From Tetradesmus obliquus (lineage: Eukaryota > Chlorophyta > Chlorophyceae > Sphaeropleales > Scenedesmaceae), in contig CP126201.1 in assembly GCA_030272155.1 (NCBI GenBank), forward strand, positions 1,284,501 through 1,348,500: a stretch of 64,000 nucleotides of DNA, written 5' to 3'. Both the position numbers and the translations under genes were made by a program. Below are positions 1-64,000 of the stretch, piece after piece (positions within the stretch are counted from its first letter, which is position 1; the number at the start of each line of letters is the position of its first letter). The notes under the pieces are model-generated. The model was not told the DNA's origin. It did not search any database and saw only the letters and a program-made list of their open reading frames with translations.

Positions 1-390
1 ACGTCTTGCAGGAGCAGTGTGCAGGCTCATACTAACGGCTTTGGACAGCAACAGTGCAGAGTAGCAGCTGCTCTTTTGAGTTGGAGGCTGATCAGCTTCC
101 AGGAAGCGCAGCATGTTCTGCAGGAGCAGTGTGTAGGCTCATACGCAATGTCTTTGGACAGCAACAGCGCAAAGTAGTCGCAGCAGTTGCTCTGTACAGC
201 TGCAGGCTGAGCAGCAGGAAGCACATCACACTGCGTGCAGGAGCAGCGTCCAGCTCATGCATTGGCTTTGAACCAGCAGCGGTAGCGTGTTCACCTACAT
301 GCAGGTGTGATAGCAGCTGCATTGTGCGGGACTCTACATCTTGCGTATAGAGCATTCAAGTACATACACGCGCATGCAATGAACCTTTGG

Positions 391-438
<48 letters not shown>

Positions 439-442
439 GCAG
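1..442 (+). repeat. Intron with a three-unit tandem repeat and a (CTG)14 tract
   Basis: This is intron upstream of the first visible exon. Units beginning near 5, 118 and 236 share GCAGGAGCAG, a CTCAT segment and a TTTGGACAGCAAC-like segment at about 115-bp spacing, decaying to the right. They may be acceptor-side exon-edge copies of an exon not recognised here. Fourteen CTG triplets (394-435) lead into the acceptor TTGCAG at 442. Confidence 0.6.
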
Positions 443-3400
443 GACCCTAGACCCTGATTGGGGCGAAGAGTTCTACCTTGAGTGGCACGAGGTGTCTGCC
501 GGCAAGCGCCAGGTGCTGGTGGAGGTGTGGGATTGGGACTTCTGGCGGCCCGATGAGCTGCTGGGGCGAGGCTTTGTGGACATCAACGCGCTTGCTTTTG
601 AGCCGCAAGAGGTGAGGATTTGAAGGCTTTGGTGCTGTGTGGTGCGGCATGTTGCAGGGCGGCGTTCTTCTGGTGACGTCACTGGCGGCCTGACGAGCTG
701 CTTGGGTGAGGCTTTGTGGACATCAATGCGCTTGCCTTTGAGGCGCAGGAGGTGAGAACACAGCTCGCTGCGCTGTGTGTTTGTGGCTGGTTGCAGCGTC
801 AGCATGCTTGCATTTGAGCCGCATCAGGTGAGTTGCAGGGTTGGTTTTTGAAAGGCTGCAGAGTGAGCTATGCTGGTGGAGGTGTGGGACTGGGACTTCT
901 GGCGGCCTGATGAGCTGCTTGGGCGAGGCTGTGTGGACGTCAATGCGCTTGCCTAAAAGCCGCAGGAGGTGAGATGTCTGTGGAAGTGGAAGTGTTGCTG
1001 CTGCGGCTGCCAGTTGCTGGAGCTTGACCGCAAGCTGCACCCTTCCAACATGACCAAAGTGTGGGCTGATGGCTGCCAGTTCACAACATACTGCTGCTGC
1101 TGCTGCTACTGCTGCCGCTGTCAGGTGCTTGAGCTTGACCTCAAGCTGCACCCTGCTAACATACGCAAGCTCAAAGACGTCAAGCCACCCACGCAGCAGC
1201 AGCCCAAGAAGCAGCATGTCAAGCAGGACGCGCAGCAGCAGCAGCCGCAGAGCCAGCTGCAGCGCGCGCTGTCGCACCCGCTGCTGTCGCAGCCGTCGCT
1301 GCGGCACTACTTGCAGGAAAAGCGCGGCGGCAATAAGCAGCAGCAGCAACCCAAGCAGCAGCACCCCCAGCAGCAGCCGCCGCAGCAGCAGCAGCTTCAA
1401 CCGCAGCAGCCGGAGCTGGGTACTGTGCGTGTTGCGCTGTGGTGGGCTCCCACGTGGCGGCACCACCATGCGTTTGATGTGGCGGAGCGAGTCAGCTTCT
1501 GCCTGCTGCCCGGCGAGATCAAGGTGTGCTTTGCAGGCTTGCTTATTGGGCTGGAATGGCTAGCGCACATGCATGTGAGTTGATGCATGTTTGTGAGCAA
1601 AGTATGTCACAGGGCTTATTGCGCTTCCTGCAACCAAGGTGAACAGCAGCAGTCGCTTTTCCAATTCAACAGAGTGCCAGGCTGTCAGTTGCAACTGATA
1701 ATGTATGCACCTCTCCTGCTGGCGCTGCTGCTGTAGGTGCCGCCTGTTGTGACGCATGCCAAGCTGGGCACGCTGTACGAGGAGCCATGCATCGTGTACA
1801 TCAAGGTGCGGCGCAGTGATACTGCATTGCGAGCTCCTGTCACAGTCAGTGTTTTGGTTGCTTTTGCAATGTGCATTGGCATGTGCCGATCCCCCTTCAG
1901 CATGCTCTGGTGCTTTTGCTGCTGCTCGCCTGCCATCATCACCTCTCAACACATGCCAACAGATACTCTAAATGATTCACCTCGTGTTGCCTTTTTTCCC
2001 TCTTGCCGCCAGCTGTCGCTGCTGGAGGTGCAGCTGGGCAGCAGCTGGTACCTGCAGTACCTCAAGCAGGCCAGCAAGTCCTCCCCCAAAACAGCGCGGC
2101 ACACCCAGCAGCAGCTGCACCGCAGCCTCAGCAGCGCCAGCATGTCAGACTGGCACGACGTTAATAACACCGTTGCTAACAACAGTAACATCGGCGGCGG
2201 CCTGGACATGGCGGATAGCTTGGAAGCAGCAGTCGCGGCTGTCGTGTCAGCATACCACCAAGATGCTGGCGGTGCTCAGGCCAGCAACCGGCTGTTTGAC
2301 TTTCTGGGCGGCTCAAGCTTCAGTGACAGTCCCAGCATGGCAGAAGAGGCCCGTGTGCAGCAGCAGCAGCAGGCGCTGCTGCAGCAGCACCTGGCGGCTG
2401 AGCCTGTGTATGCGCTGGCAAGGCTCAGGTTTGGCAAGCACCAGGTGCATGAGAGTAACCCGGTGCGGCTGCGGCCTGGCGGCGCGGCGGTGTTCCGCGA
2501 GCAGTTTGTGTTCACCTCAAAGCGGCCGCTGCAGCACAAGCGGCTGGTGCTGGAGGTAGGTTGTTGAATAGGCTGGTGCGGGTGTCGCATTGGCTGCCGT
2601 TGCTGGCCAAAGCCTACTGTCTCCACCCTGATCCTGTGGATTTATAGCACGTGCAGGTGGTGCTGTGCAACAAAGCCCTACCCGGGGCCAAGCTCGTGAC
2701 CTGTGGCATGCTGGCTGGTTTTGCTTCCATGCAACTCTACACCTCATGTAGTGTGATGCAGGTGGTGCTGCGCGGCAAAGCCCTGCCCGGGGGCAAGCTG
2801 ATGGTGCTCGGCATGCTGGCTGATTCTGTTCCAATGTGACTTAAAACATGTTGCTGCCGTGCTGCAGGTGGTGCTGCGCGGCAAGGCGCTGCCTGGTGGC
2901 AAGCTCATGGCGCGTGGCGAGTGGAGCGTGGTGGACTTGCTGCTGGCCAGCCCTCCCCCACCCACCACATGGCTGGGCGTGCGTGCGGTGAGTCACGATG
3001 TGCTGCTTTCACTGCATCAAGATGTGTGCTGCCATCGTTTGTGGTGGACCTGCTAGTGGCCAGCCCTCGCTTACCCACCACATGGCTGGGCGTGCGCGCG
3101 GTGAGTTCCACTGGATCACAACTGCTACAGGGTCGGGTGAAGTAGGATAAATTCGTGCAGATTGTGAGCTGTGCCGCTGCATCCCATTGCTAGGCGTTGA
3201 GCTGGTGCCTCCGAATGTGTCCAGCCCTGTGTTACTCTCACTTGGTGAACAAGTGGTTCACAAACCTTGTTACCTGTTGTGCACGTGCGCCGTGCATTTT
3301 CACTGCAACCAGCTGCAAGGCATCGGGCTGGCGCCTGCTGAAGTGGTCTGACATGCGTCAACTTTTGACATTGTGAAGCGCAGTTCTGACACATTTGACA

Positions 3401-6400
3401 CGCCTACATCAACCTGTTACATCAGCCTGTTGTGTGCTGGTGTATGTGTGCCATGCAGTTCCGCCGCAATCAGCTGCCGGGCATCGAGCTGTCCCTGCAA
3501 GGCATCGAGGGTGGCACAGTAGAGCTGCGCGCAGCAGCAGCAGACGCAGACGGCCGCGCAGCAATGTACGGCGTGCCTGCCCTCAGCCTCGCAGCAGCAA
3601 CAGCAGTCGTCGGCAGCAGCTGCAGCGTGCCAAACTCACCTCGCGTGCCTATTGGAGACAGCATGTTGCAAAAGGGGTCTGTGCTCGGTGCGAGTGCGGT
3701 GACGGCTGCGGCGGCTGCAGCAGCTGCTGCCGCTGCTGCTGCTGGCAGCAGCAGCGTGCCGAACTCACCTCGGCCTACTGCTGGCACAAGGGTTACGTCA
3801 CGCAGAGTGACGATGTTTGGCACAGCAGCTGGCGAAGGGGAGGGCGGAGGGGTTAGGGCCTCAGCGCTGGTTGTGACTGCAGCTCAGCAGCAGCAGCAGG
3901 GCTGGCTGGGCTGGCTGCAGCAGCAGGTGAGTTGGTGCGGCAGGAAGCATGCAATTGACTTGTGTTGTCAACAGTGCAGCACAGTCTGCAAACTGTCCTG
4001 TGCAGCCGCTGCCGCATCCATAGAAGCTGCAATGCAGCAGCACAACTGCACATCTGCACTGCACAACCGCACATCAAGGGCTCGTTAAGGGCTGTCACGA
4101 CCTCGCCTAACAAGTGTAAACTTTTTATCCTTTGCATGCAGCTGCCATGGCCATTGGGTGGCAGCACTACCAGCAGCAGCAGCAGCCAGGCTGCCGGCAC
4201 GCCGCGCCTCAACCCATTCACAGCCCGGCTGCAGAAGCCCTCACCCTTCGCCCGCAGCCCAAGCGCAAGCCTCCTCGCAGCAGGCGGTGGCAGCAGCAGC
4301 GCCGCAGCCACTCCCAAAGCCGCAGCAGCAGCAGCAGCAGCCACTGCAGCAGCAGCAGCGGCAGCAGACATTGTCAGCAGCAGCGTGAGCCCGATTCCAG
4401 GGCTGCCGGTGCAGCCTGAGAGGGGCTGCCTGGCTGGTCCACTAGCTACGCTGCAGCTGTTGGTGCACCGAGTGGAGCTGACGCCTGAGCCCCCGAAAGG
4501 GTGGTGGCTGCTGCTCAAGATTGGGCCGCACTGGGCCAAGAGCGTTGTGAGGTGCGAGGAGGAGCAGCGCGGCTGCTGTGAGAAGTGAGCTAGTATGAGG
4601 ACGGGTTTGCGCCATCGTGCATCACCTGCTACTGGATGAGTTATGCCCAGATTCCAGGTGCAGGACAACTACTACTGCTGCTTCAGGCGCGAATCAGACT
4701 TTCTGTGGCAGTTGCGTGCTGATTTGCCACTCCAACACCATGCTGCTGCTGCCGCAGGCGTGAGAGCGACTTTGCGTGGCAGCTGTCTGTGCCCATCTAC
4801 CACCCCACCACCACACTGCTGCTGGCGGTGTTCACTGACGCTGGGCGGGGCAAGCTGCAGTGCCTGGGCAAGCTCACGTACAGGATCAGCTACCTCATGT
4901 ACCTCAACCACAGGTGCGGTTTGTTACTGTGTCATGTTGTGCCAAGACCCCTGTATTGTTGAAGCATTGGTCATTGCGCAGTGCCAGGGCAAGCTCACGT
5001 ACTGCATCAGCTGCCTGATGCACCTCAACCACAGATGCAATGGCCACTTTGCACAGTTGCCGTTGCGTGTTGATGCTGTTCAACAGAAGTCGGTGGCATG
5101 TGCCTGGGCAAGCTCACCCACCGCATCAGCCACCTCATGTACCTCAACCACAGGTGACAAGTCCTGCTCTGTTACGTCTTGTTTGTATTTAGTGTGTCAA
5201 TAAGCTGCCTCGTGAACAAGGTCATCTACCTCATGTTCCTCAACCACGGGTATGGCTCGCTGGTTTGTGATCTGCTCAGTGCCGCATTAGCCGCTTATGT
5301 TGGTTTTGTGTTTGGGCTTTTTCTTGGCGTGCACTATCACAAGTCGCTTTGAGCCACGACAGCATGCACACATGTTATGAGAGAATGTATGTAGGCAAGA
5401 AGTCTTGTTTTGTGCTGCGCCTGCCTGCATGTTTTGTATTCGAGTTGGTCATGGCGTATGCCGCATGAGGACACCGTGTAATTCGTCTATCTACCCCTGC
5501 ATGTTTTGTGCTGCAGGGAGGTCATCAAGTCGCTGAAGCTACGCGTGACCGGCAGCAGCAGCATCCAGCAGCAGCAGCAGCACGCCGACTCGCCGCACCC
5601 ACCTGTTGTAACGCCAGGCGTCAGTGTGAGCCACACCACAGGGCTGGTGCTGCTGGGGTTTACCTGCAGCATACCTGACCGCCAGAGGCTGCTCAACGCA
5701 TACGAGCGCTCACAGTACCCACCCACGGTGCGCGTGGGTGCTTGGAAGCGGTTCTTTCTTTTGTTGCAATGTGTTCTGCTGCATGGGGCAGCAGCGCACA
5801 TGTCCCAACATATGCGAGCGTGCAGCTGGATCCCAGTGTGGGCCATATCAACCTGTTCCATGCAGCTAGCAGGGACCCAACCACGCGCGCCGCTGCTGCT
5901 GTTGCTGACAACCTCATGTGTTGTAAGTGCACCACATCAGCCTGTTTCACTCAGCAAGCAGAGACCTTATCACTGCTACTGCTGCGGCTGCTGCTCGTCG
6001 CTTCCATTTACTGGCCAGGTGCACCACATCAGCCTGTTCCACGCAGCCAGCAGGGACCTCATCACGCAGAGCCACCACCAGAAGGTGGTGGCCTGGCTGT
6101 CTGCTGCTGCGGACCCCCCGGTGCCACCCGCTGCTGCGTGGAAGGTGCTGGAGACAGGCAGGGAGAAGTTCCGGCTGTCACGTTCACGGTGAGAAGTTTG
6201 ACACTTTGAACTTCACATTCTGAACGTCTTGATAGTGTGAATTGTTTGGTTTGAAGTATTGGTTTGGCCTAGGTTGCCTGCTGCTGCCTGGAAGGTGCTG
6301 GAGACAGGCAGGGAGAAGTTCCGGCTGTCACGATCGAGGTGAGAAGTTGTGCACTGAACTTCAGCATGTGAACTTCTTATTCTGAACTTTAGGTATGAGC

Positions 6401-8848
6401 CTAGATTGCCGCTTGCAGCGTGGAAGGCGCTGAAGACAGGAAGGGCGATGTTCGGCATTATGATGACCATGTGTCTTTTTTTAACAGCATCACTAACAGC
6501 ATCACTATCGTCCAATCAAACATTGCTACAATCCCGCAGGCACAACATCCACCGGCTGCGTGTGGCCACCAGCCTGGAACTACTTCAACGACCTCAAGGC
6601 GTGGAGCCGCCTCAATGAGCTTTGATATACAAATCAGGTCATGTTCTTATCTCTCATGGTCATCATCATCAAATCACTCACAGGATTGTGTGATCATACA
6701 CATTCCGCAGGCACAACATCCACCGGCTGCGTGTAGCCACCAGCTGGTTGCCCTCAGCCTACAACTACTTCAACGACCTCAAGGCGTGGAGCCGCCCCAT
6801 ATGACCATGGATATGCATGTCACGCTCTCACCTGTAATGTCTTTATCATTAAATCACTCAAAGGGATATACGCTCATACACATTTCGCAGGCACAACATC
6901 CACCGGCTGAGAGTAGCCACCAGCTGGGTGCCGTCGGCCTGGAACTACTTCAACGACCTCAAGGCGTGGAGCCGCCCCACACAAACTGTCATACCCTGCA
7001 CTGCCCTGGTTCTGCAGGCACAACATCCACCGGCTGCGTGTGGCCACCAGCTGGGTGCCCTCAGCCTGGAACTACTTCAACGACCTCAAGGCGTGGAGCC
7101 GCCCCAGCCACAACCTGGCCAGCGTGGCGGTCATGGCAGCGCTGTGCTTCAGGCCCATCGCCAGCCTGTTTGCGTTCCTGCTGTGGCGCAGCGTGGTGGC
7201 GCTGCGGCGGCTGCTGATGCACGTGAGCGGCCGCTGAACGCATGTGTGCTGCGTGCTTACGTCTATCTCCTGCTATACTATGCTCCTGCTCTTGCTGCAT
7301 CAGCTGAGCTAGAGGTTGTACTTTTGTACCGTTTTGTCAGCTTGGGTGGAGCTTTGCAATACACACACAGCTTGTGTGGGGGCACTGCGGCGGCTGCTGA
7401 TGCACCGTGAGTGACTCTGTTGTGATAAAAGTTTTGTCGTGCTGAATCAGCAGTGGTGGCGGGGTTCTGCCTGTTGCTCACTGTGTTGTAGCTTGGCAAG
7501 TGCGTGTGCAGGACGCTTGATCACATGCAGACCTGTGCTTCATGCTCCTAGCCACTACAGACCCATTATCTTGCCTGCTGTGTTACACTATTGTCATGAC
7601 CATGTCATATAACAGGGCCTGGTGGAGTACCTAGGGTTTGACCTCGGGGAGCTCTTCGACACAGCCGGGCTGCTGCCCTCAGATCTGTTATATTACGAAG
7701 ATGACGAGGACGATGACGCAGCAAGCACCAGCAGCGGCGGCAGCGCCAGCAGCTCCGTCTTCGGACCCTACAACGCGGCGGGAGGCGGCAGCAGCGGCGG
7801 CGGCGGCGGCTGGGGCGGCGGCGGCGGCGGCGTGCGTGATCTGGCGGCCATCATGATGTTCCAGCCGCGGCGGTTGAAGATGCTCAAGCGGCGCTACGAG
7901 CAGCTGCTGCGCATCTCGCTGCAGGTAAGGGGTCTGTTCTGCCCGCTTGACACTTTCTTTTTGTTCTATTTTGTGTGCCTCTGGAGCAGCGCAGAGCTGC
8001 TGCTGCTGTGACTGCTCATGCTGAAAGGCAAGAGCCGCACCTAGCTGAGTCGACAGCGGTGCGTGGCAAGAAACAGTGCAGGGAGGGCAATGCATGTGAT
8101 CTGGCGGCCATCATGATGTTCCAGCCACGGCGGCTGAAGATGCTCAAGCGGCGATACGAGCAGCTGCTGCGCATCTCGCTGCAGGTGCGGTGCGCTGGGG
8201 TCCATTGATTGGAGACAATGCAAGCATGGTATTCAAAATCCGATAGTGGTGTTGAAGCGGCGCTGCGAGAAGCTGCTGCATAGCACATTGCAGGCGAGGC
8301 GTGGCTGAACTGCTTGCTAAATTGTCACCTGCATCTGCCTTGGTCCTCTGCAGGTCCAGAGCTGTACAACCACAGCTACACTGCTGCAACCACTGACCTG
8401 AACATTTCCTGCTGGAAGGCCGCTGCCCTGCTGGCAACGTGTCCACTGCTGTGGCTGCTGCTGCAGGTGCAGAACCGCATCGATGACCTGGCGGTGGTCT
8501 TCAAGCGCCTGCAGGCCATGTCACTCTTTAAAACTGGTATCACTGCTGCTGCTGCTGCCCCTGCTGCCGCTGCTGCTGCAGGTGCAGAACCGCATCGATG
8601 ATCTAGCCATGGTCTTTGAGCGCCTGCAGGCCATGGTCACCGGCCAGGACCCCCTCGCCACTGCGCTGTTCTTCTGGCGCAGCCTGCTGCTTGCTGCTGC
8701 GCTGTGGCTGGCGGGCCCCGGGGTGCTGCTGTTTGGCTGGTGGTGCTGGGAGGTGCTGCGGCCGCCCTGGTGGCGCAAGGCGCCTGGGGTGAAGGGGCCT
8801 GTGCAGTTTGTGAGCAACCTGCCTTCGAAATCACTCGAAGACTTGTGA
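443..8848 (+). CDS. MCTP-type multiple C2 domain and transmembrane protein (5' partial)
   Basis: Thirteen exons join in frame: 443-611, 1125-1523, 1737-1805, 2013-2555, 2868-2987, 3459-3926, 4142-4551, 4758-4913, 5517-5727, 6019-6188, 7018-7222, 7616-7924 and 8582-8848 (TGA), about 1,164 residues. The first visible exon is already mid-C2 domain (DPDWGEEFYLEWHEV, then VEVWDWDFWRPDELLGRG), so the N terminus lies left of the window. Further C2-like segments follow (VRLRPGGAAVFREQFVF; ESDFAWQLSVPIYHPTTTLL), separated by Gln/Ser/Ala-rich linkers. The C-terminal half matches the MCTP phosphoribosyltransferase-C region in order: GLVLLGFTCS, VHHISLF, RVATSWVPSAWNYFNDLKAW, a first hydrophobic hairpin, an acidic loop, RRLKMLKRRYEQLLRISLQ, VQNRIDDLAMVFERLQAM, then a second hydrophobic hairpin. 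Plant MCTPs tether ER to plasma membrane in a Ca2+/lipid-dependent way; that role here is inferred. Most introns hold exon-edge copies. Confidence 0.85.
669..972 (+). repeat. Two donor-side copies of exon 443-611
   Basis: Copies at about 681-752 and 869-970 repeat the exon's 3' part (CGGCCTGATGAGCTGCT through the GTGAG donor). The second has an in-frame TAA where the exon encodes Phe. Confidence 0.85.
1003..1064 (+). repeat. Acceptor-side copy of exon 1125-1523
   Basis: The start of the next exon (LELDLKLHPANI) is repeated here as LELDRKLHPSNM after a degraded acceptor. It lies upstream of the exon and carries only its 5' part. Confidence 0.75.
2650..2820 (+). repeat. Two acceptor-side copies of exon 2868-2987
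   Basis: Copies at about 2655-2712 and 2757-2818 repeat GCAG, then GTGGTGCTGCGCGGCAAAGC and following bases: the 5' half of the exon with its acceptor. Confidence 0.85.
3033..3103 (+). repeat. Donor-side copy of exon 2868-2987
   Basis: Repeats the exon's 3' part (GTGGACTTGCTG-like start, CCCACCACATGGCTGGGCGT, then GCGGTGAGT donor). Confidence 0.85.
3165..3345 (+). repeat. Two decayed acceptor-side copies of exon 3459-3926
   Basis: Segments near 3170-3220 and 3296-3345 resemble the exon start CCGCAATCAGCTGCCGGGCA followed by TCGAGCTG, with several substitutions. Confidence 0.55.
4655..4715 (+). repeat. Acceptor-side copy of exon 4758-4913
   Basis: Encodes RRESDFLWQL where the exon encodes RRESDFAWQL, preceded by TTCAG. 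It could alternatively be an alternative exon. Confidence 0.6.
4978..5252 (+). repeat. Three donor-side copies of exon 4758-4913
   Basis: Copies at about 4981-5034, 5099-5155 and a weak one at 5200-5252 repeat GGCAAGCTCACGTAC, CATCAGC and CTCAACCACAGGT, the exon's 3' end with donor. Confidence 0.8.
5840..5972 (+). repeat. Two acceptor-side copies of exon 6019-6188
   Basis: Segments near 5845-5885 and 5930-5972 repeat CACATCAGCCTGTTCCA and AGCAGGGACC-type sequence from the exon's 5' part. Confidence 0.75.
6268..6455 (+). repeat. Two donor-side copies of exon 6019-6188
   Basis: The first (6273-6343) repeats TGGAAGGTGCTGGAGACAGG through AGGTGAGAAGT almost perfectly; the second (about 6400-6452) is decayed and lacks a donor. 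Confidence 0.85.
6532..6985 (+). repeat. Three acceptor-side copies of exon 7018-7222
   Basis: Copies begin at about 6539, 6709 and 6890, each GCAGGCACAACATCCACCGG onward to TCAAGGCGTGGAGCCGCC. Adjacent upstream intron sequence (AAATCACTCA, CATACACATT) is also repeated, so the unit spans the intron/exon boundary. Confidence 0.9.
7385..7413 (+). repeat. Short donor-side copy of exon 7018-7222
   Basis: Repeats GCGGCGGCTGCTGATGCAC followed by GTGAGT, the last codons plus donor of the exon. Confidence 0.7.
8092..8300 (+). repeat. Donor-side copies of exon 7616-7924
   Basis: The copy at 8095-8190 repeats GTGATCTGGCGGCCATCATG through CTGCAGGTGCGG nearly perfectly. A decayed second copy lies at about 8250-8298 (AAGCGGCGCTGCGAGAAGCTG). 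Confidence 0.88.
8462..8522 (+). repeat. Acceptor-side copy of exon 8582-8848
   Basis: CTGCAG followed by GTGCAGAACCGCATCGATGA and on to CTGCAGGCCATG duplicates the exon's first ~55 nt. Confidence 0.88.
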
Positions 8849-10509
8849 GGCGGCTGCTTGTGAGGCTCTGCTGGTTGCTGGCACAAGAACCTGCCAGTTG
8901 CAGTTGCTTTGATTTAACGCAGGCGTCGCTGTGCATGTTCCTGTTTTGCTGGCTGGCCCTGGCGTGCAGCTGTTTGGCTGGTGGTGCTGGGAGGTGCTGC
9001 GGCCGCCCTGGTGGCGCAAGGCGCCGGGGGTGAAGGGGCCGGTGCAGTTTGTGAGCAACCTGCCCAGCAAGTCGCTGGCGGACTTGTGAGGTGGCTGCTT
9101 GCAAGGTGCTGCTGCTGGTTTCTGGCATGTGGCCGTTGTTTTTGCCTCCAAGTAAATTGCCATGCTGGATTGCAGGCGGGTTGTGCATGCAAGCAAGGCC
9201 AAGCGCCTGCAGGCGCAGCAGCGCGAGTGCTAGGGAGTGTAGAGGATGGGCGGGAGGCTTCTAAGATCCACCTTTAGCAGGGCTAGGCGTGGCGACGCTG
9301 CTGACGCTCTGTGGCGGTGCAGCAGCCACGCGGGCTGCAGTTATGTACAATGTTAGCTGCATGTAGGCTGCAAGATCAGCAGTCTGCAACCTTGCGTTCA
9401 TGTCGGCACAGTGGCTCAAGTTGTCTTGCGCTTGCATTGTGCTTGCCACAGCACCATCTATGTATCATATCAGGTAGTACAAGCAGCTGCAGGCGGCAGC
9501 TGTCTGTGGTCTAGATAGGGGCTTCTGACAAACAGGTGCATGTTCAATCTTCAGCAATGTGTATGCAGTGGGTCATGGCATCTGTTGAGTGCAGGGCTGC
9601 GCTCTCCTTCGTGCTATGGTGCTGGGTGCATTACAGCGTAGTGTTTGAAGGGGAGGGTCCATGCTGGCACATCACATGGCACATGTTCATGGCACAAGCC
9701 ACACTGTAGCATAAGCTGTTGGATATTGGCATACAGCTTCAGCGGCAGCTTGCCACTCTGTCCGACAGCTGAGTTGGCTTGCTGATGACAGCAACATTGC
9801 TGGGATTTAGATGTGCATTTCATCGAGTGTGATTTAATGTTGCTGCTGCACGCACAGCAGCAGCTGCACGGCTCAGTCACTTTGCATCACTAGAGCTAGC
9901 GTATGTATGCTTGCATGCCACAGGCGTGCAGCCTGCTTGTGTGGAAACCCGCTGCGGTTGCAGCTGTAGGCATTGTGTGGCACACAATTCAAGCATCATT
10001 GCCATTATGCCTGTAATTAATGTGCAGGTCTACCTGTGTTCAATCCAATCAGCTGTGTCTTGATTGTGCTTCGCATCGGGCTGGCAGCCACATGGCGTGC
10101 TCACAAGTGCTTTGGACAAACCTGCTGCTGCTTTCTGATTTGCAGCTGAGTAATGCACCGCTGATACAGGCTGGCATGCTGCAACGCATGTAGGATTGCA
10201 TGGGATGAAACCACACGGTTTTAGTGAGGGATTGCAGGGGCAGTAGATGCTGCTGCACCACATGCATGCACACCAGTCACTGCCAATGTAATGTGACAAG
10301 TGACAAACCCCAGTCACTCCTTATGCGCTTGGCGTCAAAATAGAGATCCTTGCCCGGTTCGTATGTGTAGTGCAAAAACTCGTGCAAGCAGGCTAACTGC
10401 GTCGGGCATTGTTTACTGATCTGCGATTAAGCAGCATCCTCGTACTGCTGGCAATCCCGGCACCCGTACCCAAGCTGACAGCACAGAGCTCTTGAGACCA
10501 GCAGCAACA
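8849..10509. other. 3' flank of the MCTP gene and intergenic region
   Basis: Positions 8970-9090 hold a second copy of the MCTP final-exon 3' half, including its own open frame and TGA. The remainder has no exon I can support. A TGTAA at 10012-10016 is a possible but distant poly(A) signal. Several short open frames here look random. Confidence 0.6.
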
Positions 10510-14314
<3,805 letters not shown>

Positions 14315-14329
14315 GGTGGCTCGCAATAA

Positions 14330-14522
14330 AGTGCTGGGGTTGCTGCTGGCTGCTGATGGTAAACTGTTGGTACCGCTGCTGGCCCACAGCATGTACAATG
14401 CAGTGGTTCTGGGGACCGAATATTTGCTGTGAGGTGGCTGGCAGCGTGCTGGGGTTGCTGCTGGCTGCGGGCGGCAACCTATTGGTGCGGCTGCTAGCAT
14501 GTACAACATTGTCGTTGTGGAG
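14330..14522 (+). repeat. Two 3'-UTR copies of the protease final-exon end
   Basis: Segments 14337-14432 and 14450-14520 repeat TTGCTGCTGGCTGCTGA..., the HSMYN-coding bases and TTGCTGTGAGGTGGC. The first keeps the stop codon; the second is decayed. Confidence 0.85.
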
Positions 14523-15220
14523 ACTGCGTTCCCTGCCGTGAGCTGGACAGCCGTAACTGTCGAGGGGGCTGCCTGCCTCATGGCACTGCAACAGGTTGTG
14601 CAGAGCATTGTCCAGGGTTTGGTAGTGCACACGCATGGTTCAAGGGGCTGCAGTGCTCGCATGACACGTTTAGAATCCGGATGAAGCTTGCAGTGCCTGG
14701 TCGTGCTTTGTGTGCCACGTGTCCCTGGCAAGGGCAGCAGCAGTGTTGGAAGATGGCCAGACTGTCACCTCATATCTGAAGGCACCGCAGAAGCTCTGTG
14801 CTACGACTCAGGCTTAATGATGCTAACTTGCACCGAAGCGAGGTAAATAGACAGCGTCGTCCTGCCTCACCCCGCACAGACGGAGTTTACAGTTGTGCAC
14901 GGAGAACATACATCACACGCGTTTAGTTTTCAGTACATTTGTTTTCTTTCCCATTTTCCGACTTGGTTCGCCCATCAAAAGTAAGGAACAGAAGGTGCGC
15001 CCGCCCCTGAACAGCAGTGCATGCTGCTTGCGCATAACTCTGTCAGCACTCGTGAGTTTTGAAATACTAATATGTGGATATGAGCGCTGGTCTGTCAGGC
15101 CGCCACATGTTCTTGCTGCATGCACGGAGAGCTTGCTGCCAACAGTAGACCTGCAACCTCACACTCTGCATCTCTCCATGGCCTGACCTGCAGGTTACGT
15201 CCGCGCTACAAAACGTTCAA
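14523..15220. other. Intergenic region between genes 2 and 3
   Basis: I see no gene. It should hold the end of the gene 2 transcript and the promoter and 5' UTR of gene 3; no clear core promoter motif is visible. Confidence 0.4.
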
Positions 15221-15529
15221 ATGCAAAGCCTAAGTGGCAAGCTTCGGGGCTGCACGCGGTTCAGCAAGGAGCAGCAGCGTACATCAAGACCAGCAGCAGC
15301 AAACCCCAGTCGGTGTCTGCTCCAGCAGCAGCAGCGGTGCTGTTCACTACCATCCCACACTACAAGCGGTAGCAGCAACAGCCGCAGTAGCAAACCAGGA
15401 GTCTTTTGCAGAGCAGCACCTGGCAGCAGCAACAACCCGCAGCAGCAAACAGACTATGAGTGGGAGCAGTTGCGGCAGCAAGGAGGTTACAACTACGCAC
15501 CACCGCGCAGCAGCAATCAACCCCCTCCT

Positions 15530-15564
<35 letters not shown>

Positions 15565-17952
15565 GTGGAGCTGGCAGCAGCAGCAGCAGCCGTGGTCAGC
15601 AGCGGATCCAGCTACAAAAGCAGGCGGGGCAGGCAGGGGCGGCAGCGGTGGCGGCGGCGGCAGCAATGGCGATGGTGATGGTGGGCTCAGTGGATACACC
15701 AAGGCGCTGATTGCGGCAGCGTTTGTGACAGGGCTGGGCGCTGGCGTGTACTTTGATGCTGAGATCAACCTGTCGCCAAACCAGGTGAGGTTTGCAGCAG
15801 CAGCAGGAGCAGCAGCAGCAGCAGCAGTGCAGGCACTGGGGTTGGCAGAGCACTGCAGTTTTTCTCACAAGCGCTATGCGTTGCAAGCTTGTACATCACG
15901 CAGTCGCAGCAGCAAGAGAACACATCAGCAAGAACATTGGGTGCAAGCATACGTTGAGCAGCAGCACAGCAACTATGTACTGATGAGGATGTGCAGAATG
16001 CCTTGATAAACCTGGCATCACAACGCACTGCGCGCCTCAGGCCGCTTTTTTTGGACAGATGTGTTTCACACGGCGGTATCAGCGATCTGGAGAGGATTTG
16101 ATGTTTGTGACAATGTCATAAACATGGTTATAACAACTGTCACTTGCAGGTGGCCTCCACGGAGATCATTGACCGCCGCACACCCAATGCTGAGGTGTGC
16201 ATGGCCTATGGCTACTCTGCGATGGTCTTTGACCAGCGCGTGTTTGTGACCTACAACCCCTTCAACCTGTACGTGACTCAGGTGCGTGTTCCCTGACAAG
16301 CAGCTGTTTGACCAGAGAGAGTTTGACTAGCACACATTGTCATTGACCAGCGCGTGTTTGTGACCTACAACCCATTCAACCTGTACGTGACTCAGGTGCG
16401 TGCGTGACCAGCAGCTTTTTTGACTCTGTTTGACCAACCACGTTTACCTGATCAGTCACACTTATTTGACCAGCGCGTGTTCGGGCCTACAACCTCTTAA
16501 ACCTGTACGTGACTCAGGTGTGCGTTTGACCAGCGCGTGTTTGACCAGCGCATGTTCGACCAGCACGTGCTGACCAGCGCATGTTTGACCAGTGCGTGTC
16601 GACAAGATGCGTGGCTGTGGATTCTGTAAGCAGTACCAGCACTGGCAGGTTGCAATTACACTGCGCATCAGCCTGTTGACCTGCCTGCATGCCTGCCTGA
16701 CTGCCTGGCTGTCTGCCTGACCATCTGCCTCACAGTCGGCCGGTGCCGCACTTTTGGGTACACCCATGCAGCCAGAGGTCACGCCTGGCTACATCCTGCG
16801 ACGCAGCAACTGCCCGCCCGCCTACATGAATGAATACATTGGCTGACTGCTCTGTGCCGCTGTTCCTATCGTGTTTGCCATTGCAGCCTGAGGTCAAGCC
16901 GGGCTGCATCCTGCGCCCTGGCTGCTTGCCTGCCTGAATTTTCTCCTGGCTGACTGCCTGCCTTACCGCTGTGTTGCAATCGCAGCCTGAGGTGAAGCCC
17001 GGCTGCATCCTTGCTGCCTGCTTGTGTTGGTGTAATGAATGACTGACCGACTGGCCGACTGTGCTTCTGCTGCTGTGTTGCCCTGAACATGTGCAGCCGG
17101 AGGTCAAGCCCGGCTGCATCCTGCGCCGCAGCAATTGCCCGCCCGCGTACATGAATTAGTACAATGGCTGACTGCCTTGTGCCGCTGTTCCAATCTTGTT
17201 TGCCATTGCAGCCCGAGGTCAAGCCCGGCTGCATCCTGCGCCGCAGCAACTTCAACGTGCTGGAGCGCGAGAAGCTGGTGGACAGCAAGCAGGTGAGCCA
17301 GGGTGCAGCAGCAGCAGCAACGGTAGCAGCAGTCGTCATTACACGCGTGAGCCGGCAGCAGCAGCAGTGTACCGGTAGTGTAGCAGCAGCAGGTGGTTGA
17401 GTGTGTGGCGTGAGTGGAGCGGTGGGGTGTTTTGGGGGCTGTGAGCGCAGCGTGCATGAGCACTGGGCCTGCCAAATTCCGCAGCTGCTGAGGGCATAAC
17501 AGGGGCTGCTGATGCTGCTGCTGCTGTTGGGTATGCAACCTGCATGTTTGACTTATGTGTACCCTGCTGCTGCCGCTGCTGCTGTGCAGGTGGAGTCGTG
17601 CAAGAAGCGCATGAACACGTTTGGCTTCGTGGGTGACCTGGCCAAGGACCCCGAGGTGTCCTGCGTGTATCACAGTGAAGAAGCAGAGAACCAGGTGAGT
17701 TCTAAGGGTTTGGGTTGGGTGTCGGAGTGTTTGTGTGCACAGAGCAGTAGCATGCAAGTTTGTCCTCTCATTCTGTGCATGCCTGCAGCACCGTCTTGAG
17801 TCCTCAACCTTGCTAAACCCTGGCCTTGCTCACTATCAACCCTGCCCAATTCTTGTGCCCTGCTGAACCCTGTGCCTCTGCAGTACCTGCTGAACCCTGA
17901 GAAGTCCCTGCAGCTGGGCGAGGGCCCCTCGGGAGCCAACAGGGGAGAGTGA
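15221..17952 (+). CDS. Plastid-type conserved protein, DUF3172-like
   Basis: Five exons join in phase: 15221-15784, 16150-16281, 17212-17292, 17590-17694 and 17884-17952 (TGA), 316 residues. Residues 1-65 are Ser/Arg/Gln-rich and look like a plastid transit peptide. A Gln/Trp/Gly-rich low-complexity stretch follows, then a single hydrophobic helix (KALIAAAFVTGLGAGVYF, about residues 165-182). The conserved part is STEIIDRRTPNAEVCMAYG, AMVFDQRVFVTYNPFNLYV, PEVKPGCILRRSNFNVLE and CKKRMNTFGFVGDLAKDPEV. I recognise this as a family shared by cyanobacteria and plastids, to my recollection annotated DUF3172; its function is unknown to me. The start is the first ATG of the long open exon. The introns after exon 2 and before exon 3 are filled with exon-edge copies. 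The gene is convergent with the kinesin gene. Confidence 0.8.
16340..16610 (+). repeat. Donor-side copies of exon 16150-16281 decaying into a short-period repeat
   Basis: Two copies (16342-16397, 16465-16520) repeat GACCAGCGCGTGTTTGTGAC through GACTCAGGTG. They are followed at 16527-16606 by at least five ~14-bp units of the TTTGACCAGCGCATG type. Confidence 0.85.
16768..17160 (+). repeat. Four acceptor-side copies of exon 17212-17292
   Basis: Copies begin at about 16770, 16887, 16983 and 17097, each GCAGCC(A/T/G)GAGGTCA onward to GGCTGCATCCTG. Copies 1 and 4 share a diverged tail (CCGCCCGCNTACATGAAT) that the real exon lacks. Confidence 0.9.
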
Positions 17953-18543
17953 GGCAGTTGGAGCAGCAGCCGGAGCAGCAGCCAGAACACATGTACAGCT
18001 GTGACACACCATGCAGCTGTGGAAAGCAAGCTGCAGCTTGACCCGGGGCACCTTCGTATTACATCCTTTGCGCCGCAGCAGCCTGGCTGGGGACAATATC
18101 CATGTTGATATTGGTATTTTGTCGACAAGTTTGTATTATCCTTATGTTGTTAGTCAATCACACCGTGGTCTTTCAAATGTCAGCCGGCCCATGGGGTTGC
18201 AGCGGGTGCGACAACCCTTCAAACGCCGCAGCAGGCTCCTGTGTGCTGGGCCTGAGCAGACGCCACTGCCGACGCGACTGCAGGGCTGGGCAGCAGCAGC
18301 AGCACAATGAAGCGGTGTTGCGAATCTGTTGATGTTGGGCATGCCCATTTGAAGTGACGTGTACAGACGTGCAAGCCCCGCGGCTGCATTGTTGCATCTG
18401 CAGCAGCCGCAGTAGGTGCAGACTTCACTAGTGGTGGTATCTCTGTGTGATGCTGCTGCGGCTATTGGGAATGCGCTTTGGCCAGCAAAGAGTGCGATGT
18501 GAGACTGCTGTTACACTGCATACAGCATGCCACCAGCAACCAA

Positions 18544-18548
18544 TGTAA
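18544..18548 (+). promoter_or_regulatory. Candidate TGTAA poly(A) signal, gene 3
   Basis: TGTAA about 590 nt after the stop. TGTAA is the established green-algal poly(A) signal; use here is inferred. Confidence 0.4.
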
Positions 18549-18644
18549 CAAGAGGACATGGATGCCATTTGCAAGGTGCTCTTGATACAGTGCATCTGTG
18601 GTGAGTCGATGCTGATGCACGTGCAGTGCAATGCACTACGTTGG

Positions 18645-18649
18645 TTACA
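18645..18649 (-). promoter_or_regulatory. Candidate TGTAA poly(A) signal, kinesin gene
   Basis: TTACA on the plus strand, about 330 nt past the kinesin stop codon. Confidence 0.4.
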
Positions 18650-18977
18650 GATGTGATTGACGGCAAGGCGCCTCTGGTGTACTGCCCAACGTCTGACTCA
18701 ATGTGGCGTGAGGTAGAGGTACACAATAAAGAGCACCACGTGCAAGTGACGAACACATACATTCATCTCCAGAATCATAATAGAACAATGCATCTGCTGA
18801 CAGGCACGCTGTGCCAAGAATAAGCCCACAGCTGGCTGACAGGACATTCGCAACAAGAAACAAGCATCATACACAGACGCTGCGTTCAGAAGTATGCGGC
18901 GGTTCGCCGCTGCCCACATGAGTTCTAGTCACAGTCAGCAGCTGCTGACACACGGCTTATTAGCAGCTCTACACCAG

Positions 18978-21900
18978 CTAGTGCCGTGCAGGTTTGGCAG
19001 TGCTTGCAGCCAGCCTGGGGCTGCTGATGCCAGGCACACCTCCAGCAGCAGCTGCTGCCCGCTCGCTGAGCCGTGAGCCAGGCCTCGCCGCTGCTGCTGC
19101 TGCCATACCACCGGGAGAGAAGCTGCCAGAGGTCCTCACACCAGCAGCAGCAGCAGCAGCAGCAGCAGGTGCCGGCAGCTTTGTCGTGCTTGGGCTGCTG
19201 CCTCTGTCAGCACCCGCAGATGCTGCTGCTGCTATGCTGCTGCTGCTGCCACGTGGGGTGGTAATGCCACCAGTTCCTTCCGCATCAGATGCTGCGCTGC
19301 TGCCACCTGCTGTTGCTACTGCAGGGGCGCGGCGCGCCTGGCCAAGCTCAACCTGAGCTGCCCGCGATGCAAAGTTGAGCGATGACAGCGTTTCGCTGCA
19401 CGAAGCGGGCTCAGGCGACAGGTTGCACACCAGCAGCACTTTGCTGCTGCCAGACAGGCTGTCCTGTAGCACCTGCACATGTGGCAGGCAGCACATCAGG
19501 TGGACAGTGTGTGCGTACCAGCCTCATTGCTAGCCATTGAGTGTATTGCAGCAGTAGCACCAGCAGTACCGCCAGCAGCTTTTGTGCACGCTAGGCGAGT
19601 TCCCCCATGACATCTGCCCCCCCCCCCCCCCCCCCCCAGGCTTCCACCTGCAACATCAGCTGACACATATGTACCACAGCCCCACCACCCCACACGCCAA
19701 AAGCAGCAGCCATGTCAGCAGCCGCACCCACCTGCGTCAGCTTGCTGTTGCGGAAGGGGATGTGTGCGCCGCGCCGCTGCAGCGCCGCCACCACATCCCC
19801 GAGCGCGCTGAGGGACTTGTTGATGGCCTGCGCCTCCTTCAGCTGCTGCCCCGCCACCTCGCTCTTGTCAACGCGCTCAGAGCCTGCAGCAGCAGCAGCA
19901 GCAGCAGCAACAGCAGGTGCACGCAGATGGACCGCATCTTCAACACCAGTGGAGTGCAAGCCCGTGGGCAGCAAGCTCCTGGCCAGCACTCCTCTACACT
20001 GTGGCCAAACCACTCACTGCCGGCACCCCAGCAGTCTCAGCACACTTTTTGGCGGACTTGCAAGCACCACATGAAGATAGGTGGCATGCATTGCAGCATC
20101 AAAATATCACAACAGCATAGCGTTCGCACGTACCTGCCAGGTCCACCAGGTGCATCATGGCAGTAAAAGCCTTGCCCTCCCGCACGCCCTGCACCTTCAC
20201 GCTGACCAGCGCGTGGCTGCGGCTGCTGGCAGCGTTCAGCGCTGTTGCTGCTGTGGCACGTGCGCGGGCACCCTCCCACAGCGCCGCCTGCACCTCAGCT
20301 GTGTTGGACACCTTGCGCCACACAAGGCCAGGCACCCTGCAGGAATAAAAACAGCCACATTGTCAGGTGTTGGCAGCAGCACTGCCAGGCTGCTGTGCTC
20401 AGCTGTGTTGGACACCTTGCGCCAGACCAGGCCAGGCACCCTGCAGGGAAAAAGAAAGGCCACGTCATAAGGCGTCAGCATTACATTACATTACATTACA
20501 TGCTCCACTCAACGAGGAGTGGGAACCCCAGTCAGGAGCCAACGAGAGGCTCATAGGGGGAGGAAACATCGAAGAACAACTCATCATCATCCAAACCGTC
20601 AGAAGAAAACGCAGAAAAAAACTCATCAGCATCATCAATAACTTGAGCAATAGCCTGACAGGACAGAAGGACCTCAGGATCAGTGTCCGGGCAGCAGCAC
20701 TGGCAGCCTGCACCTCGGCTGTGTTGGACACCTTGCGCCACACCAGGCACCCTGCAAAGACAGGCCACATCTTAAGGCGTCAGCAGCAGCACTCCCAGGC
20801 TGCTGTGCTCGGCTGTGTTGGACACCTTGCGCACACCAGGCGAGGCACCCTGCAGGAACAACAACATGCCACTACAAGGGCGTCAGCAGCATCAGGGTTG
20901 CTAGCCTGCTATGCTGAAGTGCTGAGCGGGTTCTGATGCCCTGCAAGCAAACATCATGGCGTGCTGATGCGCATGCCGCTCACACTCACCTGTCCATGTT
21001 TGGCGGCAGCTCCCCTGCAGGTAGGCCAGACACCTCCACAGTGTGCGCTGACGCAGCAGCCGCTACTGCTGCTGCTGACGCAGCGCCGCTGCCGCCTCCA
21101 ATAGAGGCCGACATGGCCAGCAGGTCCCGCACTGCCTCGTTGTAGATCTCAAGCATTGCTACTTGGAAGGACCAGGAGTGGTCAACCTCGTCTGCTGCTA
21201 TGGAGAACAACTCCTGCAAGGGCAGTGCGGCAGCAGGCAGCAGGCAGCAGCAGCAGCAGCAGCTCTGGAACCAGCAGGACAGTTTAAGCAAGCACTACTG
21301 CTCGCGACGGGCTGACACACGCAGCAGTGACTCTGGCAGAACGGCAGCAGAGGCACAGTATGGCTGCTCTGCAGCAGCGCAAGCGCACACATGCGACAAG
21401 CAGGCGAGTGCATCAGCACACCTGCAGTGCGCGTGTGTTGATGCCTGGGTTGTCTGCCGGGCCGTCCATTGTGTACGTCTTGCCGCTGCCTGTCTGGCCG
21501 TACGCAAAGATGCACACGTTGTAGCCGTCAGCACAGGAGCGCACCAGCGGCGACACCTCCTCAAACACCTGGCAGCAGCAGCAGCAGCGGCGGCGGCGAA
21601 ACAAGGCAGAACATCAGCTGCTTGAGACACATTGAGCTGTCTGGCAGGCATACTCACTTGTGTTTGTGCCGAATGAACCAACACCTAGTAACCTGACTCA
21701 CATCATGCCTCACATCTTGCTCACCTGCTGCTGGCTAGCTTCAGGCGCAAACACCGCATCAAACTCAAACTCCCGCTGCCGCGCAGTTGAGGCGTCGTGC
21801 ACTGCCAGCAGCCCTTCCAGTGGGTAGCCGATGCAGCTGCCATGTGCGGCACCAAAGGCAGCAGTGGCTGCGGGGCTCCTGCTTGGCGACTGCTGCTGCT

Positions 21901-24900
21901 GGTGCGGCGGCCGCACGCGGCACATCACGCGAATGTTGCCACGCAGCACCTGCGCAAGCACATGAACAGCGCACACAATGCGGCAGGACGCGCATATGCC
22001 CAGTGCTTAAGCAGGCATACTTGGTGGAAACATGGCGCTGAAAGACGGCACTTCATGTAGCCATCATCTTCACATTCCTTAGCTGAGTGACTGCAGTGAC
22101 ATGCTTTGCCATTTTATGCTGCTTTCGTATGTCTCTGCCTGCCGCTCAGCCGCTGCCATGGGTTTGTGCTGCTCAGGCATAAGCCGCACCTGCAGCTGCT
22201 CGTGCAGCTTCCTCCTCACAGCGCGCTCCCGCATGAACTTTTCCTCCCAGCCTGATGCTGCACTGGTGGCAGCAGCTGCTGCTGCACTTGCAGCGGCCAG
22301 CTGCTGCTGCAGTGACCCAACCTGCTGCAGCTGCGCATGAAGCTTGTCGCGCTCCTCAAGTGCCTGGCAGCAGCAGCAGCAGCAAAGGCAACATACGGTT
22401 TGACACGCAAGCAATCACAGGATTCCGGGAACTGTGCGCGTGCCGGGCTGCCTACATTGCAGTGCTCTTAGAAAGTCTGTTACTGATGTCCCAGACGCTA
22501 CACACTGCAGGACGCCAGGGCACCACTGCTCCTCCGCCATCCGAACGCTGCACAGCCCACCTGCTGCCGCTCCTGCAGCGCCCTGTCCCGCTCAGCCTCC
22601 ACGTCTGTCAGCTGCTGCCGCAGCGCTGCCAGCTCAGCGCTACATGCCAGTTGTCCCACTACCTCGCCAATCATACACGACCCACCTGCTGCCGCTCCTG
22701 CAGCGCCCTGTCCCGCTCAGCCTCTACGTCTGTCAGCTGCTGCCGCAGCGCCGCCAGCTCAGCACTACAGGCCAGTTGCCCCACCACTTTGCCAATCATG
22801 CGTGACCCACCTGCTGCCACTCCTGCAGCGCCCTGTCCTGCTCAGCCTCCACCCTCCACGCCTGTCAGCTGCTGCCGCAGCGCCGCCAGCTCAGCACTAC
22901 AGGCCAGTCCCCCCACCACTTTGCCAATCATGCGTGACCCACCTGCTGCCGCTCCTGCAGCGCCCTGTCCCGCTCAGCCTCCACGTCTGTCAGCTGCTGC
23001 CGCAGCGCCGCCAGCTCAGCACTACATGCCAGTTGCCCCACCACTTTGCCAATCATACGTGACCTGCCTGCTGCTGCTCCTGCAGCGCCCTGTCCCGCTC
23101 AACCTCCACGTCTGTCAGCTGCTGCCGCAGCGCCGCCAGCTCAGCAGTACACGCCAGTCCCCCCACCGCTTTGCCAATCATACGTGACCCACCTGCTGCC
23201 GCTCCTGCAGCGACCTGTCCCGCTCAGCCTCCACGTCTGTCAGCTGCTGCCGCAGCGCCGCCAGCTCAGCGCTGCGTGCTGCCAGCTGCCCTGCCAACAG
23301 CTCGCCCTCTGCGCGCATCTTCTGCACCTCGCTGCTGCTGACGTCAGACCAAATCTGCGCCTGCTGCCGCATGTGCTCCAGCTCCTGCAGGGCCATACAT
23401 AAACAGCATGGTGTGCACGCAGGCGGCAGGTCAAAACGTCAGCAAGCAAGCTTGCGCATGTGCGTCAGACCAAATCTGTGCCTGCTGCTGCATGTGCTCC
23501 AGCTCCTGCAGAGCCAAAGAAGCGCGGTGTGCAAGCAGTCAGCACGTCAGCAAGCGAGCAAGCCTGCCCACGTGCTTTAGACCAGATCTGCGCCTGCTGC
23601 CGCATGTGCTCCAGGCCCTGCAGCGCCATACATAAACAGCATGGTGTGCACGCAGGCGGCAGGTCAGCAAACAAGCAAGCAAGCCTGCGCATGTGCGTCT
23701 GACCAGATCTGCGCCTGCTGCCGCATGTGCACCAGCTCCTGCAGATGATGGTGCAGATTAAAACAGTCAGGTAATCGCTGTACATGTGTCTCGTTGAACA
23801 CCGTATCAGGGGAGCTCCTGCAAGCAGCAGCTAGGCATGAGCAGGGACCCCCAACTTCAGAATTACACAAATCAAGCCCAGACCACTGCGCGCACCTTGT
23901 GCATGCTGCTGCCCTGCCGCTGCAGCCCCTCTAGTGTGGCCTTGGTGGCAGCCATCTGCCCTTCCAGCTCATACTTTACGCGCCACGCCTCCAGGTTCTC
24001 ACTCTTGAGCTGCTCCACATCAGCCGCCAGCTGCTCGGCCGCCGCCAGCTGCTGCTGCAGCTGCTGCTGCGCGGCCTGCAGGGTGATATCAGCCAGTGCA
24101 ACACACGCAGCATGTAGAGCATGAGTTGAAGGCTCGATGGGGCGTGCAAAAGGATAGACGCCAGCAGTGTAAAAAGTGCCAGCCAGTTGCATGTCGGAGG
24201 CCGGCTCTCCCTGCTGCTGGATGACCACGCATCGCGCATCTGTGCTTATCTCCGCCTCCAAGTGTGCTGTGTCAGATTTGCAACCAACAAGGGACTCACT
24301 GCCTGGCTAGCATTCACATCAAATTGCCTGCTGCTGTTCAAGTTGTTCCTTGGCTTCACCCATGCGCACCTGCGCTGCCTGCACCTTCATCTCTGCCTCC
24401 TGCAGCCGCTCATTGGCCTCAGCCAGAGCAGCACCAGCAGCCTCCTGCACGCGCTGCGTGAGGTCACCTGTCTCGTCATCCACCTCAGCAGATGACAGGT
24501 AGTACCTGCAGCAGCATGCCGTCACGCGTATGAACAGGGCATTTGAGTTTGAGAGATGCGCTTGTGACTGGCAGACGTGCAGGTTGGGTGACTGGATGGT
24601 ATGTGTGTTGTGCGAGTGTGAACAGTTTGGAATTGAATTGTTTGTGCTTCCAGGACAGCATGTTGGCGACTGTAATGCCATCAGCAGACAAACAACTGCT
24701 TGCAGGATTGTGAATTATTGTGAGCTTCAGCATCTGTACCTGTAGTAGTGCTTCAAGCTGCTCTTCCACTTGGGTTGACTGCTGCTGTTGACGCTGAAAC
24801 TGCTGCCTGCAGTGCCGGCAAGTGGCACCAGTGCTGTGCTGCTGGTGCTTTTGCGCATGCCTGCAGATGCGTTGCTGCCATCTGCTGCGGCTGCGTCTGC

Positions 24901-25576
24901 TGCTGACCTAGGTGTAACACTGCCAGAGCCCCCTGCCTGCCTTTGTTGTGCTGCCTCTCCTGCAGCAGCCTGTGTTCCTGCAAGCTGCTGTACCTGCACC
25001 AAGCTAGTTTTGCCGCTCCGGCCGCTGCTGCCATCATTGCTGCTCAAATTGCTCCTGCTGGTGTACCTGTCTGCATCTGTGCTGCTGATAGGCCCATCTG
25101 CTGCTGCTGTCAGCGATTCAAGAGACTTGGCAAGTGAGTTCCTCACTGAGCCTAGCCAACTGTCGCGCTTATTGCTGCTGCTGAAGTTGGCCGCTAGTGT
25201 GGGAGATCCTGGAAGCTTTTCTGGGTCGCCGAGTGCTTGCAGGAGATCCTTATTCACTGCTGGCGCTGCTGTAAGCGAGCTCTTGCTGGTGCTCCTGGCT
25301 GCACATCACAGGCAGGGACAGGCACGTGTTGACAGCCATAGCGAAGGCAGCAGAACCGACACAGTATGCTCCAGTTTCTAAAAAGCTTCGTGTCTACGCA
25401 ACATCACTGAGGTATGACATAACTCCGCATGCAGTATACATGTTGCCTTGCAGCCTGCATGCAGCATCACCCCACTGCAGCAGCGCTGAACACTCACAGT
25501 GCACAGCAGGAATCAAGTCACTACCAGCGAGCTCCTTTTCGTAAAGCTTTGTCTCCAACTCTGCAATCTTGGCCAT
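18978..25576 (-). CDS. Kinesin-14 family motor (internal-to-C-terminal motor)
   Basis: In gene order the exons are 25580-25498 (start side), 25298-24740, 24505-24370, 24075-23896, 23384-23193, 22363-22190, 21949-21725, 21568-21422, 21213-20990, 20336-20134, 19883-19732 and 19472-18978 (TAG), about 921 residues, all phases consistent. Residues ~30-210 are a Ser-rich head; ~210-440 are coiled coil ([34 protein letters not shown]). The motor begins with the kinesin-14 neck signature [15 protein letters not shown] and contains the P-loop GQTGSGKT, switch [16 protein letters not shown], switch [25 protein letters not shown] and [20 protein letters not shown]. An Ala/Ser/Gly-rich tail of ~120 residues follows. 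Such motors are minus-end-directed microtubule motors (family knowledge). The start is uncertain: ATG 25576 is used; an in-frame ATG at 25696 would require no intron at 25580. An intron carries a LINE-like fragment and a run of 21 C. Confidence 0.92.
19617..19637. repeat. 21-nt poly-C (poly-G on the sense strand) in a kinesin intron
   Basis: An unbroken run of C from 19617 to 19637 within the last kinesin intron. On the transcribed sense strand it is G21. Confidence 0.95.
20400..20450 (-). repeat. Acceptor-side copy of kinesin exon 20336-20134
   Basis: Repeats TGTTGGACACCTTGCGCCAG through GGCACCCTGCAG, i.e. the exon's 5' part and acceptor on the minus strand. Confidence 0.88.
20481..20692 (-). 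mobile_element. Probable 5'-truncated non-LTR retrotransposon 3' end
   Basis: Read on the minus strand, a short acidic C-terminal reading frame ([20 protein letters not shown], ending in a stop near 20532) precedes a ~30-nt 3' end and a (TGTAA/ATGTA)n tail at 20481-20500. The block is A/T-richer and free of CAG repeats, and it interrupts two exon-edge copies. A related 3' end occurs near 46434-46487. Family assignment is inference. Confidence 0.5.
20700..20860 (-). repeat. Two more acceptor-side copies of kinesin exon 20336-20134
   Basis: Copies at about 20712-20755 and 20808-20855 repeat GCTGTGTTGGACACCTTGCG and the acceptor CTGCA. With the copy at 20400 they form three units upstream (in gene direction) of the exon. 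Confidence 0.85.
22550..23150 (-). repeat. Array of five donor-side copies of kinesin exon 23384-23193
   Basis: Five units at ~120-130-bp spacing repeat CTGCTGCCGCTCCTGCAGCG, CTCAGCCTCCACGTCTGTCA and GCCGCCAGCTCAGC, each preceded by a minus-strand donor (plus-strand ACCCAC). Units are about 90 percent or more identical, so the array is young. It lies downstream of the exon in gene direction. Confidence 0.92.
23455..23750 (-). repeat. Three acceptor-side copies of kinesin exon 23384-23193
   Basis: Copies near 23462-23515, 23578-23632 and 23698-23748 repeat GACCAAATCTGCGCCTGCTG, CATGTGCTCCAGCTCCTGCAG, the exon's 5' part and acceptor. Confidence 0.88.
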
Positions 25577-25580
25577 CAAC

Positions 25581-25975
25581 CTGTTGCGGAAGTGCAAGCA
25601 TCTGTTGCTGTGGATGCACATGTTGGGGTAGATGCATGATTGCACGACACAAGATGAACTGGGGCAGATGTGCTGCGCATCAAATACTATCATCAATTAT
25701 AACCTGTCAACCAGCTCCCCATTCGCTGCTCCAGGCAGCGGGAACACCCCCTCTGCCATTTTTGCCGTGTTTGAATACCGACTTAGCCCATTGATTTGCG
25801 TGTCTCGCTCGATTCTGGTTTCCCTTTTTATGTTGTTGACCTTTCAGGACTTTCGATTCATGCTCTGACCCAGCTGAGCTGGCTCGAAACCCTTGTTACA
25901 GGTCAGTGCTGCGACGACGACGTGTGGTTTTGATTAAAGGTGTGGTCGTGCACGTTCAAACATTGAACCAAGCCA
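25581..25975. promoter_or_regulatory. Divergent intergenic region, kinesin / CobW genes
   Basis: About 400 bp separates the start regions of two divergent genes and should contain both promoters, and possibly an undetected kinesin 5' exon. No clear TATA element is visible. Confidence 0.45.
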
Positions 25976-27635
25976 ATGGCAGCTACGAACGTTGCTCATG
26001 GCTCGCGTCTCTCATCACCTGCTCGACCCAAGACATCTGCTGCTGCTGCTGCCGCACGTCTGCAACTGAACCACACAAAACAGTGTAGGATGGCTGCCGC
26101 TGCAGCAATGACACAGCCACGGCGCCTGAAGCTCCCTATACCGGTTACAATCATCACAGGAGCTCTGGGCGTGGGCAAAACCACGGCAATCTGCACCCTG
26201 CTGCAGGTGGGGCAGCACCACCTGCACAGCAGCAATGCAGCCTCGCCACAGCTGCAAAACAAAATAAACCACAATCATACCCCAGACTCCATGCAACAGC
26301 ATTTGAGCTGCATCACAAACAGCAGTACCGTGCCAGGAAACCTGCTGCACCCCTGCCCTCTGTACCTGTACAGTACCCTTGACCAGCATGACATCATGCA
26401 CTCCCATAACCACAGAGCGCCACCCCCCTGCCCAAAATCACCCTTCCACATGCCTTCCTTGCCACAGAACAAGCCAAGCCATGAAGTCTGGTGCATCATA
26501 GTCAACGAGTTTGGTGCAGTAGGCCTGGACGCTGTTGCAATCGAGGCCAGCTGCCCTGACGGCTCAGCAGTGGTGAAGCAGCTTGCAGGAGGGTGCATGT
26601 GCTGCGTGCTCTCTGGGACCCTCAGTGCTGCCATTGCGCAGATCATCCGCCAGGCCAAACCTGACAGGGTCATCATAGAACCAAGCGGCCTGGGGCACCC
26701 TGGCGGTGAGCTTGCAGGCTGTTGTGCATTGAGAGAGGATAGTTACATATGGGTCCTGGCACCATCTTAGGTCATCATACAGCCAAGCGGCCTCGCGCAC
26801 CCTGGCGGTGAGCGCAAATCAGCGTGTCTTTGCATTGCATCTGGGTGTATGGTTTGGCGGTGTGAGGAAAGCAATGAGGCACAGCATGCAGCAGGGTCAT
26901 CATAGAGCCAAGCGGCCTGGGGCATCCTGGCGGTGAATGCAGTTGAGCGTGCATTTGCCTTGCAGATGCATGTGTGCTGTGGTGGTGTGTGGAGAGCAGT
27001 AAGGCAAAGCCTGACAGGGTCATCATCGAGCCAAGCGGCCTGGGGCACCCTGGCGGTGAGTGCAGATGAGCGTGCATTTGCATTGCATATGAATGTGTGC
27101 TGTGGTGCTGTGTGGACAGCAGTAAGGCAAAGCCTGACAGGGTCATCATAGAGCCAAGCGGCCTGGGGCACCCTGGTGGCGAGCTTGCAGGCTGCTGTGC
27201 AAAGCATTTGAATGTGCACTGTGGTGGTGTGAGGAAAGCAGCAAAGCACAACAGGCAGCAGGGTCATCATAGAGCCAAGCGGCTTGGGGCACCCTGGCGG
27301 TGAGTGCGGCCCATACACACGGCACAGTCTGCTGTGTTGCCGACACGTGTGTGGTACGGAGGGAGGGAAGTAAGGAACACCAGCAGTTGCCATGACGAAA
27401 ATTGCGCTGCCTGACATGTGGAGGACGCTGACAGCCTGATCCACTGACTCTGGCTTGGTATCATACTGGCATAAGAGCTATGCTTGCAATGGTGCTGGCT
27501 GCATCAGCATGGGCTCACTGGCTGTGACAAGAGCGCCGCCCTGCCCATCAGCAGCAAACCTCCACAGGCGATGCAAGTTAACATTGTAAACTGTCATATG
27601 CTGTGCACGGCACTTGCCTGCTCTGAGATGCTGCA

Positions 27636-27676
<41 letters not shown>

Positions 27677-29094
27677 GTTTGCGTTCCTGCTGTAGGCTTG
27701 ATTGACATTCTGCAAGGGCCACATCTGTGCACCTCGCTGCAATTGAATGCAGTCATCTGCCTGGTGAGTCATCTGCTGCTGCCGCTGCTGCTGCTGCTGC
27801 TGCTGCTGGGCTGCTGCTGCTGCCGCGGCTAGCTTTGTGTTGTGTTGCTGTGCATCTCCTCAAGCAATTTGAGCACAGGTTGCTTGTCACGTGCTTGTGT
27901 ATGAAACCACCGCCTCGCCGCGCCACAGACATAACATATCTGCTGCACTGCAATTAATTTCTCCAGGTGGACCTGTCTGTGTTTGATCCAGCCGCGCTCA
28001 TGGCCAACAGCAGAGAAGCTGCTTGTGACGTGCTTGTGTATCAAACCACCACCTCGCGCCACAAACATAACCAATCTGCTGCACTGCCCCATACATCTCC
28101 AGGTGGATCTGTCTGTGTTTGACCCAGCCACCCTCATGGCTAACAGCACAGCAGCAGACCAAGTGACAGTGGCTGACGTGCTGGTAGGAAGCAAGGCAGA
28201 CGCAGCAGCAGCAGGCGCTGCTGAAGCTTTGCAGCAGTGGGCAGCAGACGAGCTGTTCCCACTAAAACAGGAGGTAGGTGTGTGTTAAGGCAGATGGTAT
28301 GATGTTTCACCTCTCTCTTGTGCTGGATCACATGGTGTGATGTTTCAGAGCATGCATTGCACTGTACACTGGTGCGTAAGTGGGTGAGCGTGTTGGCGCA
28401 GCATACCGAGAGGTCGCTCATGTTGGAGCCACCAGCAGCATATGAACAGAGGAGATGCAAGCATGTGTATATTCCGTTCAGGCCAGGTCACTGCTGCTCT
28501 GCGTGGTTGTTGTATGCAGTCGAATGACCCATGCTGCTGAGTTCACAGGCTTGGCTTCACAGCCTTGCACAGCACTTGGTGGCTGCTCTCTGCTGCTGTT
28601 CTGCGTCGTTGGTTTTACTGTCACCATGAATGCTGCTGTTTCAAACGCTGTGCTTCACAGGTGGTCATCTCCGCACATGGGCAGCTAGACACCTGCTGGC
28701 TTCATGCACCTAGGTCAGCAGCAGCAGCAGCCCTGATGGTCAAACCAGGCAGCAGCAGCAGCCGGGCGCGGCAGCAGCAGGCAGCAGCGGACACCAGCTT
28801 GCAAGGGATGCAGTTGCGGGACCAACCAGCGAGCAAGGCTGCACAGGAAGGTACAGCAGCACCAGCAGCAGCAGTGAATGCTGCAAGTGCAGGCCAGCCA
28901 TGCAGAGTGCCTGGCACAGGCTTACAGGCGGCTGGCTGCGGCTCCTGCGGCTGGGTGTTTGACCAACAGGACATATTTGACCAAGTGCTGCTGCTGCAGC
29001 TGCTGCAGCTGGTACAGCCGGCTGTGCTGCGGCTGAAGGGCGTGTTTCGGGTGGCACAGAAGCAGTGGGTGATGCCGCTGTCTTTGCCAGCACC

Positions 29095-29128
<34 letters not shown>

Positions 29129-29515
29129 GCTGTATCGCCGACAACAGAGCTGGATGAGTTGCAGCAGTCAACAGCAAGCAGTAAAGCTTTGCAGCTGCAG
29201 CCAGTGTGCTACAGAGGGCCTAGTATGGTGGAGGTGATTGTGAGCACACCACCGGCAGCTGTTATGACTGCAGAGGCTACAGGAGTGACCAGCAACCCTG
29301 AGGCACAGCTACATGCAGCTTTGAATGCATTCCTGCAGCAGCAAAATGGTGCTGCTGGTGGCGGCAGCCAGTGCAGTGAAGCACAGGGTGCAGCACAGGC
29401 AGGGGCTTGCATTGACAAGTTGTCGCTGAATGGTGCTGCCAGCCTGCAGCTAAACAGCACCTGGCAGCTGTTGGAAGAAGCATTGCTGGCGTGTCTACAG
29501 CGGAAATTACAGTAG
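25976..29515 (+). CDS. CobW/ZNG1-type GTP-binding metallochaperone-like protein
   Basis: Five exons in phase: 25976-26206, 26468-26705, 27696-27763, 28103-28273 and 28661-29515 (TAG), about 520 residues. The Walker A motif GALGVGKT is at residues 62-69. It is followed by VNEFGAVGLDAVAIE and by the metal-site loop GGCMCCVLSG, matching the family's CxCC signature. RVIIEPSGLGHPGG and GLIDIL continue the G-domain. The usual NKxD base-recognition motif appears as GSKAD (Asn replaced by Ser). The long last exon is Ala/Gln-rich but retains a CobW C-terminal core (CGSCGWVFDQQDIFDQ, VLRLKGVFRV). The family handles Zn2+/Co2+ insertion coupled to GTP hydrolysis; the substrate here is unknown. A second in-frame ATG at residue 39 is an alternative start; residues 1-38 could be a targeting peptide. 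Divergent from the kinesin gene. Confidence 0.86.
26768..27306 (+). repeat. Five donor-side copies of exon 26468-26705
   Basis: Copies at about 26772, 26895, 27009, 27130 and 27260 each repeat AGGGTCATCATAGAGCCAAG, CGGCCTGGGGCACCCTGGCGG and a GTGAG/GTGGCGAG donor, at ~115-130-bp spacing. Confidence 0.92.
27962..28012 (+). repeat. Acceptor-side copy of exon 28103-28273
   Basis: CTCCAG then GTGGACCTGTCTGTGTTTGA through CTCATGGCCAACAGCA copies the exon start. Confidence 0.88.
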
Positions 29516-29903
29516 AGATAGCAGCTGCTGGCTTGAAGATGCGCTGACACGTATGGCTCGACAGAAGTTAGGGCATGGTTTGCACGTTGTGCTCCAAGGT
29601 TTGGGGTCACGTGTGATGTGCTGACCAGGTGGCCCACATACGCATAGTTGGCAGGGATTGAATGCTTTTGATTCATTATAATTAGGAGCTCAGACGTTGA
29701 TTTTGTGCAGTTGAACTGCTCTGAACGGCTGCACGTCAGCTTTCTCGTTCTCCCTTTTGAGGCGACTCCCGCAAGCACGCAGCAGTCGCTGCGCCGTGAA
29801 CTGTTGATTTATATTATATTCGCCGATTATTACCGTTACCTGCTAGCACGACTACTGCTTGGTCGGCCCCTCATCCTTGAATACATCATTCACCTGCACT
29901 CCG
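29516..29903. other. Intergenic region between genes 5 and 6
   Basis: A tandem gene boundary under 400 bp. It includes a locally A/T-rich stretch (29800-29850), presumably promoter or 5' UTR of gene 6. No gene is seen. Confidence 0.4.
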
Positions 29904-32015
29904 ATGGCCTTCGCCCTCCAGGGCCGGGATCAATCCCTGGTAGCTCTAGGCTGCAGGAAACGTTACATCAGGGGCCCAAGGCGTGCTGATGCTCTGGTGG
30001 GGGCCTCAGGGCCTGCAGGTGAGCGGCCTGAGCAGCAGTACTGCAGCACCAGTGCTGCCGCTGGCAATTGCCTTGCAAGAGCAGCAGCACAGCCTAAGCA
30101 AGCATACTATTGATGACCTGCTGGTGCATAACTACTACATAAGCCATGTAAGAACACAAAGCAGCGGCTGCTGCAGAAGAAGCAGCAGCTAGTGTCCAGT
30201 GACAAGCTCATCGCATGTATGCATGCTGCTGCAGGCTCAAGAAGGCCCCACCAGTCGGGCACGCAGCAGCAGCGTCAGCAGAAGCAGCCGCTGCTTGCGG
30301 AGCAGCTCTGGTTCGATGAGGAGCGCATACTGGTGAGAAGGGTTGCGTTATGTGATGTCACGTTACATGTTTTTGTTACTTTACATACCATGAACCGTGT
30401 GTCCTTGCTTTGACCAAATTGCTGCAACAAGGGTGGGTTTGATGAGGAGCGCATATTGGTGAGCAGGGTTGTGCTGATGCATGCATGCTGTGTCAGATTC
30501 AGGCTGCTGGCCTGAAATTACCATGACATCTGTCGGTCAAACCCCCCAGCAGCAAGCATCGAGTACCCCTGGTCAAGCGCTTTACATGGACCCTGCTTCA
30601 AGGATCAGGCCATGCTTTCTCATGTAGAGGTTTTGATGTTGCAAATCAAGCAGCGCCATCGAGGCATGCCACACCACTTCCAGCGATCGACTCTCCGAAG
30701 GCAACATGTCATGTGACACATCATGCAACATGTTACACTGTTACATGCAGGTGAATGAGTCATTTGAGGCGGCTGAGGGTGCGCAGCTGTCTCCCCACCT
30801 CAAGGTGGCGAAGCATGTGGGCAGCGGCACCTCTGCTGACGTTTACAAGCTGCAGGGCGATGGCAAGCAGCCAGAGCTGGTGAGCAGATAGTATGTGCAT
30901 GGCATGCCGCACTCGCGTTTGACATTCTGTGCACATTTATATTGGCAGCGCTACCTCTGCTGACATGTACAAGCTGACGAGCGATGGCAAGCAACCCGAG
31001 CTGGTGAGGTGTTTGTTGAAAGATGTAGTTGGTTGCATGTGCGTAGACGTAATTTTCAGCACATGGCCTTATGTGAATAGCAACTAAACTGCATGGCGTG
31101 CACGGTTTGGCGCATTTGCTGCCACAGTATGCTTGCAGCGTTGTATGTACTGCTAAATTTGCTGCATGCAGGTGTTGAAGATGGCGAAGCCGGTGCCTGG
31201 GCTGCGGCGCGCATTCCAGCGGGAGTGGATGCTGGGGCGGCGGCTGAATGCAGTGGCGGCAGCAGCATCCGAGCTGAACATGATCATTCACACAGGTGAG
31301 CATCATTATGTCATTCATGCGCACAGATGGTTTTGCAGGAAAGTAGGGGATGGATGCTGGGGCGGCGGCTAAATGCGGTGGCAGGGGCAGCACCTGAGCT
31401 CAACATGATCATCCACACAGGTGAGCATGATCCTGCTATATCTGACGAACCTGATTATAACCAACAGCAGGGGGTGGATGCTGGGGCGGCGGCTAAATGC
31501 GGTGGCGGCAGCAGCACCTGAGCTCAACATGATCATTCACACAGGTGAGCATGATCCTGCTATGTCTTGCGAACCTGATTATGAACAACAGTAGGGCGTG
31601 GATGCTGAGGCGGCGGCTCAACTCAGTGGCAGAAGCAGCGCCGGAACTCAACATGATCATCCCCACAGGTGAACGTATGTACACGTCGTTGTACTCGCAT
31701 CGATGGTCATGCTATCACACGCTTGTGAGCATGATTGCACACATCCCTATGGATGATTGGGCGGCGGCCGAATGCGGTGGCAGCAGCAGCATGTAGCACG
31801 CAAGCACCCAAACTCACTCGCTGCTGCTGTTGTCGCCGCCACTGTGTTATTCAACTGCATGCAGGACCTGCTGTGGTGTTGTAAGACAAGAAAGGCCAGC
31901 TGTTTTTAGGAGCACTGTGCTTGAAGGCATCAACAGCAGCAGCTTGGACTGGGGCGGGTGCTGCAGCAACATCCCAGTGTTCAAAGGCAACCACTCAGTT
32001 GCGTTGCTGCTGCTG

Positions 32016-32052
<37 letters not shown>

Positions 32053-35000
32053 GCAATGTCTGCATGCAGGCCCTGCCGTGGTGTCTGAAGACAAGAAAGG
32101 CCAGCTGGTGTTCAGGGGCACTGTGCTTGAGGGCATCAACGGCAAGAGCCTGGACAGCAGGCTGGAGAAGGATGCCAGCTTCTGTGATGTGGATTTTATC
32201 ATGATGATGCTCCAGCAGGTGGGTGGGTGGGTGCATTGTGGCTGTATCTGTGTTGCTGTGGCAAGAAGAGGAAAGTTTGCTTACCAACTTGACCTCAATC
32301 TAATGATGCTGCAGCAGGTAGGTTGGCGGGGTTTTTAGTAGGGTGCTGCCCCGGGTGGTTTTGGGTGCTTGAGGGCATCAACGGCAAGAGCCTGGACAGC
32401 AGGCTTGAAAAGGACGCCAGCTTCTGTGATGTTGACGTCATCCTGATGATGCTACAGCAGGTGGGTGGGTAGGTGCATTGTGGCTGTATCTGTGTTGCTG
32501 TGGCAAGAAGAGGAAAGTTCGCTCACCACTTTGACCTCAATCTAATGATGCTGCAGCAGGTGGTTGGCGGGGGTTTGGATAGGGTGCTGCTGCAGGTGGT
32601 GTTGCGTGCTGGAAGGCATCAACGCCAAGAGCCTCGACAGCAGGCTTGAAATGGATGCCAGCTTCTGCGATGTGGATTTTATCGTAATGATGCTGCAGCA
32701 GGTAGGCAGGTGGCAGTTGCTGCAGCAAGGGGTGAGGGGTTTGTGTGTCGTGAAGGATGGGGCAGTTGCTGCAACAAGGGGTGAGGGGTTTGTGTGTCGT
32801 GAAGGATGGGGCAGTTGCTGCAACAAGGGGTGAGGGGTTTGTGTGTCGTGAAGGATGGGGCAGTTGCTGCAACAAGGGGTGAGGGGTTTGTGTGTCGTGA
32901 AGGATGGGGCAGTTGCTGCAACAAGGGGTGAGGGGTTTGTGTGTCGTGAAGGATGGGGCAGTTGCTGCAACAAGGGGTGAGGGGTTTGTGTGTCGTGAAG
33001 GATGGGGCAGTTGCTGCAACAAGGGGTGAGGGGTTTGTGTGTCGTGAAGGATGGGGCAGTTGCTGCAACAAGGGGTGAGGGGTTTGTGTGTCGTGAAGGA
33101 TGGGGCAGTTGCTGCAACAAGGGGTGAGGGGTTTGTGTGTCGTGAAGGATGGGGCAGTGGCTGCAGGCGCAGAAGGTTGCTAGTGGGCCTGTCGGACAGC
33201 AGGCTTGAGAAGGATGCCAGATTCTGTGATGTTGACTTCATCGTCATGATGCTGCAGCAGGTGGGTCGCGCTTTATGTACATGGACGTATCCTCACCATG
33301 TTGCAGGCACGCAGCTGGCGGGAAAGGGTGGAGGGGTTAAGCAGCTGCACCAGGTGGGGTGGTTCATGCAGCAGGTTGAGTAGACAGGACAGCAGGCTGG
33401 AGAAGGATGCAAGCTTTCGCGATGTGGACTTAATCGTGATGATGCTGCAGCAGGTAAGCAAACGTGGTGTATTGTGGCTGTATCTGTGTGGCTGTGGGGA
33501 GGGGGAAGTTTGCTTACCAATTTGACCTCAATCTTATGATGCTGCAGCAGATGGTTGGCGGGGGTTCTAGTAGGGTGCTGCCCCGGGTGTGGTACAGTGC
33601 TTGAGGGCATCAACGCCAAGAGCCTGGACAGCAGGCTTGAAAGGATGCCAGCTTCTGCGATGTGGATTTTATCGTAATGATGCTGCAGCAGGTAGGCAGG
33701 TGGCAGTTGCTGCAGCAAGGGGTGAGGGGTGTGTGTCGTAACGGATGGGGTGGTGGGTGCAGCAGGTTGCTAGTGGGCCTGTCGGACAGCAGGCTGGGGG
33801 AGGATGCCAGCTTCTGGGATGTTGACTTCATCCTCGTGATGCGGCAGCAGGTGGGTGGGTGGGTCCCTGTGTGTTGCTGTTGCTGCTGTGTGTTGCTGTG
33901 TGTTGCTGCAGCAGGCGTGGTGGGCACTTGCTGCAGCAGACAAATGTTCAGCAGGCTGCACATGCGTCTGAAGGATCACGATGATGATGCAGCAGGTGGG
34001 CAGGCGGTTTATGCGGTGTCTGCAGCAGGTGGGTGGTTGCAATTGGGTGCAGGTGATTGCTGTTGGGCCTATTGGACAGTAGGCTGGAGGAGGTTGCCAG
34101 CTCCTGAGATGCTGACTTCATTGCCGCAATGGGCCATGGTATTTCAGCAGGTGGGGTGTGTGCATGTGCATCCTCGGGTCCTTCAATCGGACATAATGCC
34201 AACGGAGTTCTAATTTACTCCAGTTTGTACTCCCTGGAGCTACCCTGGAGCACTCCCAGCAAGACACATGCCCTGCCCCTCTGGAGTAGCACTCCGGAGG
34301 ACTCCAGCTTGTTGATTCGAAGTTGTGCAGCTGTGTCTGCTTTCATGCAGGCGCTGACTGCGCTGCACAAGGCAGAGGCGCGGCTGTAAGCTGCTGCTGT
34401 GTGTTTTGACATACCTCCTGATCCAGGTGGCTGCTGCTGCTGCTGCTGCTGCTGTGTCTGCTTCTGTGCAGGTGCTGACTGCGCTGCACAAGGCTGAGGC
34501 GCTGGTTGGCTTCCAGCATGGCGACCTGCGCATCAGGTGGGCGGCATATTGCGCACTTATATTGACACAGCCGTGTGTATGAGCTTCAGAACAATAGCAC
34601 ACACTGTCAAGTTGTCATCAGCCTCCCTACAAGGACATTTCGCCGCAGATCATGACACCTGACTCCACTGCTTTGCCTTTGCTCAAACAGTGCATGCTGC
34701 TACAATACCATACACTACAATGTACTTTTGTCTTCCAGTTCACTGAACCTCCGCGGTGTGCAATGCAGCAACATCATGGAGCACAGCACTGACCCAGAGG
34801 CTCTGCAAGCACTGCGGGATGACGCTGAAACCTGGCAGGCCCAGGGCTTTGTGTCTGCTGAGTCAGCAGCACTGGCCAAGGGACTGCTGAGCTTCAAGAT
34901 CCTGGACTTTGGCCATTCCAAGGTACGTTGCGTGTGCTATTGTGGGTTGTATTGTCATGGCAGGCCCAGGGCTTTGTGTCTGCTAAGTCAGCAGCACTGG

Positions 35001-35690
35001 CCAAGGGACTGCTGAGCTTCAAGATCCTGGACTTCGGCCACTCCAAGGTGTGTTGGATGCTTGATACATTGATCTTTCTGGGTTGTAATATATTGTCTAG
35101 CTGGCTCAAGGGTTTGTGTCGGGCTGAGTCAGTAGCACTGGCCAAGGGACTGCTAACCTTCAAGATAATTGACTTCGGCCACTCCAAGGTGTGTTGGATG
35201 GTTGATTTAATTTGTTGGGTAGAAGTATATTGTCTAGCTGGCTCAAGGTGTTTTGTGTCTGCTGAGTCAGCAGCGCTGGCGAAAGGGCTGCTCACTGTCA
35301 AGATCCTGGACTTTGGCCATTTCAAGGTGAGGTGAAGTGTATACATTGGGTTGCGTTGCATGTCCGACATGGCATTGTCTCGTTGCAAGATGCAACTGGG
35401 CCAGTTGAGCCAGCACACACTGCAGAAAGCAGCTGTGAGTCAAGTCCCGCGCCCCTGCTCCTTGCGCCGTGTTCTCATTTGCTGTGCCCGCTGCAATCGC
35501 CGTACTGCAATACATTGCTCAACCTATCTGCGCCTGCTTGGGCTTACTTGTTTGTGCCTGCTGTGCGCTGTGTTGTATGTGTATGCCTCTGCGACCACAG
35601 ATCAACGAGCGCCAGGCACGCAGCTACCTCAAACTTTCTTCCCCCAACATGAACACCCCGGCAGACAGCGCCCCAGCCGGCAGCAGCAGC

Positions 35691-35728
<38 letters not shown>

Positions 35729-36343
35729 GGCGCTGCAGCGGCTGCCGCCTGCCAAGGGTCCCCTGGAAGCATTTTACTCCTTCTGGTACAGAGGCAGGTC
35801 TGATTCCTGGCGGCTGCTGCGCTCGCTGGCGACGCGGCTGGACGGCAGGTGAGAAGTCTGCAATTCAAAGCGCAGTGGCAGCATTGCATTGGTGTTTTTA
35901 CATTCTGGTAATTGGGCAGATCTAATTCCTGGCGCTGCGGTTGCTGGCGACGCGGCTGGACGGCAGGTGAGGGGTATACGGTGCGAAGCCCAGTGGCAGC
36001 ATGGTGGTGGTGTTTTGCAGTCTGTTACAAAGGCAGGTCTGATTCCTGGCGGCTGTTGCGCTCGTCGGCGACGCGGCTGGATGGCAGGTGAGAGGTCTGC
36101 CGTTCAAAGCCCAGTGGCAGCTTTGTACAGGGGTTTGCAGTCTAGTATCGGGGCAGGTCTGATTCCTGGCGGCTGCTGCGGTTGCTGGCGACGCAGCTGG
36201 ATGGCAGGTGAGAGGTGTGCTGTTTGAACCCCAGTGGCGGCGTTGTGCTGCTGTTGTATGCAGCACACACTTCTGCCTCGCTTCTGCAGTTTCAGTTATG
36301 CATTGTGGTGCCTGTGACCCTAGGCAAACACACTAATATGTTC

Positions 36344-36422
<79 letters not shown>

Positions 36423-37068
36423 AGGGGCTGGCCCAAGAGCCGCCAGGGGCGCGTGCTGGGCCTGTACAAGCTCATCGAGGACGTACTAGACCTCAAGCTG
36501 CAGGCGCGTTTCTTCCAAGACACAGGTGGGAGGGAGAGGCTTTGGTGCTTATGAAGGTTATGAAACATTCTAAAACGCAGATGTGCCTGTACAAGCTCAT
36601 CGAGGATGTACTAGACCTCAAGCTGCAGGCCAGGTGTTTTCAGGAAACAGGTGGGGAGGATCTTGCTGCTTTCAACGATGATAGTTGACTGGGCATGGCC
36701 TTGCAAACGCAGCTGTGCCTGTACAAGCTCATCGAGGATGTGCTGGACCTGAAGCTGCAGGCGCGCTTCTTCCAAGACACAGGTGGGAGGGAGAGGGTGA
36801 TATATTGTGGCTGATGTAGGTAGCAGGACACAGTTTTCCAGATTATCATGATGGAGCTGTACAAGCCGATTGAGGACACGCTTGACTTGAAGCTGCAGCC
36901 GCTAACATTGCTGCAGACAGGTGGGTGCTGTTCTATGTGCGGCTGCTGGATGGCTGCTGCTGCTGCCACCGCTGCTGCTGCTGCTGCTGCTGCTGCCAGT
37001 TGCTCACCATGACCATCTCAATCGTGTGTCCCTGTTCATGGAAGGTGCACCTGATCTGTCCAGCCGCC

Positions 37069-37106
<38 letters not shown>

Positions 37107-37376
37107 ACCATGCTGCTGCTTGCAGTCACCGGCGCTGACGGTGCAGTGCGCCGCGTGGCCAGCAGTGACCGCGTGTACGACGAGGCCGGCGGCGGTTTTG
37201 TGGAGGTGCGAGAGGTCGCGGTTTTGGATGTCACCGCTAAACCCCGGCGCTTCAAGCTGCTGCGGTGTTTAAGGGAGAAGGTGCTGCGCTGGTGGAGCCG
37301 GCTGTTCAGCCGCAAGCCGGGTGTGTCTGCGAAGGAGGTGTTGCAGCGCATGCAGGAGCTGGGGCTGACGCAATGA
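29904..37376 (+). CDS. Divergent protein-kinase-like protein
   Basis: Ten exons in phase: 29904-30018, 30235-30332, 30751-30879, 31172-31295, 32070-32218, 34472-34536, 34739-34922, 35601-35848, 36425-36525 and 37126-37376 (TGA), about 487 residues. A kinase fold is indicated by a Gly-rich loop (HVGSGTSADVYK), a candidate VAIK lysine (LVLKMAKP), a catalytic-loop-like HGDLR and a DFG motif (FKILDFGHSK). Between HGDLR and the expected Asn (CSNIM) there are about ten extra residues, so the catalytic loop is atypical. After DFG come a poly-Ser linker, PLEAFYSFWYRG, LLRSLATRLDGRGWPKSRQ and a basic C-terminal tail. The first exon is Arg/Ala-rich and may be a targeting peptide. I cannot assign a kinase subfamily; catalytic competence is uncertain. 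The gene has by far the most exon-edge copies after its fourth and fifth exons. Confidence 0.75.
30430..30466 (+). repeat. Donor-side copy of exon 30235-30332
   Basis: GGTTTGATGAGGAGCGCATA followed by TTGGTGAGCAG repeats the exon end and donor. Confidence 0.8.
30940..31012 (+). repeat. Donor-side copy of exon 30751-30879
   Basis: GGCAGCGCTACCTCTGCTGA through GAGCTGGTGAGG repeats the end of the exon encoding the Gly-rich loop. Confidence 0.85.
31343..31795 (+). repeat. Four donor-side copies of exon 31172-31295
   Basis: Copies at about 31346, 31468, 31596 and 31757 repeat GTGGATGCTGGGGCGGCGGC, GAGCTCAACATGATCAT and CACACAGGTGAGC; the fourth is truncated. Confidence 0.92.
31862..31945 (+). 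repeat. Acceptor-side copy of exon 32070-32218
   Basis: GCAGGACCTGCTGTGGTG through GACAAGAAAGGCCAGCTG to GGCATCAAC mirrors the exon's 5' part with a few indels. Confidence 0.82.
32355..34160 (+). repeat. Seven or more donor-side copies of exon 32070-32218
   Basis: Copies at about 32367, 32604, 33190, 33387, 33600, 33778 and 34078 (a weak one near 33960) repeat GACAGCAGGCT(G/T)GA(G/A)AAGGATG, CCAGCTTCTG(C/T)GATGT and ATGATGCTGCAGCAGGT. One intron of 2.25 kb is built almost entirely from these units and a nested minisatellite. Confidence 0.92.
32717..33157. repeat. 49-bp minisatellite, nine copies
   Basis: Nine head-to-tail units of exactly 49 bp begin TTGCTGCAACAAGGGGTGAG and end GGATGGGGCAG. 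They are nested between exon-edge copies in the kinase-like gene. Identity is near complete apart from the first unit. Confidence 0.95.
34345..34392 (+). repeat. Acceptor-side copy of exon 34472-34536
   Basis: TGCAGGCGCTGACTGCGCTGC through GAGGCGCGGCTG copies the exon start. Confidence 0.85.
34955..35332 (+). repeat. Three donor-side copies of exon 34739-34922
   Basis: Copies at about 34960-35050, 35100-35192 and 35240-35332 repeat GTGTCTGCTGAGTCAGCAGC through GGCCACTCCAAGGTG, including the DFG codons. They are highly similar to the exon. Confidence 0.92.
35910..36216 (+). repeat. Three donor-side copies of exon 35601-35848
   Basis: Copies at about 35918, 36033 and 36155 repeat TCTGATTCCTGGCGGCTG, TTGCTGGCGACGCGGCTGGA and CGGCAGGTGAG at ~115-120-bp spacing. 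Confidence 0.92.
36575..36930 (+). repeat. Three donor-side copies of exon 36425-36525
   Basis: Copies at about 36582, 36715 and 36855 repeat CTGTACAAGCTCATCGAGGA through AGACACAGGTGGG; the third is more diverged. Confidence 0.92.
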
Positions 37377-39098
37377 GGCTGTGCAGCTCATATAATCCGT
37401 TTTGTGTTTATGCATGAGATTGCAGGTGAAGCAGCAGCAGCAGCAGCAGCAGCAGTGTGGGTGTGCATCGTGCCTGAACAGCAGCAGCCAGTTTCAGCAC
37501 TGCACATTGATTGAGTTGATGGCACAACTTGTCATCTGAAATGGTGGCTACCGATTTTAGTTTGGCTCGCTGCTGTTGCTCAGTCTGCCAGCTGGCAACC
37601 TGTGATTAGATGGCCGGGTGTGTCTGCCAATGAGGTGCTGCAGTGCATGCAGGAGCTGGGGCTGACGCAGTGACGCCGTCCAGTTGTGCAGCAGTGAGGC
37701 CGTCCTGTTGTGCAGCATCGTTAAACAGTAGCAACAGAAGATCAGCTGCAAAAAGCTGGTTTGTTGTGAGGTTTGAGGCGGCAGCAGCAGCAGCAGTTGT
37801 GCTGCAACATCCAGGGCGTGCAGCGCGCTGCCTGGACAGCAGCAACCAGGCAGTGCACACACGCCCTCTTAGCCTGGCCAGCACTGTGGATAGCCAGCTG
37901 ATGAAGGTGATGGAAGAAGTGGCATGGTTTTGTTGGGACGGGTTTGAATCCCGTTTTCCAGGTGGTTGCTGAAGGAAATCTGAATTAGCTACATGTAGGG
38001 CTCAGCCCTGTATGGCAAGCGCTGCCACTGGCTAGCCACTGTTCTCATAGGTTGGTTGAACTGCTTCGGCGCACATCACGATGAATTTGCCATTCATGGT
38101 TTGTAGATACAAAGGGGCGTGGCATGCAGGAACTAACCAAGGAAGAGCAGGTGACACCTGCTATGTTCCCTCATCACTGATCGGCTGTACTGCTGTCCAG
38201 CAGCAGGAGACCTGCCTAAACCACACAAGCGCGTAAGAATGACTGATGTTAGTACAATAAAGATATAAACGAAGCGGCAAGGGCAGTAGTGCTTGCCGCA
38301 CGGCGGAAGGGAGCACGTCACAGTGGCTGCTCCGAAGCTGCGCTTCATCTACGCTTAGATCAGCTCATTTGCCAAAAGAAATAACAGCTGTTAAATATGC
38401 AAAAACCGCTTCCGAGCACTTATGATGGGACCTTTCAATGTCGGGCCATGGGGCCCGAGCCCATCACTGCCTTGCTTGCACTCTTGCGGCGGCAGTGCAG
38501 TCATTTGTTTGATGCCTGTGCTGTTGTTCTGGGAGGCAGCTGCTGCAGTCGCCAAGCTTGCCACAGTCAACCTGCCCTTCCACAGACGTGAAATCAATGA
38601 AGCTTGCTGAGTCTATCTTGGAGGCTCACAGCCGGGATGCAGAGAAGCAGGTGTACCTGGGCAGCTGTGACAACGAGGTGCAGGCCGCCTTGAAACCACT
38701 CTTGTGATGCCCTCTCAACCTTTTGTGTCACTTTGCAGGCACACATCTGGGATGCAAAGAAGCAGGTGTACCTGGGCGGCTTTGACAACGAGGTGCAGGC
38801 TTTTGCTATAGTACAGTCAACATTCACTCACCACCCTGTTGTTTCTTGTTTCTGTGTCCGCAGGCGCACATCTGGGATGCAAAGAAGCAGGTGTACCTGG
38901 GTGGCTTTGACAGCGAGGTGCAGGCCGCATTGATCTCACTCTTGTGATGCCTTGCAACCTTTTGTGTCACTTTTCAGGCGCACATCTGGGATGCCAAGAA
39001 GCAGGTGTACCTGGGCAGCATCAATATTCACAGTAACGCTTGCCTTGCCGCAGAGTTTATTATCAGTGTACCTTGCTGCTTCTCTCTCAATCTTGCAG
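37377..39098. other. Intergenic/5' region between genes 6 and 7
   Basis: Positions 37610-37675 hold a 3'-UTR copy of the gene 6 end (CCGGGTGTGTCTGC through CTGACGCAGTGA). From 38600 to 39030 lie four acceptor-side copies of the AP2 exon. I found no exon coding the first AP2 strand. AATAAA occurs near 38257. Confidence 0.5.
38600..39030 (+). repeat. Four acceptor-side copies of AP2 exon 39099-39278
   Basis: Copies begin at about 38626, 38739, 38863 and 38978. The last three have TTTGCAG/CGCAG/TTTCAG acceptors followed by GCNCACATCTGGGATGC and AAGAAGCAGGTGTACCTGGG. The leftmost has lost its acceptor (TTGGAG). Confidence 0.9.
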
Positions 39099-40491
39099 GC
39101 CCACATCTGGGACGCCAAGAAGCAGGTTTACTTGGGTGGCTTTGACAACGAGGTGCAGGCGGCCAAGGCGCATGACATCATGGCAGTGAAGTGCAGGGGG
39201 GTGAAAACCATTGTGAACTTCAAGCTGGCGGTGTATGAAGATGCGCTGCCGTGGGTCACCAGCGGCAACCTGGCGCGGGTGAGTGCAAAGTTACACCAGT
39301 GTGTATTTGCTCTGATGTCTGAAGACGATCGTGAACTTCAAGCTTAGTGCGGGTGAGTGTGGAGTTCAGGCTGAGTGTGATGCTCTCGTGTGTGAAGACA
39401 ATCGTGAAGTACAAGCTGGCGATGTATGAAGATGCACCAGATTGCCGCTGGTGAGTGTGAACGTCATGGTGCCCTATTTGTGTTGGGTGAACTTCAAGCT
39501 GGCGGTGTGTGAAGTTGCGCTGTCAACAGTCTTCAGAGCATCAGACGCTGAGCACTCCTGGGAGCGCAACCTTGTACACCAGCAGCAAGCTAGCCCGGGT
39601 GAGTGTGCGCCTCAAGGTCTGGGTGTGATGGTTGGAACACAGTACAACCTCACCACTTGTTCCTCACACTGTTACTCCCCTGCAGGAGGACATCATTGCT
39701 GCGCTGCGCAAATCAAGCCGCAAGGTGGCCCGCTCCAATCCACAGTCACCCCGCGCACCACGCGGCAGCAAGGCAGCAGCCGCAGCTGCAACAGCAGCAG
39801 CAGCGGCAGCAGCAGCAGCAGCAGCAGCAGGCGCATCAGATGATGAGGGCACCGGCAATGGCTCCCCTGCAGGAGGATCTAGCCCTAGCAGCAGATCACA
39901 GCAGCAGCAGCAGCAGCAGGCGCCGCCGACGCCGGGTGTGCAGCCGCCGGGCGCTGCCGGTAGCAGCGGCAGAGGCGGCGGCCGGAGCAGCAGGGGCGGG
40001 CGCAGCAGCAGGGGTGGCGGGCGCGTGGGTAGATTGGTCGGGGGTGTTGGCGCTGCTGCTGCTGCTGCTGCTGGGCGGGGCCATGGGGGCATCAGCAGTG
40101 GTCATGGAGTGATGGGGGGTATCTACAAAGCCATGGTGAGTCTGCTGTGTTATAACATCATTGTAGGACTGTTAGTAAAATATTTTGGCGGGTTGCTGGT
40201 GATTCAAGTTTGAATTTGATTTACTGGAATTGTAGCACAGCAGGAGGCATGTACCAGGCCACAGGACGCCACACAGCTGTTGTGATAACTGCCACAGTTT
40301 ACGTAAGAGCTGTGATGCAATCAGCAGCAGCAGCAGGCACAGGGCAGCAAGCAGCATGTTGTAAATTGCTTTCCAATTGCAATCAGCCTGTTGTAGTGAC
40401 CCACCTATCCACACTGCCTGTTTTGCCGCCTACACCTGCTCATATTCTGCTTGCAGGCGGCACCAGGCAACTCCAACAGCTACTCGCACCT

Positions 40492-40524
<33 letters not shown>

Positions 40525-43500
40525 CCCACCCAGCTCTCCATTTGTAACAGTAGATGGCTCAGGCCAAGCCAACAACCTTCCAAGGGCTTCACCAACCCTA
40601 GCCGGGGTTTCAGCCAGTGCAGCAGGGCTTGGGTTAAGCAGCATGGGGCTCGGCAGTTTAGGGCTTGGGCCGCTAGGGCTTTACGGCGGCTTGACCGGCC
40701 CCCAGGGCGGTTTAGGGCTCAGCGGTGGGCTGGGGTTCAGGGACGAGCCAGGGTTTGGGGATGGAGCGGCAATGGGGCTGGATCAGCTGCTGCGGGGTTC
40801 AGGGTTTGGAGGTGACGGGCATGGTGGCGGCAGGGGCTATGGGGGTTTAGGCAGGGGCGGTTTTGGCGGTTTAGGCGGCTTCAGTCCCCTGCACAACATA
40901 TATGATCATGCATTGGATGCAGAGACACTGATGGCTGGTGATCTGGGAAGGGGCATGCCAGCTGCTTACCTTGGAGCATACAGCAACAGTAATCTGGCTG
41001 CTGCGCTGATGCACCAGTCGCCGTCTCGACTGCACCTTACACATGCTGCTGCCCAGCAGCAGCTGCAGCAGCAGCAGCAGCTGTCGCTGCTGCAGCAGAC
41101 GCAGCAGCAACAGCAGCAGATGCAGCAGCAGCAGCAGATGCAGCACCAGCAGCAGCAGCAGCCGATGGGGTTAGGCATGCCCAGCCACATGAGCAGCTTA
41201 CCTGAGGTGCCTGGGTTGCGTATGTACGGCACTGGCAACTCTTCTTCTGCACCAGGCAGTGCTGCTGCTGCTGCTGCCGCCCAGCAGCAGCAACAGCAGC
41301 AGCAGCAGCTGGCAGCAGCAGCAGCAGCAGCAGCGTGCCAGCCTATGGATGTTGACAACAAAACATCGGATCTGGAAGATCTGCTGGCAGAGGGTGATCT
41401 GGTTTCAAAGCTGCCAAGCCCCTACCAGGCAGGCAGTGGCAGCGGCAGCAATGCAGACGCCGCCGCCGCCGCCGCTGCTGCTGCTGCTGCTGCCGGCAGC
41501 CTCAGGGCTCTGATGCAGGGCTCGTACGGGCAAGCGTCCGGCAGCAGCAGCGGTTTGAGCCAGCACCCTGCATTGATGGCAGCAGCAGCACAGCACGAGC
41601 TGCAGCAGCGCCAGCAGCGGCAGCAGCAGCAGCAAGATGCAGATCTGCTGATCCATAACATGCATGTTGGTGCTGCTGCCGGCGGAGATGGCAGCGGCAG
41701 CAGGGCATCACACTTACTGTCATCAGGAGGCCCTTTGGATCTGCTGCTGCTGAATCAGCAGCAGCTTGGCGCAGCTAGCAACAACAACCGCTGGGACCAA
41801 CAGCAGCAGCAGCAGCAGCAGCAGCAGATGGCGGCAACCGACTCCGCTGCCGCTGCTGCTGCCCAGGCAGCAGCACGCGCGGCCGGCAGGGAGCGTAACA
41901 TGTTGGAAGCTGGCCTGACAAGCCTGCCAGGCTTCCCAGGCCTGTCAGGACCCAGCCTGGCAGCTTCAGGACCTCTGTCAGGCCTGTCAGGCCCAGATCT
42001 CAGGCTGCCAGGCCTGACAGGCGGTCCTGCTAGCCTGACTGGGTTATCAAGCCTGTCAGGCTTGTCAGGACCCAGCGGAGGATCTGCTAAACCTCGGCTG
42101 GTGCAGACCTCACTGGCCGCTGCACTGCGGCCTCCTACTGTTGTTGGGCAGGGCACTGCGGGTGCAGCAGGCACTGGCAGCACTCCCACTGCTCCTGCTG
42201 CTGCTGTGCCTGGCAGCAGCATTCATGGCTGGGAGCAGCGGCTGCAGGCAGCAGCAGCAGCAAGCCAGGCTAGCCAACACCCTTGCAGTGCAGATGCTAC
42301 AGCTGCAGCCGGTGTGGTTGATGCTACAGCCAGTGACGACCTGCACGCATACATGGCTCAAGTCCGAGCACGTATTGGCGCATCACAGCAGCAGCAGCAG
42401 CAGGGTGCGGCAAGTAATGCGGCTGCAGCAGCAGCAGCAGCAGCAGCAGCAGGTGCAGCGCTGACATTGAAAGGGGTGCCTGTTGATGATGAGGAGATCC
42501 AAGATCTGGAAGCACAGCATGAAGCTGCAATGCAAGCTGCTGCTGCTGCTGCTGCTGCTGATAGTGACAAGGCAGGAGCTGCTGCTGCCGCTGCTGCGGC
42601 AGCAGAGGAGGCAACAGCAGCTGCTATGGCAGCAGCAGTAGCAGCAGGAGGCAGGGCTTCTACCTGGCAGCAGCAGCTGAGTAACTCGGAGTTTGCTGCT
42701 GCTGCTGCTACAGCAGCGGGGAACAGCACGCCACTGCTGCCGCTGTTCTCCCCTGCGCCGGCAGCAGCAGCAGCAGCAGCAACAGCAGCTGCTCATGTGG
42801 GCAGCTCCCTGCCAACAGGCATGCTGCCAACAGGGGCAGCAGCAGCGACAAGCAGCAGCATGCTGGGTATGACAAATACAGCAGCTGCAGCAGCACCAGC
42901 AGCACTCAAGTTGGAGCCAGCTGCTGCCACTGTTGCCGGCCTAACTGCTGCTGCAGCAGCTGCAGCGTCACCTACGGCTGCAGCAGCGGCAGCAGCAGCA
43001 GCTGCAGCAGTAGCTGGCAAGACAGTCAGCAACTTGCATGAACAGCTGCAGCAGCAGCAGGCGGCGCTGCAGCAGCAGGCTACAGCAGTTGGCCGTGCCT
43101 CGACCCCAGTTGCAGACTTCATACAGGATCTGCCAGCAGCTGCAGCAGCTCCTGTAGCTGCTGAAGCTGGCACAGCTGGCTTAGCAGCACCATCAGCAAC
43201 TGAAGCTGCAGCTGAGGAGCCAAACCCTGCAAATGCTGACACCACCCCAGCAGCAGCAGCAGCAGCAGCTCAGAAGCAGTCCCAGCAGGCCGACCAAGAC
43301 TCAGCAACACTTGTACAGCTAGGGGCATCCCGCCAGCATAGCTTAGCGACCTCTGCTTTCAGCCTGCCTTCCGAGTGCACTGCTGCTGCCGCTGCTGTGC
43401 TGACAGTAATGGCAAATGCACCTGTGGGGGGCGTCAGCAGCAGGCTGGAAGGAGAGGTGCGGCAGCATGCAAAGCCGCACGTGCGGCAGCAGCAGCAGCA

Positions 43501-43709
43501 GCAGCAGCAGGGTGCGGCTGAGCTGATGGAGCAGCAAGATGCAGCAGCAGCAGCCGCTGGACCAGGGTCTGCGACAGACTCAGATGTGGAGACAGCAGGA
43601 GATACCCACCCCAATCAACAGCAGCAGCAGCAGCAGCGCGGTGTGGCGTTCAACCCTGCAGCTGATCCCACCACGCCTTGCCGGCACCCACCTCCCAAAG
43701 CAGCAGCGA

Positions 43710-43743
<34 letters not shown>

Positions 43744-44212
43744 GGAGCAAGCTGGCAGCAGAGGTCCCTCTCCTATCCTTCCATGGGGGGCAGCACCAGC
43801 ATGCAACACTGGCAAACCCCCTCTGCCTCGCAGCAGCAACCAGCTTGCATCTCCTGAAGCAGCACCCCCAGCAGCAGCAGCAGCAGCAGCAGGTTTGTTC
43901 ACTGTGCTGTCGCCGGCCGGCTCGGGGACGTCCAGGCTGCCTGCTGCTGCAGCGCTGCAGGCACTGCAGAACGCTGCAGCAGCTGAAGCAGCTGCCGGCA
44001 ATGCCTCTTTGAACAAAGAGGATGGCGAAAATCAACAGCAGCAGGAAGCGGTTCCAAAAGACATGGAAGCAGCAGCAGCAGCAGAGGTAGCGGAGCCAAC
44101 AGGTGATGACAGCAGGATAGGCAGTGCCAGTGTATCAGCAGATGGCAGGGGTGGCGGCAGCTGCATTGGCGGGGGCGCTGCAGCAGCAGCAGCAGCAGAT
44201 GAGGCATGCATG

Positions 44213-44248
<36 letters not shown>

Positions 44249-44338
44249 GGGCCAGCTGCTGCAGCAGCAAGTGCTGACGAGACCGGCGGGGATGCTGCTG
44301 GAAGCAATGAAAGTCATGATGACGGCGAGAACAGTTGA
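39099..44338 (+). CDS. AP2-domain transcription factor, 5' end unresolved
   Basis: Three in-phase exons: 39099-39278, 39686-40135 and 40457-44338 (TGA). The first encodes the second half of an AP2 DNA-binding domain (AHIWDAKKQVYLGGFDNEVQ, AAKAHDIMAVKCRGVKTIVN) followed by an AP2-subfamily linker; the second starts EDIIAALRKSSR, resembling the linker of two-AP2-repeat plant proteins. The first half of the domain (YRGV strand) should lie in an exon upstream, but I found none between 37377 and 39098, so the model is 5'-incomplete or the domain is truncated. The last exon is 3,882 nt with no intron and encodes 1,293 residues of poly-Gln, poly-Ala, Gly- and Leu/Ser-Gly-rich repeats (e.g. LSGLSGPDLRLPGLTG), resembling an activation or condensate-forming region. 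Likely nuclear (inference). Confidence 0.8.
39318..39606 (+). repeat. Three donor-side copies of AP2 exon 39099-39278
   Basis: Segments near 39325, 39400 and 39488 repeat ATCGTGAACTTCAAGCTGGC-type sequence and, in the last, CACCAGCAGCAAGCTAGC then CGGGTGAGTGTG. Confidence 0.75.
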
Positions 44339-46343
44339 AGACAGGGCAGGGCTGGCTATCTTTTGCGCAGGTGCTGCTGCAGCAGCAGGTCTCAGTCGGT
44401 CTTGCTGCTGCAGCAGGGCAGGGCATGACAGGTCTGGCAAGCATATGCTGTTGGCAGCAGTTGGCGCTGTCGGCAGCAGCCCTCAGTCGGTCTTGCTGCT
44501 GCAGCAGGGCAGGGCAAGGCGGGGCTTGTGAGCATATGCGCAGGCGCTGTTGGCAGCAGCCCTCAGTCGGTCTTGCTGCTGCAGCAGGGCAGGGCAGGGG
44601 GCTTGTGAGCGTATGTGCAGGTGCTGCTGCAGCAGGGCTGGTAGTGTTGCGGCATAAGAGGTTTTTGCGGCTGTGCTGTGGCTTTTGGCTGATCAGGCAG
44701 CATTTAGTAGGCACGAGGCTGCGCCCTGCTCTTGCAAGCCTGCATGCCATGGAAAAGTCTGGGCTTACTGTGCAAGCATGTGATGCTTCAGGCAAGATGC
44801 ACATGGCCACACATGTGGATTTGCAATGCCCGTGTTGCAGCTGCATCGTTGGGGTTGGGTGAGTAACAGCAGCAGCTGGATGCAGTGCGGCAGCAGGCCC
44901 ATGGTGTCACACAAACAAGGTTGCCGGCAGTACTGTTGCGGTGCTGCTGATGCTTGGAGACAGTCTCTGCTTGCATTGTCTATTTTAGGTTGCTGGTTGC
45001 TGCGTTGCCAGGGGTGCAGGGCCTCTGCTAGCTTTTTGGGAGCCTTTGCGACTGCGTGTTGTTGGGACTTGCAGTGTTGCGATTTTGCAGTTTTGCCTGG
45101 CTGCGAATGCACCAGCAGCATGCATGTTGATACATTGTTGTTGATAGTTCTGCTGTGTTACCTTGTGCTTTTGCTTCTGAGCAGAGAGGGTTCTTCAGCC
45201 ATTTGTTGGGCTGCTAGGAAAGCTACTCTGTGCAAGCGTGCAATCGCTACTTGGTGGGTTTTTGCCCTGCAGCCCCTTGTATGTTGCATGCTTGTTGCTG
45301 GTACTCTGCCTAGGACGGATCACAGGAGCCTTGTGGTGACACTGAGCTACTGCTGCTCGATGTTGCTGTTGCTGTGGCAGTATGTGCACACTTGTTTGCT
45401 TGTGTGGCATCAAGCATGGAGGCTCAGCTGGCTGGTGCTGGGCATATCCATGGCTGGATCACATCTTTTGCGCCCAGCGCGCCCAGCCGACACAAGGCCG
45501 ACATGTACGCATGTACCTGCTGCTTCTGGCATGCCTGGCAGCGTCTGCCAGTTGTCCTTACAAACTTTGATTTGTTGTTGTACATTACGTATACGTAACG
45601 TCAGTCTGGATCACTTGCTGCCCAACGTTGCCAGGATAGGTCAACATCTGTATTGCCCAAAGCCGGCAGCTGCACGTGGTCTTGTTGATCTGTTGTGACG
45701 TTGTTTGACCTTGCCAGTTGTTGCCGGCTGCAAAGATCTTGACTGCGGTCAAACAGTGGTGAGTAAATGATGGTGCGTTGCTCAGGACTACAGCCTTGCT
45801 GTTGTGACAGGGGGTTTGAGCGATGCGGTGTGCAAGGGATGATGCTCAGCTGTTGTATAGTTCTCTATGCAGCTGCATATCACATAGTTTTGGCCGCCTG
45901 CAGTGAGATTGTTTTGAATGAATCCCACCCCTTGTTTAGTGTGCTATGTTGTGCAGGATCCGAAACCCCCAAACCCCAGAAGCCTGGAGGGCTGTCTGCT
46001 GGCTGTGTCAATAAAATGGCATTTGGGGCACCTATAATGTCACCAGTCAACCCCAGCATGCTGCGCACTGACAGGACTGTCATCTGGTAGTAGTTCCGAG
46101 CTTGTTGGCAATTCCATTCTGCAATTGTCAGATCAGGTTTTGCTGTTGGGATCTTTAGGTTTACATTTGTTGCAGCAGACTGTACTGCACCTAGTCTGCT
46201 GGTTGGCCTGGCCATGGCTGCATTCCAACTGGACCTGCATGATTTGGACTTATGATTTTGGGGTAAGAAGGCTGACGAATTCACTGCAGTGCAACAGCTG
46301 TTGCTGTGCATGCTGCTTGGCAACGCAATGACGATGGCGGCAA

Positions 46344-46348
46344 TTACA
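46344..46348 (-). promoter_or_regulatory. Candidate TGTAA poly(A) signal, transporter gene
   Basis: TTACA on the plus strand about 215 nt past the transporter stop; inferred from the algal consensus. Confidence 0.4.
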
Positions 46349-46433
46349 TGAGGGGATGAATAAACTCAAGTGGTAACACAATAAACTCACAGGGAGCATG
46401 ATGATGCTGAGGTAATAACTCGCTGCCGTAGTG

Positions 46434-46487
46434 TACATGCTTCACTCAACAAAGGAGTGACACCTTGATCAGGCGCCGACAAGATAC
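46434..46487 (-). mobile_element. Fragment related to the LINE-like 3' end at 20500
   Basis: GTACATGCTTCACTCAACAA then AGGAGTG and CAGGCGCCGAC correspond base for base, with about ten differences, to ACATGCTCCACTCAACGAGG AGTG and CAGGAGCCAAC at 20495-20545, in the same orientation. Confidence 0.5.
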
Positions 46488-46560
46488 CCAAATGACATTA
46501 AACTAACACATCACATGCCACTGTTGTTGTGCCATGTTCGCATGGCTGTGCCATGGTATT

Positions 46561-47061
46561 TTACACACGCTGGTAAATACCATTGGCAAACAGAGCCAGT
46601 CCCAAAGCGACAACAAATGAGCCACCCACGTAATGTACAGCTCGCAGCAGCAGCTCCTGTGCAAGAGGTTCATCACAGCGCAGCTGCAACAGCATTTTGC
46701 AGCTACAACCCCTACCTCTTCTTCTGCTGCTGCTGTCACCTGCTGGCTTGGTTGCTTCAGCGCCGGCCGTCGACTGGGGCAACAACCGATCCTGCTGCTG
46801 CTGCTGTTCTGCGGCAGTGGCTTCTGCTGCTGCTGCTGCTGCTGCTCTGCTCGGTACTGCCAGCACCAGCGCTATCAGCCCAGGCACTACAAAGGCCTGC
46901 GGCAGTGATGTGGCAGTACAGAAACAACAGTGCACAAGTATGCAGCAGCAGCAGCAGCAGCAGCAGCAGCCAAGTTGGTGTCACGCTTGACCTGATTGTG
47001 CGTAGCGTGTAGGCCGGCGGCAGGACACGTGGCAGCACAGAAACAACAGTGCACAAGTATT

Positions 47062-47099
<38 letters not shown>

Positions 47100-50000
47100 A
47101 AGTTGGTGTCACGCTTGACCTGATTGTGCGTAGCGTGTAGGCCAGCGGCAGGACACGTGGCAGCACAGAATCACCAGTGCACAAGTATGCAGCAGCAGCA
47201 GAAGCAGAAGCAGCAGCAGCAGCAGCAGCCAAGTTGGTGTCACGCTTGACCTGATTGTGCGTAGCGTGTAGGCCAGCGGCAGGACACGTGGCAGCACAGA
47301 ATCACCAGTGCACAAGTATGCAGCAGCAGCAGAAGCAGAAGCAGCAGCAGCAGCAGCAGCCAAGTTGGTGTCACGCTTGACCTGATTGTGCGTAGCGTGT
47401 AGGCCAGCGGCAGGACACGTGGCAGCACAGAATCACCAGTGCACAAGTATGCAGCAGCAGCAGAAGCAGAAGCAGCAGCAGCAGCCGGCTTGGTGTCACG
47501 CTTGACCTGCTGTTACGTGGTGTGTAGGCGAGCAAGGGAACTGATCACCCAGAAGTAAGTAGACAGTTTCATCACATGATATTGGAAGATAGTGAGTGAG
47601 AGCCACTCACCTGTATGGTGCTGACCAGGTCTTTCACTGCGCTCAACACCTCCCAGATGTTGCTCGCTACCACAAACGATGGTCACAAAAGTAGCAGAAA
47701 ACACAACAGGTAGTAACAGCCACTCACCTGTATGGTGCTGGCCAGGTCTCCCACTGCGCTCAGCACCTCCCAAATATTACTCGCCGCCACAGCCACCACC
47801 ACCATCCCAGCCAGCAGCCCATACGTCAGCACATAGTACCAGCGCTGCTCCTGCTGCTGCCACCGCAGCGGCCACCGCACTGCTGCCGCTGCATTACTGT
47901 CCGTTCCTGCTGCTGCTGCTGCTCCTGCGCCGCTGAGGTTTGCCGGGGTTGCTGCTGCGCCACTGCTGCTGCTGGCGCCGCTGGCAGCGCTGAGGCGAGA
48001 GAACCAGCCGGGAGCTGCTGCTGCTGTTGAGGCGGCTTCGCCAGAGCGGGAGCTCCGGCGGAAAAGGAACCCTGCAGCAATGAAGCAGCACAGAAAATAA
48101 ACATACATAGTAAGCAGCAGAGTGGTGCTGCGGCAGCTGGGATGGCGTTGCCAGCAGCTGGAACTCCGGCGGAAGAGGTGCCCTGCAGCAGGATTCGATC
48201 GTTCAGACACCAGACTTTGCAATGAGCAAAGTACAATGTAAGCTGTATGACGCCAGGGTGGTGCTGCCGGGAGCAAAATACGCTTGCACATGAAAAAGCA
48301 GTTTATAGCCAATCAGGCAGCCTGGCATTGGCCACCTGGCGCCCAGCTGCAAAAGGCTGGCTGGTCCATGGTTCAAATGACAGCGGCACCAAGCTGTCAT
48401 ATAACAGTTGTATAACATTAACATAACACTGCTGGCAGTTCTCACCAGGTGCCCAGCTGCAAAAGGCTGGCTTGTCCATGGAGTCGATATACAGCAGCAC
48501 CAGGCTGTCATATATAACATTTGTATAACAGTAACAAAACACTGCTGGCAGCTCTCACCAGGTGCCCAGCTGCAAAAGGCTGGCTTGTCCATGGAGTCGA
48601 TATACAGCAGCACCAGGCTGTCATATATAACATTTGTATAACAGTAACAAAACACTGCTGGCAGTTCTCACCTGGCGCCCAGCTGCAAAAGGCTGGCTTG
48701 TCCATGGAGTCAAATGACAGCAGCGCCAGGCTGTCATATAACAGTTGTATAACATTTAACATAACACTGCTGGCAGCTCTCACCTGGCGCCCAGCTGCCA
48801 AACGCCGGCTGGTCCATGGAGTCAAACGACAGCAGCACCCGGCTGTCATCAATCGGGTTGTGGTCAGCCTGCTGCTGCTGCTGCTGCTGCTGCTGGGGGC
48901 CCGGCAGCTCTGCATACGTGCCGCTGCTGCTGTTAGCGACCTGTGCTGAGCCAGCAGCAGAGTTTGCTGCTGCTGCTGCTGCTGCGTTTAGGTGTGAGGT
49001 AGATGCCACCAGGGCATCATCTGGCCACAGCATTTCAGCCAGGCAGCCGCGCAGCGGGTGCATGTACAGCAGCAGGCTGGCCAGCAGGCTCAGCAGATAG
49101 CCTGCAGCCATAGTAAAGGTGGCAGCAGTGGTGGCAAAGGGATTTACAGCAGTGCAGTTGCAGCAGCGCCGCAGGGGTCAGCGGGTGCATGTACAGCAGC
49201 AGGCTGGCCAGCAAGCTCAGCAGATAACCTGCAGGCAGGTTTGTATCATATGGTTGGAATGATGCAGTGGCAGCAGCGCAGCTTGGGTCAGCGGGTGCAT
49301 GTACAGCAGCAGGCTGGCCAGCAGGCTCAGCAGATAGCCTGCAGCCATAGTAAAAGTGGCGGAAGTGGTGGCAAAGGGAGTTACAGCAGTGCAGTTGCAG
49401 CAGCGCCGCAGAGGTCAGCGGGTGCATGTACAGCAGCACCTGGCAGCAGCTGGCAGGCTGGCCAGCAGGCTCAGCAGGTAACCTGCAGGCAGATTTGTAG
49501 AGTGCAAGGGATTTGATGCAATGGCAGCAGCACAGCCCCGGTCAGCGGGTGCATGTGCAGCAGCAGGCTGGCCAGCAGGCTCAGCAGATAGCCTGCAGAC
49601 AGTTATGTTATCACCACAGTGAGGCGGAGAGATAATGTAGGCAACACAGTGAACGCTAGGTTTTGACCTCAGAACACAGTACACACCTCCGCGTATGCCC
49701 CAGGACAGCAGCCGTGCAAGAGTGCCACACCAGCGGCTGCAGCCCCGACACCGACAGGTTGTTATGTAACAAATAACAACATGTCAGTAACATATGACAC
49801 AGTAGTAACACACCTCCGCGTATGCCCCAGGACAGCAGCCGCGCAAGGGCTGGCCCCACCAGGGGTTGCAGACCTGACACTGACAGATTGTTGAGCACAT
49901 TCACCTGCAGGCCAGCAGCAGCAGCAGGCGCAGCAGCAGCAGTAATGCCAGAGGCAGCAGCAGCATCGAGGTGTACTTCGGAGATTCCATCTGCCAAGTT

Positions 50001-50837
50001 GGCGACGCTGAAAACGCTGTGCTGTTCAGAAAGAGCCACAGAGCTCCACTGCATGCTGAATGCATCTGACGCATTCGGAATGCATTGAGATATACACCGG
50101 CATGTGGCTCTCACCTCCACATCTTCACCAAACGCCGCGGCTGCGCCCACTGATAGCGTCCGATATATCCCAGACGTACCCCAAGCGCCAGGCCAACCAC
50201 CCTCATCTTCGCCTCGCTGCAAATGGCATGTTGCTGTCATGGACCCACACGTGGACCTTCTACAGCACTGCTGCTGCTGCTGCTGCTGCTGCTGCAAAAG
50301 CAACCCCCTCCTCACCGCTGTGCTCCCTCACCTCCACATCTTCACCAAACGCCGCCGCTGCGCCCACTGATAGCGTCCAATAGACCCCAAACGACACCCC
50401 AAGTGCCAGCCCAATCACCCTCCGCATCTTTGCCTCGCTGTACGGCTGCACCAGCGGCATCAGCGGGTGTAAGCTCTGCGCCGCGTTATAACACGCAATT
50501 AACACTGGCAAAACCGCAGTAAGCGCCTCCAGCTGCTGTCCTCTTGTAGGTCCCAGCAGCTGCCACTGAGGCCATGCTGGGATGCTGTGTGCTGTGCCTG
50601 CTGCTAGGCCCTGCAGGGCGAGGGCGGCTGCTGTGGCTGCCAGCAGGGCGATTGCAGAGATGCCGACAGCGTTGAGCGCTGACAGGCGCTCCATGGACCT
50701 GATCAAGTGGTAGTGGCGGCAGCAGCAGCAGCAGCAGCAGATGAGTTACAGGTACATGGCTTAATTGATTGCGGTTACAAGTGCCACCAGGGCGACAGCG
50801 TTGCACCTGACAGGCGCTCCATGGACCTGAGAGTGCC

Positions 50838-50872
<35 letters not shown>

Positions 50873-52734
50873 GGCAGCAACAGCAGCAGCAGCAATGTGA
50901 CTTATTCTAAGGTGCTTAGCATTCACTCGCAAGTACAACCCTCCCAGAATCCACACAAATGATGCAACCAAAACAGGTGAAGAGACTGCTGCTGCCTGTT
51001 TGCCAGGTGTCAACCAGTACTCACCAAAACTGATTGCAAACACACACACCACATGGTCTGCCGCATCATGCTGCTGCCCCTGACCTCAACTTGCATGTCT
51101 GAGGGATGCACGTGCAGCAGCTCACGTAACCCTGAACCTCCGCCTGTGGAAAAGCCCAACAACCCGGTACGCTCACCTCAGCAGCAGCAGGGGTGAGCAG
51201 ATCAGCAGCGCCACTGCCGCGATGACAAGGCGTGGGTCAGCCAGGGCCCCTGAGGGGTCCATCCCAAACAGTTCACACAGCAGGCCATTGCAGGCTGGAG
51301 GGGTGCCCAGCAGCAGGTCGCGTATAATGACCTGCGGGCGCAGCAAGCAGAAGTGGGTAGCAGTCAGCATTATATACTCGCAGGAAGCCAGCTGCAAATC
51401 TGGGTTGCAGCACTGCATTACGTGGACACCACCTTGACGCTGCCCACATGTTTATAAAATTCCAACTGCCAACCACCAAGAAACGCCTGGCTGCAAACTA
51501 CAGCTGAATTTTGTGTGCACTCACATAATAAGTGACCCCAAAGCCGAAGCAGAAGGCCAGCACTGCCAGCTGCAGCAGCTTCATCACAGGCCGCCCACAC
51601 GTCACCAGCGCCAGCTGGCTGTATGTTGCAGCTTCACACCTACATTCTACTCCACCGCATTTGCTTCAGTCACAAGCAGGGGCCCCACATCAGCAGCCGG
51701 CATCTTCAGCTGTTACTACCACACGCAACAGCCCCAGCTGCAGCATTGCACCACACGCACCCCCAAACACACCCACCAAATAAATGACTCCAAAGCCGAA
51801 GCAGAAGGCCAGCACTGCCAGCTGCAGCAGCTTCATCACAGGTTCCCCGCACGTCACCAGCGCCAGCTGGCTGTATGTTGCTGCGCCTGTTACTGCTGAG
51901 CCGCGCACCAGCACCACCAAGGTGAAGTAGATGAGCAGTGCTACACCGATTAGCATGGCTGTGCCAAGCACGGAGCCGATTTGGAGGTAGGCGCGTGGGA
52001 TTGCCATCATTCCTGCAAGTAACAGACCGGTGCAGGATTTTGAGCATGGCTGTGCCAAGCACAGAGCCGATTTAGGGGTAGGCGTGTGGGATTGCCATCA
52101 TTCCTGCAAGCAACAGAACGGTGCAGGATTATGAGCATGGCTGTGCCAAGCACAGAGCCGATTTGGAGGTAGGCGCGTGGGATTGCCATCATTCCTGCAA
52201 GCAGGAGGCAGGTGCAGGAAGGATGCAGGGTGGCTGCAACTGGGCATGCTGGCTATACGTGCACAAAGGCTGCGTCTACATCTGCAAGTAGGCCAGGAGT
52301 ATGGCTATCAATCTGAAAAGTAAGCAGCAGATGCAGTGCTGGTAAGCTGAGGTGCAGGACGAAGCGTGGTGGTTGCACTATGTGTGCAAAGCGTAAGTCC
52401 AGCCACTAAAATCGTACATCAGTTGCGTCTGAATGTCCCTTGCAGTCCGATACATGCCCAACTCAACTTCAAGTCCTTGATGTCATACGGGGCATGCAGC
52501 TGGATGTGCTGCTGCTGTCGCGTTGCTGCTGCAGTGGTGCACTGTACAGGACATCTGAGAGCTGTACTTATGTAGGCGCTGCGGGTGCTGCCAGCTGCAT
52601 GCTTCTTCACCTGCACCAATGATAACCTTCGATAGGTTGAAAACCGCGGTTGTTATGCTTTTGCCGTGCTGCTGCTTCTCCCTGGCATCAAGCAGCAGGG
52701 GCTCCTGCAGGCCCCCGCTCTCCTCTTCGTCCAT
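46561..52734 (-). CDS. AAAP/SLC38-type amino-acid transporter
   Basis: Eight exons, in gene order 52734-52611, 52012-51777, 51331-51177, 50698-50332, 50048-49814, 49101-48784, 48071-47728 and 46896-46561 (TAA), all in phase, about 704 residues. ATG 52734 opens MDEEESGGLQEPLLLD, an acidic cytosolic tail with a dileucine-like motif. Then come TM1 (TTAVFNLSKVIIGAG, continuing MMAIPRAYLQIG) and the family-typical FGFGVIYLVIIRDLLLG, PLLLLRSMERLSALNAVGIS, LTAVLPVLIACYNAAQSLHP and RVIGLALGVSFGVYWTLSVG. Large Ala/Gln/Ser-rich insertions sit in the loops of exons 49101-48784, 48071-47728 and 46896-46561. Such proteins are proton- or sodium-coupled amino-acid carriers of vacuolar or plasma membrane (family knowledge); the substrate cannot be read here. 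Nearly every exon has edge copies on one or both sides. Divergent from gene 9. Confidence 0.88.
46905..47520. repeat. Five-unit ~130-bp intronic tandem repeat with CAG tracts
   Basis: CAAGTTGGTGTCACGCTTGA recurs at 46971, 47099, 47230 and 47361, and as GGCTTGGTGTC near 47488. Each unit also carries GGACACGTGGCAGCACAGAA and a CAG tract of changing length and purity (GAAGCA interruptions). Last intron of the transporter gene. Confidence 0.93.
47600..47672 (-). repeat. Donor-side copy of transporter exon 48071-47728
   Basis: CCACTCACCTGTATGGTGCT through CTCCCAGATGTTGCTCGC repeats the exon 3' end and donor (minus strand). Confidence 0.88.
48150..48198 (-). repeat. Acceptor-side copy of transporter exon 48071-47728
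   Basis: AACTCCGGCGGAAGAGGTGC followed by CCTGCAGCA repeats the exon's first bases with the acceptor. Confidence 0.8.
48315..48765 (-). repeat. Four donor-side copies of transporter exon 49101-48784
   Basis: Four units at ~115-120-bp spacing repeat CACC(T/A)GG(C/T)GCCCAGCTGC, AAAAGGCTGGC, GTCCATGGAGTC and AGGCTGTCATATA, plus about 50 nt of intron (AACATAACACTGCTGGCAG). The unit therefore spans exon edge plus intron start. Confidence 0.93.
49145..49605 (-). repeat. Four acceptor-side copies of transporter exon 49101-48784
   Basis: Units at about 49165, 49287, 49418 and 49545 repeat GGTCAGCGGGTGCATGT(A/G)CA, GCAGGCTGGCCAGCAGGCTC and AGCAGATAGCCTGCAG. The exon is thus flanked by four copies on each side. 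Confidence 0.93.
49685..49765 (-). repeat. Donor-side copy of transporter exon 50048-49814
   Basis: ACACCTCCGCGTATGCCCCA through GACAGGTTGTT repeats the exon 3' end and donor. Confidence 0.88.
50105..50218 (-). repeat. Donor-side copy of transporter exon 50698-50332
   Basis: TCACCTCCACATCTTCACCA through ACTGATAGCGTCC and CCAAGCGCCAGGCCAA copies the exon 3' end. Confidence 0.9.
50785..50835 (-). repeat. Acceptor-side copy of transporter exon 50698-50332
   Basis: GGCGACAGCGTTGCACCTGA then CAGGCGCTCCATGGACCTGA copies the exon start. Confidence 0.82.
51525..51630 (-). repeat. Donor-side copy of transporter exon 52012-51777
   Basis: AAGTGACCCCAAAGCCGAAG through CAGCTGGCTGTATGTTGC repeats the exon's 3' part. 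Confidence 0.88.
52035..52205 (-). repeat. Two acceptor-side copies of transporter exon 52012-51777
   Basis: Two units repeat GAGCATGGCTGTGCCAAGCA, CAGAGCCGATTT and GATTGCCATCATTCCTGCAAG, i.e. exon start plus acceptor. Confidence 0.92.
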
Positions 52735-53204
52735 CTGCTCAGCTGCCGATTGCTCGACACTTTATAGAGTAATAATACGCTTTACGATGAATGAACGAGA
52801 CAAGGACCAGCCATGGCAACCAGCAGCAAAAGATCGCACACGAAACAGCCCTAGCTGTGTGGAAAGGGTTATCTTGGTGCTTCAAGCCAGAAACTCAGAG
52901 CAAAACCACAGTCTTCATGCCAAGCTCTGTTCAACTGCCATGTTCAAGCCTTGTCAGTGTTAGTTCCCAGTACAATCGTTCTGCCTTTGCAGCACAGTGC
53001 CAAATTTCAGAGCACTCATCGATCAGCGCTATTGAGCAGTTCGCGAGCTTTATCTGCTGTTATCTCCAACTAGTTTGTGCGCCCCACTCATATCCCATTG
53101 AGGACAGCCAAACGTCTACTACACGCACCGGGAAGTGAGAGTGCAGTGCTCCTTGTGTGCATCTGTGCCCCTCATTGGCAAAACACTTCGCTATCAACAC
53201 ATCA
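52735..53204. promoter_or_regulatory. Divergent promoter region, transporter / flavoprotein genes
   Basis: About 470 bp separates two divergent ATGs. A TATA-like CTATAAA on the minus strand (52761-52767) sits about 27 bp before the transporter ATG, which would imply a very short 5' UTR. The region is relatively free of triplet repeats. Confidence 0.4.
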
Positions 53205-53669
53205 ATGAGGGTGTCCACAACATCAGCACCTGCCTTGCCGGGCTGTGGGAGCCACAGGAGCAGCAGCAGAGCAGCACCTGTCAGCCACACACAGCAGCGG
53301 GCTTGCAGGAAAGCTCTGCAAGCACCCAGGGCAGCTGCAGCAGCAGGTGCGCTTCGATTTTTCAGGTACTCCACACACATGCCGTGTGAAGTGTCTTAAT
53401 TATCAGCGAGTGCACTGTGAAGGATGTGTTGTGCCAAACCGTCAGTGATGAGGGGCGGGACTTGTCCCTGATCAGAGCATGTGCTCCGGCAGCAGGTACT
53501 CGAGCAGATAAGGTGCAGATAAGAACACGCGATAAATGTCATGTGACACATGATGTAAAACTATGCAGGTGATGGCCCTCAGTCAGCAGGTGGTAGCTCT
53601 GCAAGCAGCAGCGGCAATGGGGCAGGCCCTGCTCCAGCCCCACAGTCTGACAGCTCCCAACAGCAGCAG

Positions 53670-53700
<31 letters not shown>

Positions 53701-54496
53701 CGAACTCCTGGCGGCAGACCAGCACAAACACCACACCCAGCAGCAGCAGCAGCGGCAAGCGTGCCGTTGTGGTTGGTGGTGGCTGGGCGGGCTTTGGCGC
53801 TGCACTGGCACTGGCAAAGGCGGGAGCACAGGTGACACGCGGCTGGCTGCATGCATCAGCCGAACGGCTGAACTCTGCAAACTGAAAGCAGTGTATCTGT
53901 AGGGCAGCTGATTGAGCTGTCCGCGTACGTAGCTTTAGCCAGCCTCAACTGTTTTGTTCAAAAGTAAAATTTAAGTTATTTTGAACGCAGGTGACGCTGC
54001 TGGATGCATCTGCCACCCCTGGTGGCCTCAGCAGCGCATTTCAGACTCCAGGAGGGCAGCTGGTGGAGCCTGGAATCAAAGGGTTCTGGTACCAGGTGGG
54101 TGATCAATGTAGTATGTCGTACATGCATTTTACCATTTCTTAAAAGTTGGTGCAACCTGGCATCAAGGGCTTCTGGTATCAGGTGGCTGCACAATGTAGT
54201 ATGTCTTACTTGCATTTTATCATGTCATGACAGTTGATGTAGCCTGGCATAAAGGGCTTCTGGTACCAGGTGGGTGATCGAAGCATGATGATGTCACCTT
54301 CAATCTGCAATGACAGCTGGTGCAGCCTGTCAGCAACAAGTTGAAACCAGGTCCACACACCTGATAAGCAGTTCCGGTATATCACGGTGCTGCTGCTGCA
54401 TTACGCTAACATCAAGCCGCTGTGCATCCCCAACCATGACTGCTGCACGTGCGCATCGGTGTGATATATGTACGCCTTACTCCTACTGCAACGTGC

Positions 54497-54527
<31 letters not shown>

Positions 54528-54661
54528 TGCTGCTGCTGCTGCTGCTGCCCAGTACGCCAACATCGAGGCCATTTGTGGCTAAGCTGGGCACCCCCAGCCC
54601 CTTCACACCACATGTGCACCCTGATGTGACACACTCACGCTCTGTCTCTGCCGTGTTGCGT

Positions 54662-54697
<36 letters not shown>

Positions 54698-56809
54698 TAC
54701 GGCGGCGTCGAGGTGCTGGGAATTGCAAGCCCTCACTTTCACATGTGCGCAGTGGGGTGACACACATGTGTATGTTACCGTTGTAACGTGTCTGCTGCTG
54801 CTGCTGCTGCCGCAGTATGCCAACATTGAGGCGCTGGTGGCTGAGCTGGGCATCCCCAGCCCCTTCACACCCTTCACACGATCAAGCTTCTGGAGCCCTG
54901 ACGGATTACAGGTGAGCCGTGAGCAGCAGCAGTACATGTGCGCCCTTCATGCACTCAAGCTTCTGGAGCCCTGGTGGCCTGCAGGTGAGCCTGCAGAAAC
55001 AGCAACAGCAGCAGCAATGTGGTGTCAGAGCTGGGCATCCCCAGCCCCCTTCACATGATCAAGCTTCTGGAGCCCCCACGGCCTGCAGGTGGATGACACG
55101 AGGCAGCAGCAGCAGCAGCAGCAGCAGCAGTGGCGGCAGCAGCAGCAGCAGCAGCGGCGGCGGCGGCAGCAGCAGCAGCAGCAGCAGCGGCAGTCATCTG
55201 AAGAAGCAGCTGTAGTGCACACAACAGCAGCGGCAGCAGTTGTCTAGCAGCAGCTGCAGCAGCTCCTGCATGTGCTGTTCCCTGCGGTACAAATGCATGT
55301 GCTGTTCCCTGCGGTACAAATGCATGTGCTGTTCCCTGCGGTACAAATGCATGTGCTGTTCCCTGCGGTACAAATGCATGTGCTGTTTCCTGCGGTACAA
55401 ATGCATGTGCTGTTCCCTGCGGTACAAATGCATGTGCTGTTCCCTGCAGTACAAATGCATGTGCTGTTCCCTGCAGTACAAATGCATGTGCTGTTCCCTG
55501 CGGCACAAATGCATGTGCTGTTCCCTGCGGTACAAATGCATGTGCTGTTCCCTGCAGTACAAATGCATGAGTGCTGCCCCTTGTACTGTGGCCTGTGTGC
55601 TTGATGCAACTTTACGGTCAAACCCTGCAACCTTGCAGGTGGAATCTCCCATCTCCCAAGGCCTGCCCTCGCCTACCGAAACCCCTGGGCTCATCTGTAC
55701 AACGATTACACAGCTGCAATGCACTGCTCATTTCTTCTATTGCAGGTGGAATCTCCCATAGTTCAGGCCTCCCTCGCCTGCCAGCCCCTCGGCTCAATCG
55801 TACACACAGCGCCACTGTGCTGTAGTGCCCTTCAGTTTGAGGCTTTTTTTGTTGTTGTTATGATTCCCACCTTGCACTGAACTACTGCAATGTAGGTGGA
55901 GTCACCCATCTTCCATCACCTCCCTCGCCTGCCGACCCCCTCGGCTCCTTCGTACAACAATCACACAGCTAGCTTGCACTGCTGGCGTCCTGCAACCTTG
56001 CAGGTGGAGTCTTTCATTTTTCAAGACCTGCCTCGCCTGCCGACCCCCCTCGGCTCCTACGTACAACAGTCACACAGCTAGCTTGCACTGCTGGCGTCCT
56101 GCAACCTCGCAGGTTGAGTCTCCCATCTTCCAAGACCTGCCTCGCCTGCCGACCCCCCTCGGCTCCTTCGTACAACAATCACACAGGTAGCTTGCACTGC
56201 TGGCGTCCTGCAACCTTGCAGGTGGAGTCTCCCATCTTTCAAGACCTGCCTCGCCTGCCGACCCCTCTTGGCTCATTTGTACACACAGCGCCACTCTTCA
56301 GGCAGCTGCCCCTGGCGGATCGGGCCACAGCAGCCCCCCTGGTCAAAGCCCTGCTGGAGCACGATCTGGATGACACGTTATATAACAGTTATGACAGTCA
56401 GTCCGCGTACGAGCTGTTCCGGGGGGCGGGAGTTTCGAAGATGCTGTACGAGAAGTTTTTGGCGCCGATGCTGCTGGTGACGCTGTTTGCGCCGCCTACG
56501 GAGCTGTCTGCAGCTGCTGCTCTTGGTAAGTGCCGTTGCCTGGCTTCGACTGGCGTTGACTTGTGTTGACTGGCGCTGACCATACATCTGCTAGGGTTCT
56601 CTTGCTGCTGGTGACGCTGTTTGCGTCACCTACTGAGCTGTCTGCAGCTGCTGCTCTTGGTAAGTGGCATTGAATGGCGTTGACCGGCATTGACCGTACA
56701 TCTGCCAACGTCCCTCCTGCTGCTGGTCATGCTGTTTGTGCCGCCCACTGAGCTGTCTGCTGCTGCTGCACTGGGCGGGTGGCATTGACTGTACATCTGC
56801 TAGCCTTCC

Positions 56810-56871
<62 letters not shown>

Positions 56872-57221
56872 ACGCTGCTTGCGACGCCTACTGAGGTCTC
56901 TGCGGCTGCTGCGCTGGGTGGGTTAGCATTGACTGTACTTTTGGTAACATTCCTGCTGGCTGCTGCTGCTGCTGCTGCCGCTGCTGCTGCCGTTGCCGCT
57001 GCTGCGGTTGCTTTGCTGATTGGGTGGCTGATGTTGAGTGCTGCCCCCCAGAAACAATACATGATGGTGGTGTTTATGCATGTCACGAGGCTCCTCGCGC
57101 ACTTGTGTCATGCCATAACGCATACCTACCGATTTCGTGTGCCCTCTTGGTGAGTAGCACGCCATGCCAAGCACTGTCTGCGCCACGGCAACAACATGCC
57201 CACACATTTAGTTTCTAGTTT

Positions 57222-57257
<36 letters not shown>

Positions 57258-57334
57258 AGGCGCGCTGTACTACTTTGCGCTTGCGCACCAGCCTGACTTT
57301 GATGTGCGCTGGTGCAAGGGGCCCATCGGTGAGG

Positions 57335-57369
<35 letters not shown>

Positions 57370-57528
57370 ATGACAGGCTGCTGTTCCAGCTGATGTAGAG
57401 GACTGGGAATGGTTTGTGCTGTGTGCTAGCCGGCTGCCGTCCTGGGACAACAGCACCACCATGCAGGTGTCAAACCCTGCGTCCATCACACAATTGCCAC
57501 ACGAACTAGATCACAAAACCATGCTACA

Positions 57529-57562
<34 letters not shown>

Positions 57563-57691
57563 GACAGGCGAGCTCATCTTCTCCCCGCTGGTCAGCCGGC
57601 TGCAGTCCCTGGGCGTCACCATACTGGGTGGCAGGCGCGCGCAGCAGCTGCTGCCAATGCAAGATCACAAAACATTAGCCAGTGCCAACCC

Positions 57692-57723
<32 letters not shown>

Positions 57724-59354
57724 AGTTGCCTGGTGTGGTTGTTGCCAAGGGGCCGGATGGTGTGCTGGAGCAGCACCATGCAGATGTGATCGTGCTGGCG
57801 GCTGGCGTGCCGGCGCTGCAGCAGCTGCTGCGCAGCAGCCCAGTGCTGGCAGCAGCAGGTGGGCACATGCCTTTTTTGCTACATCTTTTGTAAGCATGTT
57901 ATTGTGCTGGCGGCTGGTGTGCCAGCGCATATGCACGAGAGCCCTCTGCGGCATGGCGCGAGTGCCCTCTGCGTTCCACATGCTTGCCGCCTGTTTTTGC
58001 TGGAGCCTTTCAAAAGTGCTCCTGTCACTCTTTTGCTTCTACTGCCGTTCTTCAGATGAGTGTGATGGGTGTGAACTGCAGCCACGTGCTGGCGGTGCGG
58101 CTTTGGCTGCAGCAGAAGCTGAACCTGCTGTTACATCTGCAACTAAATCCTGCTGGGGCCCGTGTTGCTTGCTGTTTGCAGTGGACTTGCGGGGCATGAT
58201 GGGAGTGAACTGCAGCGACTGGCGGTGCGGCTGTGGTTGCAGCATACTGGAATTTACTTCAACCCTGCTTAGTTGCTTTTCTGCAGATGACCTGCGAGGC
58301 GTGATGGGAGTGAACTGCAGTGACGTGCTGGCGGTGCGGCTGTGGCTGCAGCTGACTAATCCTGCTGCTGTTGCCGCCGTTGCTTTTGTTGTTCTGCAGA
58401 TGACCTGCGAGGCGTGATGAATGTCAACTGCAGTGACGTGCTGGTGGTGCGGCTGTGGCTGCAGCTGACTAATCCCTGCTGCTGTTTCCGCCGTTGCTTT
58501 TGCCCTTGATTGTCACTCTGCAGACGACCTGCGAGGCGTGATGAATGTCAACTGCAGCGACGTGTGCGGTGCGGCTGTGGCTGCAGCAGACTCAACCCTG
58601 CTGCTGCTGCTGCTTTTGCCCTGGATTGTCACTCTGCAGATGACCTGCGAGGCGTGATGAATGTCAACTGCAGTGACGTGCTGGCGGTGCGGCTGTGGCT
58701 GCAGCAGAAGCTGAGCCTGCGCAGTGCCAGCAACGTCGTGGCAGGCTTTGATGACGGAGTCGGCGGAACCTTCTTCCAGCTGGACAAGCTGCAGGTGAGC
58801 TGTTACTTTGTTGTTATAACATGTTGCATTTTGTAGGCAGCGCTGCGCAGCGCCCCGCAGCGCCAGCAATGTTGTGGCAGGCTTTGATGACGGAGTGGGC
58901 GGCACCTTCTTCCAGCTGGACAAGCTGCAGGTGAGCTGTTACTTTGTTGTTATAACATGTTGCATTTTGTAGGCAGCGCAACGCCGCGCAGCGCCAGCAA
59001 CGTTGTGGCAGGCTTTGACGATGGAGTGGGCGGCACCTTCTTCCAGCTGGACAAGCTGCAGGTGAGCTGTTACTTTGTGTTGTTACATGTTATTTTATGT
59101 TATGTTATGCTATTTTATATGTCACAATGTGTTGTTTTGGCAGCGCTACGCAGCGCCAGCAGCGTTGTTGCAGGTGTGATGCTACCTCAGGGGCACCTTC
59201 TTCCCAGCTGGAAAAGGTGCAGGTGAGTTGTCAGCTACATGTCATAACTTGTTATGTTGCATAGACAGCGCTGGGCAGCGCCAGCACCGTGGCCTCTGGG
59301 CATCTTTAATTTGATTGGTGGCACTTGACATGTAGCACACTGAGCCATTCCCGA

Positions 59355-59403
<49 letters not shown>

Positions 59404-60742
59404 GCCGCCGCCGCAGGACATGTACAAGGGCACTGCTGGCAGCGTGTTGGAGTTTGACATGTACCACGCTGAGCCGCTGCTGCCGCTGGCAGATGAGGCC
59501 ATCATTCAGCGCATGCTGCAGACATACCTGGTGCGTGGACACGTTTTTTGTTTGTCAGGTGTTGTCGGTAGTATTGCGCACTGCTGCTGCTGCCGGTGCC
59601 AGATGAAACAGTCATGCAGGGCATGCTGCAGACCTACCTGGCAGGTGACGAGGGTCTGTTTGTTTTTGGGTTTTGTTGTTGGCTGTACTGTGCTCTGCTG
59701 CTGGTGTCAGATGAGACGGTCATGCAGCGCATGCTGCAGACCTACCTGGCAGGTGACGAGGCTCTGTTTGTTTTTGGGTTTTCTTGTTGGCTGTGATGTG
59801 CTCTGCTGCTGGTGTCAGATGAGACGGTCATGCAGCGCATGCTGCAGACCTACCTGGCAGGTGACGAGGCTCTGTTTGTTTTTGGGTTTTCTTGTTGGCT
59901 GTAATGTGCTCTGCTGCCTGTGCCAGATGAGACGGTCATGCAGCGCATGCTGCAGACCTACCTGGTGCGTGGACACTGCTGTTTGTGTAGTTTGAACAGT
60001 GGTGTTTCTGGCTGCCCTGCACATGTGATCACTGACGCAGTTGGCATACAGCACATGCTGCAGGCATTCTTGGTGTGTGTCTCGTGATTTTGCATTGCAC
60101 GTGTCACCAAGTGTTCTGGTACTTGCTTGTGTTCGGTGCATGCTGCTATTGCCTTAACTGTGCGCTGCTGCGATGTCGTAAGCAATATCTTACCATACAG
60201 CGCAACTTGCATGTGTGACTGGCATGTGATGCTTCAGTTTATGCTCCCTTCAATGCGCGAGGTGCGAGCTTGTAACAGAGCTGCAGGCAATGCAGCAGCA
60301 GGGAGAAGCATGAAGCAACAAGAAAGCAGCAGCAGCAGGAGCCAAAGCAGAAGAAGCACAACAGCCCACAGACTCTTCCAACTGTACCCGCCCTGCTGCT
60401 GCCTCGTGCCATCTTCTCTTTTCTCCCTGCAGGCGCCCGCGCTGCCCGGCGGCGCTGCCCAGGCGTCCACGCTGACTGTAACACACGCCAGCAGACCTAG
60501 ACTACAACTTGCCTGCCCTCCTGTTGCTGCTGCAGGCGCCTGCAGTGCCCGGTGGAGTTGCCGAGGCCTCCACGCTGACTGTAACAGACGCAAGCCGACC
60601 TAGACTACACCTTGCCTGCCCTGCTGCTGTGTTGTGCCGATATCGCCTCCCCCTGCAGGCACCCGCGCTGTCTGGTGGAGTTGCCGAGGCCTCAAGGCTG
60701 ACTGTAACAGATGCCAGCAGACCTAGACTACAACCTGCCTGC

Positions 60743-60796
<54 letters not shown>

Positions 60797-61636
60797 TCTG
60801 CAGGCACCCGCGCTGCCTGTTGGAGTTGCCGAGGCTTCAAGACTCACTGTAACAGATGCCAGCGTGCTGCGCTTCAGAAATGCTGTCACCCGCTTCAGCC
60901 CAGGCAGCAACAGCCAACTGCCAGGCATTTCAACCAGCCTGCCAAACCTGTTTGTAGCAGGGGATTGTGTGAAGCAAGGCCCTGGCACGCACGGCTGCAA
61001 GGGGCTGTCGCAGGAGAAGGCATATGTTTCAGGGCTGCAGGTGGGCATTTCAATGTTGTTACAAGCAGTTTGTAACATGTTACAGTGTTGACGGCTGGTG
61101 ACTGCGTGAAGCAGGGCCCAGGCACGCACAGCTGCAAGGGGCTGTTGCAGGACAAGGCGTACGTGTCACAGCTGCAGGAGGTGTTCATACGGCTGTTACT
61201 TTGTTACATTCGGTTTATAACATGTTGTGCTTGACACTATGTTGCTGGCTGGCAACCGCGCAGCAGAGCAGCTGGGCCCAGCCCCAGGTGCCCGGGTGCT
61301 GCCAGTAGAGCCTGATGAGCCGCAATGTCCCTGCACTGACACCTGCATTGTCACCATCCTTCCTGCAGGCCGGCAACCGCGCAGCCGCACACCTGCCTTG
61401 GCCTGGCCCCGGGCGCCCGGGTGCTGCCAGTAGAGCCTGAAGAGACAATCTGCACCTGCACTGACACTTTGAAAAATGCTGTGTGCTGCTGCAGGCTGGC
61501 AATCGCGCAGCAGCACAGCTGGGCCTGGCCCCAGGTGCCCGGGTGCTGCCGGTGGAGCCTGACGAGCCACATGTGGCAGCAGCCAAGCAGCTGCTGAAGG
61601 TGCAGCGGCAGCTGGGCCAGCTGGCAGGCAGCGTGG

Positions 61637-61671
<35 letters not shown>

Positions 61672-61854
61672 AGAGGCACAAGCATGCGGCCTGCTGACAC
61701 AAGCAGCAGCAGCGGCAGCAGCAGCGGCGGCTGGATAGTAGAGGCGGGTGACAGTGAGCGGCGTGCACAGGCCAGCCATGAGCTGAGGGACCTGATGCGG
61801 GCTGAGGTGGCGGAGCAGGTTGGTGAACAGAAACGGGTCGAACAGCAAGCCTGA
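53205..61854 (+). CDS. FAD-dependent amine-oxidase/carotene-desaturase-like flavoprotein, plastid-type
   Basis: Twelve exons in phase: 53205-53346, 53569-53831, 53991-54095, 54816-54911, 56222-56525, 57260-57328, 57568-57858, 58640-58794, 59417-59530, 60238-60261 (8-codon microexon, less certain), 60804-61040 and 61495-61854 (TGA), about 719 residues. Exon 1 is Ser/Arg/Ala-rich, transit-peptide-like; a Gln/Ser linker follows. The dinucleotide fold is at about residues 110-145 (AVVVGGGWAGFGAALALAKAG, ending TLLDASATPGG). Further family landmarks are GIKGFWYQ, YELFRGAGVSKMLYEKF, LYYFALAHQPDFDVRWCKG, ADVIVLAAGVPALQQLL and the C-terminal FAD-binding LPNLFVAGDCVKQGPG with EKAYVSGLQAGNRAA. Plants have a comparable zeta-carotene-desaturase-like family of poorly defined substrate; the reaction here is unknown. 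The start was chosen because only donor 53346 preserves the frame. Confidence 0.86.
54140..54355 (+). repeat. Three donor-side copies of exon 53991-54095
   Basis: Copies near 54147, 54232 and 54312 repeat TTG(G/A)TG(C/T)A(A/G)CCTGGCAT(C/A)AA, GGGCTTCTGGTA and CAGGTGG; the third is weak. Confidence 0.82.
54390..54745 (+). repeat. Three acceptor-side copies of exon 54816-54911
   Basis: Copies near 54398, 54550 and 54700 repeat (C/T)AGTACGCCAACATCGAGG, AGCTGGGCA and CCCCAGCCCCTTCACACC with increasing decay. Confidence 0.8.
54940..55095 (+). repeat. Two donor-side copies of exon 54816-54911
   Basis: Copies near 54945-54990 and 55028-55094 repeat CTCAAGCTTCTGGAGCCC and GGCCTGCAGGTG. Confidence 0.85.
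55270..55566. repeat. 27-bp minisatellite, eleven copies
   Basis: Eleven units of ATGTGCTGTTCCCTGCGGTA CAAATGC lie head to tail in an intron of the flavoprotein gene. The length is a multiple of three, so several frames on both strands stay open; these are not genes. Confidence 0.95.
55635..56175 (+). repeat. Five acceptor-side copies of exon 56222-56525
   Basis: Copies at about 55637, 55745, 55895, 56003 and 56112 repeat GCAGGT(G/T)GA(G/A)TCTCCCATC, CCTCGCCTGCCGACCCC and TCGGCTCCT. The last three include ~50 nt of shared upstream intron (CACACAGCTAGCTTGCACTG). Confidence 0.93.
56598..56930 (+). repeat. Three donor-side copies of exon 56222-56525
   Basis: Copies near 56605, 56715 and 56866 repeat CTGCTGGTGACGCTGTTTGC, ACTGAGCTGTCTGC and GCTGCTGC. 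The third follows a (CTG)19 run at 56812-56868. Confidence 0.88.
57893..57936 (+). repeat. Partial copy of exon 57568-57858
   Basis: ATTGTGCTGGCGGCTGGTGT GCCAGCGC matches the exon's GTGATCGTGCTGGCGGCTGG CGTGCC near its 3' end, but the donor is gone. Confidence 0.6.
58053..58606 (+). repeat. Five acceptor-side copies of exon 58640-58794
   Basis: Copies at about 58056, 58182, 58287, 58400 and 58524 repeat GATGACCTGCGAGGCGTGAT, GTGAACTGCAGTGACGTGCT and GGCGGTGCGGCTGTGGCTGC at ~105-125-bp spacing. Confidence 0.94.
58835..59292 (+). repeat. Four donor-side copies of exon 58640-58794
   Basis: Copies near 58845, 58980, 59145 and 59265 repeat CGCAGCGCCAGCAANGTTGT, GGCGGCACCTTCTTCCAGCT and GACAAGCTGCAGGTGAGCTG; the last two decay progressively. 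Confidence 0.93.
59590..60080 (+). repeat. Five donor-side copies of exon 59417-59530
   Basis: Copies near 59597, 59707, 59813, 59925 and 60040 repeat CAGATGAGACGGTCATGCAG and CGCATGCTGCAGACCTACCT with GGCAGGTGAC or GGTGCGTGG. The middle two are virtually identical over more than 100 bp. Confidence 0.94.
60430..60725 (+). repeat. Three acceptor-side copies of exon 60804-61040
   Basis: Copies near 60430, 60533 and 60655 repeat CTGCAGGC(G/A)CC(C/T)GC(G/A), GGTGGAGTTGCCGAGGC and CTGACTGTAACAGA. A (CTG)17 tract (60744-60794) then precedes the true acceptor. Confidence 0.9.
61085..61180 (+). repeat. Donor-side copy of exon 60804-61040
   Basis: GCTGGTGACTGCGTGAAGCA through AAGGCGTACGTGTCACAGCT repeats the exon part coding GDCVKQGPGT. 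Confidence 0.9.
61240..61440 (+). repeat. Two acceptor-side copies of exon 61495-61854
   Basis: Copies near 61245 and 61368 repeat GCTGGCAACCGCGCAGCAGA, GCCCGGGTGCTGCCAGTAGA and GCCTGA(T/A)GAG. Confidence 0.9.
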
Positions 61855-62033
61855 ATGCTGTGACGGCTGGACGCAGTTGCCGTACTTGATTGGTAGCAGC
61901 GAGCTGCGTGAACCTGATGCGGGTGGAGGTGGCGGAGCAAGTGGGGGGTCATAAGCAGCAGGAGCAGCAGCAGGCGATGTGATGATTCCACAATGCGCGG
62001 CGCAGGCCACGTGGTGTGGCTGCTGTCGCTTGA

Positions 62034-62038
62034 TGTAA
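62034..62038 (+). promoter_or_regulatory. Candidate TGTAA poly(A) signal, flavoprotein gene
   Basis: TGTAA 180 nt after the gene 9 stop codon; inferred from the algal consensus. Confidence 0.4.
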
Positions 62039-62689
62039 CATTGAGTTGCTCCAATACGTGAACTGAAAGTGGGGCAAGTGACTTACTCTAGGGCGGTAGC
62101 TTGCCCACCCCTGTAACAGACCTCTCTCTCGAAGCTATGGAGCGCGCGTTTCCTACCCACGTCCTCTCTTCAGAGCCTGATCTCCCTCTTCTTACTGTTA
62201 ATCCCATCTTCATCTCCTTCTTCTCCGACAAGGCCACCATATCATGGTACAGGCGCCTAGCACAGCTGTGTTAGGATAGGTGTCGCAGACAACATGCTGG
62301 CTGCGTCGGCACTTGCGGCGCAGCGTGCTTCGTGCTGAGTTGAGAACACAGCGGACCGCAGCCTGCGGCAAAAGAACAGTGTTGCTGCTGCATCTCTTGG
62401 ACGCAGTTCCTGTTTCGGAACGTTGGACACCACTACAAAAGATGCGGTTGCATGCACCACATGATCAACTGACACTGTTGATGGCATCACGCACGTTTGC
62501 ACCCCACTGGGCCAGTCACCCCCAGCTTATGTGCATAACTGCAACTGGTAGGGTTTGGTACCCAACTCAATGCTGCCCTGCCAAAGGGCACAAACTGGCC
62601 CCGATACAGTACTGGCCAAAGGCAGGTTGTAATGTGAGTGATCACACAGCAGCAGAGCCTGCTGCTTTTCAAGGACGCACAGACGCGCA

Positions 62690-63185
62690 ATTCAACAGCA
62701 GCAGCTGCTGCTGCTGCAATAACAGAATCGCCTCACTCCTCCCACTATGGCTCACATGCACCAAACCCCCAGCCCAGCCGCCAGCCCACGCATAGCTGCC
62801 GCCAAACTCCAATGCTGACCTGTCATAATACGTCACAAGCTGCCCTCAGCACAAGAATGACCAGAGAAATGACATTGTGTCAATGCTGAAGCAGCAGCAC
62901 AGCCTGCTGCGTCTTAAAGACGTACGGACAGCGCAGGCTAACAGCAGCAGCAGCAGCTGCTGCTGCTGCTACGATGAAAGAACAGTTGCTCAGCTGCAGT
63001 TACAGAGCAACAGATGCTGCCACAATAATCCAACAGCCTACTCCTCCCACTGCGGCTCACAAACAACTCCATCCACTTTCCTGTTTCTATTTTTGATGAC
63101 CACATTCCTGTCTTTCACCTCCGCCAGCTCACACGCATAACTGCCACCAAACAAGTGCTGACGTGTCGAATGACGTCACTTCTAC
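62690..63185 (-). repeat. Two copies of the gene 10 final-exon end
   Basis: CACTCCTCCCACTGCGGCTC and GCATA(A/G)CTGC(C/G)(A/G)CCAAAC followed by GCTGACCTGTC-like sequence recur at about 62715-62835 and 63040-63175, matching 63291-63410. They lie downstream of the minus-strand gene. Confidence 0.8.
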
Positions 63186-63290
63186 TCGCGCCACTCCGCC
63201 GTCGCCTTCATTGTTGCATGTCTTGCTGAAACAGCAGCAGAGCCTGCTGCGTCTAAAAAGACAGCTGTTCCAAGAGCAGCAGTAGCAGCC

Positions 63291-63972
63291 TCACTCCTCC
63301 CACTGCGGCTCACACACCAGCCCTTCACTCACACTCTCATCATCAACCCCAGCCGCCAGCTCACATGCATAGCTGCCACCAAACTCCAGCGCTGACCTGT
63401 CAAATGACGTCACTTCCACCAGCTTCCCCCATTCGTAACACTCTGCAGTCGCCTTTGCAGAATACGACTCCACCGAATGCGGCACAAAACCGCCGCGCGT
63501 GGGGCCGCCCACTTTGCTGAAGGTTTTAGGGTTTGCCTGGATCTTGAGGACTAGGGTTCTGGGGACCAGGGTTGTGCTGATCTGGCGTGCTGTGACAATG
63601 ATCAGGCCTTGATCTGGCTGTATGTTGGTGCTGAAGAGGGTGGGGCTCTGCGGCTTGAAGTGCCAGGTGCGCTGCCTGGAGCTGTACCTACAGCAGCGGC
63701 AGCAGCAGCAGTGGAGCGACAACCAGTTGCATTGACAGTAACTGCCATGGCTACGCTCGGCTACAGTCGCGATTGCAAACGAACACATTGCCAGTGGTGC
63801 AGGTGTTGCACATCATCATGCTGTCAGTGCACCCATCCATCAGTTCACAATGCACCGCTGTGGGGTCCAGTCTAATCAACACAAACAACGGCCCACCCCA
63901 TCAGCAGCGCGCAGGACAGCGGCACAGGTAGCTTGTCCATGTTGAGGGTGGGCAGCATATTGCAGATTGGTG
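63291..63972 (-). CDS. Unrecognised protein, last two exons (5' partial at window edge)
   Basis: Two exons join in phase on the minus strand: 63972-63897 and 63687-63291 (TGA). They encode ICNMLPTLNMDKLPVPLSCA followed by a soluble-looking domain with DQGLIIVTARQISTTLVPRT, FSKVGGPTRGGFVPHSVESY, YEWGKLVEVTSFDRSALEFG and an acidic C terminus (DDESVSEG). There is no low-complexity triplet tract, and two partial copies of the 3' end lie downstream, the pattern seen at the ends of real genes in this window; both support a true exon. I do not recognise the family. The gene continues right of the window. Confidence 0.55.
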
Positions 63973-64000
63973 CTGCATGATTCAATGCAATATCTCTGGC

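Follow-up and report, generated by a model that had tools for sequence, protein, structure and literature searches.

Many introns of the green alga Tetradesmus obliquus contain copies of the edges of their flanking exons, and the position of these copies is polarised: those downstream of an exon almost always carry its 3' part with the donor site, and those upstream its 5' part with the acceptor site. This observation, first made in the initial annotation of a 64,000-nt stretch of the genome (CP126201.1 1284501-1348500, 57% GC; hereafter the window), is confirmed. The head-to-tail tandem duplication across the exon/intron boundary that the initial annotation proposed as its cause is backed by the polarity of 163 of 169 edge copies, the length of the duplicated unit, the homology of its intron parts as well as its exon parts, near-neutral decay, the outward ageing of copies and additive intron lengths. 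With a probability of roughly 0.8, we favour the account that recurrent head-to-tail duplication of stretches of about 117 bp straddling splice junctions lengthens introns in this species.

Gene models and detection of copies

The window was compared with 27 other loci from the genome (104,662,953 bases in 17 contigs), namely 8 kinase loci and 19 random 10-kb loci; a twentieth random locus (L010) consisted entirely of N and was dropped. Genes were predicted from sequence only, by a two-strand hidden Markov model trained on these 28 sequences, which learned the consensus CAG/GTGAG for donors and TGCAG/G for acceptors. There were 500 predicted exons, of which 280 were kept as real, and the 229 gaps between them were treated as introns. 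Set aside before counting were 80 copy-like exons, 136 weak or short exons and 4 duplicate exons of equal length, two of which are donor-side copies in the kinesin gene; the exon filter itself relies on exon-exon similarity. Each kept exon with 60-base flanks was then searched against its two neighbouring gaps at a threshold of at least 35 bits. The gene finder misses or misplaces some exons: homology shows that the exons it placed on the minus strand at 54-57 kb are spurious, plus-strand exons in that region were missed, and its exon 60659-60818 is probably a copy.

The DUF3172 product of the window matches A0A383WLA3 of Tetradesmus obliquus at 98% over its full length, and the kinesin has a match of 83% in Scenedesmus sp. 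NREL 46B-D3. The amine oxidase-like product has 81% identity to OEZ85_005677 of T. obliquus in an alignment covering 85% of a model that is wrong in part, and most exons of this gene are 92-98% identical to the T. obliquus protein. A search of the whole window against Rfam at gathering thresholds gave no match.

Exon-edge copies in the window

On the plus strand, exon 443-611 of a C2-domain gene is followed by three donor-side copies (682-756, 799-832 and 871-973; 443-973 overall, 82-89% identity), and an acceptor-side copy of exon 1125-1523 lies at 993-1051 (84.7%). Exon 2868-2987 has two acceptor-side copies upstream and one donor-side copy downstream at 3041-3106 (2652-3106 overall), exon 4758-4913 has one and three, respectively (4672-5271), and exon 7018-7222 has three and one (6536-7405, identity up to 94.8%). 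The exon that begins at 8582 has an acceptor-side copy at 8443-8520, and the end of the gene, apparently with its stop codon, is duplicated at 8948-9127 (8443-9127 overall). Two donor-side copies with 89-92% identity follow exon 12349-12464 (12349-12735). In the DUF3172 gene, an exon that ends at 16281 has two donor-side copies at 16336-16420 and 16465-16566 (16147-16566 overall), and the exon that begins at 17212 is preceded by four acceptor-side copies at 16767, 16827, 16974 and 17092 (16767-17295 overall) of a segment found once in the protein P0121.

The kinesin gene is on the minus strand. Its exon for residues 570-638 (20335-20129) has acceptor-side copies upstream in the transcript at 20398-20866, three by DNA comparison and two at the protein level (20129-20866 overall). 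Its exon for residues 244-308 (23387-23193) lies between three acceptor-side copies upstream (23463-23744) and a donor-side array downstream (22556-23145) of four copies at the protein level or five at the DNA level, with a unit of about 125 bp, so that the whole spans 22556-23744.

Further along the plus strand, exon 26450-26705 of a CobW-like gene has five donor-side copies with 91-96% identity (26450-27304). A gene weakly similar, below the cut-off, to APH phosphotransferases has one donor-side copy of exon 30751-30879 and three of exon 31172-31295 (30751-31672). Exon 32070-32218 has one acceptor-side and six donor-side copies (31820-33864); exons 34769-34922, 35601-35848 and 36425-36525 have three donor-side copies each (34769-36925); and four acceptor-side copies with a unit of about 115-125 bp precede exon 39099-39278 (38612-39278). 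On the minus strand, exon 47728-48071 has one copy of each type (47595-48190), and exon 48784-49101 has four donor-side (48322-48737) and four acceptor-side (49179-49601) copies.

The amine oxidase-like gene, on the plus strand, has copies around five exons, three of which were read by hand. The exon for residues 40-73 (54813-54914), read by hand against P0241, has one copy of its 5' part upstream and two of its 3' part downstream (54550-55094); that for residues 66-174 (56201-56527), also read by hand, has five and three (55621-56925). Four upstream and three downstream copies belong to the exon for residues 291-344 (58633-58794; overall 58062-59282), four downstream copies with a unit of 108-110 bp to the exon for residues 344-382 (59414-59530; overall 59414-59986), and, by hand reading, three upstream copies and one downstream copy to the exon for residues 383-463 (60804-61046; overall 60387-61181).

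Polarity of the copies

In a self-comparison of the window, direct repeats dominate: 170 repeat pairs of at least 40 bits with a spacing of 100-800 bp are direct and 2 are inverted. Alignment of introns to their flanking exons in all 28 sequences placed 163 copies on the predicted side, 94 donor-side copies downstream and 69 acceptor-side copies upstream, against 6 of 169 that cover the wrong edge. By comparison, when exons were paired with gaps of other gene chains (61,428 pairs), chance gave 0.12 donor-edge and 0.43 acceptor-edge direct matches per 229 gaps. The splice junction itself is crossed by 158 of the 163 copies (90 of 94 donor-side, 68 of 69 acceptor-side). Other matches between exons and neighbouring gaps comprise 17 that are interior-only, 19 that are flank-only and 2 that are inverted. 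In four of the six wrong-edge cases (8788-8883 of the window, and one each in L013, L023 and L015) no more than 7 bases separate the copy from the preceding exon's end, and what was called an exon resembles a donor-side copy or the duplicated end of a gene, so that the gene model seems to be in error. The remaining two are a low-complexity open reading frame at 54-55 kb and a match of 69% identity in L028. No copy of a whole exon was found, a weak result because only 2.7 were expected and the filter had removed the 4 equal-length duplicate exons.

At the threshold of at least 35 bits the window alone contains 63 donor-side and 40 acceptor-side copies, although 2 of the 63 (also included in the 163) rest on the spurious minus-strand exons at 55-57 kb. 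Since the gene finder missed plus-strand exons at 55-57 kb, the true number is probably higher, in agreement with the roughly 80 donor-side and over 50 acceptor-side copies of the initial annotation. The fixed polarity that it claimed thus holds with few departures, most of them plausibly gene-model errors.

The polarity was also examined independently of the gene finder, by aligning proteins of relatives to the window (tblastn) and counting copies by hand. In the three genes anchored in this way (kinesin, DUF3172 and amine oxidase-like), 40 copies conform and none is wrong-sided, in a count that omits low-complexity matches, an interior copy at 57898-57927, repeats at 54015-54296 and an ambiguous last exon. 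The 40 consist of 22 upstream copies with the 5' part of the exon and 18 downstream copies with the 3' part, one of which (59143-59175) ends short of the end of the exon at the protein level. For example, the kinesin exon for residues 244-308 has three upstream copies of its first 15 residues and four downstream copies of about residues 272-308. The relatives' proteins cross each exon of the three genes once, with the copies falling between exons, and the segments are single-copy in P0001, P0002, P0121, P0127 and P0242.

The annotated protein P0241 nevertheless appears to have taken in copies at its termini. The start of the annotated OEZ85_005677, from another T. obliquus record, seems on reading to consist of two frames of one repeat.

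The duplicated unit

The median distance to the nearest copy is 120 bp, with 56 of 89 at 100-130 bp and 67 of 89 at 90-150 bp, and the steps within arrays have about the same length. Tandem-repeat periods of at least 30 bp peak at 100-149 bp and are scarce at 30-90 bp. The length of the unit is nearly constant and its exon part is variable (rho -0.74 over 73 pairs, a correlation partly forced by a 160-bp cut). Multiples of 3 are not preferred, the offsets leaving remainders of 0, 1 and 2 in 22, 32 and 35 cases.

Homology extends to the intron parts of the units (mean z of 1.72 in 66 pairs, p = 3e-11), also when the clear cases are left out (mean z 0.81, n 47, p = 4e-7); therefore, the whole unit, exon edge and adjoining intron together, has been duplicated. 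The part of the intron that can be aligned is short (medians of 13 and 16.5 nt), homology in most pairs stopping a few bases inside the intron where the unit length implies more. Breakpoint motifs and micro-homology were sought in 26 full-unit repeats, most of which have more than one extra unit, so that breakpoints could not be placed.

Decay and relative age of the copies

In arrays with at least two copies, changes specific to a copy number 109, 100 and 148 at codon positions 1, 2 and 3, and changes specific to the exon, against which all copies agree, number 14, 6 and 38. The lean to third positions among the copy-specific changes is significant (chi-square p = 0.004) and slight; constraint thus acts on the exon, whereas the copies evolve almost neutrally. 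Indels in the exon parts are not multiples of 3 in 50 of 57 cases. Of the alignable copy splice dinucleotides, GT is retained in 75 of 89 and AG in 59 of 68; by a rough estimate this loss matches the divergence of the flanking sequence, and no purge of decoy sites was seen. Coding constraint on the copies was considered and set aside: raw mismatches are rich in third positions (0.107, 0.082 and 0.205 on the donor side), but the polarised counts show that this bias arises mostly in the exon.

Of 35 arrays, 23 have a nearest copy that is more exon-like than their farthest one, 10 show the reverse and 2 are tied (p = 0.0018). Nearer copies thus tend to be younger, the outward ageing expected if new copies arise at the exon edge. 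Paralogues by which duplications might be dated were sought in DNA searches of the same genome: positions 30700-37400 gave only the query and short repeat-like matches, and positions 57000-62000 gave only these among the matches listed.

Prevalence and intron length

A detectable copy is present in 34 of 60 gaps of the window, 32 of 141 in the random loci and 5 of 28 in the kinase loci, and arrays span 40%, 10% and 18% of the gap bases, respectively. Tandem families with a spacing of 80-160 bp, assigned by the majority of their bases, occur in the random loci at 5.2 per 10 kb of introns, 1.3 per 10 kb of other non-coding sequence and 1.7 per 10 kb of exons, or at 5.9, 1.1 and 0.9 when every family that touches an intron is assigned to introns; 4 of the 19 random loci have no tandem family. 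The initial annotation had copies filling the introns of every gene by a general process of intron growth. The phenomenon is real, common and spread across the genome, but copies occur at higher density in the window than in the random loci, so that "every gene" is too strong, "fill" is overstated and the process is not universal.

Copy-bearing gaps exceed copy-free gaps in length (p = 1e-12). After the array span is subtracted their median is 250 nt, compared to 252 nt for copy-free gaps. Copy-free gaps in the random loci have a median of 264 nt and a mean of 452 nt, which is probably high owing in part to missed exons. Decayed copies would escape detection too. Mean intron length is tabulated in the literature as 462 bp for T. 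obliquus, 230 bp for Raphidocelis, 302 bp for Monoraphidium, 284 bp for Chromochloris and 270 bp for Chlamydomonas (PMC5966456). The arrays, which span 10% of gap bases in the random loci, may explain why the introns of T. obliquus are longer than those of its relatives.

Origin of the arrays

In the mechanism proposed here, a stretch of about 117 bp (mostly 100-130 bp) that straddles a splice junction would be duplicated head to tail, repeatedly. The copy of the exon edge that remains continuous with its exon would keep the reading frame and remain in use, and the other, with its splice site, would be stranded in the intron to decay with almost no constraint. Repeated events at one junction would displace older copies outward to form arrays, the intron lengthening in steps of about 117 nt upon a core of about 250 nt. 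The exon called real is presumed, from the sequence, to be the spliced one, and selection would purge duplications in which splicing picks the wrong copy. The mutation itself may be a staggered break that is filled in and joined, by analogy with the action of Pol alpha-primase/CST in mouse cells.

Copies of exon ends might instead have been scattered into nearby introns by insertion or template switching, and such non-tandem copying would account for alignments that consist mostly of the exon part with a few intron bases (medians as above). Polarity is nearly forced by tandem duplication with the protein kept, which argues against scattered copying more than it argues for a new process; with 17 interior and 2 inverted matches against 163 that conform, intron parts that are homologous even without the clear cases, and a unit length that stays nearly constant as the exon part varies (in part through the 160-bp cut), scattered copying is very improbable. 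Most improbable of all is an assembly artefact, whether unmerged haplotypes or misassembled repeats. Tandem repeats are prone to assembly error, but most copies have diverged by about 5-25% from the exon and frameshifts are present, they recur in almost a quarter of the random-locus gaps (32 of 141), and another T. obliquus record, that of OEZ85_005677, seems to hold two frames of one repeat. Nor do the copies resemble alternative or decoy exon edges under selection to regulate splicing. The retention of GT or AG by most copies, the third-position peak of raw mismatches and the better conservation of exon parts than of adjacent intron parts, also between copies (identity 0.857 versus 0.688, higher in 33 of 34 families), could be read in that way. 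However, copy-specific substitutions are nearly even over codon positions, 50 of 57 indels shift the frame, and relatives' proteins hold the segments once, with the apparent exception of the ends of the annotated P0241; moreover, serial copying from a conserved exon permits up to twofold conservation, which nearly allows for the roughly twofold difference between copy-copy conservation and intron divergence. A regulatory role is accordingly given very little credence. In view of what serial copying permits, gene conversion was rejected as a necessity and kept as likely.

More weight is due to the view that short tandem duplications arise uniformly across the genome, selection and the better detection of constrained exon parts leaving mainly those that straddle junctions. 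It has the merit that polarity requires nothing further, that intron-only and non-intron families exist with overlapping unit lengths, and that the end of a gene is duplicated as well. It sits poorly with the abundance of families in introns relative to other non-coding sequence and exons of the random loci (5.2 versus 1.3 and 1.7 per 10 kb), and with the excess of edge families over intron-only families per 10 kb of target: in the random loci, 20 edge and 10 intron-only families give 7.6 versus 2.0, and in the window, 31 and 11 give 27.8 versus 3.7. The edge excess per target base is thus 3.8-fold and 7.5-fold, respectively, where simulated detection predicts 1.28. The count leaves 32 of 104 families unclassified (22 of 52 in the random loci, 10 of 52 in the window), none of which is wholly within an intron; therefore, the edge excess is not diluted by them. 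Placement of the unit is not uniform either: the exon share exceeds 0.65 in 6 of 67 units where simulated placement predicts 36%, and departs from expectation in donor and acceptor types alike (p = 0.003 each). Intron parts are over-diverged, with an identity of 0.65 versus 0.87 simulated in 13 pairs whose exon parts are less than 6% diverged, and of 0.667 over 76 pairs versus the 0.71-0.73 predicted by one-sided neutrality. The detection and placement simulations assumed a unit of 117 +- 10, 0.08 indels per substitution and a uniform range of ages, and other choices shift these expectations. Together, the edge excess, the unit placement and the intron divergence indicate that plain uniform neutral duplication is insufficient, and we regard it as rather unlikely.

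A mutational hotspot at junctions would explain both the edge excess and the low exon share, gene conversion from the exon would explain the edge excess and the over-diverged intron parts, and selection that keeps the branch point and donor context could explain the low exon share. The edge excess could be inflated by the way exons were predicted and filtered, and a hotspot at junctions, or gene conversion from exon to copy, is regarded as likely. It is possible, as a tentative extension, that junctions are themselves targeted on both sides by a process tied to transcription or splicing, such as paired nicks about 117 bp apart, that gene conversion refreshes the exon parts of copies, and that the resulting quantal growth from both ends of the intron mostly accounts for a mean of 462 bp where relatives have 230-302 bp.

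Significance and comparison with known systems

To our knowledge, intron lengthening without transposons is little documented. In the intron, duplication and break-repair literature, of which few subscription journals were covered, no description of exon-edge arrays as a process of intron growth was found. Exon-edge duplication demonstrates one route by which introns grow, and why gene prediction can fail here. Because growth steps can be counted and dated and the source exon is still present, the rate, the age and the effects on splicing could be measured within one genome. The arrays also amount to a natural experiment on the choice of splice sites, with near-identical rival donors or acceptors about 117 nt apart where the protein needs one. 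Gene models of Tetradesmus and its kin may include intronic decoys, as one annotated protein appears to, and a junction hotspot, if true, would point to a mutational mechanism tied to transcription or splicing.

Minisatellite arrays occur within introns and are likewise tandem, but the units in T. obliquus carry a piece of the adjacent functional exon with its splice site, in fixed polarity. According to the available passages of a study of mouse stem cells, staggered breaks filled in by CST/Pol alpha-primase and joined give small tandem duplications, as nickase breaks do in different species (PMC8355091, whose references include the plant study Schiml 2016). The likeness to T. obliquus lies in short segments duplicated head to tail, and the full unit including its non-exon flank is duplicated here (mean z 1.72, n 66), as expected of break repair. 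The difference is that the mouse duplications were induced at chosen breaks (with 43-bp overhangs, for example), and those passages contain no junction preference, 117-bp unit or link to introns (PMC8355091).

Tandem genomic duplication figures among the routes proposed for intron gain, which number at least seven, and there too exon sequence turns intronic through a duplicated splice site; however, the model starts from an exon segment bearing AGGT and creates new introns (PMC3443670), whereas existing junctions are duplicated in T. obliquus and no new intron is apparent. A close parallel is the potato RdRp gene, in which, as far as the available text describes it, an intron was gained through tandem duplication over an intron-exon boundary that made exon sequence intronic and inherited the splice signals of the parent junction (PMC4974935). 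That was a single event yielding a new intron, unlike the lengthening of existing introns in T. obliquus at many junctions, by a narrow unit and in arrays. Thus, junction-crossing tandem duplication is already known as a cause of intron gain, and what appears to be new, in the literature covered, is that introns already present have been lengthened step by step by exon-edge units across many genes of a single genome.

Apparent repeat-derived ends of an annotated protein

The annotated T. obliquus protein OEZ85_005677, a match to the product of the amine oxidase-like gene on the plus strand of the window (54-61 kb), appears to start as one exon-edge repeat in two frames (54015-54296) and to terminate within a copy (61357-61559). 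Such repeat-derived ends would likely be an annotation error caused by decoys, the duplicated splice sites that such intronic copies carry. An array with 54-bp steps and approximately 96% identity is found at 55267-55576, and the minus-strand exon that our gene finder called on it is probably spurious.

Other repeated sequences

The duplication process also acts outside splice junctions: the end of one gene, apparently including its stop codon, has been tandemly duplicated (8707-8883 and 8948-9127). A minisatellite with 49-bp steps and approximately 99% identity lies inside a predicted intron (32712-33165), and the exon-edge arrays that surround it are far less uniform. Another repeat, about 120 bp long and dispersed in the genome, lies between the exons of one gene (34189-34309), with copies at 91-95% identity on two other contigs of the same genome (C16 and C1) and weaker copies on C5 and C9; arrays with a unit of roughly 60 bp adjoin the copies examined on C16, C1 and C5. 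A single exon of 3,877 nucleotides, rich in runs of glutamine and alanine, is predicted at 40457-44333; the predicted chain to which it belongs also carries a four-copy acceptor array (38612-39015).
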